From: Sediminibacterium sp.
GTDB taxonomy: Bacteria; Bacteroidota; Bacteroidia; Chitinophagales; Chitinophagaceae
Direction: 5' to 3'
DNA: 64,000 nt
Assembly: GCA_017537025.1 (NCBI GenBank)
Contig: JAFWCB010000008.1
Span: forward strand, 558,001-622,000
Of this stretch, positions 1-64,000 are shown one piece after another. Each line of letters begins with the position of its first letter. Position 1 is the first letter of the stretch. Position numbers and translations under genes: made by a program. A model generated the notes under the pieces. It was not told where the DNA came from. It made no database searches and saw only the letters and a program-made list of their open reading frames with translations.

Positions 1-127
1 ACGTACAAAACAATATTTCGCTTCTGGCTACTCAGGTAAAATAAAATCCGTTCAAAACGCTTCATAATCAAGAATAAATGATAAAACACCCCAAAGTAAC
101 TAATTTTACACCCATAAACGATGGATT

Positions 128-475
128 ATGGAGGAAGGTAAAAGACAAAGACAAGTGGCGGGGGCGCTACAAGAGCAGTTTAACGACATTTTTTTGCGGT
201 TAAACCTAACCATGATTGATGGAGGTATGGTATCGATTGCTAGCGTAAAAGTTACGCCAGACCTGTTAGAAGCCAGGGTTTACCTGAGTTTATTTCAGGT
301 TAAAGATAATACCAAAGTGATGAAAGCTATAGAAGCAAGGGCTTGGGAAATAAAAAAAGAATTGGCATCTCGTATGAAAAACCAATTACGCAGAATACCG
401 GTTATTCATTTCTATAACGATGATACGCTCGATTATGTATTCAAAATGGAAGAAATTTTCAAGAATATCAAATAA
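128..475 (+). CDS. rbfA: Ribosome-binding factor A
   Basis: This 115-residue protein matches RbfA in length and sequence. RbfA is a small KH-fold cytoplasmic protein that binds the 30S subunit and assists late 16S rRNA processing. Visible hallmarks are the basic N-terminal helix (KRQRQVAGALQEQF), the central segment that reads through VKVTPDLLEARVYLS, and the C-terminal RRIPVIHFYNDDTLDY typical of the family. Its stop codon shares one base with the start of the following permease gene (TAATG), so the two are probably cotranscribed. The 127 bp upstream hold no other gene and no promoter that I can place with confidence. Confidence 0.95.
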   Translation: MEEGKRQRQVAGALQEQFNDIFLRLNLTMIDGGMVSIASVKVTPDLLEARVYLSLFQVKDNTKVMKAIEARAWEIKKELASRMKNQLRRIPVIHFYNDDTLDYVFKMEEIFKNIK

Positions 476-1689
476 TGAATTTTCTTTTTGCCTGGCGCTA
501 TTTTCGATCAAAAAAATCTACCAATGCGATAAATATTATTGCTTGGATAGCAGTTACGGCTATTGCGGTGGGTACAGCAGCACTAATCATTATCTTAAGT
601 GTTTTCAATGGTTTTGAATCTTTAGTTAAAAGTTTATATGGCGATTTTTATCCATCCATAAAAATTATCCCGGCAACGGGGAAAGTGCAAGCAGTTAGTA
701 AAGAGAATCTGCAAGCATTGGGTAAAATTAATGGAATAGCGGCTTTCAGCGCTATTGTAGAAGAAAAGGCATTACTAACCGGTAATGCACAAACAATTGT
801 AACTATAAGAGGGGTTGATGCTAATTATCTTGCCATTAACCCGCTAGCTAAATATATTCAACGGGGGAAATTTGAAACCGGTACCGCACAAGAACCTCAA
901 TTAATAATGGGTGCCGGTGTTGAAAATGCTGCCGCTATTGATTTTATTTCAGGGGCTCGAAATACGGTTGTTTATTTTCCCAATAAAAATAGTAGTAGTT
1001 TGTTGCAAAGTGATGGCCTCAATGCTTTTAATATAGTACCGTCGGGAACTTTTGTTATTCAACAGGATTTTGATAATAAATACGCCTTTACCAATATCAA
1101 CTTTATGCGGTATATGCTTGATCTTAAACCCGATGAAGTAACTGCTGTAGAAGTGAAAACCAATGTGAAAGAGGCATCTATTAAGCCTGCAATTGAGAAA
1201 ATTTTTGGAAAAAAATGGATAGTTGAAACCAGGTATGAGCAAAACCAATCTCTGTATGCTGTTATGCAAATGGAGAAATGGGTAATTTATGGTATCCTTT
1301 GCCTTATACTTGTAGTAGCTGCATTTAATATGATTGGTGCTATAACCATGTTGGTATTAGAGAAGCAAAGAGATATTGCAGTGCTTAAAGCTTTAGGTGC
1401 AACCAATCAAAAAGTCAGAAATATTTTTTTATCAACCGGCATGCTACTAGCCACCATAGGAAGCTCCGTGGGATTGGTTTTCGCGGGTATTATTTGTTGG
1501 TTACAATATCAGTATCACCTTATTAAGTTAGGAGGCTCTACCTTTATCATTGATTATTATCCGGTAGATTTATCTGTATTTGATTTTGTATTAGTTGCTA
1601 TAACTGTTATTGCTATTAGCTATATAGCAGCTTGGTTTAGTGCTCGTAAAGCAGCGCTAACAAGTTATTCTTTAAGATCCACGAACTAA
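475..1689 (+). CDS. FtsX-family ABC transporter permease (LolC/LolE-like)
   Basis: This 404-residue membrane protein has the MacB/FtsX topology. There is one hydrophobic helix near residues 18-48, a large periplasmic domain, and three further helices in the C-terminal third (about 270-390). The C-terminal part contains the family-typical LEKQRDIAVLKALGAT segment, which contacts the ATPase. The best match is the LolC/LolE type, which with LolD extracts lipoproteins from the inner membrane, but no ATPase gene lies nearby, so the substrate is inferred only from the family. It overlaps rbfA by one base and its 3' end overlaps the convergent transketolase gene by four. Confidence 0.85.
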   Translation: MNFLFAWRYFRSKKSTNAINIIAWIAVTAIAVGTAALIIILSVFNGFESLVKSLYGDFYPSIKIIPATGKVQAVSKENLQALGKINGIAAFSAIVEEKALLTGNAQTIVTIRGVDANYLAINPLAKYIQRGKFETGTAQEPQLIMGAGVENAAAIDFISGARNTVVYFPNKNSSSLLQSDGLNAFNIVPSGTFVIQQDFDNKYAFTNINFMRYMLDLKPDEVTAVEVKTNVKEASIKPAIEKIFGKKWIVETRYEQNQSLYAVMQMEKWVIYGILCLILVVAAFNMIGAITMLVLEKQRDIAVLKALGATNQKVRNIFLSTGMLLATIGSSVGLVFAGIICWLQYQYHLIKLGGSTFIIDYYPVDLSVFDFVLVAITVIAISYIAAWFSARKAALTSYSLRSTN

Positions 1690-2528
1690 TAATCACCTAA
1701 TGTTTCCGGAAGTTGAGCTAATGCTTTTGCTAATTGCTCATCATTAGGAGCAATACCATGCCATTCATGACTACCTTCCATAAAATCAATGCCTTTACCC
1801 ATTTCCGTTTTCATGAGGATGCAAATCGGTTTACCCTTACCTGTTTTTGATTTAGCTAAATCAAGTACGGTTACTACATCATCCATGTCATTACCTTGCA
1901 TATCGAGTACTTGCCAATTAAATGCTTCAAATTTCGAGTGTAGGCTATCTAATGCCATAACTTTGGCTGTTGGACCATCTATTTGTTGACCGTTCCAATC
2001 GATTGTTGCAATTAAATTATCTACTTTATGGTGCGCAGCAAACATAACTGCTTCCCAGATTTGACCTTCCTGCAATTCTCCATCGCCGTGTAAAGAAAAT
2101 ACAAGATGGGGATCCTTATTCAATTTTTTGGTAAGAGCCGCTCCAATAGCAACACTTAAACCCTGTCCGAGGGAGCCACTGGCAACCCTTACTCCGGGTA
2201 AGTGCTCGTGGGTGGTAGGATGGCCTTGTAAGCGGGTATTGATCTTGCGGAAGCTTGCCAGTTCTTTTACATCAAAATAGCCGGAACGCGCCAAAACGGA
2301 GTAAAAAACGGGCGAAATATGTCCATTTGATAAGAAAAATAAATCTTCACCAACTCCATCCATATGAAAACGCGTATCGTGCTTCAGCGTATGAAAATAA
2401 AGAGCTGTAAGAAAATCGGCACAGCCTAGGGATCCCCCCGGATGGCCACTTTGAACCCCATGAACCATGCGTACAATATCTCTTCTAACCTGGGTTGCTG
2501 TGCGCTGTAAATCGGCTGTACTCGCCAT
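1686..2528 (-). CDS. Transketolase, N-terminal (TPP-binding) subunit
   Basis: The 280-residue product is the N-terminal half of a transketolase split over two genes. It carries the thiamine diphosphate fold, with SGHPGGSLG near residue 28, the cofactor/magnesium motif beginning GDGELQEGQ and the paired Asn about 30 residues later (ATIDWNGQQIDG). The pyrimidine-binding C-terminal half is not fused to it and does not occur anywhere in this window. In many bacteria with split transketolase the two genes are adjacent, so this one appears to be unlinked. The enzyme would act in the non-oxidative pentose phosphate pathway. Its 3' end overlaps the permease gene on the other strand by four bases. Confidence 0.9.
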   Translation of the reverse strand: MASTADLQRTATQVRRDIVRMVHGVQSGHPGGSLGCADFLTALYFHTLKHDTRFHMDGVGEDLFFLSNGHISPVFYSVLARSGYFDVKELASFRKINTRLQGHPTTHEHLPGVRVASGSLGQGLSVAIGAALTKKLNKDPHLVFSLHGDGELQEGQIWEAVMFAAHHKVDNLIATIDWNGQQIDGPTAKVMALDSLHSKFEAFNWQVLDMQGNDMDDVVTVLDLAKSKTGKGKPICILMKTEMGKGIDFMEGSHEWHGIAPNDEQLAKALAQLPETLGDY

Positions 2529-2610
2529 AAAAAGCTATTTTTAGTATTGAGCAGCGAAGATAATTGGAAATGTATCAATTAAAAAGGAGAAAATACAGGT
2601 TTATTGGTAT

Positions 2611-2640
2611 TTTGAAACAATAAAATATAAACTAATTTCG
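2611..2640 (+). promoter_or_regulatory. Candidate Bacteroidota promoter for the glycosyltransferase gene
   Basis: A TTTG at 2611-2614 is followed after 18 bases by TAATTTCG at 2633-2640, one mismatch from the Bacteroidota -7 element TAnnTTTG. The start codon is 40 bases further on. The spacing is slightly shorter than the usual 19-21. Confidence 0.35.
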
Positions 2641-2679
2641 TCCTTACAGAATCCTATGAACACCTAACAAACCTACCAA

Positions 2680-3837
2680 ATGGAGAACATATTATTAGGC
2701 TCGATCATCGCTTTTATCATCACCTTCTACTCGATACCTATCATTATCCAGGTATCGAAAATGAAGAAGTTGTATGATATACCCGATGACCGTAAGCTTC
2801 ACTCAAACCCGGTACCATCTTTAGGTGGGCTAGGCATTTTTGCAGGGTTTATGATGGGGCTTCTTTTAATGGTAGATCTTACCAATAAATTGGCTACAAA
2901 TACTTTTCAATACTATCTGACTGCGTTATTAGTAATTTTCTTTTTTGGTATTAAAGATGATATTTTAATACTTACCCCTTTTAAAAAATTTATCGGACAA
3001 ATAACAGTTACTGCCATATTGGTTTTTAAAGCCAATTTAACGATAACAGATATGCACGGCTTTCTAAGTATTGGTCAAATCGATTATACTATTAGTTGTT
3101 GCTTATCTTTCTTTACCATACTTGTGATTATAAATGCATTTAATTTAATAGATGGGGTAGATGGGTTAGCCGGGAGTATTGGTGTGGTATCCTCAACTTT
3201 CTTTGCATTCTTTTCCTTAATGAGCGGTGACCTGTATTACGCATTATTTGGCTTCAGCTTTGCCGCCTCTCTTGCAGCTTTTTTGATCTATAATTATTCT
3301 CCGGCAAGAATTTTTATGGGAGATACAGGGGCAATGCTGGTTGGTGCAGTGAATGCGATTTTAGTTATCCATTTTATTAATACTGCAGAAACATCTCGTA
3401 TACTACCTGTTCTAGCATCTCCCGCTATGGGTTTTGGGGTTTTGCTAATACCATTATTAGATACCTTACGCGTATTTGGTATTCGAATTATTCACGGACG
3501 ATCACCATTTTCTCCCGACAGAAACCATATACATCACTTGTTATTAGACAGAGGGTACTCTCATATGAAAGTAACTTTACTGCTGTCTATAACATCCATC
3601 CTGTTTATTGTACTTACTTTTTTTGCTCTTCCGATGGGTACTACCAAAGTAATTTCAGCGCAGATTATAGTTTTCTTCGGGGCAGTAGCTTTCCTTAATT
3701 ATACCAAACCCCGCTCCAAAGAATTTATTGTGATCAAGGGAAATATGGAACCTAAAACCGATAATTTTTTACAAAAAAGCGCCAACGGCTTCAGAACCTA
3801 TCTCTCGGGTAATATAGTGCCAACTGAAACGAAATAG
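2680..3837 (+). CDS. MraY/WecA-family undecaprenyl-phosphate sugar-1-phosphate transferase
   Basis: This 385-residue polytopic membrane protein belongs to glycosyltransferase family 4 (PNPT superfamily). The diagnostic loops are all visible: the DDRKLHSNPVPSLGG start, the metal-binding aspartates of GIKDD, NAFNLIDGVDGLAG, RIFMGDTGAM, and the histidine-rich DRNHIHHLLLDRG. The HIHH motif points to the WecA/TagO/WbpL side of the family rather than to MraY itself. The predicted reaction is transfer of an N-acetylhexosamine-1-phosphate to undecaprenyl phosphate, starting a surface polysaccharide. No other polysaccharide genes are adjacent, so the product glycan is unknown. Confidence 0.88.
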   Translation: MENILLGSIIAFIITFYSIPIIIQVSKMKKLYDIPDDRKLHSNPVPSLGGLGIFAGFMMGLLLMVDLTNKLATNTFQYYLTALLVIFFFGIKDDILILTPFKKFIGQITVTAILVFKANLTITDMHGFLSIGQIDYTISCCLSFFTILVIINAFNLIDGVDGLAGSIGVVSSTFFAFFSLMSGDLYYALFGFSFAASLAAFLIYNYSPARIFMGDTGAMLVGAVNAILVIHFINTAETSRILPVLASPAMGFGVLLIPLLDTLRVFGIRIIHGRSPFSPDRNHIHHLLLDRGYSHMKVTLLLSITSILFIVLTFFALPMGTTKVISAQIIVFFGAVAFLNYTKPRSKEFIVIKGNMEPKTDNFLQKSANGFRTYLSGNIVPTETK

Positions 3838-3864
3838 GTAATTATTGGCATATTCTTTTTTTTG

Positions 3865-3895
3865 TTGGACTACTTAGGCCGTATCCTTAATTTTG
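3865..3895 (+). promoter_or_regulatory. Promoter for frr (Bacteroidota type)
   Basis: A TTG at 3865-3867, a 20-base spacer and TAATTTTG at 3888-3895 match the Bacteroidota consensus TTG-N19-21-TAnnTTTG exactly. The frr start codon lies 18 bases after the -7 element, giving a short leader. Confidence 0.55.
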
Positions 3896-3913
3896 CCCAC
3901 TTAATAGATATTT

Positions 3914-4477
3914 ATGTCGGAAGAATTATCGATGATTTTAGATGACGCCAGGGAAAGTATGCAAAAAGGAATTGCACATTTGGAAGCTGAATTGGTAAAA
4001 ATAAGAGCGGGAAAAGCAAGTCCTGCCATGCTTGATGGAATTCATGTAGATTATTATGGGGCGCCTACCCCTATCAATCAGGTAGCTAATGTTACCATAT
4101 TAGATGCCCGTACGGTTAGTATTCAGCCTTGGGAAAAAAATATGCTGGCACCAATAGAAAGATCCATAATGGCAGCAAATATTGGTATTACCCCACAAAA
4201 TGATGGGAATCAAATTCGGCTATTTATGCCACCACTTACCGAAGAGCGCAGAAAAGAACTTTTCAAAAAAGCAAGTGCTGAAGGGGAACAATCTAAAGTA
4301 GCTATTCGTAATATCCGTAGAGATGCAATTGAGCAAGTAAAAAAATTACAGAAAGATGGATTGAGCGAAGATGAAGCAAAAGATGCCGAAACTTCTATTC
4401 AGGAACTTACTGATAAATATATTGTATTGGTTGATAAACATTTGGCAGCTAAAGAAAAAGAAATGATGTCCGTGTAA
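3914..4477 (+). CDS. frr: Ribosome recycling factor
   Basis: The 187-residue protein has the length and sequence of RRF, which with EF-G splits the post-termination ribosome. Recognisable segments are KIRAGKASPAML, the VDYYGAPTPINQVANV block, the IQPWEK segment and the C-terminal coiled-coil arm with VAIRNIRRDA and LTDKYI. In many bacteria frr follows pyrH; here the upstream gene is an unrelated glycosyltransferase and frr has its own promoter. The stop codon is the first unit of a heptamer-periodic palindromic spacer. Confidence 0.97.
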   Translation: MSEELSMILDDARESMQKGIAHLEAELVKIRAGKASPAMLDGIHVDYYGAPTPINQVANVTILDARTVSIQPWEKNMLAPIERSIMAANIGITPQNDGNQIRLFMPPLTEERRKELFKKASAEGEQSKVAIRNIRRDAIEQVKKLQKDGLSEDEAKDAETSIQELTDKYIVLVDKHLAAKEKEMMSV

Positions 4478-4539
4478 GGTATAAGCCCTAAGGTGTAAGC
4501 TTAAAGCTTTTACCCTATACCTTTCTCCTTATACCCTAT
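4477..4539. repeat. Heptamer-periodic palindromic spacer between frr and the DMT gene
   Basis: The spacer consists of nine consecutive 7-base units starting at 4477, in the form AGGTATA, AGCCCTA, AGGTGTA, AGCTTAA, AGCTTTT, then ACCCTAT, ACCTTTC, TCCTTAT, ACCCTAT. The purine-led half and the pyrimidine-led half are inversely complementary: GGTATAAG at 4478-4485 pairs with 4528-4535, and an inner pair at 4492-4502 and 4504-4514 matches at 10 of 11 positions. The array includes both flanking stop codons. It probably acts as a bidirectional terminator for the convergent genes; that role is inferred. Confidence 0.75.
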
Positions 4540-5402
4540 TTCCTGTTTGCTAAATAAACACCAATTAAAATAACTGATAAGCAAACTACTTGTTGCATAT
4601 TTACATGCTCCCCACCCCAAATACCCCAGCCAATAGCAACAAATGGGATTCCATATGTTACCATGGAAGCAAATAGAGGTCCTGCTCTTTTTACGAGCAT
4701 ATAAAAAATGATAGAAGCAATCGCTGTTCCAAAAATACCAAGGGTTGCAGATGCCAATGTAGATTGCCAATATGATTGCTGATGCAACGGGTAATGAAAG
4801 TACCCGGAAAAATAAAGAAAAATAGTGCATGGAATAATTAAAAAAACAAATGCCATCGCAGCAATATCAATGGAGCCAATACCCTTCATGTATCTACCTA
4901 CCATATTCACATTAATGCCATAAAACAAAGTAGCAATTAACACTAAAAAAGCATACTGAAAATATTGTAAATTAATATTATTGCCTAGAATTACAAGTAA
5001 GCAAAGTCCTATGAAGCCAATAAGAATCCCAATGGTCTGAATGAATTTTACCTTTAATCCAAAAAATGAGAATCCTACCATTATTACAAATAGTGGGGTG
5101 AGTGCATTCAAAATACCTGCCAAGGCACTATCAATTTTTGTTTCGGCAATACAAAACAAGTAAGCGGGAAAAAAACTGCCTAGCAATCCTGATAAAATAA
5201 CAAGCCAACGTTTATCAGCAGGAATACGCTGTACAGATCTCCAGAAAAAGGGAATTAATACCAACCCGGCGCTGAGTAAACGAATAGAAGCTACTTCGTA
5301 AGGACTCAATACTTGCATGCCCCCTTTCATTAAAATAAAAGAACTACCCCAGATAGTACATAAAGCCGCAAAAAGTAGCCAGTTTAGTAGTTTATTTCCC
5401 AC
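4536..5402 (-). CDS. EamA/DMT-superfamily transporter
   Basis: The 288-residue protein is almost entirely hydrophobic and shows the ten-helix, two-repeat layout of the drug/metabolite transporter superfamily. The first repeat begins WLLFAALCTIWGSSFILMK, a very typical EamA opening, and the second ends with SVILIGVYLANRK. Such proteins usually export amino acids or other small metabolites, but nothing here indicates the substrate. The gene stands alone, convergent with frr. Confidence 0.88.
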   Translation of the reverse strand: MGNKLLNWLLFAALCTIWGSSFILMKGGMQVLSPYEVASIRLLSAGLVLIPFFWRSVQRIPADKRWLVILSGLLGSFFPAYLFCIAETKIDSALAGILNALTPLFVIMVGFSFFGLKVKFIQTIGILIGFIGLCLLVILGNNINLQYFQYAFLVLIATLFYGINVNMVGRYMKGIGSIDIAAMAFVFLIIPCTIFLYFSGYFHYPLHQQSYWQSTLASATLGIFGTAIASIIFYMLVKRAGPLFASMVTYGIPFVAIGWGIWGGEHVNMQQVVCLSVILIGVYLANRK

Positions 5403-5571
5403 GAATAAAATTTGAGCAAAGATGCAGGTTTTATGTGGCTAAATGCATATTCTGAAGTTGCCGGGTTTGGAAAAAGTATGCAACAGCTTTTTTTAATCAA
5501 AGAAAAAATTAGGAAGTGAGTAATTGGAATAAAAAATAAATAGTACATTCATTTTATCTAAAACCTGAATT

Positions 5572-6000
5572 ATGGGAATGCTAAAAGAGTTCAAGGAATT
5601 TGCCATTCGAGGCAATTTAGTAGATACCGCTGTAGCTTTTGTAATGGGGGCTTCATTCGGTAAAATTGTTTCTTCATTTGTGGATGGTATAGTAATGCCT
5701 TTAGTAGGTATGCTTACTGGTGGTATAGATTTTAATGAAAAGAAATGGGTATTGAAGGATGCAGTTGCTGCGGTTAAAGATGCTGCCGGAAAAGTTACAA
5801 CACCCGCTGTAGCAGAGGTTTCCGTAAAATATGGCACATTTATAACTAACTTGATAGATTTTATTATCGTTGCCTTTGCTGTATTTATGGTTATAAAAGC
5901 TATTAATAAGGTGAAGAAGGCTGAACCAAAAGCGGCACCGGCGGGTCCTTCGAGTACAGATGCCTTATTGATGGAGATAAGGGACTCTTTGAGGAAGTAA
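5572..6000 (+). CDS. mscL: Large-conductance mechanosensitive channel
   Basis: This 142-residue protein is MscL, the pentameric channel that opens under membrane tension to release solutes during hypo-osmotic shock. The N-terminal helix and pore helix are clear (FKEFAIRGNLVDTAVAFVMG, then VDGIVMPLVG), followed by a periplasmic loop and a second membrane helix near residues 97-112. The periplasmic loop includes an Ala/Val/Lys-rich stretch. The cytoplasmic tail is short and charged. The start at 5572 is fixed by the conserved MGMLKEFKEF beginning. Confidence 0.95.
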   Translation: MGMLKEFKEFAIRGNLVDTAVAFVMGASFGKIVSSFVDGIVMPLVGMLTGGIDFNEKKWVLKDAVAAVKDAAGKVTTPAVAEVSVKYGTFITNLIDFIIVAFAVFMVIKAINKVKKAEPKAAPAGPSSTDALLMEIRDSLRK

Positions 6001-6003
6001 AAT

Positions 6004-6077
6004 AATCTGGAATCTAGAATCTTCAATCTGAATATGTATTAAAACACCCAGATTCCAGATTGAAGATTCCAGATTTA
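6004..6077. repeat. Heptamer-periodic inverted repeat after mscL
   Basis: Four heptamers of the form AATCTNN occupy 6004-6031 (AATCTGG, AATCTAG, AATCTTC, AATCTGA). Four of the form AGATTNN occupy 6050-6077 (AGATTCC, AGATTGA, AGATTCC, AGATTTA). The outer 12 bases (6004-6015 and 6064-6075) and an inner 10 bases (6021-6030 and 6056-6065) are perfectly inversely complementary, in alternative registers. It begins three bases after the mscL stop, so a role in transcript ending is likely but inferred. Confidence 0.78.
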
Positions 6078-6151
6078 TGGGTGTGGATAATTATTTCTCG
6101 AAACTCGCTGTTTCACTGCCTGTTTATGTTTCTTTGTAAAAAAACCGGAAC

Positions 6152-6949
6152 TTGAGTACTGTAAATTACCAGATTAAGCTTGATCAGTTTGAAGGCCCTT
6201 TCGATTTATTGTTATTTTTTATTGAGCGTGATGAATTAGATATTTATAATATTCCTATTACTAAAATTATCAACGATTTTCTTGATTTTATTCATCAGCA
6301 AGAGAGATTGAATATTGAATTGAGTAGTGAATTTATATTATTTGTTTCTACTTTAATGCGTATCAAAGCGCGATTATTGTTACCAAGAAAAGAAGTAGAT
6401 GCTGCCGGTAACGAAATTGATCCCCGTCAGGAGTTAATCGATAAAATTATTGAATACAAGCGGTTTAAAGAGGCTGCGGTGCAAATGGCAGAAATGGAAG
6501 CCATGCGTATGCTGATGGTGAAGCGCGGAAACCTCCAAAGAGAAATCGCCGGTATAGGTGAAGAAGCTTCAGAAGGAACCGAAATACAGAATATCACGCT
6601 TTTCAAATTGATGAAAGCTTTTGAAAAAGTGATGCAGCGCGTTCATGATCGACAAAATAAGCCTGTACATACCGTAGTTCGGTATAACTATACCATGGAA
6701 GGCAGTAGAGATTATATGCTCGAGTTAATTCAAAAAGGAAGAACTGTTGCTTTTGAACGAGTTTTTGATATCTGCCAAGACCGTATTCATGCTATATTTC
6801 TTTTCTTATCTATTCTCGAACTCGCCCAGCAAAAATATATGAAACTCATGGTGGGGGAAGGCCGTAATAATTTCATTGTTGAATGGAATGAAAATCGGGA
6901 AGCTGAAATTCAGGCTGAAGGTGTCCAAGACGAGGAATTACATCCCTAA
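6152..6949 (+). CDS. scpA: Segregation and condensation protein A
   Basis: The 265-residue product is ScpA, the kleisin that with ScpB and SMC forms the bacterial condensin needed for chromosome segregation. The N-terminal SMC-head-binding region is clear (LDQFEGPFDLLL at 10-21, then DELDIYNIPITKI), and SSEFILFVSTLMRIKARLLLP is the classic family motif. The C-terminal winged-helix part ends near FIVEWNE. The start is a TTG, since no ATG precedes the conserved domain in frame. scpB and smc are not in the window. Confidence 0.93.
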   Translation: MSTVNYQIKLDQFEGPFDLLLFFIERDELDIYNIPITKIINDFLDFIHQQERLNIELSSEFILFVSTLMRIKARLLLPRKEVDAAGNEIDPRQELIDKIIEYKRFKEAAVQMAEMEAMRMLMVKRGNLQREIAGIGEEASEGTEIQNITLFKLMKAFEKVMQRVHDRQNKPVHTVVRYNYTMEGSRDYMLELIQKGRTVAFERVFDICQDRIHAIFLFLSILELAQQKYMKLMVGEGRNNFIVEWNENREAEIQAEGVQDEELHP

Positions 6950-7052
6950 AAATTTACTTCGCCCACTAATAAATTTATATGTAAAAATTTAAGTTTTACC
7001 TAAACTTAATAATTAATTAATCTTTTGTTATCAATTCGTTCACATAGATAAC

Positions 7053-7083
7053 TTGTTAGCCAAGTTTTTCGGTGGCAATTTTG
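7053..7083 (+). promoter_or_regulatory. Candidate promoter for the TonB-dependent receptor
   Basis: A TTG at 7053-7055 lies 20 bases before CAATTTTG at 7076-7083, which differs from TAnnTTTG at one position. The start codon follows after 31 bases. It sits in a 165-bp AT-rich gap that contains no other signal I can name. Confidence 0.4.
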
Positions 7084-7114
7084 CAGCTTAAATTCTGTTA
7101 CAAAACTAATCATT

Positions 7115-10100
7115 ATGAAATGGATTAAAAGCTTGTGCACGATAGCTGCTGTTACCGTTCTTATTCTTTCAAATTTTACTATTGCCGCTCAAGAAACAAG
7201 TGCTTCCCTATCCGGACATCTAAAAGATAGCAAAGGAGCCTATTTAGCAGGTGCCACGGTTAGTGTTAAGCACGAACCAACGAATTTTATAGTGAGTACG
7301 CAAACCAATAGTAAAGGTTATTTTGTATTATCAAACCTAAAAGTTGGCGGTCCCTATACCATTAAAGTGTCTTCGCTAGGCTATAGCGATCAGGTATTGA
7401 ATGACGTGAATCTCATTATTGGTAATAACCCCGAACTTAATTTTAATTTGGTTCCATCTACTAATAACCTTACGGAAGTAGTAGTTTCTACCAACGGAAA
7501 ACGTACACCGGCAGGTGCTACAACAGTAGGACTCAGACAAATGGTTACACTTCCAACTTTAGGAAGAAGTTTATCTGATTTCACTCGATTAACACCACAG
7601 TCTAATAACAACTCCTTCGCAGGTAGTAATTTTAGATATAATAACCTAACTATTGATGGTGCTATCAACAACGACGCCATTGGTTTTAGTAATTCTTTTG
7701 GTGGTGTAAGTGGTGGTGGACAAAGCGGTGCAGCCGGTTCAGGAACACGTACTAATCCGTATAGTATTGATGTGATTCAGGAGGTACAAGTGCAATTAGC
7801 TCCATATGATATTAAGATTGGTAACTTTACAGGGGGTAGTGTGAACGCAGTTACAAAAAGCGGTACGAATGAGGTTCATGGCTCTGTGTACGCTTATGGC
7901 CGGAATCAATCTTTAATGGGGAAAAGCGTAGATGGGTTAAAAACCAAAATCGGGAGCGACTTTTATGATTATCAAACAGGCGTAACAGTTAGTGGTCCGA
8001 TTACGAAAAATAAGGCATTTTTTATAGTAAACTATGAAATGACGCGCAGGCAAGAGCCAACTTTCTATAATGTTGGAGATCCGGGTGCAGCCATCACTAA
8101 TACAGAAGCTACCCAAATTGCCAACAAATTACTTGGTTTAGGATATGATCCCGGAAGCTATCTTGGTTCCTATAAACTTTTCACAAACAGTGATAAATTC
8201 TTTACCCGCTTCGACTTCAATCTTGATAAGAAAAGTACGCTAATGGTTAGAGGATTGTATACCAAAGGTTGGGGTAATAATTTAGAAAGATCATCTACCA
8301 ACTTCCAATTCGGTAATACCGATTTTACCCAATATACTACTAACGTAAATTTAGTTGCCGAATTAAAAACAAGATTTAATAATCGTTGGAGTAATCAATT
8401 CAATACAAGCTATATCAATGTAAAAGAATATCGCGATTTTCCGGGAGCACTTTCACCTTTTATGGATATTGATAATGGACGCATTTGGGTGGGTACCTGG
8501 AGAGAAGCTTCCATATATAATATGAAGCAACAAACCTTTGAGATCTCTGATAACGTAACATATACTACAGGGAGTCACAAATTCACTTTTGGTACACACA
8601 ATGAATTTTACAATTTAACTTATGGATTCATTAACTCTTGGAACGGAAGATGGGAATACTCTAGAGGAGTGAATAGCTTCTTAGCTGACAATCCTAGTCG
8701 TATTAGAGGAGCTTTTTCTTTAGATCAGAGTAAATTACCCAATACCAGAGATAATATCTTCAGCAATCCGCCAAACCCATTCAAAGTAGCCTTATTAAGC
8801 GCTTATGTGCAAGATGAATATGCTGTATCTCCAAAACTTAAAATTACAGCAGGTTTGAGAATTGATTATGCTTCTACAGGTAACCAACCAGGTGTGGATC
8901 CACAATTGAATACAACGAATACAAACCCCGCAACAGGACAACCTCTTTATGTATCTGCTAACCCTACTTACACCAACACACCATTCTCACAGCTTAGCAA
9001 TACATGGCTTGGTAACACAGCTATATCACCACGGTTAGCATTTAATTATGACGTTAATGGCAACCAATCGGTGATTATCCGTGGTGGTATCGGAGTATTT
9101 ACCGGAAGAGTTCCTTTTGCTTGGATGGGTTATGGATATACCCTTAACGGACAAACTTATGGTAATATAGATTGGAATGGTCCTGCAGCCGGACAAACAG
9201 TTCCTTTAGCAATTAATCCGCAAGGACTTAGAGATACAGTTACTAAATACGGAGGTGTGAATCAAAGTAGTACCAGAGAGGTAGATGTAGTTGATAATAA
9301 TTTTAAATTACCTCGCATTTTAAGAACTAATATCGCAGTGGACTATAAGTTTGGAAATGGATATAAACTTAGTTTTGATGTACTGTATACCAAAACACTT
9401 TATGATATTAAGTTCCAACAAATTAACTTGAGAGATTCTATTGCTTATTACGCATCAAATCCAGGTGTTCCAACACAAACCCCGTATTATATCAATACCA
9501 ATAGCCGTAGATATAATGGTTCATATTCTAGTGTTTATTTCTTAACCAATACAACGGAAGGATATCGATATAATGTAACAACTCAAATTTCTAAGACTAC
9601 AAATAATATCAAAACCGGAAACCATACGATGAGTTTGAACTGGAGTTTGGCTTATACCTATGGATATAGTAAAGATCTTAGTAATGGTATCAGAAATTCA
9701 TGGGAAAGTAATTATAACCTGAATCCCTCTATTACTCCTAATAATTCTCAATTGGCTTTCTCTAATTTCGATCTTCGTCACCGTATTGTTGGTACGATTA
9801 GTACTACGCAATACTGGGATAACAAAAATGCTACTTCATTTACATTCTTCTATTCCGGACAATCAGGAAATCCATATACGCTTGTATACCAGAGTGCTCC
9901 ATTCGGAAATGGTAATAATGCTTCCTTACCTTATATCCCTAAAGATGCCAACGACATTCGCTTAGTAGATTATACATTGAATGGTGTTGTATATACTGCA
10001 GCACAACAAAGTGCCGATTTGGATGCATTTATTAGTGGCAATAAATATTTGAATTCTCGCAGAGGACAATATGCCGAAAGAAATGGTTTACGTACTCCTT

Positions 10101-10456
10101 GGAATCATCAATTAGATTTAAAGATTATGCATGAGTTTAAGCTAAGTTCTACGAACAAAGCGAAATCTCTACAAATCAGTTTAGATATTTTCAACGTATT
10201 GAATTTGTTAAATAATGATTGGGGACATGTGAATTTTGTAACCAACGTAAACAACTATACAGTTAACTTCTTGCGTTTTGCTGCAAATACTGCTACTAGC
10301 GGATTGCCTGGTACTAATGCTATAGGAGCACCTTCGAGTGGTTATATCCCTACATTCAATTTTATCAAGCCTACAGGTATTAATGGTAATTATTATACAC
10401 TCGATCCGATCAACTCTCGTTGGCAGGGTCAGTTAGGTATCAAATATAACTTCTAA
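7115..10456 (+). CDS. TonB-dependent receptor with N-terminal carboxypeptidase-regulatory-like domain (Oar-like)
   Basis: The 1113-residue protein is an outer-membrane TonB-dependent receptor. A signal peptide covers about residues 1-25 (ending IAAQ). A beta-sandwich carboxypeptidase-regulatory-like domain follows at roughly 27-115, then the plug with YNNLTIDGAINND and the IQEVQVQLAPYDIKIGNFTGGSVNAVTKSGTNEVHGS segments, and a long beta-barrel ending in aromatic Phe (QLGIKYNF). No SusD-type lipoprotein gene is adjacent, so this is not a typical Sus pair. It resembles Oar-like receptors, whose substrates are mostly unknown. It ends just before a strong bidirectional terminator. Confidence 0.92.
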   Translation: MKWIKSLCTIAAVTVLILSNFTIAAQETSASLSGHLKDSKGAYLAGATVSVKHEPTNFIVSTQTNSKGYFVLSNLKVGGPYTIKVSSLGYSDQVLNDVNLIIGNNPELNFNLVPSTNNLTEVVVSTNGKRTPAGATTVGLRQMVTLPTLGRSLSDFTRLTPQSNNNSFAGSNFRYNNLTIDGAINNDAIGFSNSFGGVSGGGQSGAAGSGTRTNPYSIDVIQEVQVQLAPYDIKIGNFTGGSVNAVTKSGTNEVHGSVYAYGRNQSLMGKSVDGLKTKIGSDFYDYQTGVTVSGPITKNKAFFIVNYEMTRRQEPTFYNVGDPGAAITNTEATQIANKLLGLGYDPGSYLGSYKLFTNSDKFFTRFDFNLDKKSTLMVRGLYTKGWGNNLERSSTNFQFGNTDFTQYTTNVNLVAELKTRFNNRWSNQFNTSYINVKEYRDFPGALSPFMDIDNGRIWVGTWREASIYNMKQQTFEISDNVTYTTGSHKFTFGTHNEFYNLTYGFINSWNGRWEYSRGVNSFLADNPSRIRGAFSLDQSKLPNTRDNIFSNPPNPFKVALLSAYVQDEYAVSPKLKITAGLRIDYASTGNQPGVDPQLNTTNTNPATGQPLYVSANPTYTNTPFSQLSNTWLGNTAISPRLAFNYDVNGNQSVIIRGGIGVFTGRVPFAWMGYGYTLNGQTYGNIDWNGPAAGQTVPLAINPQGLRDTVTKYGGVNQSSTREVDVVDNNFKLPRILRTNIAVDYKFGNGYKLSFDVLYTKTLYDIKFQQINLRDSIAYYASNPGVPTQTPYYINTNSRRYNGSYSSVYFLTNTTEGYRYNVTTQISKTTNNIKTGNHTMSLNWSLAYTYGYSKDLSNGIRNSWESNYNLNPSITPNNSQLAFSNFDLRHRIVGTISTTQYWDNKNATSFTFFYSGQSGNPYTLVYQSAPFGNGNNASLPYIPKDANDIRLVDYTLNGVVYTAAQQSADLDAFISGNKYLNSRRGQYAERNGLRTPWNHQLDLKIMHEFKLSSTNKAKSLQISLDIFNVLNLLNNDWGHVNFVTNVNNYTVNFLRFAANTATSGLPGTNAIGAPSSGYIPTFNFIKPTGINGNYYTLDPINSRWQGQLGIKYNF

Positions 10457-10483
10457 TAATTTCGGGGGAGATTGTTAAAAGTT

Positions 10484-10514
10484 AAAAGGCCGTTCGCATA
10501 GCGAACGGCCTTTT
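10484..10514. terminator. Bidirectional intrinsic terminator between the receptor gene and dxs
   Basis: A perfect 14-bp stem (AAAAGGCCGTTCGC at 10484-10497 with its complement at 10501-10514) encloses a 3-base ATA loop. It is followed by T-rich sequence on the plus strand and, read the other way, also by a T-rich stretch. It lies between the two convergent genes and can serve both. Confidence 0.9.
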
Positions 10515-10548
10515 GTTTTGTTGCTAAACAAATAGCAACTATAATTTT

Positions 10549-12465
10549 TTATATTAAAATGGATTGATTAACAAGAGCGCGCACAGCATCCGCAATCCCT
10601 TGTGCGTCATAAGCACATTCTCTATGTAATTCTTTAAGTGTGCCATGTTCCACCAATCTATCGGGTATCCCTAAAATTTTAACATCAGCTCTATAGCCAT
10701 GCTTGTTCATGAATTCCAATACTGCTGATCCAAAACCACCAACTACTGTTCCATCTTCTACAGTAACAATCTTATTGTAGTTACTAAATACTTCATGTAG
10801 TAAATCCTCATCGATTGGTTTCACAAAACGGAGATCATAATGTGCCGGATCGATGCCCTGGGTTCTCAATTCGCGAATAGCCGCTTGTGCGAAATTACCC
10901 GGGTGACCGAAACTCAATATGGCAATATCTTTCCCGTCTTTTAATTTTCTGCCTTTACCAATCGGTAATTCTTCAAAAGGAGTTTTCCAATTTGGCATCA
11001 CACCTTCTCCTCGTGGATAGCGTATTACAAAAGGATAATTATTTTTATCGAGCTGTGCTGTGAACATTAGGTTTCTCAACTCTTGCTCATTCATAGGCGC
11101 GGCAATTACCAGATGAGGAATACAACGCATATAAGGAATATCGTAACAGCCATGGTGTGTAGGGCCATCTTCTCCTACAAGCCCAGCTCTATCTAAACAA
11201 AATATAACAGGTAATTTTTGAATCGCCACATCGTGTACCACCTGATCATAGGCACGCTGCATAAAGGAAGAGTAAATATTGCAGAATACGCGTAAACCTT
11301 GGGTAGCCATACCTGCACTAACAGTTACTGCATGTTGCTCACAAATACCCACATCAAAAGCCCTGCTCGGCATTTTCTCCATCATAAATTTTAAAGAAGA
11401 GCCGCTGGGCATTGCTGGTGTAACACCCATAATTTTTTGATTCATTTCAGCCAATTCAATGATGGTATGCCCGAATACATCTTGATATTTTGGTGGCTGA
11501 GGAGTATCGATTTTCTTTTTAAAAATTTCTCCTGTTACTTTATCAAATAAGCCCGGGGCATGCCATTTTGTTTGATCTTTTTCAGCCAATGCATATCCTT
11601 TACCTTTTACCGTAACAATGTGCAAAATTTTAGGCCCGGGCATTTCTTTTAAATCCTTTAAGGTATCAACCAATTTGGTGATATTATGTCCGTCTATTGG
11701 TCCAAAATAGCGGAGCTTCAGGGCTTCGAATAAATTACTGCTTTTGGTTACAACCCCTTTTAAACTGGCTTCTAATTTGCTCGCCATTTCCCGGGTAAAA
11801 TTTTTACCTACAGGTAGTTTACCCATGAGATTCCAAACCTCATCTCTTAATTTATTGTACGTAGGAGATGTGCTAATGTCGGTTAAGTATTCCTTGAGTG
11901 CCCCAACATTAGGGTCGATACTCATGCAATTATCATTCAAAATAATGAGTACATCACTATCGGCCACGCCGGCATGATTCATAGCTTCGAAAGCCATGCC
12001 CGCTGTCATAGACCCATCGCCGATTATTGCAACAGATTTTCTATTTTCTCCTTTGTGCTTGGCTGCAATGGCCATTCCTAAGGCGGCAGATATGGAGGTA
12101 GAGGAATGTCCTACACCAAAAGTATCATACTCACTTTCGGTGCGTTTGGGGAAGCCACTCAAACCTTTATATTTTCTATTCGTAGCAAAATTATCACGCC
12201 TTCCGGTAAGAATTTTATGTCCATAAGCCTGATGACCCACATCCCATACTAATTGGTCGTATGGGGTATTGTAAACATAGTGAAGTGCTACACTTAATTC
12301 CACCACTCCTAAACTAGCTGCGAAATGCCCACCATGAACACTTACAACATCAATAATATATTGCCTCAATTCATCACATACCTGATGCAATTGCTCACGG
12401 TTGAGCTTTTTGAGATCGGAAGGGCTATCAATATGTTTTAAAAGAGTGCCGGGGATAAATTCCAT
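10549..12465 (-). CDS. dxs: 1-deoxy-D-xylulose-5-phosphate synthase
   Basis: The 638-residue protein is DXS, which condenses pyruvate and glyceraldehyde-3-phosphate in the first step of the MEP isoprenoid pathway using thiamine diphosphate. Visible are the cofactor motif GDGSMTAG (149-156) with Asn later in NDNC, the VWDVGHQAYGHKILTGR segment, VGICEQHAVTVSAGMA in the pyrimidine domain, and GPTHHGCYDI. Length is normal for the family. It is monocistronic and supplies isoprenoid precursors that the PcrB-like synthase at 22-23 kb could use. Confidence 0.97.
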   Translation of the reverse strand: MEFIPGTLLKHIDSPSDLKKLNREQLHQVCDELRQYIIDVVSVHGGHFAASLGVVELSVALHYVYNTPYDQLVWDVGHQAYGHKILTGRRDNFATNRKYKGLSGFPKRTESEYDTFGVGHSSTSISAALGMAIAAKHKGENRKSVAIIGDGSMTAGMAFEAMNHAGVADSDVLIILNDNCMSIDPNVGALKEYLTDISTSPTYNKLRDEVWNLMGKLPVGKNFTREMASKLEASLKGVVTKSSNLFEALKLRYFGPIDGHNITKLVDTLKDLKEMPGPKILHIVTVKGKGYALAEKDQTKWHAPGLFDKVTGEIFKKKIDTPQPPKYQDVFGHTIIELAEMNQKIMGVTPAMPSGSSLKFMMEKMPSRAFDVGICEQHAVTVSAGMATQGLRVFCNIYSSFMQRAYDQVVHDVAIQKLPVIFCLDRAGLVGEDGPTHHGCYDIPYMRCIPHLVIAAPMNEQELRNLMFTAQLDKNNYPFVIRYPRGEGVMPNWKTPFEELPIGKGRKLKDGKDIAILSFGHPGNFAQAAIRELRTQGIDPAHYDLRFVKPIDEDLLHEVFSNYNKIVTVEDGTVVGGFGSAVLEFMNKHGYRADVKILGIPDRLVEHGTLKELHRECAYDAQGIADAVRALVNQSILI

Positions 12466-12606
12466 GCTTAGGGCTGTTTAACGTACGAAATTACTTAGAA
12501 CATACGGGAAAACAGATAGTTCGGCTGAAAAAACACTATTTTCTGCCAAATAGCCGTCATTTTTGCCATTAATCCTATTTCATAGTATGCCCGAAACGCA
12601 GTAAAT

Positions 12607-12614
12607 TACCTTTG
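12607..12614 (+). promoter_or_regulatory. -7 promoter element immediately before the LytS-like kinase
   Basis: TACCTTTG at 12607-12614 matches the Bacteroidota -7 consensus exactly and ends six bases before the start codon, which would give a nearly leaderless transcript. No convincing -33 TTG lies at the expected distance, so the call is tentative. Confidence 0.35.
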
Positions 12615-12620
12615 TAAAAC

Positions 12621-13673
12621 ATGAGAAATAAGAAAATTCTATATTGGTGGTGCCAAGTAGGTGGCTGGTTGCTCTATGGATTAACCATGGTATTTTTTGC
12701 CTTCGTTTTTGATAGCAGCATACACAAAGTATTTTATCCTAAACTATTGGTAATCATTCTTTCCGGGTTTTTATACACCCATTTGCTGAGAAGTTTAATT
12801 AAGGCATTTGGTTTAAGACCTCCGGCTTTGGCCAAAAAATGGTGGCAGTTTACCGTATTGATAATGAGTATATTGGTACTTTTTAATCTTACAAATAGTG
12901 CTATTGCGGAATGGTTACGTTTGTACGATCCTTTAAGAAAAGTAACTGTTGAAAAAAGATTTCTGATCAATTTAGTTTCGGATTCGCCATTGATTCTGGT
13001 GTGGACTTCTATCTATTATCTTTGGCATTATATTGAACTGGGTACTAAAACAGAAATTCAGAAAGCTAGGTTAGAAGGCATGGTAAAAGAATTGGAATTA
13101 AAAACCATCAAATCTCATATCAATCCTCATTTTATATTTAACGCTTTGAATAGTATTCGGGCATTAGTAGATGAAAATCCTGAACGTGCTCGTACCGCCA
13201 TTACTGAGTTAAGCAATATTTTGAGAAGCAGTATGCAAGCTGAGAAACTAGAAACAGTACCCTTTGAGCGAGAATTGAACATAGTAAAAGACTATTTAGC
13301 CTTGGAGTATATTCGGTTTGAAGATAGGTTGCATATTGAATATGACATTGATGAAGACACACTCGATCAGCCGGTGCCGCCCATGATGTTACAAACGCTC
13401 GTAGAAAATGCTATTAAACACGGCATCAGTAAACAAAAGGAAGGAGGCTTGGTACGGGTTATTTCTGATTTTAGAGACGATCATCATGAAGTGATCGTTC
13501 AAAATACCGGTGAATTAGGGGATAATAGTAATACGGAAGGATTTGGGATTAGTAGCACCCACAATAGATTGAAATTATTATTCAGAGGAAAAGCTAAATT
13601 TGAAATTTCTAACATACCCAATCATTTAGTTGAGGCAAAAATAATTTTGCCGGTTGCGGGTGTAACAGCTTAA
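12621..13673 (+). CDS. LytS/YehU-type sensor histidine kinase
   Basis: The 350-residue membrane kinase has four hydrophobic helices in the first 140 residues and then a His_kinase domain of the LytS class. The phosphoacceptor motif is INPHFIFNALNSI (His170), and the ATP-binding domain has the N-box VENAIKHG and a final GFGISSTHNRL glycine-rich box. It lacks any extracytoplasmic sensor domain, so the signal is probably membrane-borne. The next gene, 16 bp downstream, encodes its LytTR response regulator, which makes this a standard two-component pair. Confidence 0.92.
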   Translation: MRNKKILYWWCQVGGWLLYGLTMVFFAFVFDSSIHKVFYPKLLVIILSGFLYTHLLRSLIKAFGLRPPALAKKWWQFTVLIMSILVLFNLTNSAIAEWLRLYDPLRKVTVEKRFLINLVSDSPLILVWTSIYYLWHYIELGTKTEIQKARLEGMVKELELKTIKSHINPHFIFNALNSIRALVDENPERARTAITELSNILRSSMQAEKLETVPFERELNIVKDYLALEYIRFEDRLHIEYDIDEDTLDQPVPPMMLQTLVENAIKHGISKQKEGGLVRVISDFRDDHHEVIVQNTGELGDNSNTEGFGISSTHNRLKLLFRGKAKFEISNIPNHLVEAKIILPVAGVTA

Positions 13674-13689
13674 AATTATAACTTGAAAT

Positions 13690-14421
13690 ATGGCTATTAA
13701 AGCAATTATTATCGACGATGAAAGATTAGCAAGAAATGAGTTAAAGAAACTCTTGCAAGATCATGGTGATATTGAAATAGTTGAGGAAGCAGCGAATGTA
13801 GACGATGGCATTGAAAAAATTGAAACCTTGAATCCGGATCTGATTTTTTTAGATATTCAAATGCCCGGCAAAACAGGATTCGATTTGTTGGCAGAAGTGG
13901 AGAAAGCACCTAAAGTTATATTTACTACAGCTTATGATGAATATGCCATCAAAGCTTTCGAGGTAAATGCCTTGGATTATTTATTGAAGCCAATCGAACC
14001 AAAACGATTATCGGATGCGATTCAAAAATTACAGGCCGAGATTTTTAAGGAAAGTATCGGTATAAACGGTACAAACAGAGGCCCGCTTACAGAACATGAT
14101 CAGGTATTTGTAAAAGATGGGGAGAGATGCTGGTTTGTAAAATTGGGAGAGATACGTTTATTTGAAAGTGTTGGTAACTATGCTAAAGTATTTTTCGGGA
14201 CTAATAAACCATTAATTTTAAAATCACTCAATGCTTTAGAAGAACGCTTAGATGATCGTATGTTTTTTAGAGCGAATAGAAAGCATATTATTAATTTACG
14301 ATGGATCGACAAAATTGAACCTTATTTTAACGGCGGTTTATTACTCGATTTAAAGGGTGGAGAGAAGATTGAAGTGAGCCGTAGACAAACCGTGAAGTTT
14401 AAAGAGATGATGTCGCTATAG
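13690..14421 (+). CDS. LytTR-family response regulator
   Basis: The 243-residue protein has an N-terminal receiver domain with acidic residues in IIDDE, phosphorylation site Asp55 (LIFLDIQMPG) and the conserved Lys of YLLKPI. A C-terminal LytTR DNA-binding domain follows (about 145-240, with VGNYAKVFF and FFRANRKHIINLRWI). It is the cognate partner of the LytS-like kinase directly upstream. LytTR regulators bind direct repeats in target promoters; no target is evident in the window. Confidence 0.93.
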   Translation: MAIKAIIIDDERLARNELKKLLQDHGDIEIVEEAANVDDGIEKIETLNPDLIFLDIQMPGKTGFDLLAEVEKAPKVIFTTAYDEYAIKAFEVNALDYLLKPIEPKRLSDAIQKLQAEIFKESIGINGTNRGPLTEHDQVFVKDGERCWFVKLGEIRLFESVGNYAKVFFGTNKPLILKSLNALEERLDDRMFFRANRKHIINLRWIDKIEPYFNGGLLLDLKGGEKIEVSRRQTVKFKEMMSL

Positions 14422-14427
14422 AAGAAA

Positions 14428-14469
14428 GCGTCGGTACGTCAGAACGAATGACGCCCCGACGTTCTGACG
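14428..14469. repeat. Octamer-spaced hairpin between the regulator and the M28 peptidase
   Basis: CGTCAGAACG at 14437-14446 is perfectly inverted at 14460-14469 with a 13-base loop. An alternative pairing joins GTCGG at 14430-14434 with CCGAC at 14456-14460. The CGTC/GACG cores recur every eight bases, as in the longer element at 35113-35174. It covers an in-frame ATG at 14448, which argues for the later start of the peptidase. Confidence 0.6.
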
Positions 14470-14498
14470 AAATGCCTCACAAAATTATAAAGCCATTT

Positions 14499-15788
14499 AT
14501 GAGAAAACTATTTAGCATTATCTCAGGATTTCTTTTTACTGCAACTATTACAGCACAAGATATTAATGTAGTTATCAATGAGCCGGACGTAAATCGTGTG
14601 TTGAGTACGCTAGCCTCTGATGATATGCAAGGTCGCAGAGCCTTTACGCCGGGTATAGAAAAGGCGGCTGCTTTTATTGCGGAAGAATTTAAAAAAAGTG
14701 GACTTCAAAAACTTAAAGGAAACGATGGCTATCTCCAGACTTTTACAATGGTTCGTCCTAAAATGATTGGTTTAACTACCTCTCTTGATGGTCAACCGGT
14801 AGACATGAAAAATGTTGTGGCCATTACTTGTAAGCCTATATTACAGGTAACAGAAAGCACACCAGATTTTGAATTAGTGCGTATTTTAAAAGGTGCCAAT
14901 TTCGGAACTGAAGCAAGAAAATATGCTTCTATGTCAAAGAATTATATTGTACTGGTAGATACTTCTTTTTCCTCAAATTTTGGAAGACTCATTACGTTAA
15001 AAAATCAATTATTCGAATCAGATAAGTCTGTTATTTTTATTTTAACCCCTACTATTCCTAAAACTTTTTCTATAGATGCGAGGCACGAAATAAATACCCA
15101 GTATTTATCTAATGTAGTAGGCATAATACCGGGTAAATCTTTGGCTAAAGAAATTGTCATTTTCTCAGGACACTATGATCATTTAGGAGTCAGAAAAGTA
15201 GCTGGAACAACGGATTCCATTTTTAACGGAGCCAATGATGATGCAGCAGGTACAACGGCAGTAATTGCCTTAGCAAATTATTTTTCAAAACTGAATAATA
15301 ATGAGCGTACCTTAATTTTTGCAGCATTTACGGCGGAAGAAATTGGTGGGTATGGTGCCACTTATTTTTCCAGGCAATTTAATCCTAGCGATGTAAAAGC
15401 CATGTTCAATATTGAAATGATAGGTACCGACAGTAAGTGGGGTACTAACTCAGCATATATTACCGGCTTTGAGAAAACAGATATGGGTAAAATTTTACAA
15501 CAAAATTTAACAGGAACCGGATTTAATTTTTACCCGGATCCCTATCCCGATCAAAATCTTTTTTATCGATCCGACAATGCTACGCTAGCTCGTTTAGGCG
15601 TACCTGCACACACTATCTCTACCTCAAAAATGGATAATGAACCGAACTATCATAAAGTTACGGATGAAGTGGGTACACTAAATATTCCTAACATGACGCA
15701 GATCATTCGATCTATTGCGCTTAGTGCAAGAGGTATTATTTCGGGAAAGGAAACCCCTAGTAGGGTTGATGTGTCGGGTTTACGTTAG
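14499..15788 (+). CDS. Exported M28-family zinc metallopeptidase
   Basis: The protein is a 429-residue secreted aminopeptidase-like enzyme. I place the start at 14499 because it gives a proper signal peptide (MRKLFSIISGFLFTATITAQ). An in-frame ATG at 14448 lies in a hairpin and would add a charged leader. The dinuclear zinc site of family M28 is visible as HYDHLG, GANDDAAGT, the glutamates of TAEEIGGYGA, the EMIGTD segment and a late histidine in PAHTIS. A protease-associated insertion probably occupies about residues 100-190. The likely role is peptide degradation in the periplasm or outside the cell. Its stop abuts the convergent response-regulator gene with no gap. Confidence 0.85.
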   Translation: MRKLFSIISGFLFTATITAQDINVVINEPDVNRVLSTLASDDMQGRRAFTPGIEKAAAFIAEEFKKSGLQKLKGNDGYLQTFTMVRPKMIGLTTSLDGQPVDMKNVVAITCKPILQVTESTPDFELVRILKGANFGTEARKYASMSKNYIVLVDTSFSSNFGRLITLKNQLFESDKSVIFILTPTIPKTFSIDARHEINTQYLSNVVGIIPGKSLAKEIVIFSGHYDHLGVRKVAGTTDSIFNGANDDAAGTTAVIALANYFSKLNNNERTLIFAAFTAEEIGGYGATYFSRQFNPSDVKAMFNIEMIGTDSKWGTNSAYITGFEKTDMGKILQQNLTGTGFNFYPDPYPDQNLFYRSDNATLARLGVPAHTISTSKMDNEPNYHKVTDEVGTLNIPNMTQIIRSIALSARGIISGKETPSRVDVSGLR

Positions 15789-16208
15789 CTATTGCGCGTT
15801 GGCTTCCTCTTGAAGGGTATTTACAATTACTTTTAGTTGATCAGGTGTTATTGGCTTGATTATATAATCAGACACTTCTTCTATTTGTTTTGCACGCTGT
15901 GTATCTGCAGGATCAACAGAGGAACTAACCATATAGAGGGTAACTTTCTTTCCTATACGCGGCTTTAGCCGAATATATTCTTCTAAAAACTGCCATCCGT
16001 CCATGATGGGCATATTGATATCGAGAAATATAACATCCGGTACTGCATTGTTATCTCCAATATTTGCACATAAAAAATTAAGTGCCTCTTCTCCATCAGA
16101 GAAAACTAAAATTTTTTTAGCTAGTTGCTGAGATTGGATGTTTTTTGTAACGGTGAACTGGTATACTTCATCGTCGTCGATAATGCAAATAATAAAAGGG
16201 TTACTCAT
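15789..16208 (-). CDS. Single-domain (CheY-like) response regulator
   Basis: The 139-residue protein is a bare receiver domain. Acidic pocket residues are in IIDDDE, the phosphorylation site is Asp63 in IFLDINMP, and the conserved Lys is in DYIIKPI. There is no output domain, so it would act by protein contact. Its gene starts three bases after the stop of the large PAS histidine kinase and almost certainly shares its transcript. This Rcp1-like pairing with a PAS kinase is common in Bacteroidota. Confidence 0.9.
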   Translation of the reverse strand: MSNPFIICIIDDDEVYQFTVTKNIQSQQLAKKILVFSDGEEALNFLCANIGDNNAVPDVIFLDINMPIMDGWQFLEEYIRLKPRIGKKVTLYMVSSSVDPADTQRAKQIEEVSDYIIKPITPDQLKVIVNTLQEEANAQ

Positions 16209-16211
16209 ACA

Positions 16212-18488
16212 TTATTTTTTAAAATTTATAATAAATGTGGTACCAATATCAGGCTCACTTTCAACCCGAATACTCCCTCCCATAGATTCAATCTGTGTTT
16301 TTGTGAGGAATAAACCAATACCTTTCGCTTCGGGATGGCGATGAAATGTTTTATTGAACCCAAAAACTTTGTTACCATGTTTTTTCAAATCAATACCTAA
16401 TCCATTATCTTTTATGGTCATTACTAGATCTTCATCAACATACTTTGTTTCAATATAAATAATAGGATCTCTTTTAGGAGAACGATATTTAATGGCATTA
16501 GATATGATATTCAGCAATATGCTTTCTAAATACGTTTTCGGGTATTCAATTTCAGCAACTACAAATGTAGTATGAATTTTGGTTGCTGTAGATTCAATTT
16601 GTACACTTAGCATCTCGGTTACGTTTGCGAAAACCTTAGCGAACACTAATTTTTCTTTTTCTTTGTAGATATCTTCCTGAATTTTTAACGCTTCAATCAA
16701 ATCGTTAAGGGTGCTGGCGAGTCTTTTAGTGACCGTATCAAATTTTGCAATCAAAATATCTTTTTCTTCAGGTGTATGGGCATTTTCTAATAGATCGAGT
16801 AAGGTTACTAAATTACTAACCGGAGAGCGAAGATTATGTGAGGTAATATGTGCAAAGTTTAATAGTTGTGTATTTCTGTTTTGTAGTTTTAAAGCAAGCT
16901 CTTGCTGAAGCGTTCTTGCCATTTCTTCATTGGTAATATCGGTACCGATTCCTAAATAGCCAATGACTTCTTGGTTTGCATTAACAATACTCGTTACAAC
17001 AAGTTGAATAGGGAAGGTACTGCCATCTTTTCGAACATAGGTCCATCTGCGCGATTCAAATTCGTTATAAAGTGCCGGAGTTATAAATACATCAAAGCCA
17101 CTAATTTGCTTTCCATATTGCTCAGATAATTCTTTCCCTCTTACTTCAACTTCTTTAGCTAAATGAATAATTTCAGGCGTATGCTTACCTATCATTTCCT
17201 CGGCACTATACCCTAATAGTTTTTCGGCTCCCTTATTAAAATCGGTAATTAATCCATTGGTATCTGTTTTTATAATGGAAACGTGGGCACTATCTAATAT
17301 GGTTTTTAAATTTAATTCCGCCAATCTTGCTCTTGTAACATCAGTTGCTACAACACCTATGCTGGTAATATTGTTATTTGTATCGTAAATAGGAAATTTA
17401 TTAGTTAGCATAATGTGAGTACCTGAGGGCGTTTCTGCAAATGCCTCATATACTTGTGTTGATCCTGTTTCAAAAACCGTAGGCTCATTAGCAACAATTT
17501 TTTGAGCCACCGCCAACGGAAAAAGATCATAAGCTGTTTTACCAATTATTTCTTCAGGCGTTTTATTAAAGTCGGAGGCGAAAGCGTTATTGCATAAAAT
17601 ATATTCTCCCGCTTTATTTTTTATACAGATGGCAGAGCTGGTGTTATTAATTACATCTTTAAATAGCCGTTCTTGTGTAGCTTCTATTAATTTTCTTTCT
17701 GTAATTTTTTTCTCTTGCTCAACTTGGTCAAGTCTTACGGAAGTATACCAGATGAGCAACAGTGAACAAACTATAAAACTAAGTGCAAATAAAGCAATGC
17801 CCAATTCCACAGAAACAAGATGATATTTATGTGCAGTGATTCTCAATAAGCTAAGGCTAAAAACTACTAAGGCGAAAGCAGGAAACAGTCTTCTCGCCAT
17901 TGCCCCACCAATAGAAGTGCTGGTAAATAATCCTGTCAAACCAATTGTTGGATTGAATAGCGAAGCGGCAATAGATAAGATAATGAGAAGTATGGAAGAA
18001 GGTAAGGCCATTGAATCTAAGAAGGCTAACCTATGCATCGTTTCTATATCAAATAAATAGCCAAATGATGCGAATACCGCAACCAGCGTTACAAAATGAA
18101 AAAGATATTGTGCAATAAATACTTTATGGAAAGACTGGAATAATAATGCAGCTGCAAATAAGAGGAAACAGACTGCTGTAAGCCCCGGAATTCTTGTAGA
18201 ATAACTACCCAGTACTTCACTTAACAAAGGTTCCAAAAGAGATAAACTGTTTAGCCCTATCAATACTAGGAGTGATATATAGCTGAGATACCTGAATTTG
18301 TTAAAAAGAATGCTAAGTAGTGATGTAGCTAATAGTAAAAAGCAGATTACGGTATTTGTCCGCATTGGGGGAAAACCCTTTATAATCGTTGTAAGTATGG
18401 GATTATGTGTTATCCAACCCATTTGTACTGCTAGTGAAACTGAAATACAGAGTACAATAGAGTACAATATGATTTTCTTATAAGCCAT
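16212..18488 (-). CDS. Membrane-bound PAS-domain sensor histidine kinase
   Basis: The 758-residue kinase begins with about eight hydrophobic helices (residues 5-250), an integral-membrane sensor region. A short coiled segment and two PAS domains (about 275-385 and 395-520) follow; the second reads SIIKTDTNGLITDFNKGAEKLLGYSAEEMIGK. The dimerisation domain carries His551 in ITSHNLRSP. The ATPase domain has NIISNAIKYRSP, DNGLGID and GIGLFLTKTQIESMGG. The single-domain regulator directly downstream is the evident partner. The signal is unknown; no cofactor-binding residue stands out in the PAS domains. Confidence 0.92.
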   Translation of the reverse strand: MAYKKIILYSIVLCISVSLAVQMGWITHNPILTTIIKGFPPMRTNTVICFLLLATSLLSILFNKFRYLSYISLLVLIGLNSLSLLEPLLSEVLGSYSTRIPGLTAVCFLLFAAALLFQSFHKVFIAQYLFHFVTLVAVFASFGYLFDIETMHRLAFLDSMALPSSILLIILSIAASLFNPTIGLTGLFTSTSIGGAMARRLFPAFALVVFSLSLLRITAHKYHLVSVELGIALFALSFIVCSLLLIWYTSVRLDQVEQEKKITERKLIEATQERLFKDVINNTSSAICIKNKAGEYILCNNAFASDFNKTPEEIIGKTAYDLFPLAVAQKIVANEPTVFETGSTQVYEAFAETPSGTHIMLTNKFPIYDTNNNITSIGVVATDVTRARLAELNLKTILDSAHVSIIKTDTNGLITDFNKGAEKLLGYSAEEMIGKHTPEIIHLAKEVEVRGKELSEQYGKQISGFDVFITPALYNEFESRRWTYVRKDGSTFPIQLVVTSIVNANQEVIGYLGIGTDITNEEMARTLQQELALKLQNRNTQLLNFAHITSHNLRSPVSNLVTLLDLLENAHTPEEKDILIAKFDTVTKRLASTLNDLIEALKIQEDIYKEKEKLVFAKVFANVTEMLSVQIESTATKIHTTFVVAEIEYPKTYLESILLNIISNAIKYRSPKRDPIIYIETKYVDEDLVMTIKDNGLGIDLKKHGNKVFGFNKTFHRHPEAKGIGLFLTKTQIESMGGSIRVESEPDIGTTFIINFKK

Positions 18489-18586
18489 TGGATAACTGAA
18501 AGGTAGTAAGTTACGTTACTTTCTCCAGATTATATACTAAAATTGTAGGGTATTCAGATTTATTATTGACTTATTTTAGTGGAATA

Positions 18587-20488
18587 ATGCAAGCTGTATA
18601 TTTTATTATGGGCGTATCAGGATCCGGGAAAACAACCATCGGTTCTGCATTAGCTCAACAACTAAGAATACCATTTATTGATGCTGATCATGAGCATCCG
18701 ACAGAGAATATTGAAAAAATGAGAATGGGTATACCTCTTACAGATGAGGACCGGATGCCTTGGTTGCAAAAAGTACATGCCAGAGCTTTAGCAGCAAGCT
18801 CTGATAATGGTGCTGTTATAGCCTGTTCTGCACTTAAACAAACATATAGAAATTTGCTTGAGGAGCATTTAATGAAGGTCTATTGGATTTTCTTAGATGT
18901 AGATCGTGCTTTGTTACAGGAACGTATCAAAGGCAGAAAAAATCATTATATGCCGGCTAGCTTACTCGATTCACAATTAGCTACGCTAGAAAAGCCTAAA
19001 CAAGCTATTCGAGTAAATGCTAAGTTAGGAGTAACTGAAACATTGGACATTATCATTCGATCGATCTATATAAAAGAAAAAAGGATCGGTATTGTTGGAC
19101 TAGGAGTCATGGGTAAGGCATTGGCAAGAAATTTGGGGAGCAAGGGTTGGCAGTTAAGTTTGTATAATAGAGAGGTAAAAGGATCAGAGGAGCTTGTTGC
19201 GAAGCAATGTGTTAATGATTACCCTGAGCTAAATACTGCTTTACCTTTCAACGATATTCATGCTTTTGTAAAGAGCCTAGGTAGTTTGCCCTGTATTTTT
19301 ATGATGCTGCCAGCCGGTGGTGTAACGGATCATTTTTTAAATACACTAGCACCTTTACTATCTCCAGGCGCAATAATTATTGATGGGGCTAACGCTTTTT
19401 ATGCAGATACCGAAAAACATCAAGAACAATTACTTCAGCATAATATTCATGTGTTAGGGTGCGGCGTATCGGGAGGAGAGCAGGGTGCTTTAGAAGGACC
19501 CGCACTTATGGTTAGTGGTGATAAACAGGCATATGATACAGTGGCTCCTTTATTGGTAAGTATGGCGGCTATTAATAATAGCGGCAACAGTTGTTGTGCG
19601 TATATTGGCAGAGGGGGTAGTGGGCATTATGTTAAAATGGTACATAATGCTATTGAGTACGGAGAAATGCAATTACTGGCAGAAATATATGGTTTGATGC
19701 ACAACGGTTTGCAAATGAATGCAGAAGCTATAGCAGCTATTTTTTATGAATGGCAGAAAACGGAGCTGCATAGTTACTTATTAGATATTACCCAACAAAT
19801 ACTAATTAAACAACATAATCATCAACCTATTCTTTCACGTATTAGTGATAAGGCTTCTTCTAAAGGTACCGGGGCTTGGGCCGCACAAGAAGCTGCTTTT
19901 TTAGGCGAACCGGCAGGTATGTTTACAACCGCTTTGAATGCAAGATATGTATCGGCAAATACCGGCTTAAGAGAGTGGGTACAACAACATTTTACTAGTC
20001 GAGATCAAGTGGTTACCGCCCAAAAAATAGCAATTGATATTGACCAAATCAAAGCTGTGTATACGTTAGTAAGAATATGGAATCACCATCAAGGTTTTGC
20101 CTTAATCACAAAGGCTGCCGAAAAATATAGATGGGATATTTCCTTGGCTTCGGTAGCAGACGTTTGGCGAGCAGGCTGCATAATACGCTCATCACTTATG
20201 GATAAATTGGCAGAAGGGTTTATTTACACAAATATGGTTTTAGATATACCATATTGTAAAGAAGTACTCGTATCAAATTATCACAAATTAGTACAGTTGA
20301 TTGGAGCAGCTACTCTAGCTGAAATACCAACGCCTATTATTAATGAAGCTTATCAATCCATATTACAATACAAACAAAAAAAATTAAATACTACCTTGAT
20401 ACAAGCCCAACGAGATTTTTTTGGAGCTCATGGGTTTCAATGGGATGATGATACGGAAGGCATCATGCAACATATCGACTGGGTATGA
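18587..20488 (+). CDS. Fused gluconokinase / 6-phosphogluconate dehydrogenase
   Basis: One 633-residue chain joins two consecutive enzymes. Residues 1 to about 162 are a GntK-type gluconokinase with P-loop GVSGSGKTT (9-17), DADHEHP and the GRKNHYMP lid. From about 165 onward is a full 6-phosphogluconate dehydrogenase, with the Rossmann motif GIVGLGVMG, the catalytic-lysine segment GHYVKMVHNAIEYGEMQ, and the C-terminal QRDFFGAHGF. Together they convert gluconate to ribulose-5-phosphate. The ATG at 18587 is preferred over a TTG at 18566 because kinases of this family start just before the P-loop. A gluconate permease gene converges on it with an 8-bp gap. Confidence 0.92.
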   Translation: MQAVYFIMGVSGSGKTTIGSALAQQLRIPFIDADHEHPTENIEKMRMGIPLTDEDRMPWLQKVHARALAASSDNGAVIACSALKQTYRNLLEEHLMKVYWIFLDVDRALLQERIKGRKNHYMPASLLDSQLATLEKPKQAIRVNAKLGVTETLDIIIRSIYIKEKRIGIVGLGVMGKALARNLGSKGWQLSLYNREVKGSEELVAKQCVNDYPELNTALPFNDIHAFVKSLGSLPCIFMMLPAGGVTDHFLNTLAPLLSPGAIIIDGANAFYADTEKHQEQLLQHNIHVLGCGVSGGEQGALEGPALMVSGDKQAYDTVAPLLVSMAAINNSGNSCCAYIGRGGSGHYVKMVHNAIEYGEMQLLAEIYGLMHNGLQMNAEAIAAIFYEWQKTELHSYLLDITQQILIKQHNHQPILSRISDKASSKGTGAWAAQEAAFLGEPAGMFTTALNARYVSANTGLREWVQQHFTSRDQVVTAQKIAIDIDQIKAVYTLVRIWNHHQGFALITKAAEKYRWDISLASVADVWRAGCIIRSSLMDKLAEGFIYTNMVLDIPYCKEVLVSNYHKLVQLIGAATLAEIPTPIINEAYQSILQYKQKKLNTTLIQAQRDFFGAHGFQWDDDTEGIMQHIDWV

Positions 20489-20496
20489 TATGTTAA

Positions 20497-21759
20497 TTAT
20501 AAGATAGCTTGTAAACATAATACCCCTAATAAACCGACAACAGAAACAATAGTTTCCATGATCGTCCAGCTAAGGATAGTTTCTTTTACGGTTAAGTTGA
20601 AATAAGCTTTAAACATCCAAAATCCTGAATCATTTACGTGAGAGCAACATAAAGAGCCGGCTCCAATACTTAAAACCATTAATGCCGGAGATACATGGCT
20701 ACCAGATAGAAAGTTACCTAGCAAACTAGCGGCAGTTAAGGCAGCCACCGTAGCAGAGCCAATACAAATACGAATGATGGCGGTGATCGTCCAGGCAAGT
20801 ACTAAAGGAGGTAAATGCCATTGCAGCATCATTTTCCCAACAACAGTACTAGCTCCGGTATCTACTAAAATTTGCTTTAGGGCACCGGCACCTGCAATAA
20901 TGAATAATATGGGTGCAATGGTAGTAATAGCTTCTGAAAAAATTTTTGTAAGCGACTCTCTGGGGGAGGGCATAGGTAACCACAAGCATATAATTGCTAT
21001 GCCTAAAGAAATTAATAATGCTATTTCTGCGGGTAGGTTTACAATTGCTAATAAGATAGCTGGTAGCAAAGTACAGCAAAGGCTTATCCAACTATTTGGG
21101 TGATAGTTTATGCTGGTATGGGGGAGATAAGAATCGGACACATTTGTTTTCCAATTTTTGAATCGAGAGGAGAATAGGGGGCCAGCAGCTAGTATAGCAG
21201 GTATAGCAATACAGATACCGTAACGTAATACTTCGGCGGGGTTTGCTCCCAGTTGAACGGCAATTGCAGAAGGTGATGGGTGAGGAGGTAAGAAACCATG
21301 GGTAACTGAAAGTGCAGCAAGCATGGGTAATGCAAGAAATACCGGTTGCATCCCTGTTTTTTTGGCCAGTGCAAAAGCCAGCGGTACTAACAATACAAAA
21401 CCCACATTATAGAATAAAGGGATGCCAACCAGTAAGCCGGTCATCATCAGCACCCAAGGCAATTTTTTCTCTCCCAGTAAATGGGTAAGCGAATGAGTAA
21501 GAGATGCTGCTGCACCTGTAGCAGCAATAAGATTACCAAGTAAGGCACCTACCACTAATACTATACTCAAGTCGCCTAGCAAGCTACCAATGCCCGTTTT
21601 AATAGAACTCATAATAGATTGCAGTGGCATTCCTGCCAACCAGCCCAAGCAAAGGCCTGTACATACTAATGCTAAGAATGGATGCCATTTTGCCCAACCG
21701 ATTAATAGAATTAGCGTGGCAATACCAATGACAATAATGATACCTAGGGGTAGTAGCAA
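20497..21759 (-). CDS. GntP-family gluconate:H+ symporter
   Basis: The 420-residue protein is a polytopic permease of the GntP family, with about 12 hydrophobic helices. Recognisable stretches are GLLVGIPLFYNVGFVLLVPLAFALAK, the HGFLPPHPSPSAIA loop and GSATVAALTAASLL near the C-terminus, all typical of gluconate transporters. It would import gluconate for the kinase/dehydrogenase fusion encoded on the opposite strand. The two genes face each other tail to tail, so they need separate promoters despite their shared function. Confidence 0.92.
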   Translation of the reverse strand: MLLPLGIIIVIGIATLILLIGWAKWHPFLALVCTGLCLGWLAGMPLQSIMSSIKTGIGSLLGDLSIVLVVGALLGNLIAATGAAASLTHSLTHLLGEKKLPWVLMMTGLLVGIPLFYNVGFVLLVPLAFALAKKTGMQPVFLALPMLAALSVTHGFLPPHPSPSAIAVQLGANPAEVLRYGICIAIPAILAAGPLFSSRFKNWKTNVSDSYLPHTSINYHPNSWISLCCTLLPAILLAIVNLPAEIALLISLGIAIICLWLPMPSPRESLTKIFSEAITTIAPILFIIAGAGALKQILVDTGASTVVGKMMLQWHLPPLVLAWTITAIIRICIGSATVAALTAASLLGNFLSGSHVSPALMVLSIGAGSLCCSHVNDSGFWMFKAYFNLTVKETILSWTIMETIVSVVGLLGVLCLQAIL

Positions 21760-21930
21760 ACTCTTTTTTTATGCCATTAAAGTACAACAAAACTGATAAA
21801 ACCAAGTAATTCAACTTCTCGTATATATAGTGTTGGGTAATTATAAACATGTCATACAATCATTAATAATAATATAGAGTTTAGAAACCATACATTTTTT
21901 AATGTTTTAGTTTTTTGCTTTTTGTTTTGA

Positions 21931-21954
21931 AGAGGCACTCTTAGTGGTGCCTCT
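21931..21954. other. Hairpin of uncertain role in the gap between the permease and PcrB-like genes
   Basis: An 8-bp perfect stem, AGAGGCAC at 21931-21938 with its complement at 21947-21954, encloses an 8-base loop. It is followed by TTTCT on the plus strand and preceded by a T-rich run. Both flanking genes are on the minus strand, and in that direction the hairpin is not followed by T residues. It could therefore end an unseen plus-strand RNA or be a processing site of the pcrB transcript. Confidence 0.35.
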
Positions 21955-22018
21955 TTCTATTAGCAACCTAGTTGTTTCAACTCTTATACATTACAGATAC
22001 TTAAAGAGTTGGTAAAAA

Positions 22019-22777
22019 TTAGAAGGGAATTTTGGCTATGCTGTGCACAGCGGCGCTTATTTCTTTAATTAGGCCTAGATCTTTCTCAATAGCGTTTCCG
22101 ACTACAATTACATCGGCTCCGGCTTTACAATTCAAGTATGCTTTTTCTGCTTCTGTAATGCCTCCACCAACAATCAATGGAATATCAATTGATCGAGCAA
22201 CCTGCTCAATCATATGTTCGGTAATGGGACGTTTAGCTCCACTGCCCGCATCCATGTAAATTAATTTCATCCCCAACATTTCACCAGCCATGGCTGTACA
22301 CATAGCTATCTCATTTTTATCTGCAGGAATAGGGGTGGCATTGGAAATATAACTTACAGTAGTTGGGGCACCGCCATCTATCACCATATAGCCGGTTGGC
22401 ATAATTTCTAATCCGCTTTTTTTTACAAAAGGGGCACTTATTACATGCTGCCCTATTAACAGTTCAGGATTTCTACCTGAAATAAGAGATAGATACAATA
22501 GTGCATCTGCATGCTTACTTACTTGTGAAGGGGAGCCGGGAAATAACACCACGGGTATGTTACAGCTTTGTTTTATTTGCTGTATGCATTCATCTAAATA
22601 GCTTGAGATAACTAAACTTCCTCCTACAAAAAAATAATCAACACGGGCCTCTATTCCTAATGCAACCATCTTGCTGATGCTAGCAGCATCTATCTTATCG
22701 GGATCTACAAGTACAGCAAAAGATTTTTTGCATAACTGCTTTTTCTCGGTAAACTGTTTGTATATAGAGTGCCTCAT
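22019..22777 (-). CDS. Geranylgeranylglyceryl-phosphate synthase family protein (PcrB/GGGPS-like)
   Basis: The 252-residue TIM-barrel protein belongs to the GGGPS/PcrB family, which joins a polyprenyl diphosphate to sn-glycerol-1-phosphate through an ether bond. Family landmarks are the opening VLVDPDK, FFVGGSL, VVLFPGSPSQVS, IYMDAGSGAKRPI and the phosphate-binding VGGGI and DVIVVGNAIE. The sequence resembles the group II enzymes found in Bacteroidota and some archaea rather than Bacillus PcrB. The prenyl substrate length cannot be read from sequence. It is divergent from nrdJ across the 343-bp gap and ends in 259 bp of non-coding DNA. Confidence 0.85.
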   Translation of the reverse strand: MRHSIYKQFTEKKQLCKKSFAVLVDPDKIDAASISKMVALGIEARVDYFFVGGSLVISSYLDECIQQIKQSCNIPVVLFPGSPSQVSKHADALLYLSLISGRNPELLIGQHVISAPFVKKSGLEIMPTGYMVIDGGAPTTVSYISNATPIPADKNEIAMCTAMAGEMLGMKLIYMDAGSGAKRPITEHMIEQVARSIDIPLIVGGGITEAEKAYLNCKAGADVIVVGNAIEKDLGLIKEISAAVHSIAKIPF

Positions 22778-23120
22778 TCAATGCCCGTTGGTGCTGTTGC
22801 AAAAATGCAGAAATATTTCCGTTTTAAGCATTTTCATCATATGTTTTCATGAAACGGAGTTTGTGCAGGTTTTTGTTTAAGTTTTTTGGCTAAAAACATG
22901 AACCGATAAAATCAATGAAAATATAGTATAATCTTATCTACACCTGTGTATAAACGAGCAAATGCAACAGGGCTTTGAGGTGGCAAATTATCCACCTCTA
23001 TTTTCCACAAGCTGTGAATATTTGGGGTGAGGAATTCTCAAAATGGAAAGATATTTTCGTCAACCGACTAATTCAAGCCCCGGGTATCAATTTTAAACGT
23101 CTAAAAACCGACACTGCTAT
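22778..23120. promoter_or_regulatory. 343-bp divergent spacer with a DnaA-box-like cluster (candidate origin or nrdJ control region)
   Basis: This is the only non-coding stretch over 300 bp. Five 9-mers resembling the DnaA box TTATNCACA lie within 88 bp. They are TTATCTACA at 22934-22942, a perfect reverse-strand TTATACACA at 22945-22953, TTATCCACC at 22988-22996, TTTTCCACA at 23001-23009 and reverse-strand ATATTCACA at 23013-23021. A very AT-rich stretch (22870-22933) precedes them. There is also a 10-bp palindrome at 22845-22854. The region could be a replication origin or, as for E. coli nrdAB, a DnaA-controlled reductase promoter. I cannot tell which from the window. Confidence 0.5.
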
Positions 23121-26100
23121 ATGCCAACCGCACGCTCCGCTAAGAAAGGCCTTCAGTTCAGCCGCCGCTTCACCAAAGATGGTGTTAGCCCTTATGATAT
23201 GTTCGAATACGATTATCGCGATAGTGTAATCAAGAATCCTACCGGGGAGAAAGTATTTGAGATGAATAATGTGGAAGTACCGAAGCAATGGAGCCAAATT
23301 GCTACCGATATATTGGCACAAAAATATTTTCGCAAAGCAGGTGTTCCTCAGCCCGACGGATCATTGGGTAGAGAAACAAGTGTTAAACAAGTTGCGCATC
23401 GTATGGCCCATTGTTGGCGTGTTTGGGGTGAGCGATATGGCTATTTTGCATCGGAACAAGATGCAATAATTTTCTATGAAGAATTGGTATACAGTATCTT
23501 AAATCAGGCTTGCGTTCCTAATTCTCCACAATGGTTTAATACCGGTTTGCATGAGGTATACGGCATTACAGGTAAACCACAAGGCCACTACTATGTTGAC
23601 CCTGCTGATAGTACGCTGAAAAAATCTACGAATGCCTATGAGCGCCCGCAACCACATGCCTGCTTTATTTTAAGCGTGAGTGATGATTTGGTGAATGAAG
23701 GGGGAATTATGGATTTGTGGACTCGCGAAGCACGTATTTTCAAATATGGATCTGGTGTAGGTACTAACTTTTCTCAAATTCGTGGTAGCGGTGAGAAATT
23801 GAGCGGTGGTGGTACTTCCAGCGGATTAATGAGTTTTCTTAAAATTGGCGACCGCGCAGCGGGCGCCATAAAAAGCGGCGGTACTACACGTCGCGCTGCT
23901 AAAATGGTATGTTTAGATCTTGATCACCCCGAAATCATGGACTTCATCAATTGGAAAGTTGAAGAAGAGAAAAAAGTAGCAGCTCTTGTGTCTGCAGGCT
24001 ACGATAACTCTTACGAGGGAGAGGCCTATGCAACTGTTTCAGGACAAAATTCAAATAACTCCGTTCGTATCCCTAACGAATTTTTTAAAGTCTTGGCCGA
24101 TAATGGGGATTGGGAATTAAAAGCTCGCACCGATGGCCGTGTAATGAAAAAAATCCCCGCTCGCGAAGTTTGGGATAAAATTGCTTACGCTGCATGGCGC
24201 TGTGCCGACCCAGGTACGCAATACGATACTACCATCAATGAATGGCATACCTGCCCTAAAGGTGGTCGTATTAACGCTTCTAATCCCTGTTCCGAGTACA
24301 TGTTCTTAGACAACACAGCATGTAATCTGGCATCTATAAACTTGCGTAAGTTTCATGACGACGATACGAATGTATTTGACGTAGAAGGATTTGAATATAC
24401 TACTCGGTTATGGACTACTGTTCTTGAAATCTCTGTATTGATGGCGCAGTTCCCCTCAAAAGAAGTAGCGCAACTTTCATATGATTACAGAACTCTTGGT
24501 CTTGGTTTCGCAAACCTAGGATCTGTGCTAATGGTTAGTGGTATTCCTTATGATAGCGAAGAGGCCCGTGGTATTGCTGGTGCTATTTCAGCAATCATGA
24601 CAGGCATATCGTATAAAACATCAGCCGAAATGGCTTCTTTCCTTGGAACTTTTGATAAGTATGAGGAAAATAAAGAAGACATGTTGCGTGTAATGCGTAA
24701 TCACCGAGCTGCCGCTTACGATGCAACAGACGCTTATGTTGGCATTGAGATCAAACCACAAGGTATTAAAGCAAAATATTGTCCGGATTATTTATTGAAA
24801 GCAGCTACGCGTGCTTGGGATGATGCCGTGCAGTTAGGTGAGAAATATGGCTATCGAAACGCACAGACCACCGTAATTGCACCAACCGGAACTATTGGAT
24901 TAGTTATGGATTGTGATACTACCGGAGTAGAGCCAGACTTTGCTTTAGTGAAATTCAAAAAATTGAGTGGTGGCGGTTACTTTAAAATCATCAATCAATC
25001 TGTTCCACAAGCATTAAAAAATTTAGGGTATAATGAAGTAGAAGCTGCTGCCATTGAAAAATATGCAGTAGGTGCTGCAAGTTTTGAAGGCGCCCCCTTT
25101 ATCAATCCTGAAACGCTAGCTGCTAAAGGGTTCACTACTGAAGAAATAAATAAACTCAACGGAGCAGCTCGTTCTGCATTCGAAATAGGATTTATTTTTA
25201 ATCGCTTCACTTTGGGAGATGCTTGTTTACAACGGTTAGGATTTAACGAATCACAATACAGCGACTGGAGCTTCAACCTGCTTGAAGCGATAGGCTTCAC
25301 AGAAGATGAAATAGATGCGGCAAATGATTATGTATGTGGTACCATGACTATAGAAGGAGCGCCTTACTTGAAAGAAAATCATCTTCCCGTATTCGACTGT
25401 GCAAATAAATGCGGTAAAAAAGGAGAGCGCTATATTCACGCTTATGGTCATATCCGTATGATGGGCGCTTGTCAGCCTTTCCTTAGCGGTGCTATCTCAA
25501 AAACAATCAATCTCCCTCACGAAGCTACTGTAGAAGAAATAGCAGATTGCTATATGCTTAGCTGGCAATTAGGCTTAAAAGCAAATGCTTTATATCGCGA
25601 TGGTTCTAAATTGAGCCAGCCACTCAGCAACAAGTCCGACAAGAAGAAAAAAACCGAAGACACTACAACTGTTGATGCTGAAACTAATAATACAACTGTT
25701 CTTACAGAGGATACCTCTAATATTGTTGATCTTAGTAAGCTTACTGTAGATGAGTTGTTGGAAGAAGTACAAAAGAGAATGACAGCATCTACGGATACGC
25801 AATTAAAGCGTGCACTATCTCGCATCGTTGAGCGTAAATCATTACCTGCGAAGCGTAGAGGATTTACACAAAAAGCGAAAATAAATGGACAAGTTATTTT
25901 CCTTCGTACGGGAGAGTATAGCGATGGTACATTGGGAGAAATATTTATCGATTTGGCGAAGGAAGGTTCAACAGTGCGTAGCTTAATGAACTGTTTTGCT
26001 ATCGCAGTTTCTGTTGGCCTACAATATGGAGTTCCTCTCGAAGAGTTTGTTGAAAAATTTGTGTTTACTCGTTTTGAGCCAGCCGGAATGGTTGATCATC

Positions 26101-26498
26101 CGAATATCAAAACAACAACATCTTTAGTTGACTTTGTTTTCCGCGCGCTAGCTTACGAGTATTTAGATAGAACCGATCTAGTGCATGTGCTCGATCGCCC
26201 ACAAATTGGTAATACGGGTGAGGAGGGAGATGCTTCTTTTTTGGGAAAGCCAGAATTAAGTAGTATTCGTGTAACAGCACCATCTGCTAACGCTGCTCCT
26301 TCGGCTGCGCCTCAGTCGCAAAAATTGCAACGTGCCGCAGCTCCGCTTAAAATGGAATCTGGCTTAGATGCTGTGAATGCCGCTGCAAAAAATATGCAAA
26401 GTGATGCGCCAGCATGTAATACTTGTGGACATATAACTATCCGTAGCGGTACCTGCTATAAATGCTTAAACTGCGGAAATAGCATGGGTTGTAGCTAA
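23121..26498 (+). CDS. nrdJ: Adenosylcobalamin-dependent (class II) ribonucleotide reductase
   Basis: The 1125-residue protein is the large class II reductase that makes deoxyribonucleotides using coenzyme B12. The N-terminal part has [11 protein letters not shown], the catalytic core has [28 protein letters not shown], and [21 protein letters not shown] forms the phosphate-binding region. A Thr/Lys-rich linker near residues 835-860 precedes the C-terminal extension. The tail carries a zinc-ribbon-like set of cysteines ([19 protein letters not shown]). No reductase beta subunit is needed or present. The gene reads away from the DnaA-box-like cluster and ends at a clear terminator. Confidence 0.95.
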
Positions 26499-26529
26499 TA
26501 AATTATTTTGATCCTTGCCATTAAATTTC

Positions 26530-26563
26530 AACCGGTCTTACGTTAGCGTCAGACCGGTTTTTT
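26530..26563 (+). terminator. Intrinsic terminator after nrdJ, carrying a REP-like motif in its loop
   Basis: A 9-bp stem, AACCGGTCT at 26530-26538 paired with AGACCGGTT at 26551-26559, is followed by a run of T to 26563. Its loop and right arm contain GTTAGCGTCAGAC (26542-26554), which recurs exactly after the transposase gene. The element thus doubles as the nrdJ terminator and as a member of the local REP-like family. Confidence 0.85.
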
Positions 26564-26581
26564 ATGCTCAAATGCCCAACC

Positions 26582-26654
26582 CGTCAGACTATTACTTTTT
26601 TAAAAGGGTATATTTTAATAGAGAAAATTCTATGTTTAAATAGCGTCAGACTAT
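26582..26654. repeat. REP-like motif copies upstream of the transposase
   Basis: The 11-mer CGTCAGACTAT occurs twice in direct orientation, at 26582-26592 and 26644-26654, the second as TAGCGTCAGACTAT. Together with the copies at 26542-26554 and 27276-27288 they bracket the transposase gene. The rest of the 197-bp gap between nrdJ and the transposase is AT-rich with no other visible feature. Confidence 0.65.
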
Positions 26655-26695
26655 ACTTATCTTTATACTGTTTGTAATCCCATAAATACTAATCT

Positions 26696-27256
26696 ATGCG
26701 AGTAGAAGCATTTGGGATTTATCATGTTTATAATCAAGGTAATCGCAAGCAGGCCTTATTTTTTGAGCCGTATCATTATCAAAGATTTATTGAACTAACG
26801 CGGTGTTATGTCTATCCAAAATGTGACATTCTAGCGTACTGCCTAATGCCAAATCATTTTCATTTTATGATTAGTGCTACTGAGCTCAGCGCTAAGCCAA
26901 AAATGATAGGCAAAGTTGAGTCAAATGAATTGAGCAATGCTTTCAGAATATTGCTCAGTAGGTATTGCCAAGAAATTAACAAATCAAGAAATGAGACTGG
27001 ATCTTTATTCAGACAAAAGACAAAAATGAAATTATTAGAAAATACAAGTGATGGTTATGCAAACTCTTGTTTTGATTATATTCATTTCAATCCTGAAAAA
27101 GCAGGGCTAGTCGATGAATCATTCAAATGGAAGCATAGTTCATTAGCAGGATATCTTGGAATGAAAAAGGATACTTTAATAAATAAAAAAGTTGCTGAGT
27201 ATCTGCTGGATTTACCGAATACTACGGAAATGCGGAAACAGCTTGAAATTGTGTAA
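26696..27256 (+). CDS. REP-associated tyrosine transposase (RAYT, IS200/IS605-like Y1 family)
   Basis: The 186-residue protein is a Y1 transposase of the RAYT group. It starts with GIYHVYNQGNRKQALFF and has the metal-binding HUH motif in MPNHFHFMI (His54, His56). The probable nucleophile is Tyr90 in LLSRYCQEINK, followed by GSLFRQK and the YIHFNPEKAGL signature. All catalytic elements are intact. RAYTs are normally single-copy, domesticated transposases that act on REP palindromes, and matching palindromes flank the gene on both sides. There are no terminal inverted repeats or target duplications of a classical insertion sequence. Confidence 0.9.
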   Translation: MRVEAFGIYHVYNQGNRKQALFFEPYHYQRFIELTRCYVYPKCDILAYCLMPNHFHFMISATELSAKPKMIGKVESNELSNAFRILLSRYCQEINKSRNETGSLFRQKTKMKLLENTSDGYANSCFDYIHFNPEKAGLVDESFKWKHSSLAGYLGMKKDTLINKKVAEYLLDLPNTTEMRKQLEIV

Positions 27257-27275
27257 AATTACTATTAGAAAATTG

Positions 27276-27307
27276 GTTAGCGTCAGACGATGGTCTGACC
27301 CTTTTTT
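27276..27307 (+). terminator. REP-like hairpin and terminator after the transposase
   Basis: GTTAGCGTCAGAC at 27276-27288 leads into a hairpin in which GTCAGAC (27282-27288) pairs with GTCTGAC (27293-27299) over a GATG loop, followed by CCTTTTTT. The 13-mer is identical to the one in the nrdJ terminator. A conserved tetranucleotide-like head before a hairpin is the usual form of a REP element. Confidence 0.8.
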
Positions 27308-27334
27308 GTATATTCATCGCAGAAATATTTTAAT

Positions 27335-29077
27335 ATGGGAGAGCTCCAAATAAAAAAACAATCCAAAAAATACGATGCGATAATCGTAGGCTCAGGCGCC
27401 GGTGGCGGTATGGCTGCTTATACACTGGCGAAAGCAGGACTCAAAGTATGTTTATTAGAAGCAGGTGCCGATTACGATCCTGCTATCAATTCATCCCAAT
27501 TAAAAAATCCATGGGAATCACCACGACGTGGCGCTAGCACTAAGTTTCGCCCTTTTGGAGATTTTGACGGCTGTTATTGGGGATGGGAAATTGATGGCGA
27601 ACCATACACGCAAGCACCCGGAAGCGCTAAATGGGAATGGTGGCGCGCTCGTATGATGGGCGGCCGCACCAACCACTGGGGAAGAATATCTCTTCGCTTT
27701 GGTCCTAAAGATTTTAAGAGAAGAAGTATAGATGGATTAGGCGATGATTGGCCGATTGGCTATGATGACGTAAAACCTTATTATGATAAAATTGATCAAC
27801 TGATCGGAGTGTTTGGTTCTCATGAGGGACTAGAAAACGACCCGGATGGAATATTTCTACCTCCTCCCAAACCTCGCTTGCATGAGCTGATGATTAAAAA
27901 AGCGGCAACAGGAATTAAAATACCTGTTATCCCATCTCGACTTTCTATTCTCACTAAAAAAATTAATGATGATAGAGGAGCTTGCTTTTATTGTGCTCAA
28001 TGTAATAGAAGTTGTAAAGTATATGGCGATTTTTCATCGGGATCTGTTTTGGTAAAACCCGCACTTAAAACAGGTAACGTAGATGTTATAACTCAAGCAA
28101 TGGCACGTGAAGTGATCACTAATGCAGAAGGATTGGCTACAGGTATTTCTTATATCAATAAAACAGATATGATGGAGTATCAGGTGAGTGGCCGCGTGGT
28201 AATATTAGCAGCCAGTACTTGTGAAACAGCACGATTATTATTGAACTCTAAATCAACTCGTCATCCCAACGGATTAGCCAACGAAAGTAATGTGGTGGGT
28301 AAATATTTACACGATTCCACAGGTGCAGCATTGGGCGGCGTGCTTCCGGAACTTTTTGGTCGTAAACGATACAACGAAGACGGCGTTGGTGGTATGCATG
28401 TATACACGCCTTGGTGGCTCGATAATAAAAAATTAGATTTCCCGCGCGGCTATCATATTGAATATTGGGGTGGTATGAGTCAGCCTGCTTATGGCTTTGG
28501 TATGGGTATGCAAAATATGAATGGAAAATACTTGGTAAATGGAAAGAAAAAAGAAGCAGGTGGTTATGGAGCTTCACTTAAAGAAGATGTTCGTTTCTTC
28601 TATGGGGCAGGAGTAGGTATGGCAGGTAGAGGAGAATCTGTTCCCGACATAAAAAATTTCTGTGAAATCGATCCGAATGTAGTTGATAAATACGGTATTC
28701 CTGTGTTGCGATTTAATACCCGCCATTCCGATTATGAAATTAAACAGGCTAAACATATGAAGGAAACCTTCAAGGAAATCATGCACGAAATGGGTGCCGT
28801 AATTACTTGGGGTGGCGATGATGATGCTTCTAATAATTATGGTTTATCTAATCCGGGAAATATTATTCATGAGGCCGGAACCGTGCGTATGGGGAATGAT
28901 AAAAAAACATCTGCCTTAAATAAATGGAGTCAGGCACATGATTGCAAAACTTTATTTTGTGTAGATGGCAGTCAGTTTGTATCACAAGCAGATAAAAATA
29001 TTACATGGACGATACTAGCATTAAGTATGCGTGCCAGCGAGTATATCATTGATCAAATGAAAAAGCAAAACCTATAA
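27335..29077 (+). CDS. GMC-family FAD-dependent dehydrogenase with a CxxCxxCxxxC motif
   Basis: The 580-residue protein is a glucose-methanol-choline oxidoreductase. The FAD-binding Rossmann motif GSGAGGG (19-25), the MMGGRTNHWG segment near 108-116 and a C-terminal HEAGTVRMG plus FCVDGSQFV mark the family. Cysteines 217, 220, 223 and 227 form CxxCxxCxxxC, a spacing typical of iron-sulfur ligands, which is not part of ordinary alcohol oxidases. It lacks a signal peptide, but its partner gene 2 bp downstream encodes a gluconate-2-dehydrogenase-subunit-3-like protein with an export signal. The likely role is sugar or alcohol oxidation with electrons going to the respiratory chain; the substrate is unknown. 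Confidence 0.88.
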   Translation: MGELQIKKQSKKYDAIIVGSGAGGGMAAYTLAKAGLKVCLLEAGADYDPAINSSQLKNPWESPRRGASTKFRPFGDFDGCYWGWEIDGEPYTQAPGSAKWEWWRARMMGGRTNHWGRISLRFGPKDFKRRSIDGLGDDWPIGYDDVKPYYDKIDQLIGVFGSHEGLENDPDGIFLPPPKPRLHELMIKKAATGIKIPVIPSRLSILTKKINDDRGACFYCAQCNRSCKVYGDFSSGSVLVKPALKTGNVDVITQAMAREVITNAEGLATGISYINKTDMMEYQVSGRVVILAASTCETARLLLNSKSTRHPNGLANESNVVGKYLHDSTGAALGGVLPELFGRKRYNEDGVGGMHVYTPWWLDNKKLDFPRGYHIEYWGGMSQPAYGFGMGMQNMNGKYLVNGKKKEAGGYGASLKEDVRFFYGAGVGMAGRGESVPDIKNFCEIDPNVVDKYGIPVLRFNTRHSDYEIKQAKHMKETFKEIMHEMGAVITWGGDDDASNNYGLSNPGNIIHEAGTVRMGNDKKTSALNKWSQAHDCKTLFCVDGSQFVSQADKNITWTILALSMRASEYIIDQMKKQNL

Positions 29078-29079
29078 TC

Positions 29080-29748
29080 ATGGACAGAAGAAAATCACTC
29101 AAAACACTCTTGATAGGATCCGTTGGTGCCGGCGTGTTAGTGGAAGCCTGTACCAATGCAGATAAAAAAGCGATAGCTAATTCAGTAGATGTTTCAATTG
29201 ATGCAGATCGTATGCAAGAAGAAAAGGATCATGCTGCTAAAAAGAAAACAGAGCCTAATTTCTTTACAAAAGAAGAAATGGCAACGATCACAATTTTATC
29301 AAATATCATTATTCCAAAAGACGATATTAGTGGTAGTGCTACAGATGCGAAGGTTCCTGAATTTATTGAATTTATCGTTAAAGATATGCCCTCGCATCAA
29401 ACACCCTTAAGAGGTGGATTGCGCTGGCTTGATTTGCACTGTTTAAAATTGTATAATAAAACCTTTGCATCGTGTAATAGCAAAGAACAAATTGAAGTAG
29501 TAGACAGCATAGCGTATCCCGAAAAAGCTAAAAAAGAGTTAGCCCAGGGTGTAGCATTCTTTAATCGAATGCGCGATCTGGTAACTACAGGCTTTTATAC
29601 TTCTGAAATTGGTGTAAGAGATCTGGATTATAAAGGCAACGTACCTAATCAATGGAATGGTGTACCAGATGATGTACTTAAACAATATAAAATGGCATAT
29701 TCTGAAAGAGAATTGAAAGAATGTGTTAGTTATGATAATAAACCATAG
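29080..29748 (+). CDS. Gluconate 2-dehydrogenase subunit 3 family protein (exported lipoprotein)
   Basis: The 222-residue protein belongs to the subunit-3 family that accompanies GMC dehydrogenases and helps their export or maturation. It starts MDRRKSLKTLLIGSVG, a twin-arginine-like signal, and has a lipobox at LVEAC with the acylated cysteine predicted at Cys24. The mature part contains the family segment FFTKEEMATITILSNIIIPKDD. It is preceded by 2 bp and followed by 3 bp in a compact operon. A twin-arginine signal on this subunit could carry the FAD-loaded dehydrogenase across the membrane with it, which is inference. Confidence 0.85.
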   Translation: MDRRKSLKTLLIGSVGAGVLVEACTNADKKAIANSVDVSIDADRMQEEKDHAAKKKTEPNFFTKEEMATITILSNIIIPKDDISGSATDAKVPEFIEFIVKDMPSHQTPLRGGLRWLDLHCLKLYNKTFASCNSKEQIEVVDSIAYPEKAKKELAQGVAFFNRMRDLVTTGFYTSEIGVRDLDYKGNVPNQWNGVPDDVLKQYKMAYSERELKECVSYDNKP

Positions 29749-29751
29749 TGT

Positions 29752-30183
29752 ATGAACCCCGATACCATTTTTTCGCTGGCAAATAGCTTTGTTTTGTTTG
29801 GATGGATTCTCCTGATATTTTTACCTAAATGGAGACATACCCAAACAGTTGTTTTGCATGGTATAATATTGTTACTAGCAGTGGTTTACACAATACTTAT
29901 CATACAAGGTATTCGCAACTTTAAGCCGGATAGCTTTAGTACGCTAGCCAATGTAAAAGCTCTTTTTCAAAACGATAGTGCCGTAGCAGCAGGTTGGCTT
30001 CATTATTTAGCGTTTGATCTATTTGTAGGCGCTTATGTTGTTCGGAGATCAATAGCCGGTGGTATCTCTAGATGGGTGTATACACTTATCCTTCCTTTTA
30101 CATTTATGTTCGGACCTATCGGATATGTATTATTCGCTATAGTCAATATCATTAAAAACAAATCTATACAGGTACGTGATTAA
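29752..30183 (+). CDS. ABA4-like (DUF4281) membrane protein
   Basis: The 143-residue protein has four hydrophobic helices (about 10-25, 32-52, 80-97 and 105-132) and resembles the ABA4-like family, named after a plant protein required for neoxanthin formation. The conserved WLHYLAFDLFVGAYVV and FGPIGYVLF segments support this. Bacterial members have no established function. It is part of the GMC dehydrogenase operon by position, and its 3' end overlaps the next gene by eight bases. Confidence 0.7.
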   Translation: MNPDTIFSLANSFVLFGWILLIFLPKWRHTQTVVLHGIILLLAVVYTILIIQGIRNFKPDSFSTLANVKALFQNDSAVAAGWLHYLAFDLFVGAYVVRRSIAGGISRWVYTLILPFTFMFGPIGYVLFAIVNIIKNKSIQVRD

Positions 30184-30955
30184 AGAATTGTTTTATAGAA
30201 ATAAATTAACCACAGCTACAGGGTTTATTTTTCTTGGCTTGGCCTTTTTTCTATCTATCTACGCTTTCTTTGATACGGTTACAATCTTGGGCGTTAATAG
30301 TATGATTAAGCCCATAAAATTTTTTGTGAGTACCGGTATCTATTTACTTACACTTTCGTGGTTATTATATTATGTAGAAAATCAACGACGCGTACAACGA
30401 TTTTCTTTGCTTGCAGTGTTTGTAATGAGTTTTGAAAACAGTGTAATTACTATACAAGCTTTACGGGGAACTCGCTCTCATTTTAATCAAACCGACTTGG
30501 CAGGCGGCGTATTATACGGCCTGATGGGGGTTTTCATTGTTTGGCTTACAACTGCTACTTTACTACTAACTATTCGATTTTTTAAACAAAAACAGTTGAC
30601 CATAAGCAAACCTTATGCAAGATCCATTCAACTCGGACTTCTTCTTTTCGTTATATTCAGTTTTTTCGGAGGATATATGAGTGCCGTCAATTCTCATAAT
30701 GTAGGTGGTGCCATGGGTGGAGCAGGATTACCTATATTAAATTGGAGTACCCTATTTGGTGATCTGCGTGTAGCACATTTTTTCGGCATACATGCTTTGC
30801 AAATAATTCCATTTGCAGGATATTGGATCAGCAAAAAAATAAATGATACTTCCAAAGCTGAACTCTACGTTTATCTTGTTTCTCTAACTTGGTTCCTCTT
30901 TGTTGTGTTTACAGCTTACCAGGCTATTTCCGCGCAGCCTTTTATTTTGCATTAA
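30176..30955 (+). CDS. Conserved multi-pass membrane protein, function unknown
   Basis: This 259-residue protein starts with GTG inside the end of the preceding gene, an overlap that implies translational coupling. It has about seven hydrophobic helices. Conserved-looking polar motifs sit at helix ends: MSFENSVITIQALRGTRSHFN and DLRVAHFFGIHALQIIPF, with histidines that could bind a metal or heme. I do not recognise a named family. As the last gene of the GMC dehydrogenase operon it may take part in the same electron transfer or membrane chemistry. Its stop overlaps metG on the other strand. Confidence 0.75.
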   Translation: MIKELFYRNKLTTATGFIFLGLAFFLSIYAFFDTVTILGVNSMIKPIKFFVSTGIYLLTLSWLLYYVENQRRVQRFSLLAVFVMSFENSVITIQALRGTRSHFNQTDLAGGVLYGLMGVFIVWLTTATLLLTIRFFKQKQLTISKPYARSIQLGLLLFVIFSFFGGYMSAVNSHNVGGAMGGAGLPILNWSTLFGDLRVAHFFGIHALQIIPFAGYWISKKINDTSKAELYVYLVSLTWFLFVVFTAYQAISAQPFILH

Positions 30956-33108
30956 CTAATTCCACTTCCATTCTCGATTGTAGTAGAGGGGTGTATAAAA
31001 TATAATTTACCTGCCGCATCTTCTGCCATCAATATCATGCCATTACTTTCAATGCCTCTCATTTTACGAGGAGCTAAATTAGTAACTACTGTAACTTGTT
31101 TACCAATGATTTCTTCCGGTTTAAAATGAAGTGCGATACCGGAAACAATAGTTCTTATTTCAAAACCGAGGTCGATCTGAAGTTTTAAAAGTTTATCTGC
31201 CTTCTCTACTTTCTCGGCTGCTACAATAGTACCTACTTTTAAATCGATCTTAGCAAAATCATCAAACTGAATTTCCTCCTTCACTTTAGCTCCTACACCC
31301 TTATCGTTTATCCCTTGAACCTTATTACCTTCTCCCTTTTTGCTTTCACCTTTAACCTCAATAGCAGCATTCAATTTCTGTACTTGTTTCTCTATTTCTT
31401 CGTTTTCAATTTTTCTAAATAATAATTCCGGAGCGCGAAGACTATAACCTACACTTAATAATTTCATACTACCCGCATTTTCCCAATCTAATATCTTATC
31501 TACCACTTTCAGTAAATAACAAATTTTCTTGGCAGTAAAAGGTAGAAATGGATTTATAAGAATAGCAAGATTTGCTGTTAGCTGTAAGCAAATGTGTAAG
31601 CAGTTATCAATTAGCTTTTGTTCTTCACTCAGGTCTCCCGTCTCCGGTCTAAGTTTCTTCGCTACAATCCAAGGCTCTTTCTTCTGCATGTATTGATTAC
31701 CGATACGCGCCAAATTAATCACTTCAAAAAGGGCATCTCTGAATTTATATTCTTCCAATAAATGGGTGATCCTATCTTTTGCGGCACTAATTGCGTCAAT
31801 CGTTGTTCGATCTAAATCATCGAGTATGGCGGTATGTAATGGTGGAACTTTACCTTTACAAAGCTTGTGCATCAATACTAAACTGCGATTGATAAAATTG
31901 CCAAAAATGCTCACCAATTCGCTATTGTTTGCATCTTGAAAACCTTTCCAGGTAAATTCGCTGTCTTTACTTTCCGGTGCAATTTGTGTGAGATAGTAAC
32001 GCAAAACATCGGCCATTTGACTGCCGCCGTTTTCCTGTTTTATAAAATCATCAATATAATCTTGCATCTCGAGTTTCCAGTTTCTGCTGGTACTCATTTT
32101 ATCTCCCTCCAAGTTCATGAACTCATTTGCCGGTACATTATCCGGTAAAATATTACCATGTAATTTCAGCATTACCGGAAAAATGATGCAGTGAAATACA
32201 ATATTATCTTTCCCAATAAAATGGACCATCTTGGTAGATGCATCTTCCCAATACGGTTTCCAATCTTTTCCATTGTCTAAAGCCCACTGTTTGGTAGCGC
32301 TGATATATCCTATCGGAGCATCGAACCATACATAGAGTACTTTACCTTCACCATTTTGTACAGACGCCGGTAGCTTCACACCCCAATCTAAATCACGTGT
32401 AACAGCTCGTGGCTGTAAACCGCCATCGATCCAGCTTTTACATTGGCCCACAACATTAGCACGCCAATCATTTCCATGTTCGCCTATAATCCATTCGCGT
32501 AAAAAACTTTCATACTTATCTAAAGGTAAATACCAATGTGTTGTATTTTTTTTGATAGGAGGATTGCCACTAAGTGTACTTACCGGATTTATCAATTCAT
32601 CAGGGCTCAAACTCTTACCACAATTTTCGCATTGATCCCCGTAAGCGCCAGGGTTACTACAATTAGGGCAAGTACCCTTTATATATCTATCTGCTAAAAA
32701 ACTATTAGCAGCTTCATCAAAATACTGTTCGGTTTCTTTAGTAATGAGTTCACCGGCGTTATTCAATTTTTCAAAAAATGCCGTTGCGGTTTGATGATGT
32801 ATAGTTGAGCTTGTTCTATGGTAGATATCAAAAGAAATTCCAAGATCAGCAAAATTTTGAGCGATGATGGGATGATATTTGTCGATCATTTCCTGCGGCG
32901 TAATTCCTTCTTTGGTTGCCTGAATAGGAATCGCCGTTCCATGTTCATCACTTCCACAAACAAATACTACATCCCTTTTTTGAGCACGTAAATATCGGAC
33001 ATAAGTATCTGCTGGTAAGTACGCGCCGGCAAGGTGACCGATATGTTTCAATCCATTAGCATAAGGTAATGCTGCGGTGATGAGGTATCTTTTTGGTTCT
33101 TGTTTCAT
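30952..33108 (-). CDS. metG: Methionyl-tRNA synthetase with C-terminal tRNA-binding domain
   Basis: The 718-residue enzyme charges tRNA-Met. It has the HIGH region (PYANGLKHIGHL), a zinc knuckle (CPNCSNPGAYGDQCENC), the KMSKS variant DKMSTSRN and a C-terminal EMAP/Trbp111 domain from about residue 612. I start it at 33108 (MKQEPKRYLITAALPY); an ATG at 33171 would add 21 residues that precede the conserved domain. Two segments are encoded by 7-bp-periodic DNA: residues 487-492 (RPETGD) and the Gly/Lys-rich linker at about 584-607 between the anticodon and tRNA-binding domains. Its 3' end overlaps the membrane-protein gene by 4 bp. Confidence 0.96.
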   Translation of the reverse strand: MKQEPKRYLITAALPYANGLKHIGHLAGAYLPADTYVRYLRAQKRDVVFVCGSDEHGTAIPIQATKEGITPQEMIDKYHPIIAQNFADLGISFDIYHRTSSTIHHQTATAFFEKLNNAGELITKETEQYFDEAANSFLADRYIKGTCPNCSNPGAYGDQCENCGKSLSPDELINPVSTLSGNPPIKKNTTHWYLPLDKYESFLREWIIGEHGNDWRANVVGQCKSWIDGGLQPRAVTRDLDWGVKLPASVQNGEGKVLYVWFDAPIGYISATKQWALDNGKDWKPYWEDASTKMVHFIGKDNIVFHCIIFPVMLKLHGNILPDNVPANEFMNLEGDKMSTSRNWKLEMQDYIDDFIKQENGGSQMADVLRYYLTQIAPESKDSEFTWKGFQDANNSELVSIFGNFINRSLVLMHKLCKGKVPPLHTAILDDLDRTTIDAISAAKDRITHLLEEYKFRDALFEVINLARIGNQYMQKKEPWIVAKKLRPETGDLSEEQKLIDNCLHICLQLTANLAILINPFLPFTAKKICYLLKVVDKILDWENAGSMKLLSVGYSLRAPELLFRKIENEEIEKQVQKLNAAIEVKGESKKGEGNKVQGINDKGVGAKVKEEIQFDDFAKIDLKVGTIVAAEKVEKADKLLKLQIDLGFEIRTIVSGIALHFKPEEIIGKQVTVVTNLAPRKMRGIESNGMILMAEDAAGKLYFIHPSTTIENGSGIS
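31289..31358 (-). repeat. Heptamer-periodic tract encoding the metG interdomain linker
   Basis: Read on the minus strand from 31358, ten successive 7-base units run AGGTTAA, AGGTGAA, AGCAAAA, AGGGAGA, AGGTAAT, AAGGTTC, AAGGGAT, AAACGAT, AAGGGTG, TAGGAGC. Three units span seven codons, so the protein linker has a seven-residue rhythm of Gly and Lys. The units match those of the spacer at 54769-54820. Confidence 0.7.
31630..31650 (-). repeat. Short AGACCGG-type heptamer tract inside metG
   Basis: On the minus strand the sequence from 31650 is AGACCGG, AGACGGG, AGACCTG, three heptamers. The first 18 bases match the uvrA tract at 47400-47417 at 17 positions and encode the same RPETGD in the same frame. 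Confidence 0.7.
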
Positions 33109-33151
33109 AATCTGGGCTGCAAAAATAAGCAAAGCCCAGTTAACAACCCTT

Positions 33152-33183
33152 TTTGGGTAAATAATACGCATTTAGTACTTTAG
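33152..33183 (+). promoter_or_regulatory. Promoter for the first S66 carboxypeptidase, implying a leaderless mRNA
   Basis: TTTG at 33152-33155, a 20-base spacer and TACTTTAG at 33176-33183 fit the Bacteroidota promoter with one mismatch. The ATG at 33187 follows the -7 element by three bases, so transcription should start at or next to the start codon. Confidence 0.45.
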
Positions 33184-33186
33184 GTT

Positions 33187-34200
33187 ATGGAGCGGAAATC
33201 ATTTTTACAATTAACTGGCTTAGGAATTGTCCCGTTTACGCTATATGCTTCAACAAGTACGAAAAAAGATAATATAAAAGTACCGCCCTACCTTAAAGCA
33301 GGGGATACCATTGGTATAACCTGTCCGGCAGGATTTGCTACTAAAGAAGATGTTGAGCCTGCTATACAACAATTACAAGAATGGGGTTTTACGGTGCTTG
33401 TAGGAGAAACAGTGGGCAAGCGAAATAATACTTTTGGGGGAACAGATGAGGAAAGAGCTAAAGACTTTCAGGCTATGCTCGATAATAACACAGTAAAGGC
33501 TATCATGTGTGCAACCGGCGGTTATGGTTCGGTAAGAATCATTGATTTATTAGATTTTACCAACTTTAAAAAAACCCCAAAATGGGTTATTGGATTTAGT
33601 GATATTACTGTTTTTCATGCACATTTGAATCGGGTTTGTAGAACAGCCAGTATTCATTCAAAAATGTGTGGTTCTTTTCCAAAGGATTCTTCTACTGCAG
33701 ATCCTTTACAACTGGGAGCATTAGATACCATTCGGAAAGCCTTATTAGGAGAGCTGTTGCACTATTCCATAGTTTCATCAACTGCAAATAGGGTAGGAGA
33801 GGCAACGGGAGAATTGATTGGTGGTAACCTGAAGATATTAGAGAATATGTCGGGCTCTGTTTCTTCGCCCGACACTACTAATAAAATTTTATTCGTAGAA
33901 GATGTGAGTGAACCATTATACAATATCGATCGCATGTTTTGTAATTTATTGAGAGCCGGTAAACTTGATAAACTAAAAGGCTTGATTGTAGGTGGTTTCA
34001 CGAGTATTAAACCCGATACGCCCGACTCCCCCTTTGGTAAAGATGTGTATACGATTGTAATGGAGAAAGTAGGAACTTTCAAGTATCCGGTTTGTTTTGA
34101 TTTCCCGGTAGGGCATCAAAAGAATAATGTAGCTTTAAAATGCGGCGTACAACATCAATTAGTTGTAACACAAGAACAATCTAGTTTAACTGAAATATAA
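33187..34200 (+). CDS. Exported S66-family LD-carboxypeptidase (LdcA/MccF-like), copy 1
   Basis: The 337-residue serine peptidase belongs to family S66, which trims the terminal D-Ala from murein tetrapeptides or inactivates microcin C-like compounds. The nucleophile is Ser138 in WVIGFSD, the Glu lies in LFVEDVSE and the His in DFPVGHQKNN. It has an N-terminal hydrophobic segment (residues 5-24, FLQLTGLGIVPFTLYAS), suggesting export or anchoring, which cytoplasmic LdcA lacks. The gene 6 bp downstream is a paralogue without that segment. LD-carboxypeptidase in murein recycling is the more likely role; the MccF type cannot be excluded. Confidence 0.87.
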   Translation: MERKSFLQLTGLGIVPFTLYASTSTKKDNIKVPPYLKAGDTIGITCPAGFATKEDVEPAIQQLQEWGFTVLVGETVGKRNNTFGGTDEERAKDFQAMLDNNTVKAIMCATGGYGSVRIIDLLDFTNFKKTPKWVIGFSDITVFHAHLNRVCRTASIHSKMCGSFPKDSSTADPLQLGALDTIRKALLGELLHYSIVSSTANRVGEATGELIGGNLKILENMSGSVSSPDTTNKILFVEDVSEPLYNIDRMFCNLLRAGKLDKLKGLIVGGFTSIKPDTPDSPFGKDVYTIVMEKVGTFKYPVCFDFPVGHQKNNVALKCGVQHQLVVTQEQSSLTEI

Positions 34201-34206
34201 TAGCAG

Positions 34207-35112
34207 ATGAACCGTATTCCTCCCTACCTTAAAAAAGGCGATACTATTGGGATAACTTGCCCGGCCGGTTATATGGAAGCCAAAAAAGTACAAGCATGCA
34301 TCAAAACCTTACAGCATTGGGGTTTTGAAGTGATGGTAGGTAAAACAGTAGGTAGTAAATCCAAAAATTATTTTAGTGGAACAGATGAAGAAAGAAGAGA
34401 TGAATTACAAGCCATGTTAAACGATGCCTCTATAAAAGCCATACTATGTGGAAGAGGAGGGTATGGGGTAAGTAGAATCATTGATCAATTAGATTTTAAA
34501 AAACTTAGCAAAAATCCAAAATGGATCATTGGCATCAGTGATATCACGGTATTACACGCTCATATTAATCGTAGAGTAGGAATTGTTTCCTTACATGCCT
34601 CTATGGCTAATGCTTTCAACGATCCTTTGCAAGCAGGTTATGTTAATATGATAAAGCAGGCTTTAAAGGGGGTAACGATAAAGTATAAGGTTGAAGGAAA
34701 TAAGTATAATAAAAAGGGAAAAGCAGTGGGTGAGTTAATTGGGGGCAATTTATCTCTACTTGTTCATTTATTAGGAACAGATTCTGCTTACAAAACAAAA
34801 GGTAAAATTTTGTTTTTAGAAGATCTTGGAGAATATCTCTATCATATAGATCGGATGTTATTACAATTGCAAAGAGCCGGAGTTTTTAAAAATTTAGCCG
34901 GACTCATCATAGGAGGTTTTACCGATTTGAAAGATAATCCCCGGGTATTTGGGGAAACAGTAGAGCAAATGATACTCCGCTTAACTGCAGCATATGATTA
35001 TCCTGTTTGTTTTGATTTCCCCGTGAGTCATGGTGTTGAAAATGTGCCGCTAAAAATTGGTGTTACCGTTTCCTTGGAAGTAGGAAAGCGTGTTTCGTTA
35101 GTAGAGATTTAA
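34207..35112 (+). CDS. Cytoplasmic S66-family LD-carboxypeptidase, copy 2
   Basis: The 301-residue protein is a close paralogue of its upstream neighbour, beginning RIPPYLKKGDTIGITCPAGYM where copy 1 has VPPYLKAGDTIGITCPAGF. Catalytic residues are retained: Ser111 in WIIGISD, Glu in LFLEDLGE and His in DFPVSHGVEN. It has no signal sequence, so the pair would cover both sides of the membrane. The 6-bp gap indicates a two-gene operon produced by tandem duplication. It ends at the octamer-periodic palindrome. Confidence 0.87.
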   Translation: MNRIPPYLKKGDTIGITCPAGYMEAKKVQACIKTLQHWGFEVMVGKTVGSKSKNYFSGTDEERRDELQAMLNDASIKAILCGRGGYGVSRIIDQLDFKKLSKNPKWIIGISDITVLHAHINRRVGIVSLHASMANAFNDPLQAGYVNMIKQALKGVTIKYKVEGNKYNKKGKAVGELIGGNLSLLVHLLGTDSAYKTKGKILFLEDLGEYLYHIDRMLLQLQRAGVFKNLAGLIIGGFTDLKDNPRVFGETVEQMILRLTAAYDYPVCFDFPVSHGVENVPLKIGVTVSLEVGKRVSLVEI

Positions 35113-35176
35113 ACGCGAAGACGCAAAGGCGCTAAGCACGGGAATTAAATCTTTGCGACTTAGCGTCTTCGCGTTT
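35111..35176. repeat. Octamer-periodic palindrome between convergent genes
   Basis: Two 26-bp arms (35111-35136 and 35151-35176) are inversely complementary at 23 positions, including a perfect outer 14 bp, around a 14-base loop. Each arm consists of 8-base units: ACGCGAAG, ACGCAAAG, GCGCTAAG on the left and CTTTGCGA, CTTAGCGT, CTTCGCGT on the right. It contains TTAGCGTC, the core also found in the REP-like motifs near 26.5 and 27.3 kb. It separates two convergent operons and probably terminates both. Confidence 0.8.
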
Positions 35177-35185
35177 ATAATAAAC

Positions 35186-36010
35186 TTATTTAAGTAACTC
35201 CTTTAACTTCACTTGCATCAAAGGAAATTCATTCAAATTATTATGCATGCCTCCTTCAATGGTAATAAATTGATCGGAGGGTTTTAAAAACTTTTTTAAT
35301 TGAAGTGCATTTTCATAATCTATCAATTCATCTGCTGTGCCATGAAAAATAGTAACCGGAGCTGTTACTTTTGGCAGATAAGTATATGTTGGAAGTTTAT
35401 AATGGAGTAATAGCTGTAAAGGGTACATCCAAAAATAAGTACTAAGCATGCTTGGGATGCTATAGTATGGAGTCTCTAAAATAAGTTGGTTGCAATCGCG
35501 AATGGATGCCAGTTGCGTAGCAATACCGGTACCTATCGATTTCCCATAAATGATGATTTGATTGGGCTCAAATTTTTTTCGTGCCAATTTATATAATTGC
35601 AAAGCCAATTCATATAATCCTTCCTCTGTTAACTCACCCGTAGATTTGCCATAGCCGGGGTAATCAATCATCCATGTTTCATATCCCTGATTCGTATAGT
35701 TGGCAGCAAACTTTGCATAGTGACCAATATTATCTCTGTTTCCGTGGAAATACAGTACGATACCTTTAGGGGTATCAACTGGCTGAAATTGGATAATGTC
35801 AAGCTTTGTAACGGAATCGAATTGAATATACTGCTCTTTATAAGGGGTGCTAAAGGTATAGGTACTATCACTCGCAATCGGCGTAGCTTGGAATAAAAAT
35901 TGACGTTGAAAAGAATAGAAAAAAATACCAATTAGCACATAGAGTATCAATACAATTTGTAAAACCAGAAGAAGCTTTTTTTTCACTCCGTAAAGGTAAG
36001 TGTTTGTCAA
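35186..36010 (-). CDS. Membrane-anchored alpha/beta hydrolase, copy 1
   Basis: The 274-residue protein has one N-terminal membrane helix (about 12-33) and an alpha/beta-hydrolase domain. The oxyanion region is LYFHGNRDN, the nucleophile elbow is GKSIG (Ser158), an acid lies in FHGTADELIDY and the histidine in GGMHNNLNEF. It resembles the ABHD12/13 and BEM46-like hydrolases, which act on lipids or acyl-proteins. It overlaps its paralogue upstream by four bases (ATGA), so the two are translationally coupled. The substrate is unknown. Confidence 0.85.
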   Translation of the reverse strand: MTNTYLYGVKKKLLLVLQIVLILYVLIGIFFYSFQRQFLFQATPIASDSTYTFSTPYKEQYIQFDSVTKLDIIQFQPVDTPKGIVLYFHGNRDNIGHYAKFAANYTNQGYETWMIDYPGYGKSTGELTEEGLYELALQLYKLARKKFEPNQIIIYGKSIGTGIATQLASIRDCNQLILETPYYSIPSMLSTYFWMYPLQLLLHYKLPTYTYLPKVTAPVTIFHGTADELIDYENALQLKKFLKPSDQFITIEGGMHNNLNEFPLMQVKLKELLK

Positions 36011-36795
36011 TATTTCAAAATATCCCTAATGAAATTATGATATTCAGGAAAAGAGGGAAGATTATTGTGCCCGCCTCCATGGATAGCTATCAGCGTAATT
36101 TTATGTGGATCGAATGCGCGTAAACTTTCGCTATGTTTAATAGGTATCAACCAATCTTTGGTACCATGGATAATATAGGTATGGCATTTTACTTTTTTTA
36201 TCCATTGATCTGTTTGCAGTTTAAAGCGAAGTGTAAGCTTATGCGGGATAAAAGGTGTATACCTTTTGGCTACCCTTAAAAAACTGAAATAAGGAGCATC
36301 CAAAATGAGATACCTTGGATTATTATCGGCAGCCACTTTGGTAGCAAAGCCGCTTCCTAAACTTCTACCATACACCAATATATAATCTTCCGCATACTTA
36401 CTTTTTAAATGATCGTATACATATTGCATGTCTGCCAACATCTCTTTCTCACTACGCTTGCCGGTACTTTTGCCAAACCCCCTATAATCTACAAGTACTA
36501 CATCGTATTGATACCGATAAAAGTCGCGCGCATATTTAGCCCAGCCTTTGATACTTCTTGAATTACCGTGAAAATATAAAATCAAACCCTTTGGTTCGGG
36601 TACAAAAAAATGTAAACCATTGATGCGAACGCCGGGAGCAATATCAAAAAATAGCTCTTCAAAAGGAGCATCATACTTATATTCAAAATTTTGCGGAAGT
36701 TTCTCAGGCTTAAAAATGAGTTTTTCCTGCACTAAATAGGCAATTAATATAATTGCCAAGTAACCTAAGATGATATAAATGATGGTAGCAGACAA
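36007..36795 (-). CDS. Membrane-anchored alpha/beta hydrolase, copy 2
   Basis: The 262-residue protein shares the layout of its downstream neighbour. A single membrane helix spans residues 4-22, followed by LYFHGNSRS, the nucleophile elbow GRSLG (Ser145), IIHGTKDWLIP and GGGHNNLPSF. The matching histidine-loop wording (GGxHNNL) in both proteins supports origin by tandem duplication. The catalytic triad is complete in both, so neither looks degenerate. Function is unknown beyond probable esterase or thioesterase activity. Confidence 0.85.
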   Translation of the reverse strand: MSATIIYIILGYLAIILIAYLVQEKLIFKPEKLPQNFEYKYDAPFEELFFDIAPGVRINGLHFFVPEPKGLILYFHGNSRSIKGWAKYARDFYRYQYDVVLVDYRGFGKSTGKRSEKEMLADMQYVYDHLKSKYAEDYILVYGRSLGSGFATKVAADNNPRYLILDAPYFSFLRVAKRYTPFIPHKLTLRFKLQTDQWIKKVKCHTYIIHGTKDWLIPIKHSESLRAFDPHKITLIAIHGGGHNNLPSFPEYHNFIRDILKY

Positions 36796-36849
36796 CCACG
36801 CTGATTTTGTTGCCTGTTAAGTTCTGCAATTTTACAACGATTACCAAGT

Positions 36850-38898
36850 TTAGTTGTAAGCTTCTTCCGGAAATACCCTTTTTAAATTTAATTTAGAAAC
36901 GGGAGCTACTATTAAAGGGAATTTCTCAATAGTTACATTGCTAGGATCGAGTCCAAAACCGCGCTCTTCTCCCAAAGAAATCTCTTTTAGCCAAAAGTAT
37001 AGCTTCATTATGATTCTTTCGATAATGGGCAACTCGTTATCTTGACTTAGATATTTCTCCAGTACAATAAACTGGAAGTCGCCTACAATATTATTTTTTT
37101 CTAAGCTCTCGTAGCGGCTGGTAATATTCACTTCTTTATTCTTCACCAATTCTTCCACTACTTTTCTAAACATAAGGTTAATACGCTGTTCTACCCTAAA
37201 ACCAACTTTAAATTCAACCCGAATAATATCGTTCGGAATAATATGTTCTACAGAGTACTCGCAGGTGTAAGGGTCGTCTACCACATCTACGTGCACAAAC
37301 CAGTATATGTCGGCCCTTTTTGGCTTTTTATTCAAAATAGAATAAATGATTTTATGTTCAATTTCATTTGGATTATTGGCACTTGTCATATACACTAAGT
37401 GAGTGGCATATTTGGGGATGGTTTTATCATTACTCAATTCCTGAATCATATGTATATAGTGCTCTAAGCGAACAAATTCTACATATCTATTTTTAATTTT
37501 CCGACTACGGAACCACACATACATTACTACAAATAAAGCCCCGCCAACGATCAAGGTTACATAACCGCCATGCAAGAATTTTTGCAGATTAGCGATAAGG
37601 AATGAAGATTCAATGGCGAGATATACCAGCAGGTATAAATAAATCCATCCGGAGAAAACACGTTTGCTTACCAGGTAATTAGCAAATAAAATAGAAGTGC
37701 TGATCATACAAATGGTAATAGCTAAGCCATAAGCAGCACCCATATTTGCCGATTTTTGGAAGTAAAGTACAATACCTACACAACCAACGTACAGCAATAA
37801 GCTAATCCCCGGAATATATAACTGACCTTTTTCTTCGGTGGGGTAATTAATTTTCATTTTTGGCCATAGATTCAAACGCATGGCCTCACTAATTAAAGTA
37901 AAAGATCCGGAGATCAGGGCCTGACTTGCAATTACAGCAGCAATCGTTGCAATAATAATACCTGCTAACTTAAACCAAGCAGGCATAATACCGATAAAGG
38001 GGTTGAATCCATCTGCCATCATTTGAGGAGGAATGATCTGATTTTTATAATGAGCCATGAGCCAAGCTCCTTGCCCCAGATAATTAAGAATTAAACAAAT
38101 TTTTACAAATACCCACGACACTCTAATATTACCCCGGCCGCAATGCCCTAGATCACTATACAAGGCTTCGGCACCCGTGGTACACAAGAATACAGCTCCT
38201 AATAACCAAAAGCCTTTAGGGTAGGTGGTCAGTAATTCGAAGGCGTAATGCGGACTCAACGCTTTAAAAACGTGAATGTCATCCAAAAGGTGAGAGCAGC
38301 CTAGAACAGCGAGCATGGTAAACCAAAGTGTCATCATGGGTCCAAAAAACTTGCCTATAGAGGCCGTTCCAAACTGCTGTACTACAAATAGTAAGGTAAT
38401 GATACTGAGAACAATAGTAATAATGGTATTTTGATGTATATTCTTTAGTGTGGGTAGTTGCCTTAGCCCCTCAATAGCAGAGGTAACGGTGATAGGGGGT
38501 GTGATAATTCCATCAGCCAATAAAGCGGCGCCACCCAGCATCGCCGGAATCACAAGCCATTTTCTTCTCCTTCTTACTAAAGCATATAAACTGAATATTC
38601 CACCTTCTCCTCTATTATCTGCTTTTAAAGTTAGGATCACATATTTAACCGTTGTTTGTAAGGTTAGGGTCCAAATAATACAGGATAAAGCCCCTACAAT
38701 CAAACTTTCTGTGATTGCTTTTTCGGCTATAATTTCATTCAGAACGTAAAGCGGGGAGGTTCCGATATCTCCATAAATGATACCTAGTGCAATAATGAAG
38801 CCTGCTGTACTGGCTTTGTTGAAGTTTTTACCCACGAGAACGGTAGTTAATATCCTTAACAAATGTATGTGTAAATTGAATACCAGCATAAACATCAT
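36850..38898 (-). CDS. kup: Kup-family potassium uptake protein
   Basis: The 682-residue protein is a KUP/HAK/KT potassium:proton symporter. The signature GIIYGDIGTSPLYVLNE lies near residue 40, followed by about twelve membrane helices with GGEGGIF-like ADNRGEGGIFSLYAL and GALFLCTTGAEALYSDLGHCG. A cytoplasmic C-terminal domain covers roughly residues 455-682. The exact start is uncertain: the first 30 residues (MMFMLVFNLHIHLLRIL) are unusual for the family, and the ATG at 38898 sits within the likely promoter region of the divergent gene. A slightly later start is possible. Confidence 0.92.
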   Translation of the reverse strand: MMFMLVFNLHIHLLRILTTVLVGKNFNKASTAGFIIALGIIYGDIGTSPLYVLNEIIAEKAITESLIVGALSCIIWTLTLQTTVKYVILTLKADNRGEGGIFSLYALVRRRRKWLVIPAMLGGAALLADGIITPPITVTSAIEGLRQLPTLKNIHQNTIITIVLSIITLLFVVQQFGTASIGKFFGPMMTLWFTMLAVLGCSHLLDDIHVFKALSPHYAFELLTTYPKGFWLLGAVFLCTTGAEALYSDLGHCGRGNIRVSWVFVKICLILNYLGQGAWLMAHYKNQIIPPQMMADGFNPFIGIMPAWFKLAGIIIATIAAVIASQALISGSFTLISEAMRLNLWPKMKINYPTEEKGQLYIPGISLLLYVGCVGIVLYFQKSANMGAAYGLAITICMISTSILFANYLVSKRVFSGWIYLYLLVYLAIESSFLIANLQKFLHGGYVTLIVGGALFVVMYVWFRSRKIKNRYVEFVRLEHYIHMIQELSNDKTIPKYATHLVYMTSANNPNEIEHKIIYSILNKKPKRADIYWFVHVDVVDDPYTCEYSVEHIIPNDIIRVEFKVGFRVEQRINLMFRKVVEELVKNKEVNITSRYESLEKNNIVGDFQFIVLEKYLSQDNELPIIERIIMKLYFWLKEISLGEERGFGLDPSNVTIEKFPLIVAPVSKLNLKRVFPEEAYN

Positions 38899-38933
38899 TG
38901 GTGTACCTTTATGCCGACAAAGAACTTGCCCAA

Positions 38934-40538
38934 ATGAAGCATTTTTTTTATAGCCTGATAGGTATATTACTGTTAAGCAGCAGCCTCAAAGCTCAAGAAA
39001 TAGTTATTTCCGACCCCGACAGAGACGACCCCCGCACGCTTAGTTTCGAGATTATAGGAAAGGTTGGCGGGAATGTGCTGATTCATAAAAATATCCGCGA
39101 TAACCATCAGTTTTCTGTTTACAATACCGATATGAGATTGGTTGAAAAAGTAAAAGTCGATTTCTTTCCGGAAAGGGCTAAGGTTCTTAGTACCGAATTC
39201 TTGAATTATGGAGATTTTATGTATTTCTTCTACCAATATCAGCTAAAAAATGCGGTGTACGCCATGGCTGCTAAAGTTGACGGGAATGGGAAGAAAATAG
39301 GTGATCCCATACAGTTAGACTCTACAAATGGTATCAATTATACCGTGAATAGCAAGATATACACGTACTTGTTTAGTGAAGATAAGCAGCGAATTATGGT
39401 TTTGAAAATCAGTACTAAAAACGATAAAGAACATGTTGTAACCTCTTGCTTATTCGATAAAAATTTACAGCAGATAGAGAAAGTGAGAATGGCCATACCA
39501 ATGCCTGAAAGAAATGATTTTTTGGGAGAATTCGGAATAGACAATGAGGGAACACTCATTTGTTTGAGGGAGGCGGGAACAGGTCAAAACGATAACGTTA
39601 CTAAAATTAGTTTGGTGATCAAAAAGCCGGGTAATATTACCCCTGATATTTCAGAGGTTAAATTAGCTAATATTTTTTTAGACGATACCAGAGTAAAAAT
39701 TGACAATAAAAACAAACATTATCTCATTTGTTCTTTCTTCAGTAAAGTGCGTAAAGGGAATGTTGATGGACTTTATTATGTTTTATGGGATAAAGAAACC
39801 AATACACAATTATTGAATAGTACCACTACTTTCAGTAATGAATTTAGAGAAGAAGTTAGAGCTGAAGAAAACCTAAAGACTGCCTTCAATCAGTTTTACT
39901 TAAAAAATATCATCCTTAGAAAAGATGGAGGGTTTATGACTATTGCTGAGTCTGCTTATGTAACTTCAAGAGGTAATTCTTTTAATAGATGGGATTATAT
40001 GAACAGGTCGCCGTTTAATAATCCGTATACCGGTTTTGGTACGATGGGTGGTGGGTCGCTTGGTTTTTATTCCTGGAATTCTCCCATTGGTTTATACCCT
40101 TGGGGAGGCTATGGAGGCTATGGTGGATATGGTTGGGGAAACGGGTTTAACACATTCGGCAATAACAATAATATTACGAGATACTATGCAGATAATATTG
40201 CTATTATTTCATTTGAACCCGATGGTAAAATGGAATGGAGTAACGTGATAAGAAAGTCTCAATACGACGATAATACCGATAATTATATAGGATACGGATT
40301 GCTGAATGCAGGAGCCCAATTGCATTTCTTATTTAATATGCAAGATAAACGTACTACCATATTAACAGATCAAACATTATCTCCCGATGGTAAGATAGAC
40401 AGGAATCCAACTGTTAAAAACTTAGACCGAGGATTCGATTTTATGCCAAGACATGCTAAGCAAATTGGTGCTAGGTCTGTTGTGATGCCCTGTATGTACA
40501 GAGGGTTTACTTGTTTTGCGAAAATTGAATTTAATTAA
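38934..40538 (+). CDS. Exported protein of unknown function with a Gly/Tyr/Trp-rich insert
   Basis: I start this 534-residue protein at 38934, which gives a signal peptide ending SSLKAQ; a TTG at 38898 would overlap the divergent kup start. The body is rich in beta-strand-like repeats containing phrases such as KVDGNGKKIGD and SFEPDGKMEW, suggestive of a beta-propeller. An insert at about residues 370-412 is glycine-, tyrosine- and tryptophan-rich (YPWGGYGGYGGYGWG) and asparagine-rich after it (FGNNNN). I do not recognise a named family. The next gene, 5 bp downstream, encodes a membrane protein and is probably cotranscribed. Confidence 0.75.
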   Translation: MKHFFYSLIGILLLSSSLKAQEIVISDPDRDDPRTLSFEIIGKVGGNVLIHKNIRDNHQFSVYNTDMRLVEKVKVDFFPERAKVLSTEFLNYGDFMYFFYQYQLKNAVYAMAAKVDGNGKKIGDPIQLDSTNGINYTVNSKIYTYLFSEDKQRIMVLKISTKNDKEHVVTSCLFDKNLQQIEKVRMAIPMPERNDFLGEFGIDNEGTLICLREAGTGQNDNVTKISLVIKKPGNITPDISEVKLANIFLDDTRVKIDNKNKHYLICSFFSKVRKGNVDGLYYVLWDKETNTQLLNSTTTFSNEFREEVRAEENLKTAFNQFYLKNIILRKDGGFMTIAESAYVTSRGNSFNRWDYMNRSPFNNPYTGFGTMGGGSLGFYSWNSPIGLYPWGGYGGYGGYGWGNGFNTFGNNNNITRYYADNIAIISFEPDGKMEWSNVIRKSQYDDNTDNYIGYGLLNAGAQLHFLFNMQDKRTTILTDQTLSPDGKIDRNPTVKNLDRGFDFMPRHAKQIGARSVVMPCMYRGFTCFAKIEFN

Positions 40539-40543
40539 GCATC

Positions 40544-41527
40544 GTGGTTTTTTTATTCAGAGACAAATCAGTAATCAATATTCTTTTTCTGCTCTTATTG
40601 AGTATGGCGGTGCATACCCATCTTTTTTTTACGCCAATAACAATTTTGCAGACAGCGGATGATGGTCTTATCTCAATCTGTTTACAGCAATTTATTGCGG
40701 GATTAAACCCAACCATACTTTTTATCCTATACCAGTTAATAATATTATTGCAAGCGATTCGCATAAATCTTTTTTTAGATCAATATAGAATGTACCCCCA
40801 GGCAGGATATACGGCTGCTATGGCCTATATACTTTTGACTGCTGTAATTAAAGAATGGAGTGTTATTAGCAGCGCTTTAATTGCCAATTTTTTGTTGATT
40901 TGGATGTTGATGAAAGTAGCTCGGTTATATAATCAGCAATCCCCTAAAACAGTACTGTTTAATATAGGCTTTATTATGGGGCTTTCTATTATGGCCTATC
41001 ATCCGATTGCTATAATGGTCTTAGTTTTATTATTCTCCTTAGGTATTATGAGGGCTTTTCAGCTGCAAGAATGGTTTGTATTGTTGATGGGAATATTATT
41101 GCCTTTTTACTTTTTAATTGCGTGGTTATATGTGAATGATGCACCGCAAACTTTTTTATATTATTTGCCTAAATTTTATTTTAATAATAAGCTTTTCCCT
41201 ATACACGAAAAATTACTGATAGCAAGTAGTTTGGTATTTGTTATTACAGTTATCACAGGATTATTCTTTTGGCAACAATTTAATAGCCGATTAGTAATTC
41301 AAATGAGAAAAAATTGGAGTGTTTTAATAGTAACCTTATTTATTATTACACTATCTCCCTTTATTTTCCGACATGCGGGAATAACTACTTTTCTAATGGC
41401 GGCTGTACCTGCTTCCGGTTTTGTTGGAGCGGCCTTTTCTTATCCCAAAAGGTTGATCCTGCCGAACCTTTTATTTTGGATATTAATAGCTATAATTGTT
41501 CTGAATAACCTGGAGTTAATAGTTTAA
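40544..41527 (+). CDS. Polytopic membrane protein (DUF6427-like)
   Basis: The 327-residue protein starts with GTG and has about nine hydrophobic helices spread over its whole length. It resembles the DUF6427 family of uncharacterised Bacteroidota membrane proteins, with FIAGLNPTILFILYQLI near the N-terminus, MAYHPIAIMVLVLLFSLGIMRAF in the middle and the LLPFYFLIAWLYVND segment. No catalytic motif is visible. Position between an exported protein and purQ gives no functional clue. Confidence 0.7.
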   Translation: MVFLFRDKSVINILFLLLLSMAVHTHLFFTPITILQTADDGLISICLQQFIAGLNPTILFILYQLIILLQAIRINLFLDQYRMYPQAGYTAAMAYILLTAVIKEWSVISSALIANFLLIWMLMKVARLYNQQSPKTVLFNIGFIMGLSIMAYHPIAIMVLVLLFSLGIMRAFQLQEWFVLLMGILLPFYFLIAWLYVNDAPQTFLYYLPKFYFNNKLFPIHEKLLIASSLVFVITVITGLFFWQQFNSRLVIQMRKNWSVLIVTLFIITLSPFIFRHAGITTFLMAAVPASGFVGAAFSYPKRLILPNLLFWILIAIIVLNNLELIV

Positions 41528-41580
41528 ATTGGCTGTATTTCTAGTACTTAAACGTATCTTTACAGCTTAAAATTGATATC

Positions 41581-42240
41581 ATGAAATTTGGGGTGGTTGT
41601 TTTTCCCGGTTCTAATTGTGATAGGGATATGCAAGATGCATTGCAACAAGATTTGAACAAAGAAGTAATCATGCTTTGGCATAAGGATAAAGATCTCTCC
41701 ATTTTTGAGAAGAATGATTGTATTGTATTACCGGGTGGTTTTTCTTATGGAGATTACTTGCGCTGTGGGGCAATTGCACGATTTAGCCCTATGATGCAAT
41801 CAGTAATAGACTTTGCTAATAAAGGCGGAAAGGTATTGGGTGTATGTAATGGATTTCAAATTCTTTGTGAAAGCGGCTTATTGCCTGGCGTATTATTGCA
41901 AAATGCTAACCAACAATTCATTTGTAAAAATGTATATATCCACAATAATAAAACAGGTGCCTTACAGATTCCTATAGCACATGGTGAAGGGCGCTTTCAT
42001 GCCGATGAAGTTACATTGGATGAGTTGGAAAAGAATGATCAGGTTATTTTTAGGTATACCGATGCTACCGGTAATATTACCGATGCTGCAAACCCGAATG
42101 GTGCTGTAAGGAATATAGCCGGCATCCGTAATGCTAATAATAATGTATTTGGTATGATGCCTCATCCGGAAAGAGCCACTGCCAAGGCATTATATAATGT
42201 AGATGGAAAAAAAGTATTTGAATTTTTAGGACTTAATTAA
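41581..42240 (+). CDS. purQ: Phosphoribosylformylglycinamidine synthase, glutaminase subunit
   Basis: The 219-residue class I glutamine amidotransferase provides ammonia to PurL in purine synthesis. The nucleophile is Cys89 in GVCNGFQIL, and the His/Glu pair lies in MMPHPERA. The opening VVVFPGSNCDRDM and the PGGFSYGDYLRCGAIA segment are diagnostic for PurQ. Its presence means PurL here should be the smaller, multi-subunit type needing PurS; neither gene is in the window. The dsbD-type genes follow after 4 bp, so they may share a transcript without shared function. Confidence 0.95.
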   Translation: MKFGVVVFPGSNCDRDMQDALQQDLNKEVIMLWHKDKDLSIFEKNDCIVLPGGFSYGDYLRCGAIARFSPMMQSVIDFANKGGKVLGVCNGFQILCESGLLPGVLLQNANQQFICKNVYIHNNKTGALQIPIAHGEGRFHADEVTLDELEKNDQVIFRYTDATGNITDAANPNGAVRNIAGIRNANNNVFGMMPHPERATAKALYNVDGKKVFEFLGLN

Positions 42241-42244
42241 GATT

Positions 42245-42697
42245 ATGAAAAAACTACTCTTTTTGTTTGTATCCATATTGGGATTATCAGTGGCGCAAGC
42301 ACAAATAAAAGATCCTGTAAATTGGGTAAGTGAAGTAAAGAAGAAATCTACCGATACCTACGAACTAATTATCACAGCTAATATTGCCAAGTCTTGGCAT
42401 ATCTATTCACAAAGTACACCCGCTGGCGGACCTGTTCCAACTGAACTAAGTTTTGCTCCCAATCCTCTGGTAAAATTGGAAGGCAAGCCCAAGGAAACAG
42501 GTAAAATGGAAAAAATAAATGACAAAGTTTTCGGTGTACAAGTATTTTATTATTCAGATAAAGTGGTGTATACACAGCTTGCAAAAGTAAAAGCTGGATT
42601 GAAAACCAATATAACTGCTACTGTTAAGTATATGGTTTGCGATGATAGCCAATGTTTACCCCCAACTAAAAAAACATTCGACCTAAAGCTTCAATAA
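42245..42697 (+). CDS. Stand-alone DsbD N-terminal-like (alpha) domain protein, exported
   Basis: The 150-residue protein has a signal peptide (residues 1-19, ending AQA) and a single immunoglobulin-like domain of the DsbD-alpha type. It begins DPVNWVSEVKKKS and contains AKSWHIYSQS, a common DsbD-N phrase. A cysteine pair is present at positions 132 and 137 (VCDDSQCLPP), matching the redox pair that passes electrons from DsbD to periplasmic partners. The full-length DsbD-like protein starts at the base after this stop codon. Its own alpha-like region has no cysteines, so this protein may be the functional electron-output module. Confidence 0.85.
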   Translation: MKKLLFLFVSILGLSVAQAQIKDPVNWVSEVKKKSTDTYELIITANIAKSWHIYSQSTPAGGPVPTELSFAPNPLVKLEGKPKETGKMEKINDKVFGVQVFYYSDKVVYTQLAKVKAGLKTNITATVKYMVCDDSQCLPPTKKTFDLKLQ

Positions 42698-44635
42698 ATG
42701 AAAAAACTACTGTTTGCTTTAAGTTTCTTACTTGTTAGCATCATGTTATTTGCACAGGAACATAAACCTGTGCAATTTCGTTTTGAGGCTAAACGATTTA
42801 CAGATTCTACCGGAGAATTGCTTATCTATGTAAGCATAGAAAAAGGGATTTCTCTTTTTTCTACAAAACAGCTCGTAAAAGATGCTGTATTTATTTCGTC
42901 CATAAAAGCCGATACTGCTCGGAAAATTGAATATGCAACACCCGATAAAATAGTTGAAAAAGGTAAGGTTTCAGTCGTTACCATCGATACCGTAAACTAT
43001 ACTGCTTATACAGACAGTTTATTGATTAGTATTCCTTTCGTGCTAAAAACGGCCAGTGAAAATAGTATTGCCGGACATTTTATTTGGCTGGCAAAACAAT
43101 CAGATAATTTCCCTTCAGGTGAAGAAAAATTCTACGTTAATTTACCTGCTTCCACTAACAACGAAAAAGCTGGGGCCAACACTAAGCCGGAAGGTTTTTG
43201 GCAACTTTTTTTCATTTGTTTCTTAACGGGTTTACTGGCTGTTATCACTCCCTGTGTTTTTCCGCTTATTCCGGTAACAGTAAGCTTCTTCTTAAAGAAA
43301 AGTAAGTCGCGCACTCAAGGAATCCGTAATGCCCTATGGTATTCGCTTTCTATTATTTTGATTTATACCATACCTACCATTGTACTGGTTATGATTTTTG
43401 GGGATGATGTGTTGTATCAAATTTCAACAAGCCCTATTTCGAACGGATTATTCTTTCTGATATTCCTGATTTTTGGTATTTCTTTTTTTGGTGCCTTCGA
43501 ATTACAATTACCTAATAGTTGGGCAAATAAAGCTGATTCACAAGCCGGGAAAGGAGGGTTGCTAGGCATATTCTTCATGGCATTAACTTTGGTTATAGTG
43601 TCTTTCTCCTGTACGGGGCCGTTGGTAGGTACTTTACTTGGACAAACGAGCTCCGGTGGTGTTTCTCTGGCACCTATCATTGGTATGCTTGGTTTTGGTG
43701 CCGGTTTAGCACTTCCCTTTTCTTTATTCGCTTTCTTCCCGTCTATGTTACAATCCCTACCCAAGAGTGGGGGATGGCTCAATTCAGTAAAAGTATGTTT
43801 CGGATTTATTGAATTAGCATTGGCCTTAAAATTTTTATCGAATATCGATTTGATTTATCATTGGCACTTACTCGATAGAGATGTATTTCTTGTTTTATGG
43901 ATTGTTTTGTTTACGTTGATGGGAGTTTATTTATTAGGGAAAATCAAATTCTCTCATGATAGCGATTTGCCTTATGTATCGGTACCAAGATTATTATTTG
44001 CCATTGCCAGCTTTTCTTTTGCAACGTATTTAGTACCTGGTTTATGGGGTGCACCTCTGCGACACTTAAGTGGTTTTATACCCCCAACCGGCACACAGGA
44101 TTTTAATCTGGATTTATTAAAGTATAGTAATAACAGTTCCTCTATATCTAACAATAGTAAAGCTAAACCACCTCAACGGTTAACTACCAAGTTACACGTA
44201 CCATATAATCTTACTGCTTATTTTACCTTAGAAGAAGGATTAGCAGCAGCCAAGGCCTTGAACAAGCCTATTATGATAGATTTTACCGGACATAGCTGTG
44301 CGAATTGCAGAAAAATGGAGCAGGAAGTTTGGAAAGATCCGGAAGTACTACGCAGAATGAGGGAAGACTTTGTATTGGTTAGTTTATACGTAGATGAATC
44401 TACAGAGCTACCTCAAAAGGAACAATACCGTAAAAAAGATGGGGATTTAGTAATTACTGAAGGGGATCGTAACCTTGATTATGAAATCTCCACTTTTGGG
44501 GGTAATGCACAACCTTTGTATATGTTCCTAGATACTAGTGGCAAACCTCTAACTGATATAAAGTATGGTTACGATCCTGATATTGCTAAGTTTATAGCTC
44601 ATTTAGAGGCCATGAAGAAAAAATTTGGTAATTAG
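42698..44635 (+). CDS. dsbD: DsbD-type thiol:disulfide interchange protein
   Basis: The 645-residue protein carries reductant from the cytoplasm to the periplasm. A signal peptide covers about 1-19 and a DsbD-alpha-like domain 21-155, but with no cysteine before residue 174. The eight-helix transmembrane domain (about 165-455) has the redox cysteines Cys186 (VITPCVFP) and Cys305 (SFSCTGP). A C-terminal thioredoxin-like domain has Cys534-Ala-Asn-Cys537 (GHSCANCRKM). An Asn/Ser-rich linker lies near 478-490. The missing alpha-domain cysteines are supplied by the adjoining small protein, with which it is directly contiguous. Confidence 0.92.
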   Translation: MKKLLFALSFLLVSIMLFAQEHKPVQFRFEAKRFTDSTGELLIYVSIEKGISLFSTKQLVKDAVFISSIKADTARKIEYATPDKIVEKGKVSVVTIDTVNYTAYTDSLLISIPFVLKTASENSIAGHFIWLAKQSDNFPSGEEKFYVNLPASTNNEKAGANTKPEGFWQLFFICFLTGLLAVITPCVFPLIPVTVSFFLKKSKSRTQGIRNALWYSLSIILIYTIPTIVLVMIFGDDVLYQISTSPISNGLFFLIFLIFGISFFGAFELQLPNSWANKADSQAGKGGLLGIFFMALTLVIVSFSCTGPLVGTLLGQTSSGGVSLAPIIGMLGFGAGLALPFSLFAFFPSMLQSLPKSGGWLNSVKVCFGFIELALALKFLSNIDLIYHWHLLDRDVFLVLWIVLFTLMGVYLLGKIKFSHDSDLPYVSVPRLLFAIASFSFATYLVPGLWGAPLRHLSGFIPPTGTQDFNLDLLKYSNNSSSISNNSKAKPPQRLTTKLHVPYNLTAYFTLEEGLAAAKALNKPIMIDFTGHSCANCRKMEQEVWKDPEVLRRMREDFVLVSLYVDESTELPQKEQYRKKDGDLVITEGDRNLDYEISTFGGNAQPLYMFLDTSGKPLTDIKYGYDPDIAKFIAHLEAMKKKFGN

Positions 44636-44682
44636 CAAAGGTTTTTATACCCATATTCGTCTAAACTTTAACATATAGTTGA

Positions 44683-45243
44683 TTGACCGAAACGGAACTA
44701 ATACAAGGTCTTAAAAACAAAAGCGAGGCTGCTTTTGAACATCTCGTGCGCGCATACCAGCATAAAGTATATAATGTGGTATTAGGTTTGGTGCAGCAGG
44801 AAACAGAAGCAGAGGATTTAGCACAGGAAGTATTTATTCAGGTATACTTATATATTCATTCATTTAAAGGAGAATCGAAATTAAGTACTTGGATATATCG
44901 GATAGCTACTACTAAGGCATTGGATCATATTCGGAAGCGAAATACTAGGAAAAGATTTGGGCAAGTTTTAAGGATATTCGGAAAAGAGGAGGAACTGGAA
45001 CTTCCGGAGTTTAATCATCCGGGTATCGCGCTTGAAAAAAAAGAAATGGCAGCCATTTTATTTCGAGCTTTGCAACAGCTGCCAGAATCACAACGAACAG
45101 CTTTTATATTGATTAAAACAGAGGGGTTGAGTTATGAAGAAACGAGTATGATTATGCAAACTTCCGTTAAAGCGATTGAGGCCTATATGCATAGAGCCAA
45201 GCAACAATTGAGAAAAATACTTACAGCAAATAATGAAGTATGA
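44683..45243 (+). CDS. ECF-subfamily RNA polymerase sigma factor
   Basis: The 186-residue sigma factor has region 2 (AFEHLVRAYQHKVYNVV through AEDLAQEVFIQVY and STWIYRIATTKALDHIRKR) and region 4 (LPESQRTAFILIKTEGLSYEETSMIMQTSVKAIEAYMHRAKQQLRK). The start is a TTG at 44683; there is no upstream ATG in frame. Its end overlaps the next gene by four bases (ATGA). That gene encodes a small one-helix membrane protein, and a Spy-like protein follows, giving the familiar sigma, anti-sigma and sensor arrangement of an envelope-stress or metal-stress module. Confidence 0.92.
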   Translation: MTETELIQGLKNKSEAAFEHLVRAYQHKVYNVVLGLVQQETEAEDLAQEVFIQVYLYIHSFKGESKLSTWIYRIATTKALDHIRKRNTRKRFGQVLRIFGKEEELELPEFNHPGIALEKKEMAAILFRALQQLPESQRTAFILIKTEGLSYEETSMIMQTSVKAIEAYMHRAKQQLRKILTANNEV

Positions 45244-45539
45244 AAAAATTTACAGTATCAGAAGTAGAGGAAATTTTGAATAGTATGGATGGCATACAAC
45301 CTGCCGAGGCACCTCTGTATATGTATAGTAAGATAAGAAACCGGTTAGCGACTAAAAGTACGGATACCGGTAACAGTTTTCAAGTAAAACCTTTATTGGT
45401 AATTGGCATGCTGCTAGGTTGTATGATTATTAATATTTGGATACTTAGCCAACAAAAGCAAAAAATTAATAATACTAGTAATTCTTCTATTGTAGATTTT
45501 TCTTCAGAATATGGCTTAAACGATTCATACGCTAATTAA
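45240..45539 (+). CDS. Small single-pass membrane protein, putative anti-sigma factor
   Basis: The 99-residue protein has a polar N-terminal half (residues 1-48), one membrane helix (about 49-68, PLLVIGMLLGCMIINIWIL) and a short Ser/Asn-rich periplasmic tail. There is no zinc-binding HxxxCxxC motif, so it is not a classical ZAS anti-sigma. The assignment rests on size, topology and its four-base overlap with the ECF sigma gene. It is followed six bases later by a Spy/CpxP-like gene. Confidence 0.65.
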   Translation: MKKFTVSEVEEILNSMDGIQPAEAPLYMYSKIRNRLATKSTDTGNSFQVKPLLVIGMLLGCMIINIWILSQQKQKINNTSNSSIVDFSSEYGLNDSYAN

Positions 45540-45545
45540 TACTAT

Positions 45546-46079
45546 ATGCATTCTTTATTCAATAATAAATATATCAATCTTTTACTCATTATTTTATTGG
45601 TGGGTAATATGATTACTATGGGTATATTTTGGTGGCAGCAAAAAGAATCTTCTAATAACCCGCCTAAAAAGCAAAGAAAAGAAGTTCTGGAATTTCTAGT
45701 AAAAGAGTTAAAAATGTCGCCATCACAGCGTGAACAATTGGTTGCATTAAGAGAGGAACATAGAAAGCAGGTCCCCGCCTTGAGGCGAGAAATAGACAGA
45801 AGTAAAGAAATGTTTTTTAGTTCATTGAAAGATACCACACTAACCGAATCTCAGATTGATAGTTTATTCAAACCTGTTGCACTTGCAGAGTTGGCTTTCC
45901 AAAAAAATATTTGGCTGCATTTTAGAAAGATTCGAAGCGTGTGTACACCTGCTCAACAAGTGGAATTTGATCGTATTGTTTTGGAGGCTTTACGCATTAT
46001 GCAGCCCAATGGAGGCCCCCGAAGGGGTCCGGAAGGAGAAGGACCTCCCCCACCTCCTCAAGAAGAAAGACAGCCTTAG
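45546..46079 (+). CDS. Spy/CpxP/ZraP-like periplasmic sensor or chaperone, membrane-anchored
   Basis: The 177-residue protein has an N-terminal membrane anchor (about 10-30, followed by WW) and an alpha-helical domain of the heavy-metal-resistance/Spy type. The LTxxQ-like hallmark appears as MSPSQREQLVALREEHRKQ and CTPAQQVEFDRIVLEAL. The C-terminus is Pro/Gly/Glu-rich (PPPPPQEERQ), probably disordered. In comparable operons such proteins sense misfolded protein or metal and control the partner anti-sigma factor. One base separates its stop from the convergent second sigma gene. Confidence 0.8.
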   Translation: MHSLFNNKYINLLLIILLVGNMITMGIFWWQQKESSNNPPKKQRKEVLEFLVKELKMSPSQREQLVALREEHRKQVPALRREIDRSKEMFFSSLKDTTLTESQIDSLFKPVALAELAFQKNIWLHFRKIRSVCTPAQQVEFDRIVLEALRIMQPNGGPRRGPEGEGPPPPPQEERQP

Positions 46080-46080
46080 T

Positions 46081-46662
46081 TTATAAGGCAATTTGTTTTT
46101 CAGCCATCAACTTTCTCAAATTTATCAAGCCATACCGCATTCTACCTAAAGCAGTATTGATACTGCAATTGGTGATCTCTGCAATTTCTTTAAAACTCAT
46201 ATTGGCATAATGCCTTAGCACAATAATTTCGCGTTGCTCTTCTGGCAGTAAGTCGAGCATTTTACGTACCCGCTCATGGCTTTGTCCCTGCATGATCTTA
46301 CCATCAGGTCCCTCTTCCGAAATTTGTAACACATCAAAAATGTCTTTATTATCACCGTTCTTTACTGCAGGTGTTCTTTTTACTTTACGGAAATAGTCTA
46401 CACATAAATTATGCGAAATACGCAAAGCCCAAGGTAAAAACTTACCTTCTTCGGTATACCTTTTATTCTTAAGGGTATCAATTATTTTGATAAAAACGTC
46501 TTGGAATAAATCCTCGGCGAGGTGCGTATCTTTAACGAAGAACAAGATAGATGAAAATATCTTGTCTTTATAACGATAAATAAGCGTTTCAAAGGCGTCG
46601 GTATCGCCATCCTGAAATGCCCTGATCAACTCTGTATCGGTCGCATGACTGAGCGTTCTCAT
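46081..46662 (-). CDS. ECF-subfamily RNA polymerase sigma factor
   Basis: This is a second, unrelated ECF sigma of 193 residues from the ATG at 46662 (MRTLSHATDTELIRAFQDGD). An ATG at 46725 would add 21 hydrophobic residues not expected in a sigma factor. Region 2 is TLIYRYKDKIFSSILFFVKDTHLAEDLFQDVFIKI with FLPWALRISHNLCVDYFRKVKR, and region 4 is LPEEQREIIVLRHYANMSFKEIAEITNCSINTALGRMRYGL. It has no adjacent anti-sigma gene on its strand. A similar stand-alone sigma factor is common in Bacteroidota, suggesting a general role. Confidence 0.92.
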   Translation of the reverse strand: MRTLSHATDTELIRAFQDGDTDAFETLIYRYKDKIFSSILFFVKDTHLAEDLFQDVFIKIIDTLKNKRYTEEGKFLPWALRISHNLCVDYFRKVKRTPAVKNGDNKDIFDVLQISEEGPDGKIMQGQSHERVRKMLDLLPEEQREIIVLRHYANMSFKEIAEITNCSINTALGRMRYGLINLRKLMAEKQIAL

Positions 46663-46814
46663 AGCTAAGGTTTTTGAGTAAGGATTAAAAATCAGGATAT
46701 TGAATAATGTATTAACCGGCAACAAATTACCTATCTTTCTAATACTGAACCCTTTTGTGGAAATTCTGTTTAATTGCTTAAAGGTTATTCACATTTCCTT
46801 TTACTTTGTATTAT

Positions 46815-49667
46815 ATGGCAGTTAAAACAGTAAAGGCCTCTATAAAAGAGCGTGATGATCTCAGTTCAGGTATTTTAGTAAAAGGCGCACGTACCCATAA
46901 TCTTAAAAATGTAACCGTTTCTTTCCCTAGAAATAAATTAATAGTAGTTACAGGTGTTTCTGGTAGCGGTAAATCTTCTCTTACGATTGATACACTTTTT
47001 GCTGAAGGCCAACGTAGATACGCAGAAAGCTTGAGTGCTTACGCCCGCCAATTCATGGCACGTATGGTAAAACCTGATGTGGATTATATAAAAGGACTTT
47101 GTCCGGCCATTGCTATTGAACAAAAGGTAATCACGCGTACGCCGAGAAGTACGGTTGGCAGTATGACGGAAATCTACGATTATCTCCGTTTACTCTACGC
47201 TCGGATCGGCAAAACAATCTCCCCCATTAGTGGTAAGCAAGTAAAAAAAGACGATGTAACAGATGTGGTTGCCGCGGTTCAACAATTAGCTATCGGCACG
47301 AAAGTATTAATCATCGTTCCTTTTAAACAACATGCCAAGCGAGATGCCAGAGAGGAACTAAATATCCTGATGCAGAAGGGGTTTGTGCGGATTTATGTTA
47401 GACCGGAGACCGGAGACCGAAGACCGGGATTAGGAATCGGAGAGATTAAAAGAATAGAAGAGTTATTGGAGTTAGATGATAAAGCCCTCAAGAAAACGCT
47501 CTCTGATAAAGGCTTACAAAGTTTTGTATTGATTGATCGTATTGTGGTGAAAGATTTTGAAGAAGAAGATATTCATAGATTGAGCGACTCCATAGGAACA
47601 GCATTCTATGAAGGAGAAGGAGAGATGCAATTGGAATTAGATGGTAATAAGCTTCTTCATTTTAGTAACAAGTTCGAAGCTGATGGTATTGTATTCGAAG
47701 AGCCTTCTCCCAATCTGTTTTCTTTTAATAATCCCTATGGTGCATGTAGTGTTTGTGAAGGGTTCGGACAAGTATTAGGGATAGATAGCAGTTTGGTAAT
47801 CCCCGATCAACGATTGAGTGTATACGAAGGCGCCGTTGCGCCTTGGAAAGGAGAGAAATTAGTATGGTGGAAAGAACAATTTATAAAAGGAGCCGGTAAA
47901 CTAGGCTTCCCTATTCATAAACCAGTTATCGATCTTACCAAAGAGCAGTACCTACAATTATGGCATGGCGGTAATGGGGTATATGGAATTCACGATTTCT
48001 TCAAAGAGGTAGAACAAAATTTATATAAAGTTCAGTACCGGGTTTTATTGAGTAGATATAGGGGTAGAACCGATTGTCAAACCTGTGGTGGATATCGCTT
48101 ACGTAAAGAAGCACTGTATGTAAAAGTGAGTGATAAACATATAGGAGAACTTTGCGAAATGCCTGTGAAAGAACTAAAGAATTGGTTTGATACATTAATA
48201 ATAAGTGAACAAGATCAGGCAATAGCTAAAAGGATTTTATTAGAGCTACATCAACGCATTAAAACCTTATTAGATGTAGGTTTAGGGTATCTCACCTTAA
48301 ACCGTCTTGCCAACTCATTAAGTGGCGGTGAGAGCCAAAGAATTCAGCTAACGCGTAGTTTAGGTAGTAATCTTACCAATTCATTATACATATTAGATGA
48401 ACCTTCTATCGGACTTCATTCCAGAGATACTGCTCGTTTAATCGAGGTATTAAAATCCTTGCGTGATTTAGGGAATACGGTTGTAGTAGTAGAACATGAT
48501 GAAATGATTATGCGCGAAGCTGATCATATTATAGATATGGGACCTTTAGCTTCTCATTTGGGTGGGGAAGTGGTAGCAGCCGGAGACTATAAAATGATTA
48601 TTGATCATAAAGAAAGTCTTACCGGTAAATATTTAAAGGGAGAATACACTATTGAATCGCCCAAGCAAACAAGAAAATGGAATAGTAGTTTGAAAGTGGA
48701 AGGAGCCAGACAAAATAATTTAAAAAATATTACAGTTGAATTCCCGCTTCATTTGTTTTGCGTTGTTACGGGTGTGAGTGGTAGTGGTAAAACCACTTTG
48801 GTGAAACAGATTTTATATCCTGCCTTGCAAAAGTTGAAAGGTGAGTTTTCAGAAAAAGTAGGATTGCATAAACAAATAATAGGAGATATAGACGGAATTT
48901 CACAAATTGAAATGATAGACCAAAACCCAATCGGTAAATCGTCTCGTAGTAACCCAATTACTTATATCAAAGCTTATGATTCTATTCGTGATTTATATTC
49001 CAAACAAAGCCTTTCTAAACTACGTGGATTTCAACCTAAACATTTTTCATTTAATGTTGATGGCGGTAGATGCGATACCTGTAAAGGCGAGGGAGAACAG
49101 ATTATAGAAATGCAGTTTTTAGCGGATGTACACCTTACTTGTGAATCCTGTGGTGGTAAACGATTTAAAGAGGAGGTGTTGGAAGTAAAATATAATGGTA
49201 AGTCAATTCATGATGTATTAGAAATGAGTGTAGATGAAGCCCTCGAATTTTTCAAAGAAGAAAAAGCCATACGAGTTGCCATACAACCTTTGCATGATGT
49301 GGGTTTGGGATACGTAAAATTGGGGCAAAGTAGTGATACGTTAAGTGGGGGTGAAGCGCAGCGCGTTAAGCTGGCAAGTTTTTTAGGTAAAGGAAAAGGA
49401 ATCGGGCATGTACTTTTTATTTTCGATGAGCCTACAACCGGATTGCATTTTCATGATATAAAAAAATTACTCAATTCTTTTAATGCACTCATTGAGCAGG
49501 GGCATTCCTTGATTGTTATTGAACATAATACCGATGTTATTAAATCGGCCGATTGGATGATCGATATGGGACCTGAAGCTGGCGATGGAGGCGGCACACT
49601 GGTATATGCAGGTGTACCTGCGGGTTCAAAAAAAGTGAAAGAGAGTATTACGGGGAGGTTTTTGTGA
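46815..49667 (+). CDS. uvrA: Excinuclease ABC subunit A
   Basis: The 950-residue protein is UvrA, the damage sensor of nucleotide excision repair. Both ABC modules are intact: Walker A motifs GVSGSGKSS and GVSGSGKTT, signatures LSGGESQRIQL and LSGGEAQRVKL, and Zn-binding cysteines (CQTCGG, CDTCKGEGEQ, CESCGGKR). The ATG at 46815 is preferred over a TTG three codons earlier. Residues 196-205 (RPETGDRRPG) are encoded by four tandem copies of AGACCGG, an in-frame insertion of repeat DNA in the UvrB-binding/insert region. The stop is followed at once by octamer and heptamer arrays. Confidence 0.97.
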   Translation: MAVKTVKASIKERDDLSSGILVKGARTHNLKNVTVSFPRNKLIVVTGVSGSGKSSLTIDTLFAEGQRRYAESLSAYARQFMARMVKPDVDYIKGLCPAIAIEQKVITRTPRSTVGSMTEIYDYLRLLYARIGKTISPISGKQVKKDDVTDVVAAVQQLAIGTKVLIIVPFKQHAKRDAREELNILMQKGFVRIYVRPETGDRRPGLGIGEIKRIEELLELDDKALKKTLSDKGLQSFVLIDRIVVKDFEEEDIHRLSDSIGTAFYEGEGEMQLELDGNKLLHFSNKFEADGIVFEEPSPNLFSFNNPYGACSVCEGFGQVLGIDSSLVIPDQRLSVYEGAVAPWKGEKLVWWKEQFIKGAGKLGFPIHKPVIDLTKEQYLQLWHGGNGVYGIHDFFKEVEQNLYKVQYRVLLSRYRGRTDCQTCGGYRLRKEALYVKVSDKHIGELCEMPVKELKNWFDTLIISEQDQAIAKRILLELHQRIKTLLDVGLGYLTLNRLANSLSGGESQRIQLTRSLGSNLTNSLYILDEPSIGLHSRDTARLIEVLKSLRDLGNTVVVVEHDEMIMREADHIIDMGPLASHLGGEVVAAGDYKMIIDHKESLTGKYLKGEYTIESPKQTRKWNSSLKVEGARQNNLKNITVEFPLHLFCVVTGVSGSGKTTLVKQILYPALQKLKGEFSEKVGLHKQIIGDIDGISQIEMIDQNPIGKSSRSNPITYIKAYDSIRDLYSKQSLSKLRGFQPKHFSFNVDGGRCDTCKGEGEQIIEMQFLADVHLTCESCGGKRFKEEVLEVKYNGKSIHDVLEMSVDEALEFFKEEKAIRVAIQPLHDVGLGYVKLGQSSDTLSGGEAQRVKLASFLGKGKGIGHVLFIFDEPTTGLHFHDIKKLLNSFNALIEQGHSLIVIEHNTDVIKSADWMIDMGPEAGDGGGTLVYAGVPAGSKKVKESITGRFL
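47400..47427 (+). repeat. Four tandem AGACCGG heptamers inside uvrA
   Basis: AGACCGG occurs four times head to tail from 47400 to 47427, the third with a final A. The first 18 bases match an unlinked tract in metG (31633-31650, opposite strand) at 17 positions. Both are translated as RPETGD. Confidence 0.85.
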
Positions 49668-49669
49668 GG

Positions 49670-49701
49670 AAGTCCGAAAGTCGGGAAGTCCGGGAGTCGG
49701 C
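49670..49701. repeat. Octamer tandem repeat after uvrA
   Basis: Four 8-base units follow the uvrA stop: AAGTCCGA, AAGTCGGG, AAGTCCGG, GAGTCGGC. The units alternate AGTCCG and AGTCGG, which are partly self-complementary. A separate heptamer array begins three bases later. Confidence 0.7.
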
Positions 49702-49703
49702 CA

Positions 49704-49759
49704 ACCTTATACCTTCAACCTTATACCTTCTACCTTCTACCTTCTACCTTACACCTTCT
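49704..49759. repeat. Eight-unit ACCTTNN heptamer array at the uvrA / DUF4293 junction
   Basis: Eight consecutive 7-base units run without interruption: ACCTTAT, ACCTTCA, ACCTTAT, ACCTTCT three times, ACCTTAC, ACCTTCT. The last base falls in the stop codon of the convergent DUF4293 gene. Unlike the other spacers it has no complementary half. As an RNA from the minus strand it would be purine-rich. Confidence 0.85.
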
Positions 49760-50181
49760 TACCTAATCCTATCCGCACTCTTCACTAATTTTTCGTCTTT
49801 ATAAATGGCGCGAAGTGCAAGTGCTAAAAATAATGGTATCGAAAAATGTATGAGTGAACTGAGATCTAAACTAGATTCCGTAAAATTACTTTCAATAGAA
49901 AAATACAGTCCAATAAGTATAATGGAAAGAATACCGGCTGCCAATACTATGAGTGACTGACGTTTTCTGTCTTTATACATAAAAATACTTACTAAAGCCG
50001 TAACAGATATAATTACAGTAAGTATGAGAATCCATACATTTTGCTGAGCAGTATATCGAATAAATTCTTTGACGTTGGTTGTAGTATTTAATTGATTACC
50101 ACTAAAAAAAGAAAACTTAAAACTACCAGTTGTAAAAGCTGCTGCGAGTAGAAGCCATAAACTTTGAATACGTTGGATCAT
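49759..50181 (-). CDS. DUF4293-family membrane protein
   Basis: The 140-residue protein has four membrane helices and the conserved opening MIQRIQSLWLLLAA of the DUF4293 family, which is largely confined to Bacteroidota. The final cytoplasmic segment is AIYKDEKLVKSADRIR; such an LxxSADRIR ending is characteristic of the family. Function is unknown. It lies 32 bp downstream of glyA on the same strand and may share its transcript. Its stop codon overlaps the heptamer array. Confidence 0.85.
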   Translation of the reverse strand: MIQRIQSLWLLLAAAFTTGSFKFSFFSGNQLNTTTNVKEFIRYTAQQNVWILILTVIISVTALVSIFMYKDRKRQSLIVLAAGILSIILIGLYFSIESNFTESSLDLSSLIHFSIPLFLALALRAIYKDEKLVKSADRIR

Positions 50182-50213
50182 AATATAGTGAATTATGAAT
50201 TAAGAGTTATGAA

Positions 50214-51494
50214 TTATCCTAATTCCGGGTATAAAACGAATTGCTCCATAAATGCATTTACCTCTTTTCTCACGGCTGTAATTACGGATGCATCATCTGC
50301 GTGGGTAAGTACATTATCGATAGCATCTACTACAAATGGCATATGTTCTTCTTTCATACCTCTGGTTGTAATAGCAGCTACTCCAAAACGGATACCTGAT
50401 GTTACAAAGGCGCTTTTATCATCAAAGGGAACCATATTTTTATTGGCAGTAATATCGGCTTGTACCAGCGCTTGTTCTGCTTTCTTACCGCTTATATTTT
50501 TATTACGTAAATCAATTAACATCAGGTGGTTATCTGTTCCTCCACTGATAATATGATAACCTTTATCAACAAAAGCAGCTGCCATCGATTGTGCATTTTT
50601 TTGTACTTGTTGTTGATAGACTAGGAAATCGTCTGATAAAATTTCTCCAAAAGCAACAGCCTTAGCAGCAATTACGTGTTCTAACGGGCCTCCTTGAATA
50701 CCCGGGAATACAGCCATATCAATAATATTACTCATCATCCGAATATTACCCTTTACATCATTCAATCCCCAGGGATTTTCAAAATCTTTTTTCATCATAA
50801 TAATACCCCCGCGTGGCCCTCTTAAGGTTTTATGCGTGGTAGACGTAACAAAATGACAATGCTCAAAAGGAGAATTCAATAATTTTTTAGCAATGAGGCC
50901 TGCAGGGTGAGCAATATCTGCCATCACTAAGGCACCTACTTCATCGGCTACTTTTCTGATTCTGGCATAATCCCAATCTCTACTATATGCACTGGCACCA
51001 CAGTAAATTAATTTTGGTTTTACTTCACGAGCTTTTTTCTCAAGCATCTCATAATCTATTAAGCCGGTTTCTTTCACTACACCATAAAAATGAGGCTGAT
51101 ATAATTTGCCACTGTAGTTAACGGCGCTTCCATGGGTAAGATGCCCGCCCATACTTAAATCTAATCCTAAAGTAGCATCGCCCGGCTGTAAAACCGCTAA
51201 GGCTACTGCAGCATTGGCTTGCGCACCACTATGCGGTTGTACGTTGGCATAGTCAATATTAAAAATGGCTTTTAATCGGTCTATAGCTAATTGCTCTGTT
51301 TGATCTACAATTTCACAGCCTGCATAATATCTTTTTCCGGGGTATCCTTCTGCATATTTATTGGTCATCACATTACCCATAGCCTGCATTACCTCTAAAC
51401 TCGTAAAGTTCTCAGAAGCAATAAGCTCAATTCCATGACGCTGACGTATTAATTCCTGTTTAATTAAATCGAAAACTTGGGTATCTTTTGGCAT
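50214..51494 (-). CDS. glyA: Serine hydroxymethyltransferase
   Basis: The 426-residue PLP enzyme interconverts serine and glycine while loading tetrahydrofolate with a one-carbon unit. The opening [10 protein letters not shown], the [14 protein letters not shown] segment, [11 protein letters not shown] and the PLP lysine Lys222 in [12 protein letters not shown] are all standard. Length is typical. The gene is divergent from the nucleotidyltransferase across 141 bp in which I see no certain promoter. Confidence 0.97.
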
Positions 51495-51635
51495 TAGACG
51501 TATTTTGGTGCGAATTTACCATGATTTCCACAAAATTGGGATAATTCAGGGTATTTACTATTTTCACGTTCCATTTGACTATTGTGTGTAATGTACATGT
51601 TGATAATTTGTAGTCAAAAAACATAAAGAGCCCTC

Positions 51636-52628
51636 ATGAAAGCGATTATACCTGTTGCCGGAGCCGGAACTAAACTACGACCACATACTTATACTCAGCC
51701 GAAGGCCTTGATACCCATTGCCGGGAAAACAATTTTGAGTTTTATTGTAGATCAATTCAAGGATGCAGGAATCCGGGAATTTATTTTTATTGTTGGTTAT
51801 TTGGGGGAAAAAATTCAAGACTATGTGCGTCAAACCTATCCGGATCTAACCACTCATTTTGTTTTTCAGAATGAAAGACAGGGTACCGGTCATGCCATTG
51901 AACTCACCCGAAATATTGTTGGAACTGATGAAGTATTTGTAGCCTTAGGAGATACTATTTGCGAGTATGATGTACAAGAAGTGGTGAATAGCCCTTATAG
52001 CATGCTGGGTGTAAAGAAGGTAGATGACCCCCGCAATTTTGGCGTAGCCAGTATTGATGAGCAAGGATTCATAGATCAGGTTGTAGAGAAGCCGGCTATA
52101 CCTAAAAGTAATATGGCCTTGGTAGGTTTATATAAGATTAAAGAAACTCATTTTTTATTTGAGTGTTTGCATCACTTGTTTATGCAAGATATCAAAACAC
52201 AAGGCGAGTATAATCTCACCGATGCACTGGATTGTATGATAAAGCGAGGTGCAAAATTTCAATCTTTTAAAGTAAAAAACTGGTTTGATTGTGGGAAGAA
52301 GGAAACACTGTTAGAAAGCAATGCAACACTTTTAAAGAAATTCGGAGGGAATATCAATGAAAACCACAATTTTAAAGATACCATCATCATTCCCCCGGTA
52401 AGTATTGCTCCGGGTTGTGAAATTTCAAATGCGATCATTGGACCACATGTAGCGATTGGTGCCAATACTTCTATCAAACATTCCATTGTGCGTGATAGTA
52501 TTATCGGGTCTTATACAAATTTATTTGAAGTGGTTTTAGATAACTCTTTAATCGGAAGCGATGCGTCTGTGAAAGGGTTGAGTAGAAGTCTGAATATTGG
52601 GGATAATACCGAGATCGATTTCGGATAA
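51636..52628 (+). CDS. Sugar-phosphate nucleotidyltransferase with left-handed beta-helix tail
   Basis: The 330-residue protein has an N-terminal NTP-transferase domain (residues 1 to about 235) that opens MKAIIPVAGAGTKLRPHTYTQPKALIPI, with the metal-site LGDTICEYD and the sugar-binding VVEKP and NWFDCGKKE. A C-terminal hexapeptide-repeat helix follows (about 245-325, with ISNAIIGPHVAIGANTSIKHSIVRDSIIG). This layout is found in glucose-1-phosphate thymidylyl- and uridylyltransferases of archaeal type. The donor nucleotide cannot be fixed from sequence. The Crp-type regulator gene follows after 10 bp. Confidence 0.88.
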   Translation: MKAIIPVAGAGTKLRPHTYTQPKALIPIAGKTILSFIVDQFKDAGIREFIFIVGYLGEKIQDYVRQTYPDLTTHFVFQNERQGTGHAIELTRNIVGTDEVFVALGDTICEYDVQEVVNSPYSMLGVKKVDDPRNFGVASIDEQGFIDQVVEKPAIPKSNMALVGLYKIKETHFLFECLHHLFMQDIKTQGEYNLTDALDCMIKRGAKFQSFKVKNWFDCGKKETLLESNATLLKKFGGNINENHNFKDTIIIPPVSIAPGCEISNAIIGPHVAIGANTSIKHSIVRDSIIGSYTNLFEVVLDNSLIGSDASVKGLSRSLNIGDNTEIDFG

Positions 52629-52638
52629 AATACGCACG

Positions 52639-53268
52639 ATGGATAACCAAAAAGCTATCGTCACATCACTTAAAGCATTTAAAGAGCCTGCGTTACAAGA
52701 AGCCTTACTTACGCATGGTCAAATTCTCCATTTTCAGAAAGGAGATACGATTGTTAAGATCGGACAATATGTTCGGTTCCTGCCTATTGTATTAAAAGGG
52801 TCTATCAGGGTATTTCAACAAAAAGAAGATCGTGAGTTTTCATTGTATTATGTTCGTGAAGGCGAAACCTGCACTATGAGCTTAGCTGCAGCCTATTTTA
52901 ATAATAAGAGTGTTTCACACGGTGTGGTGATGGAACCTACAGAACTGCTTATATTTCCGGCTAACTTTTTAACAGAATGGCAATTGCAATTTCCCTCCTG
53001 GAATCAATATATCATCGCCATGTTTCGCCGGCGGTACGATGAGCTAATCAATAATTTTGAAGGTGTTGTTTTTGAACATATGCCCGTACGTATTATGGAG
53101 TATTTACGCAGAAGGGTCATTACAGATGAAAGCAGGATATTAAATTTATCCCATCAAACAATTGCAAATGAACTGGGAACAACCCGAGTAGTTGTTTCGC
53201 GAATCCTCAAGCAATTCGAGAAAGAAAAAAAATTAAAACTACTAAGAGGACAAATCGAAATCAAGTAA
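52639..53268 (+). CDS. Crp/Fnr-family transcriptional regulator
   Basis: The 209-residue regulator has an N-terminal cyclic-nucleotide-binding-like beta-roll (about 15-125, LHFQKGDTIVKIGQYVRFLPIVLKG) and a C-terminal winged helix with recognition segment LSHQTIANELGTTRVVVSRILKQFE. No iron-sulfur cysteines are present. I start it at 52639 (MDNQKAIVTSL), ten bases after the previous stop; an ATG at 52597 would run it into that gene. Being immediately upstream, it may control the DsrE-like gene 74 bp downstream, which is inference. Confidence 0.88.
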   Translation: MDNQKAIVTSLKAFKEPALQEALLTHGQILHFQKGDTIVKIGQYVRFLPIVLKGSIRVFQQKEDREFSLYYVREGETCTMSLAAAYFNNKSVSHGVVMEPTELLIFPANFLTEWQLQFPSWNQYIIAMFRRRYDELINNFEGVVFEHMPVRIMEYLRRRVITDESRILNLSHQTIANELGTTRVVVSRILKQFEKEKKLKLLRGQIEIK

Positions 53269-53342
53269 ATCCCTGTTTTGTATCTTTTGATACCGTTTAA
53301 TGGTTTTGCCATAGTGTAATCTTGTGCTATAAATTTTTAAAT

Positions 53343-53804
53343 ATGAAAAAAATAGCTAAGCAAATCATGCTACAGGTTATATTAATTACCTGTATTTCTT
53401 TAGCGAGTAAAACAACACTTATGGCACAAACAAGTACTTCACCCATGAAATTGTTAATTCAAGTCACTTGCGGAACAGAAAATCCAACCAAATCCGCCCT
53501 TGCTTTTTTATTAGCCAGAACAGCTGTAGAAGAGGGAAATACGGTTACGCTTTTTTTAGCAGGGGATGGCGTAACATTAATTCGTGATCAAACCATTGAA
53601 AGTGTGGTAGGACTAGGAACCGGTAAATTAAAAGAACATCTTGACGTATTACTTAAAGCGGGAGTAAAAATTTATTTATCAACAAATTCAAGCAAAGCAA
53701 GGGGTATTACAGAAGCAGATCTTGTAAATAAAAATGCAAGTTTTACTTTACCTACTCAGTTTGTTAAATTGATTAAAGAAAATGATAAAGTAATCGTGTA
53801 TTAA
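53343..53804 (+). CDS. Exported DsrE/DsrF-like protein
   Basis: The 153-residue protein has a DsrE-like fold (from about residue 33, LLIQVTCGTENPTKSALAFLLARTAVEEG, then VTLFLAGDGV) preceded by a signal peptide (MKKIAKQIMLQVILITCISL to about residue 29). The ATG at 53343 begins that signal and is preferred to one at 53322. Cytoplasmic DsrE proteins handle sulfur in TusBCD-like relays, but an exported copy is unusual. A single Cys lies in QVTCGTE near residue 38; the second active-site cysteine of DsrE is not evident. It ends 4 bp before a convergent gene. Confidence 0.78.
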   Translation: MKKIAKQIMLQVILITCISLASKTTLMAQTSTSPMKLLIQVTCGTENPTKSALAFLLARTAVEEGNTVTLFLAGDGVTLIRDQTIESVVGLGTGKLKEHLDVLLKAGVKIYLSTNSSKARGITEADLVNKNASFTLPTQFVKLIKENDKVIVY

Positions 53805-53808
53805 TTTT

Positions 53809-54762
53809 CTAATGGATATTTTTTTGTAGCAGAGATAAGGATTGCTGATATTCTTCGATCATCTCTGCTACAACTTTTCCTGCAGGCTTTATATCATTAA
53901 TAAGTGAGGCAACCTGTCCGATTTCTAATTCGCCTTCTTGCATATCACCTTCGAACATCCCTTTTTTAGCACGTGCCCTTCCAAGGATAGTTTGTAACTC
54001 AATAGCATCAGCGCCTCGCTGTTCGGCTTCTTCAATTTTATTGGCAAAATCATTTTTTAATAACCTCACCGGTACTAATTTTTTCATACTCAATTTGGTA
54101 TCACCTTCTTGAGCCGCTATAATGGCTTCTTTAAAGTGAATATGAGAAGAGGCTTCCGGAGTACAAACAAAACGACTCCCTACTTGAACTGCATCGGCTC
54201 CTAATGCGAAAGCAGCCAGCATTTGAGATCCTGTTGCAATACCCCCTGCGGCAATTACCGGAATTTGTACGCTTGCTTTTACAGCAGGTATTAAAACTAA
54301 TGTGGTTGTTTCTTCTCTACCATTATGTCCACCCGCTTCAAACCCTTCTGCTACAACTGCATCACAACCTGCTTCTTCTGATTTTTTTGCAAATTTGCTG
54401 CTGCTTACTACATGAACCACTTTTATACCTGCCGCTTTTAATTTGCTTGTCCAGGTTTTTGGATTACCGGCACTGGTAAATACAATGGGTACTTTTTCTT
54501 CTATAATGATTTGAATATGTTGGTCTAAGTCGGGATATAATAAAGGCAGATTTACGCCAAAAGGCTTAATGGTAGCCGATTTACATTGTTGGATATGTTC
54601 TCGTAGTACGTTAGGATACATGCTGCCTGCACCAATTATACCCAAACCGCCTGCATTGCTTACTGCACTTGCCAGCTTCCAACCGCTTGCCCACACCATT
54701 CCTGCTTGAATAATCGGATATTCAATATTGAATAATTTGCAGATAGGGTTGGAGGTGAACAT
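53809..54762 (-). CDS. Nitronate monooxygenase / FabK-like flavoprotein
   Basis: The 317-residue TIM-barrel flavoprotein belongs to the nitropropane-dioxygenase/enoyl-reductase II superfamily. It opens CKLFNIEYPIIQAGMVWASG and contains AEGFEAGGHNG, the FMN-phosphate segments IPVIAAGGIATG and GADAVQVGSRF. This group oxidises alkyl nitronates or acts as the FMN-dependent enoyl-ACP reductase FabK, and sequence alone does not decide between them. A heptamer-periodic palindrome separates it from the SDR gene upstream, so it may have its own promoter. Confidence 0.85.
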   Translation of the reverse strand: MFTSNPICKLFNIEYPIIQAGMVWASGWKLASAVSNAGGLGIIGAGSMYPNVLREHIQQCKSATIKPFGVNLPLLYPDLDQHIQIIIEEKVPIVFTSAGNPKTWTSKLKAAGIKVVHVVSSSKFAKKSEEAGCDAVVAEGFEAGGHNGREETTTLVLIPAVKASVQIPVIAAGGIATGSQMLAAFALGADAVQVGSRFVCTPEASSHIHFKEAIIAAQEGDTKLSMKKLVPVRLLKNDFANKIEEAEQRGADAIELQTILGRARAKKGMFEGDMQEGELEIGQVASLINDIKPAGKVVAEMIEEYQQSLSLLQKNIH

Positions 54763-54766
54763 GAGG

Positions 54767-54860
54767 AAAGGTTATAGGTAAAAGGTAATAGGTTATAGGT
54801 AATAGGGAGCAGGGAATAGGTCTTTTACTGTAACCTATTACCTGTAACCTTTCGCCTATT
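54767..54860. repeat. Heptamer-periodic palindromic spacer between the SDR and the nitronate monooxygenase genes
   Basis: From 54769, seven heptamers run AGGTTAT, AGGTAAA, AGGTAAT, AGGTTAT, AGGTAAT, AGGGAGC, AGGGAAT. After a 12-base centre, the other half is ACCTATT, ACCTGTA, ACCTTTC, GCCTATT from 54833 to 54860. A 13-bp perfect inverted pair (54783-54795 with 54831-54843) and an outer 8-bp pair (54767-54774 with 54845-54852) give a long hairpin. The last unit overlaps the SDR stop codon. The probable role is to end the SDR transcript. Confidence 0.8.
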
Positions 54861-55614
54861 CCTTATGCAGATAGAATGAATTGGCTTGTGATAAACAGGT
54901 TACCGTTAAATCATTAATACATACATGATCGGGTAATGTTGCTGCATAAAAAATAATATCAGCTACATCTTGTGCATCCAGTGCTTTATAACCCTCATAA
55001 ACTTTCGCTGCTTTATCTTCATCTCCTTTATATCTTACCAATGAAAATTCAGTATCTGCGGCACCGGGATGTATGGCCGTAACTTTTATTTGGTAAGGTA
55101 ATAAATCAATACGCATGGCTTTACTAATAGCATCTACCGCATGTTTAGTTGCGCAATAACCATTCCCATCTTTATATACCTCTTTCCCGGCCGTTGAACC
55201 GATATTGATGATATGCCCTTTTTTGCGTTGTATAAATAAAGGAAGTACTGCTTTCGACACATACATCAACCCTTTTACATTCGTATCTATCATGGTATCC
55301 CAGTCATCCAACGATGCATTTTCAAAAGAGTCTCTTCCTAAAGCCAGACCTGCATTATTCAATAATACATCAATAGCTTTCCACGATTCAGGTAGGTTTT
55401 CAATGGCACTAAATACAGCATCTTTATGTTGTACATCAAATGGCAGTACTAGTATCTTAACGCCAAATTCGGTTTGTAAAGTGGTTGCTAACTTTTCTAA
55501 GCGATCTTTCCTTCTTCCGGTAATAATACAATCCCAACCTGCTTTCGCGAAAGTATATGCACTGGCTTCACCAAATCCGGAACTGGCACCGGTAATTAAT
55601 ATAATTTTTTTCAT
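54856..55614 (-). CDS. Short-chain dehydrogenase/reductase
   Basis: The 252-residue enzyme is a classical SDR. The NAD(P)-binding motif is TGASSGFGEA, the structural NNAG motif occurs in LLNNAGLALG, and the catalytic Tyr and Lys are in GYCATKHA. An Arg-rich stretch after the second strand (ITGRRKDRLE) favours NADPH. The closest general type is YdfG-like 3-hydroxy acid dehydrogenase, but the substrate is uncertain. It lies 27 bp downstream of a T9SS type B gene on the same strand. Confidence 0.88.
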   Translation of the reverse strand: MKKIILITGASSGFGEASAYTFAKAGWDCIITGRRKDRLEKLATTLQTEFGVKILVLPFDVQHKDAVFSAIENLPESWKAIDVLLNNAGLALGRDSFENASLDDWDTMIDTNVKGLMYVSKAVLPLFIQRKKGHIINIGSTAGKEVYKDGNGYCATKHAVDAISKAMRIDLLPYQIKVTAIHPGAADTEFSLVRYKGDEDKAAKVYEGYKALDAQDVADIIFYAATLPDHVCINDLTVTCLSQANSFYLHKE

Positions 55615-55641
55615 AGCTTCTTACTATGTAAAAATAGCGAA

Positions 55642-58305
55642 CTAACGTATCAAAACAACAGTTCCCTTTCGGTAAACTTTTTTACCCAAATAATCAGTAC
55701 CTTCTGTTTGAAAAACATAAGTACCTGAAGGCTGCATTACTCCATTATACCAACCATCCCATCCTTGTCCTAATTGGGTTGTCTTGTATAGTAATTCGCC
55801 ATACCGATTGTAAACGGCAAAATAGTTCAAAGTTGAAATTCCAACAGTAACCGGTTTTAGTATATCATTTTTCCCATCACCGTTTGGTGTAAATCCTGAT
55901 GGTACAAAAATATTTGGCTCGGATTTCACTATTCTTACTGTAAAATAATCTTCTGCATAACAACCTCCCGCAGCAGTTGCCCTCACTGTATATCTTACTG
56001 AATCAGTTTGATCGTCATATATGGCTATAGGATTAGCAATCGTGGTATTGTTTAAGCCCGTTGAGGGGCTCCAACTGAAAGTTACATTTCCCGTTGCAAT
56101 AGCGTTCAGCTGTAAGGGTTGTGCGGGTACTACCAAGGTATCTCTGCCTGCTTTGAGTATTACCGGCGGAATCACGGTAACTAGGATGGTATCAGAAACC
56201 GGTTTATTACAACCCAATGTATCAGTTGCTGTTAAAACATAACTGGTTGTTCTGGTTGGCGCTACGATAGGATTGAGTGAGTTTGCATTGTACATATTGT
56301 TTGTAGGCGACCATCTAAACGCAGATCCAATATATTGTCCGCTCAATTGGAATCTGGTATTAAAGCAAATGGCTGTATCCGGACCAACCGCCGCTTGCGG
56401 ATATGGGGCAACATATACGTTTACAGAATCACGTGCCTGGCAATAACCCAAGTTAGCTGTAACATAATATTTTGTTCGTGTTAATGGACGCACGAAAGGA
56501 TTTTTTACAGGCTTCACAGTTTCACCGGTGCTGGCTGTCCACTTATAACTCAATGCATCACTGATTGGCTTCAACTGCAACGTATCAGTCAAACATATGG
56601 TAGTATCCACACCTGCACGAACCGTTATAAATTGCAATACATTTACCGTAACCGTGTCTCTATTGGAACAACCATTATCATTTACCGTAACATAATATTG
56701 TGTAGTATCTTTTGGGAAAACGATAGGTGAAGCTGTATTCGGATTAATAATTCGCGATCTGTTGGCAGCATTGCCAACCGTCCAGCTAATAGTACCGGAA
56801 TTAATATTTGCTTTTAATGGAACAGAATCAATACTGCAAATGAGTGTGTCTTTAAAAGCCAAGTTGAGAGATGGTTTATCAGCAATTACAACATTCTTAG
56901 TTATAGTATCTATACAACCCTTGCTATTGGTAACAATTAAGCGAACTGCAGCTGTGGTAGGAGCAGGATACCTCCAAAACGTATCTTTTGTACTCGCGGT
57001 ATCTGCCAGCGTACTAAGATCCCCGAAGTCCCATTTCCAACTGTTGACAACTCCGTATAGGGTAGTGGTAGCATCTTTGAATTGGTAATTATTAAAATAG
57101 CAGCTTCCGTTTACTGTAAACCCGGGAACAAAACCCGGATATATTTTTACTTGTGCCGTAGCAGAATCTCGGCAACCACCGGTATTGGTTACCAATAATT
57201 TCATGGTATAAGTACCTGTGTCTTTGTAAGTATAAGTGGGCGTAGGATTGGTAGAGGTATCGGTAGTAGAAGTGGTTACCCCAAAATCCCATAAGTATTT
57301 ATCAACTGCAGAGCTGCCAGACTCGTTTTGAAAACTCAAGGTATATCCATTACAGGTAATATAGCTTGGTTTTAATGAAGCAGCCGATAAAGAGCAATCT
57401 GCAACAGTAATATGAATTTCTTTTTTTGTTCTACCGATCAATACTCCATTTCTAAACTCACTCGCACATACACCTACCACATAATCCCCAACTGTAGCGG
57501 GAGCCACACCCGATATCAAACCCGTAATTGGATTAATTTTAACGGAAGTAGACATAGGGTTACTTCCATCGAAAGAAGAAGCATAAATAATCGAATTATA
57601 GGGCGGATTAGCTGGCGGATTAGGTGTTGCGCAACTTAGACAGTTACCCTGCCCTTGTCCGCCCCCATTTAAACCATCGCAAAAGGAATAGGAAATAGAG
57701 TCTTTATCGGCATCAGTGGCTGAAAAATCAAAAGTGAAAGGCGAGCTATAGCAAACAACAACGGTGTCTTTTTGAGCAAATACAGGGCTATTATTATTTT
57801 TATAACTTACATTATTAATATTACCGGGAATAGTGGTGCTGTAGGTAACACCTGTTGAATTAGATGGAGGAGACACATTCACAATCCCATTTATTCTACA
57901 ACATCTTTGAACTGCCAAGGTATATCCTTCAGCAATATCCGGTAAGTCAACTTCTGTAGTATATATATCAATGATATAATTTGCTCTTGGCTTACCGGAG
58001 ATACAAGGATCAAAAGTGGTTTTGAACATGAGCGTAAAACTGCTCCTGGGAATAGTTAGTGTTGTAATCGATGCATTGGTTGAAGTATTGAATATTCCCA
58101 GAAAAACTTGTGCATCTCGTTGCCCGGGATTATTAATGGAAGAAGAATCTAGATACTGTCTTACTGTAATTTTATATTTTGAAGTATTCGGGGCAGAACC
58201 ATTACCTAAATATTCGTATTGTATCCAGCCCCCTTTTAAATGATTAGCACTTGCCGCATAAGTGATAACAGTGGATATTAGTAACAACAGTAATCGATCT
58301 CTCAT
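55642..58305 (-). CDS. Secreted PKD-domain protein with type B T9SS sorting domain, copy 1
   Basis: The 887-residue protein has a signal peptide (about 1-20, ending ASA) and a conserved N-terminal block opening NHLKGGWIQYEYLG. PKD-like domains follow in the middle (WDFGVTT and WKWDFGD, with the CRDSAT ending), then several Ig-like repeats. The last 90 residues form a gliding-motility-associated domain (IFVPSGFTPNGDGKNDILKP to RKGTVVLIR). That C-terminus directs export through the type IX system and surface retention. The protein is probably a surface adhesin or enzyme scaffold. It shares the whole layout with the next gene upstream. Confidence 0.9.
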   Translation of the reverse strand: MRDRLLLLLISTVITYAASANHLKGGWIQYEYLGNGSAPNTSKYKITVRQYLDSSSINNPGQRDAQVFLGIFNTSTNASITTLTIPRSSFTLMFKTTFDPCISGKPRANYIIDIYTTEVDLPDIAEGYTLAVQRCCRINGIVNVSPPSNSTGVTYSTTIPGNINNVSYKNNNSPVFAQKDTVVVCYSSPFTFDFSATDADKDSISYSFCDGLNGGGQGQGNCLSCATPNPPANPPYNSIIYASSFDGSNPMSTSVKINPITGLISGVAPATVGDYVVGVCASEFRNGVLIGRTKKEIHITVADCSLSAASLKPSYITCNGYTLSFQNESGSSAVDKYLWDFGVTTSTTDTSTNPTPTYTYKDTGTYTMKLLVTNTGGCRDSATAQVKIYPGFVPGFTVNGSCYFNNYQFKDATTTLYGVVNSWKWDFGDLSTLADTASTKDTFWRYPAPTTAAVRLIVTNSKGCIDTITKNVVIADKPSLNLAFKDTLICSIDSVPLKANINSGTISWTVGNAANRSRIINPNTASPIVFPKDTTQYYVTVNDNGCSNRDTVTVNVLQFITVRAGVDTTICLTDTLQLKPISDALSYKWTASTGETVKPVKNPFVRPLTRTKYYVTANLGYCQARDSVNVYVAPYPQAAVGPDTAICFNTRFQLSGQYIGSAFRWSPTNNMYNANSLNPIVAPTRTTSYVLTATDTLGCNKPVSDTILVTVIPPVILKAGRDTLVVPAQPLQLNAIATGNVTFSWSPSTGLNNTTIANPIAIYDDQTDSVRYTVRATAAGGCYAEDYFTVRIVKSEPNIFVPSGFTPNGDGKNDILKPVTVGISTLNYFAVYNRYGELLYKTTQLGQGWDGWYNGVMQPSGTYVFQTEGTDYLGKKVYRKGTVVLIR

Positions 58306-58382
58306 TAACGTAAAATTACTTCAATAAGAAACAAAAAATATGGCTTTGGCTGCCTAACTTGTTAAAGCTTTGTATAAATCGG

Positions 58383-60983
58383 TTAACGAATCAATACCGA
58401 TGTACCTTTTCTAAAAATAGTTTTCCCGGAATAGTCTTTTCCTTCGGTCATGAATATATAAGCACCTGAGGGCATAGCAGTACCATTAAAAATTCCGTTC
58501 CAACCCTTACCTATTTCACTTGTTTGGAACATCAATTCTCCCCATCTATTAAATACTCGGAAATAGGAGATACTTGTTATGCCAATCGGTATAGGTTTTA
58601 AAATATCATTTTTACCATCTCCATTGGGGGTAAAACCGGAAGGCACAAAAATATCAGGTCCCTTTTTAAAAATCTTTACTAGTATTTGATCCTCTCCAAA
58701 ACAGGTACCCCCATTAGATCCTACCACACGATACAAAACAGAATCAATACCCTCTCCATAAGTGGCAATGGGGTTAGCAATAGTTCTATCGCTTAATCCA
58801 AGGGCAGGCGTCCAATAGTAGCTATTCGCACCGGTAGCTAATAATTGTAAAGGTTGATTAATAGATACCGCTGTATCGTTACCTGCAAATACACTTACTA
58901 ATGGAACTACGGTAACAGCAATACTATCTGTTACTGTTTTATTACAACCTAAAGTATCTCTAACAGTTAAGGTATATACTGTGTTTTTTGATGGTGCAAT
59001 CGTGGGGTTTAAAGTATTTGCATTGTACATATTATTGGTAGGAAACCAGCTAAAAGAGCTACCTACAATACTTCCTTGCAACACAATTTTTGTATTGGCA
59101 CAAATAGCGGTGTCTGTACCTGCATTCGCAGATGGATAAGGAGTTGATCTGATATGCACGCTATCTCTATCCTGGCATTTACCCAGGTTAGCTATCACGT
59201 AATAAGTGGTATTGGTTAGCGGTTTCACAAAGGGTTGCTTAACCGACTGTACAATTTCACCGGTGTTGCTCGTCCATTGAAATTGTAAAGCCTGACTAAC
59301 CGTTCGCAGTTGAAAAGAATCTGTTCTACAGATAGTAGTATCCATTCCGGCCTTTACTTTAATAAACGGTAATACATTTACAACTAGTGAATCTGTATTT
59401 GTACATCCATTATCATTAACTGTTACATAATACTTCGTTGTATCTTTTGGAAAAACAGATGGGTTATTAGTATTTCTATTAACAATTTTCTTATTTGGTA
59501 ACCAAGAAAATGTGCCGGTAGCATTTTTAACAGGAATAGCTAAGGTATCGATGTCGCAAATAAGGGTATCTCTGAAGGGTAATTGAATAAATGGCTTATC
59601 GTTTACCGATAAATTAAATTTGGTACTATCTATACATCCTTTTGAATCGCCACTAATCAATATTACTGGTTTAATAGAGGCAGTGCTATACGTGTAGGTA
59701 GCATTTTTTGTAATAGCAGTATCTGCCAGTGTTGTTTCATCACCAAAATCCCATTTCCAAAAATTAACGATACCAAAAACAGAACTGGTAGTGTCTTTAA
59801 ACTGATATGGGTTTAGTAAGCAACTTCCTTGTACCGTAAAACCGGGTTTGAATCCCGGATAAACGAGTACTTGTGCAGTATCTGTTCCCACACATCCTCT
59901 TGGTCCTGTTACGGTTAGTGTTGCTTTATACGTACCCGGATTTTTATAGGTATGTTGCACAGAACCCGACTGTGGGTATGTGTTTACTAATGAATCTCCA
60001 AAATTCCAGATATAGTTTGTAATCCCCGAAGCGGTAGATCCATTTTCAAGTAGTACCGTATAATCTCTACATTGAACAATTTTTTTTGGCAAATTAGCTT
60101 CAATCAGATCGCAACTTTTTACCTCTAAAATAAAATCTTTTCGATGTTCATTAAAGGGACTATTATTTCTCCATTCGGTGATACAAACACTTACCACGTA
60201 CTTACCTTCGGGTGGGGCAATTCCAGAAATAATACCGGTATTTGGATCGATAGTAACACTTGAACCAAGCGGCGAACTACCTGAATACGGCGGAGAATAT
60301 GGAACAGCCTGTTGGTTTAAAATACCAGGAGGTACCGTAGCATTGCTACCGTTTCCGGCATAGGCATCACAAAAAGAATAAGTGAGCTTATCACCATCCG
60401 CATCTTGCGCACCAAAATCGAGTGTGAATTTTTTACTCGCACATACCAATGCAGTATCTTTTATGTTGAATTGTGGACTATTATTATAACCACTGGGTAA
60501 AGTTTGTGTACCGGGTATTCGGGTACTGTAGTTACTTCCAATACCTGAACTCAGACCAATATTTGTAATAAAATCAACCCTACAACATCCTATTCGAGAA
60601 AGGGTATATCCTGCTGTATTATTGGGTAATGTAATGTAATTACTAAAAATCGCCAATTGATAACAAACATTAATATTTCCCGTTAAACAAGGAAATGCGG
60701 ATGTGGTAAGACTAAGGGTGCTGATAGGCCCATCTAAAGGCAGCGGTAAGGAAGTTTTGAGTAAGCCACTTTCATAAATACCAACGGTAACAGATTCATT
60801 TGTTAATAGGGGGCCTGTTGAATTACAATCTCTGAATAATCTTAAAACAATCTTATAGTTTTTACCGGTTCCATCAGGTGTATCATTCAAGTAAGTATAA
60901 AAAAGCTCTCCTCCCGCAACATGTTTTGCCAAAACACCGGTGCAGAGCTGCATTACTACTATCAAAAAAAACAACCTTTTCAT
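58383..60983 (-). CDS. Secreted PKD-domain protein with type B T9SS sorting domain, copy 2
   Basis: The 866-residue protein is a full-length paralogue of its neighbour. It has a signal peptide (MKRLFFLIVVMQLCTGVLA), the N-terminal block HVAGGELFYTYLN, the TFDF-like TLDFGAQDADGDKLTYSFCDAY segment, PKD domains (IWNFGDS, WKWDFGDE) and a C-terminal sorting domain with IFVPSGFTPNGDGKND and IFRKGTSVLIR. The 77-bp gap to copy 1 contains no visible terminator, so the two are likely cotranscribed. The gene begins 5 bp after the alpha/beta hydrolase gene's stop. The repeated domain architecture indicates tandem duplication. Confidence 0.9.
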   Translation of the reverse strand: MKRLFFLIVVMQLCTGVLAKHVAGGELFYTYLNDTPDGTGKNYKIVLRLFRDCNSTGPLLTNESVTVGIYESGLLKTSLPLPLDGPISTLSLTTSAFPCLTGNINVCYQLAIFSNYITLPNNTAGYTLSRIGCCRVDFITNIGLSSGIGSNYSTRIPGTQTLPSGYNNSPQFNIKDTALVCASKKFTLDFGAQDADGDKLTYSFCDAYAGNGSNATVPPGILNQQAVPYSPPYSGSSPLGSSVTIDPNTGIISGIAPPEGKYVVSVCITEWRNNSPFNEHRKDFILEVKSCDLIEANLPKKIVQCRDYTVLLENGSTASGITNYIWNFGDSLVNTYPQSGSVQHTYKNPGTYKATLTVTGPRGCVGTDTAQVLVYPGFKPGFTVQGSCLLNPYQFKDTTSSVFGIVNFWKWDFGDETTLADTAITKNATYTYSTASIKPVILISGDSKGCIDSTKFNLSVNDKPFIQLPFRDTLICDIDTLAIPVKNATGTFSWLPNKKIVNRNTNNPSVFPKDTTKYYVTVNDNGCTNTDSLVVNVLPFIKVKAGMDTTICRTDSFQLRTVSQALQFQWTSNTGEIVQSVKQPFVKPLTNTTYYVIANLGKCQDRDSVHIRSTPYPSANAGTDTAICANTKIVLQGSIVGSSFSWFPTNNMYNANTLNPTIAPSKNTVYTLTVRDTLGCNKTVTDSIAVTVVPLVSVFAGNDTAVSINQPLQLLATGANSYYWTPALGLSDRTIANPIATYGEGIDSVLYRVVGSNGGTCFGEDQILVKIFKKGPDIFVPSGFTPNGDGKNDILKPIPIGITSISYFRVFNRWGELMFQTSEIGKGWNGIFNGTAMPSGAYIFMTEGKDYSGKTIFRKGTSVLIR

Positions 60984-60988
60984 ATCAA

Positions 60989-61795
60989 CTAAATCACTCC
61001 TTCTATAAACTGAAGAAGATATTGATTGAGTAGTTGAGGTGCTTCCAGCATACTCATGTGACCAACATTCTCCAGTACATGAATATACGATTTATTTGGC
61101 AGGTGTGATTGCGCTAGTATATCTGTTAAAGGAGCTGCCGCGTCTTCAGTTCCCACAATAAACAAAACAGGTACCGTGGCCGACAAAAGAACATGTGTTC
61201 TATCGGGTCTATCGCGCATGGTGGCATAATAGGCTTGTAAAGAGGCTGTTTGAAAAGCAGCAGACTTATCAATAAGTGCGTTTATTTTTTCAGGGATTAT
61301 TTGTTTAGAAGTTGCACTGAATAAATTAGGGATAGTGTTCTTAAGGAAAGCATGACCGCCGTACTGTTCCATAGTTTCTATTCCTTTTGTTCGGATTAAT
61401 TTTTTTTCAGCTGAATCCGCATAAGCAGTAGAATGAATGAGTCCCCATGCTTTTAATAATTCAGGGTATTTTTCCGCAAAACATAAACTAATATATCCAC
61501 CCATACTATGACCCAATAAAATACATTCATGAATTACTTCATAATGTAATAAGGCATGTATGGCATCTGCCATAGAGTCAATGGTAATGGGGTTTTCATT
61601 TTTCTGTATGGATTTTCCCGTACCGGGAAGATCAACAACCAGTACTCTATAATTTTTCGACAGCGCTATTACCTGATCATCCCAAATAGTGCGATCTTCT
61701 CCAAATCCATGTAACAGCATAATAGGGAAACCATATCCGGCATCTTCATAAAACAATTCGTAATGATCTGTCGATATCGTTTTGAGCGCACTCAT
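60989..61795 (-). CDS. Alpha/beta hydrolase
   Basis: The 268-residue cytoplasmic enzyme has a standard alpha/beta-hydrolase core: LLHGFGEDRTIWDD, nucleophile Ser97 in LGHSMGGYIS, an acid in FIVGTEDAAAP and the histidine in ENVGHMSMLEAP. No signal peptide or anchor is present, unlike the pair at 35-36.8 kb. It overlaps the lnt gene upstream by four bases and precedes the T9SS protein gene by 5 bp, so it is in the middle of an operon. Substrate unknown. Confidence 0.88.
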   Translation of the reverse strand: MSALKTISTDHYELFYEDAGYGFPIMLLHGFGEDRTIWDDQVIALSKNYRVLVVDLPGTGKSIQKNENPITIDSMADAIHALLHYEVIHECILLGHSMGGYISLCFAEKYPELLKAWGLIHSTAYADSAEKKLIRTKGIETMEQYGGHAFLKNTIPNLFSATSKQIIPEKINALIDKSAAFQTASLQAYYATMRDRPDRTHVLLSATVPVLFIVGTEDAAAPLTDILAQSHLPNKSYIHVLENVGHMSMLEAPQLLNQYLLQFIEGVI

Positions 61796-63393
61796 TTTTT
61801 CTTATTCTTTGAAAATAATTTTTGAACGATGGCCATGTATAACAATATAAGCAATACTGTAACAGCAGCACCTTCCGCAATAAAATAAATGATATCACCA
61901 TGTTTTGTATAGGCAGTGATATTGGTATATAAGGGAATATTCGCTTTCACAAAGCCTTGTTTATCCCAGCCCAGGGATTGAAGGATATTCCCTTTATTGT
62001 CTATAATGGCAGAAACACCGGTATTAGCACTACGTATAACCCATCTGTTATTTTCAATAGCTCTTAGTTTTGCGTAAGCCAAGTGTTGTTGATAGCCTGG
62101 TGTGTTGCCCCACCAACCATCGTTTGTAATAATACTTAAAAGCGTAGCTTTTTTTTCTACATAAGTTCTTATATAGTCTCCATAAATACTTTCATAACAA
62201 ATAATGGGAGCCGCAATGTAATTTTTGTCTGCACTTGTAAATACAGCAGCTTCAGCCGATTTTCCGTAGCCACCGGTGCTGCCGCCAAATTTTTCAAAAA
62301 CCGGTGAGAGTATTTGTAAGAATGAAGGGAGCGCTTCTACGCCGGGTACCAGTTTACTTTTATTATAAAACTCAAGTGGAGAGCCGGCGGTAATTTTAAT
62401 GGCTGCATTAAAATTGTCATAATACGTGCCTATATCTGTTTGCTTAGCAGTAATTGTTTCTTTTATGTTACCATAATTTTTAAAGGTCTCAATACCCGAT
62501 ATTAAAGTGACGGAAGGATGTTTTTGCATAAAAGCAAATACCGGCTGGTAGTATCTGTTTTGCGCTACCAGATTTTGCCATTCCCCAACACTCATAGCCG
62601 TTTCGGGCCATAGTATTAAAACCGTATTGGTGTCAATGGCTTTCTCAGAAAGCTGTATCAAGTTATTGATTTGCTGAGATGCTGATTCAATAGAAAACTT
62701 TTCGTATGCATTTACATTTGGTTGAATGGCAACAATATTTTTTGTAGCTGTAAGAGGTTGATAGTTTTTTCTTTCTAATGTATTACTCCATACCCATAGC
62801 AGAAAAGGTATTACAAAAAATAATCCGGCAAAAGGCAGCCAATTTTTTATGTTCTTATTGGAGTGCCATTTTGTTATAACGATAAGCAATAAAATATTTT
62901 CGAGAAGAATGAACAATGAACCTCCTGCAACACCGGTATAACTATACCATTGAATAAAATGAGTATTATTAGCAAATACATTTCCTAAAGTTAGCCATGG
63001 CCAACTCAGTTCCCAGTTTAAGTGTATATATTCAAAGTAAAGCCAAATAGATATAAAACCAACCAATGCAGTAATTGGAGTTAAAAACTGTTTCGATTTA
63101 TGATAGGCTATCCAGGGGATACACATGAGTAAGCTATTCGCAATAATGGCACTAATACCCCCAATAAGCGTAGAATTACATACCCACCAGGTTGCGCCTA
63201 TATTCCAAATAAGCATTGCAGTAAAAACGTACTTAAAAAACCCCTTGTTTGTTGATTCCGCAATTAAAAATAAGGGTACAAATCCAAGCACTATTAAGAA
63301 AGCTAGTGGATAAGGGGGCCAAGAAAAAAATAGCAGTAAACCACTGAGTACGCTATATGCCCAATATTTTTTTGAAGAAGTACTCACTTTCAT
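61792..63393 (-). CDS. lnt: Apolipoprotein N-acyltransferase
   Basis: The 533-residue protein N-acylates the cysteine of lipoproteins, completing their maturation. It has about six N-terminal membrane helices (to residue 200) and a C-terminal periplasmic nitrilase-like domain with the Glu-Lys-Cys triad in LWPETAM, NKSKLVPGVEALP and IICYESIYGD. A final helix near residues 500-520 anchors the C-terminus. I start it at 63393 (MKVSTSSKKY) rather than at an upstream ATG that adds nine residues. It has the catalytic set intact. Confidence 0.92.
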   Translation of the reverse strand: MKVSTSSKKYWAYSVLSGLLLFFSWPPYPLAFLIVLGFVPLFLIAESTNKGFFKYVFTAMLIWNIGATWWVCNSTLIGGISAIIANSLLMCIPWIAYHKSKQFLTPITALVGFISIWLYFEYIHLNWELSWPWLTLGNVFANNTHFIQWYSYTGVAGGSLFILLENILLLIVITKWHSNKNIKNWLPFAGLFFVIPFLLWVWSNTLERKNYQPLTATKNIVAIQPNVNAYEKFSIESASQQINNLIQLSEKAIDTNTVLILWPETAMSVGEWQNLVAQNRYYQPVFAFMQKHPSVTLISGIETFKNYGNIKETITAKQTDIGTYYDNFNAAIKITAGSPLEFYNKSKLVPGVEALPSFLQILSPVFEKFGGSTGGYGKSAEAAVFTSADKNYIAAPIICYESIYGDYIRTYVEKKATLLSIITNDGWWGNTPGYQQHLAYAKLRAIENNRWVIRSANTGVSAIIDNKGNILQSLGWDKQGFVKANIPLYTNITAYTKHGDIIYFIAEGAAVTVLLILLYMAIVQKLFSKNKKK

Positions 63394-63505
63394 TTCTGTA
63401 CACAAAATGGATATAAGCAAAGTACGGAAAATTGTATTGTACTAGGTATATAAAATTTAAGTCGTATTTAAAGTTAATGCAGATAATTATTTTGTAAATT
63501 ACCAT

Positions 63506-63997
63506 ATGTATAAAGCAATGCCGGATGCAAAGGGAAAGTTGTATAGTTATTTAGGTATTGTTCTTTTTAGCCTGATCACAATATTGCTTTTTATTTCATT
63601 AAAGCAGAATGATATATCACAAGTATTTGTGTTATGGCTTATTTTTCTTTTAGTTTTCTCGATTCCTTATCTGCGACAAATAATAGGGTATAGCATTGCT
63701 GATCATGAAATAATAATACATCGTCATGTAAAAAATATCCGCATTCCAAGATCAAGTATTCTAGATGCCCAAATAGTAGAGCCCGAGCTTTTAAAACAAA
63801 GTAGAAGAGTGTTTAGCGATGGCGGCTTATTAGGCTATACGGGCACTTATTCGAATTCCACACTTGGTATTATGGAAGTTTACTGTACCAATCTTAACAC
63901 AACCATTATATTGGTAACTCAAAGCCATAAAATATTGATATCGCCTAATGATTTAGTAGGTTTTATGGTAGAGCTAGGTTTTGAAAACCTGATTTAA
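63506..63997 (+). CDS. Small membrane protein with a bacterial PH-like domain
   Basis: The 163-residue protein has two N-terminal membrane helices (about 14-32 and 39-55) followed by a soluble domain. The arrangement of strands in GYSIADHEIIIHRHVKNIRIPRSSILDAQIVEP, then GIMEVYCTNLNTTIILVT and KILISPNDLVGFM is typical of bacterial PH domains. A nearby ATG at 63518 is an alternative start. The gene is divergent from lnt and complete at the window end. Function is unknown. Confidence 0.7.
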   Translation: MYKAMPDAKGKLYSYLGIVLFSLITILLFISLKQNDISQVFVLWLIFLLVFSIPYLRQIIGYSIADHEIIIHRHVKNIRIPRSSILDAQIVEPELLKQSRRVFSDGGLLGYTGTYSNSTLGIMEVYCTNLNTTIILVTQSHKILISPNDLVGFMVELGFENLI

Positions 63998-64000
63998 CAC

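Follow-up and report, generated by a model that had tools for sequence, protein, structure and literature searches.

What keeps a repeat period constant when the letters of the repeat are free to change? The question is raised by a 64,000-nucleotide stretch of a Sediminibacterium genome (Chitinophagaceae), hereafter called the window, in which several spacers and genes contain short runs of degenerate heptamers. A first-pass annotation had proposed that these runs belong to a dispersed class of DNA with a constant period and a variable unit, often palindromic, which overlaps the stop codons of flanking genes, spreads to new sites and terminates transcripts.

Period-seven arrays in the window and in the genome

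An independent lag scan of the window (lags 4 to 12, cut-off at a score of 15 or more) retrieved three of the annotated loci, 4472-4551, 49704-49757 and 54769-54820 (scores of 19, 33 and 25), the other lags giving a single match, at lag 9; the second arm annotated at 54833-54860 was detected by TRF at 54828-54850 (Table 1). Both arms of the 6004/6048 pair were also found, albeit more weakly (13 each, under 15). The array at 50189..50217 was missing from the annotated loci. The 4472..4551 array separates frr (RRF, + strand) from an EamA transporter gene (- strand) and overlaps the frr stop codon. The arms at 54769..54821 and 54828..54860 form an inverted repeat with 21-b arms, and the right one overlaps the stop codon of an SDR gene (54856-55614, - strand). 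Octamer arrays similar to that at 49668..49700 were found elsewhere in the genome; some octamer arrays belong to the same class as the heptamer arrays.

Table 1. Repeat arrays of the window, with the evidence for each
Feature	Position	Evidence
Heptamer array, inward-facing arms	4472..4551	lag-7 score 19
Left arm, AATCTNN family, directly after mscL stop codon	6004..6031	score 13
Right arm, reverse-complement AATCTNN, before scpA	6048..6077	TRF 7 x 4.0; score 13
Weak heptamer array in metG	31301..31358	lag-7 score 11
Short heptamer run in metG, encodes RPETGDLS	31628..31650	lag-7 score 10
Four AGACCGG units in uvrA, encode RPETGDRRPG	47400..47426	lag-7 score 18
Period-8 array, GGAAGTCC-like, directly after uvrA stop codon	49668..49700	TRF period 8/16
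About nine ACCTTNN units, uvrA to DUF4293 gene	49704..49764	lag-7 score 33 (49704-49757)
Short GAATTNN array, DUF4293 gene to SHMT gene	50189..50217	TRF 7 x 4.1; score 14
Left arm, AGGTNNT/AGGGNNT units	54769..54821	lag-7 score 25
Right arm, reverse orientation	54828..54860	TRF (54828-54850) and sequence; inverted repeat

The same period had been reported inside genes, which holds for uvrA (47400-47426, score 18), whereas the scores of 11 and 10 in metG (30955-33171, from Pfam) are weak alone because, at a score of 9 or more, genes already yield 64 lag-7 segments, compared with 29-41 at lags 5, 8, 10 and 11. Both metG runs are nevertheless built from genome-wide unit families and coincide with or adjoin stretches that 1rqg lacks: the first (31301..31358) encodes the linker before the tRNA-binding domain, i.e. 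residues between two aligned domains of 1rqg, and the second (31628..31650) sits at the edge of a 10-residue insertion.

We scanned 1.264 Mb of the same genome (G000, a 94.7% complete draft) in four sampled pieces. Strong lag-7 segments numbered 95, compared with 6 at lag 6, 12 at lag 8 and none at lag 10, and three Markov-5 shuffles of the same data yielded 0, 1 and 0. This excess over shuffled sequence, which the annotation had set as a check, is present in all four pieces. The 170,915 b of spacers contain 76 segments at lag 7, 9 at lag 8 and none at lags 6, 9 and 10. These lag and shuffle counts rule out chance or coding periodicity as the cause. Grouping of the segments gave 89 array regions with several unit families, in line with a dispersed class of constant period and variable unit.

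Among 80 named loci taken from relatives, 28 contain lag-7 segments, 75 in total, compared with 4 segments at lag 6 and 16 at lag 8; the unit sequences vary by genome. As units differ by locus and by species, a single spreading sequence is ruled out. Arrays are carried by a good share of relatives; they are absent from the stretches examined of G297 (60 kb) and G298 (40 kb) and, masked runs excepted, from about 150 kb each of G283 and G263. Sister species lacking arrays in the stretches examined include S. salmoneum. A phylum-level search of 247 genomes retrieved four TAGTGNN units in a row from 23 of them, mostly as perfect repeats in the places listed; the reversed control, which is a heptamer pattern as well, gave a similar number (23 genomes by our count). 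The four-unit TAGTGNN run was found neither in the other genome of the genus nor in the six genomes of the family included in this draw.

Position, turnover and insertion

Arrays live mainly at gene 3' ends. Seventy-five of the 89 regions, which occur on all four sampled pieces, lie outside genes (called from codon usage with a home-made procedure that misses some genes, e.g. that of DUF4293), and they are distributed as 18 regions for 96 convergent, 50 for 601 tandem and 7 for 127 divergent spacers. The nearest stop codon is within 22 b for 52 of 68 arrays; its distance is negative in 37 of 68, which bears out the proposed overlap with the stop codons of flanking genes.

Our genome and G347 form a close pair, compared at 13 sites (another, c17 22549, was dropped because it lies at an alignment edge): four have the same length, five differ by multiples of 7, three are complex and one has had its family replaced. 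The five (of 13) display the gain or loss of units between close relatives that the annotation had set as a further check. Within the window, the ACCTTNN array has three extra units (+21 b) in G347; those at 50189..50217 and 54769..54821 are unchanged, and so is the uvrA array, which is not present as such in G277. Arms change independently: at c17 190681 only the right arm differs (-7), and at c17 192024 the left one differs by +7 and the right one by +42. The 4472..4551 array is kept in L130 with 87% overall identity. The mscL-scpA site carries AATCTNN in our genome, a two-arm TAGTGNN array in L130 and no array in 11 relatives.

The proposed spread to new sites is supported by insertions relative to array-free orthologues. 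The stop codons of frr and of the EamA gene, 58 b apart in our genome, abut (0 b) in G283 and G263, and the spacer is under 20 b in 24 of 48 syntenic relatives. In proteins, arrays appear as insertions of 9 residues in MetH and 12 in UvrA, the latter (47400..47426) with respect to 3pih; in E1 alpha/beta, IspG and MetG, they cover linker, interdomain or gap-edge stretches. The GltX array comes with no insertion, which counts against the insertion part of the explanation favoured below. In-gene arrays sit in frame in tolerant loops or linkers. Annotators should note that peptides recurring in unrelated proteins, e.g. RPETGD, can be translated satellite DNA.

Polarity of the arms and its possible causes

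All direction changes in the two-arm arrays of our genome are inward (35 of 35, 0 outward). For the 29 same-family cases (AATCT 13, TAGTG 5, AGGK 5, GAATT 5, AGAC 1), the count is a consistency test within families, since the palindromes served to define unit orientation; the six mixed-family arrays constitute an independent test of polarity (sign test, p 0.03). Seven further inward cases in G347 provide no independent support, six of them lying at sites orthologous to sequence already counted.

The arms of one locus are not copies of each other: their match is 13.8 within a locus and 15.6 between loci, and in only 3 of 23 cases is the partner arm of the locus a better match than those of every other locus, which leaves the idea of inverted copies unsupported. 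Note that the 6004/6077 pair of the window, nearly perfect by eye, fell below the threshold of this comparison. The palindromic nature ascribed to the arrays stands in part: strong inverted repeats are found in 30 of 75 noncoding array regions and in 37 of 280 spacers without arrays, but 45 of the 75 contain no strong ungapped one and the arms are unmatched. Because the arms are unmatched and the six mixed-family arrays are inward too, palindromy looks like a by-product of polarity. Inward mixed-family arrays and arms that are not copies therefore suggest that the way arrays are made, and not the pairing of hairpins, is the probable source of polarity.

As to arm order, our genome has 21 G-first arrays, 8 C-first ones (seven of which are AATCTNN) and one tie. 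Among 32 heptamer pairs from relatives, 26 also have the G-richer arm first (5 C-first, 1 tie; 6 of 38 pairs were dropped as their arms are not heptameric), as do 7 of 7 period-8 pairs, from four loci; for inverted repeats of array-free spacers, the figures are 25 vs 31, with 8 ties. This order is a tendency, not a rule. Single arms show no orientation preference relative to the neighbouring gene (15 vs 14), which rejects the latter as what sets orientation, and convergent gene pairs are no preferred place for two-arm arrays (6 of the 18 convergent regions, 14 of the 50 tandem ones and 4 of the 7 divergent ones). Of 38 pairs, 23 have a left arm richer in stop codons than the complement of that arm, 7 one that is poorer and 8 one with an equal number; selection for stop codons was rejected as the cause of polarity, since stop-free pairs (GTTTGGG-like) and the AATCTNN family keep it.

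Period seven and inward direction are thus constant while letters vary between species and arrays, which points to an unexplained copying process and not to one spreading sequence. The families being unrelated and period and polarity shared, length and strand, and not letters, must be what the cause acts on; period and direction are separable from sequence, and the cause is testable.

The explanation that we favour, to which we give about an even chance, is that the arrays are dispersed heptanucleotide satellites, with a few unit families per genome, arising by directed slippage-type growth and tolerated at gene ends. Each arm would grow by slippage-type synthesis in one direction (read from the arrangement only, no intermediate being observed), usually through 3'-ward extension of the G-richer strand from flank to centre, and two extended ends would meet head to head. 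Gene ends would retain arrays since these do no harm there and might replace ordinary terminator hairpins or permit their loss. No dedicated enzyme for array making was identified. Arms are mostly of one family (29 vs 6), a pattern that separate growth of the two arms would not by itself lead one to expect. A bolder version, which we put forward tentatively and consider doubtful, is that of sequence-free, period-locked gene-end DNA, where any heptamer serves, the unit is swapped at a kept site and arms arise with one strand growing inward from the flank. If true, bacteria of this family would add heptamers through strand-directed synthesis, at breaks or stalled forks, and would carry inside their chromosome telomere-like tracts that have replaced ordinary transcription terminators.

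Another possibility, with perhaps one chance in five, is that arrays are dedicated bidirectional terminators or RNA 3'-end protectors, the hairpin being selected and any heptamer palindrome serving. The annotation's claim that arrays terminate transcripts receives only indirect support, from the rarity of canonical terminators, which our home-made, high-background detector found in 4 of 39 array spacers and 97 of 260 array-free spacers of like length (9 of 39 and 50 of 260 after shuffling). At mscL-scpA, all 11 array-free relatives yield a hairpin plus a T-rich run (weaker in G279, G281 and G285), with a weak match left in our genome and none in L130. In the frr-EamA spacer, where the detector matches 2 of 8 array spacers vs 11 of 16 others (arrays judged by eye), arrays and canonical terminators look like alternatives. 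The excess of inverted repeats in array regions and the retention of an array site despite a change of unit family also fit selection for a hairpin. On the other hand, array spacers rarely contain the GC-containing hairpin plus T-run of an intrinsic terminator (4 of 39, less than the 9 of 39 of shuffled ones), no U-tract rule was found at arrays, two-arm arrays are not enriched between convergent genes and single arms are unoriented. Moreover, a strong ungapped inverted repeat is missing from 45 of 75 regions, arms gain or lose units independently (c17 190681, c17 192024) and match no better within than between loci, and mixed-family arrays keep their polarity without pairing.

Binding sites for a putative period-7 nucleic-acid-binding protein, selected at gene ends, would account for a constant period with free sequence, which resembles a spacing constraint, and for a site retaining its array through a unit-family change; we find them rather improbable, given the freedom of the unit between loci and species and the sister species without arrays in the stretches examined (G297, G298, G283 and G263).

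If the arrays were REP/RAYT-like mobile palindromes with a Y1 transposase as their mover, they would be dispersed, intergenic and often palindromic, as is observed. Y1_Tnp loosely tracks arrays (present in our genome, G347, G277, G281 and G256, absent from G283, G263, G257, G249 and G267), and a heptamer palindrome directly adjoins the Y1_Tnp gene of G282 (L282); this palindrome, however, may be of another kind because it is the clearest C-first exception. Our own Y1_Tnp gene (L281) is flanked by a different REP, GCTCCTACGGAGC-like, and not by heptamers, no heptamer array lies near the Y1_Tnp copies of G259 (L280) and G256 (L283), and G285 and G269, both drafts, carry arrays without a Y1_Tnp match. 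With arrays having neither constant ends nor core, unmatched arms and free units, RAYT mobilisation is unlikely, though it keeps a small probability.

Quite unlikely, too, is a telomere-like process in which reverse transcriptase or end-joining extends each 3' end of a chromosome break by a templated heptamer before the two are joined, although it would produce inward polarity, independent arms, single arms in either orientation and insertion into array-free sites. No RVT_1 (PF00078) match was found in our genome, G347, G277, G281, G285, G269, G279 or G295; matches occur in the array-bearing G256 and G346 but also in the array-poor G283, G263 and G297, and Ku is present in only 2 of 19 genomes (G295 and G279), so these searches lend no support to either as array maker. 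In addition, many unit families per genome would require many templates, and arms are mostly of the same family. Lastly, G-quadruplex elements, as proposed for the Xanthomonas GGGAATC repeats, have a next to negligible chance and are refuted as a general explanation: the G-richer arm is usually first and some units contain GGG, but a G4 motif on either strand occurs in only 5 of 89 array regions and G-poor GAATTNN pairs keep polarity (5 of 5).

Our genome and G347, together with sister species that show no arrays in the stretches examined, offer a natural experiment on array birth, turnover and effect on 3' ends.

Relation to known repeats

REP elements with their RAYT transposases and Rickettsia palindromic elements are dispersed, palindromic and often located at gene ends, the latter also inserting in frame in genes; unlike them, Sediminibacterium arrays have no fixed core and no constant ends, and the RAYT of our genome carries another REP. 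The STRR heptanucleotide repeats of filamentous cyanobacteria are tandem heptamers with several sequence families, like the arrays described here; inward pairs and polarity, which the latter show, are not known to have been mentioned for STRR. Sediminibacterium arrays have three hallmarks of heptanucleotide repeats: a degenerate 7-base period, an intergenic, dispersed location and a unit number varying between relatives. The annotation's comparison with cyanobacterial heptamers is apt, but the nearest described relative that we found is the Xanthomonas GGGAATC class, which it did not name. Vertebrate interstitial telomeric sequences are made by telomerase, and head-to-head fusions share the inward polarity; in contrast, our genome, as a 94.7% complete draft, has no RVT_1 match. 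These vertebrate short tandem repeats are inserted at sites empty in orthologues (PMC7215372), a feature shared by Sediminibacterium arrays.

The constant-length, variable-sequence tandem repeats described in Bacillus also have a fixed length and a sequence free between families and species, with units of 52 or 20-21 nt, as opposed to 7 (some 8) in the short degenerate arrays of Sediminibacterium (PMC8161180). TAACTGA direct repeats, reported in Beggiatoaceae, Cyanobacteria and five Bacteroidetes, share with our arrays the heptamer period, intergenic place and patchy distribution, and show mostly 7-nt indels between two close Cyanothece strains (PMC4679880). As described there, they have one fixed unit, lie mostly upstream of start codons (BOGUAY genome) and are nearly all direct repeats, whereas Sediminibacterium arrays have other units, lie at stop codons or 3' ends and form inward pairs.

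The degenerate, mostly intergenic GGGAATC heptamers of Xanthomonas are reported at 186 and 183 sites in two genomes, near the upstream gene (mean 28 nt; 16% convergent vs 7-8% divergent genes), with a length that varies between related species and with 70 and 75 pairs in convergent orientation, which we read as the same inward polarity (PMC4692102). The same source describes GGGGA(C/T)T heptamer repeats in Nostoc, cites a Calothrix STRR case and mentions that heptamer over-representation in bacteria was noted before, polymerase slippage being only a hypothesis. In its account, Xanthomonas and Nostoc have one G-rich family per genome, seen as G-quadruplexes; Sediminibacterium, unlike them, has several families, G-poor ones included, mixed-family arrays of the same polarity, family replacement at one site and protein insertions. 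Heptamer arrays are thus already known from Xanthomonas, Nostoc and Beggiatoaceae, and convergent pairs from Xanthomonas (PMC4692102). In the open-licence literature, we found no description of such arrays for Sediminibacterium or for Chitinophagaceae; what is new here is that two-arm arrays face inward in 35 of 35 cases, six of them with arms of different families.

Period 7 and the unit families

The five heptamer arrays listed in the first-pass annotation are all present in the window (C23:558001-622000), which belongs to a 3.19 Mb draft of 29 contigs; our counts for this genome cover 1.264 Mb, i.e. 40% of it. Period 7 is specific in this sequence: a lag scan revealed 95 strong lag-7 segments, as compared with 6, 12, 7, 0, 1 and 11 segments at lags 6, 8, 9, 10, 11 and 12, respectively, and with 0, 1 and 0 lag-7 segments in three order-5 Markov shuffles. 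Spacers alone contain 76 segments at lag 7, 0 at lag 6 and 9 at lag 8. Merging the lag-7 segments gave 89 array regions, in which most units belong to the families TAGTGNN, AGGTNNT/AGGGNNT, GAATTNN, AATCTNN, AGACNNT and GTCANTG or their complements; 13 of the 75 noncoding regions match none of our motifs. The CCCTGAGCTTGTCGAAGGG palindrome listed in the table resembles a short repeat that is widespread in environmental bacteria.

The same period is found across the bacterial family, with 75 lag-7 segments in 28 of 80 named frr-region loci (1.32 Mb) and 4, 16, 13, 0, 29 and 45 segments at lags 6, 8, 9, 10, 12 and 14, respectively; note that the loci of relatives are short and mutually non-independent. 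The units are genome-specific (GTTTGGG-like in locus L152, CGTGAGT-like in L153, AAGATAA-like in L146, GAGTGAG-like in L168). Array content varies within the genus: G346 (9 arrays in 60 kb) and G295 (4 in 40 kb) are array-rich, and no arrays were found in the sampled sequence of G297 (60 kb) and G298 (40 kb), nor in G283 and G263 (about 150 kb each, masked runs excluded).

Coordinates of individual features (period-8 rows: GGAAGTCC/CGGACTTC-like family adjoining heptamer families)
Feature	Location	Observation
Period-8 array	window 49668-49700	
Period-8 array	C23 104469	
Period-8 array	C23 162083	
Period-8 array	C19 125909	
Period-8 array	C19 174563	
Period-8 array	C19 176838	
Replaced array	C17 195434	
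CCCTGAGCTTGTCGAAGGG palindrome	C23:111733-111770 (in L019)	sits between two heptamer arms
CCCCGAAGGGG palindrome	C19:128604-128700; L226 in G347	beside heptamer array; duplicated jointly with part of it in G347
Y1 (RAYT-like) transposase gene	G000:C19:692239-692583 (L281)	flanked by several GCTCCTACGGAGC-type palindromes that form a REP-like family in this genome, distinct from heptamers
Y1_Tnp gene	L282 (G282) 1423-1942	adjoining C-first heptamer palindrome (CCCATCG units)
SDR gene	window 54856-55614	orthologue in L109 (G283, S. salmoneum) matched as two pieces with a stop codon

Inward polarity of two-arm arrays

Arrays were read from left to right, the orientation of a family being the direction in which it occupies the left side of its palindromes. 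Direction changes in the arrays of this genome are inward in 29 cases within a family (AATCT 13, TAGTG 5, AGGT/AGGG 5, GAATT 5, AGAC 1) and in six cases between families, and never outward. Since orientation is set from palindromes, the 29 same-family changes test only within-family consistency, and the independent test of the inward rule comes from the six mixed-family changes (sign test, p 0.03). The arrays of G347, the closest genome found (uvrA nearly identical, 5112/5162 bits; 87-99% identity in other regions), display 7 inward changes and 0 outward, but add little, as six of the seven, including the one mixed case, lie at sites orthologous to sequence already counted. Both genomes show inward-facing arms in the replaced C17 array.

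Among relatives whose units differ, 26 of 32 heptamer pairs from partly related loci lead with the G-richer arm (5 C-first, 1 tie), as do all seven period-8 pairs (four loci); period-8 arrays of other units in L148, L153, L177 and L208 have the same inward polarity as heptamers. In our genome, 21 pairs are G-first, one is tied and eight are C-first, seven of these from the AATCTNN family; because of the eight C-first pairs, G content is only part of the polarity rule. Inverted repeats are G-first in 18 cases and C-first in 4 in array spacers, and lack a G bias in array-free spacers of this genome (25 G-first, 31 C-first, 8 ties). The CCCATCG palindrome of L282 departs most clearly from the G-first tendency.

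Inward polarity would follow if one strand were extended 3'-ward from the flank. As for what makes the arrays, the candidate left is ordinary slippage by a polymerase, combined with an unexplained bias between the strands. Y1_Tnp matches loosely track array-bearing species; the flanks of the Y1 transposase gene of our genome carry another REP and no heptamers. RVT_1 is present in array-bearing and array-poor relatives alike, and this genome has neither an RVT_1 nor a Ku match. As to the polarity itself, an arm matches its own partner no better than it matches arms from elsewhere (mean match 13.8 within a locus versus 15.6 between loci, the own partner ranking first in 3 of 23 loci), the arms of one array gain or lose units independently, as seen by comparison with G347, and single arms have no preferred orientation toward the nearest gene (15 versus 14); therefore, neither hairpin pairing nor transcription direction accounts for the polarity.

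Insertion, turnover and gene ends

Sequence comparison indicates that arrays are insertions relative to array-free orthologues. In G283 and G263, the stop codons of frr and EamA directly adjoin each other; in the window they lie 58 b apart, and an array fills the gap; this gap is below 20 b in 24 of 48 syntenic relatives. Between mscL and scpA, a two-arm array directly follows the stop codon in the window and is absent from 11 relatives. Within a subset of the 14 in-gene regions (for one large protein there was no usable template), the arrays correspond to a 9-residue insertion in MetH (versus 9ssp) and a 12-residue insertion in UvrA (versus 3pih), and map to linkers, interdomain stretches or a gap edge in a fused E1 alpha/beta protein, IspG and MetG; contrary to this pattern, the GltX array aligned without insertion. 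The peptide RPETGD, common to UvrA, MetG and IspG, is the translation of an AGACCGG/AGACGGG array.

Of 13 array sites compared with G347, four are unchanged in length, five differ by multiples of 7 (+21 at uvrA, +14, +7, -7, and one array whose arms differ by +7 and +42) and three show complex changes (-74, +31, -2). At the thirteenth, the C17 site, one genome has a two-arm array of TAGTGNN units where the other has one of GAATTNN units, between conserved flanks. The mscL-scpA array is AATCTNN in the window and TAGTGNN in L130, an uncultured 'Flavihumibacter' MAG contig that is the nearest of the 80 named records (87% identity across the initial 14.4 kb of the window) and that retains the frr-EamA array. 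As these two replacements show, array sites can persist with their unit letters exchanged.

According to our gene calls (a simple script based on codon usage), array regions number 18 in 96 convergent, 50 in 601 tandem and 7 in 127 divergent spacers (convergent versus divergent, Fisher p 0.002), and 14 of 89 lie inside genes. The array overlaps the gene end in 37 of 68 cases and lies within 22 bases of the nearest stop in 52 of 68. By eye, the GAGTGAG array of L095 (G281) and L096 (G285) itself provides the stop codon of the upstream gene, with more units in G285 and an ordinary terminator hairpin downstream in both.

The first-pass annotation had proposed that these palindromic arrays terminate transcripts. 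Two-arm arrays are not commoner between convergent genes, 45 of the 75 noncoding regions have no strong inverted repeat and no U-tract was found at arrays. A simple detector script found canonical terminators in 4 of 39 array spacers versus 97 of 260 array-free spacers (40-220 b; Fisher p 0.0005); it also matched 9/39 and 50/260 shuffled versions, so its background is high, and the rate in array spacers does not exceed that background. With a stricter script, the counts were 3/68 array gene ends versus 100/440 others (26/254 shuffled). Between mscL and scpA, the detector picks up a hairpin and a T-rich run in all 11 array-free relatives (less strongly in G279, G281 and G285), only a weak match in the window and none in L130; in the frr-EamA spacer, arrays (scored by eye) and terminators appear as alternatives. 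This rarity of terminators fits arrays substituting for them, and equally fits terminator decay or displacement where arrays inserted.

Comparison with known repeats

We found no account of such arrays in Chitinophagaceae in the open-licence literature. Published reports describe heptamer repeats in Xanthomonas and Nostoc, those of two Xanthomonas genomes including 70 and 75 convergent pairs, lying near the upstream gene and differing in length between species (PMC4692102); TAACTGA repeats in Beggiatoaceae, Cyanobacteria and five Bacteroidetes, two Cyanothece strains differing by heptamer indels (PMC4679880); tandem repeats of constant length and free sequence in Bacillus (PMC8161180); and, in a 2014 survey, 6-11 bp tandem repeats over-represented in some genomes (PMC4060949). 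New in the Sediminibacterium class are the several unrelated unit families within one genome, a polarity independent of unit and of pairing, the family swaps at fixed sites and the arrays that lengthen proteins.
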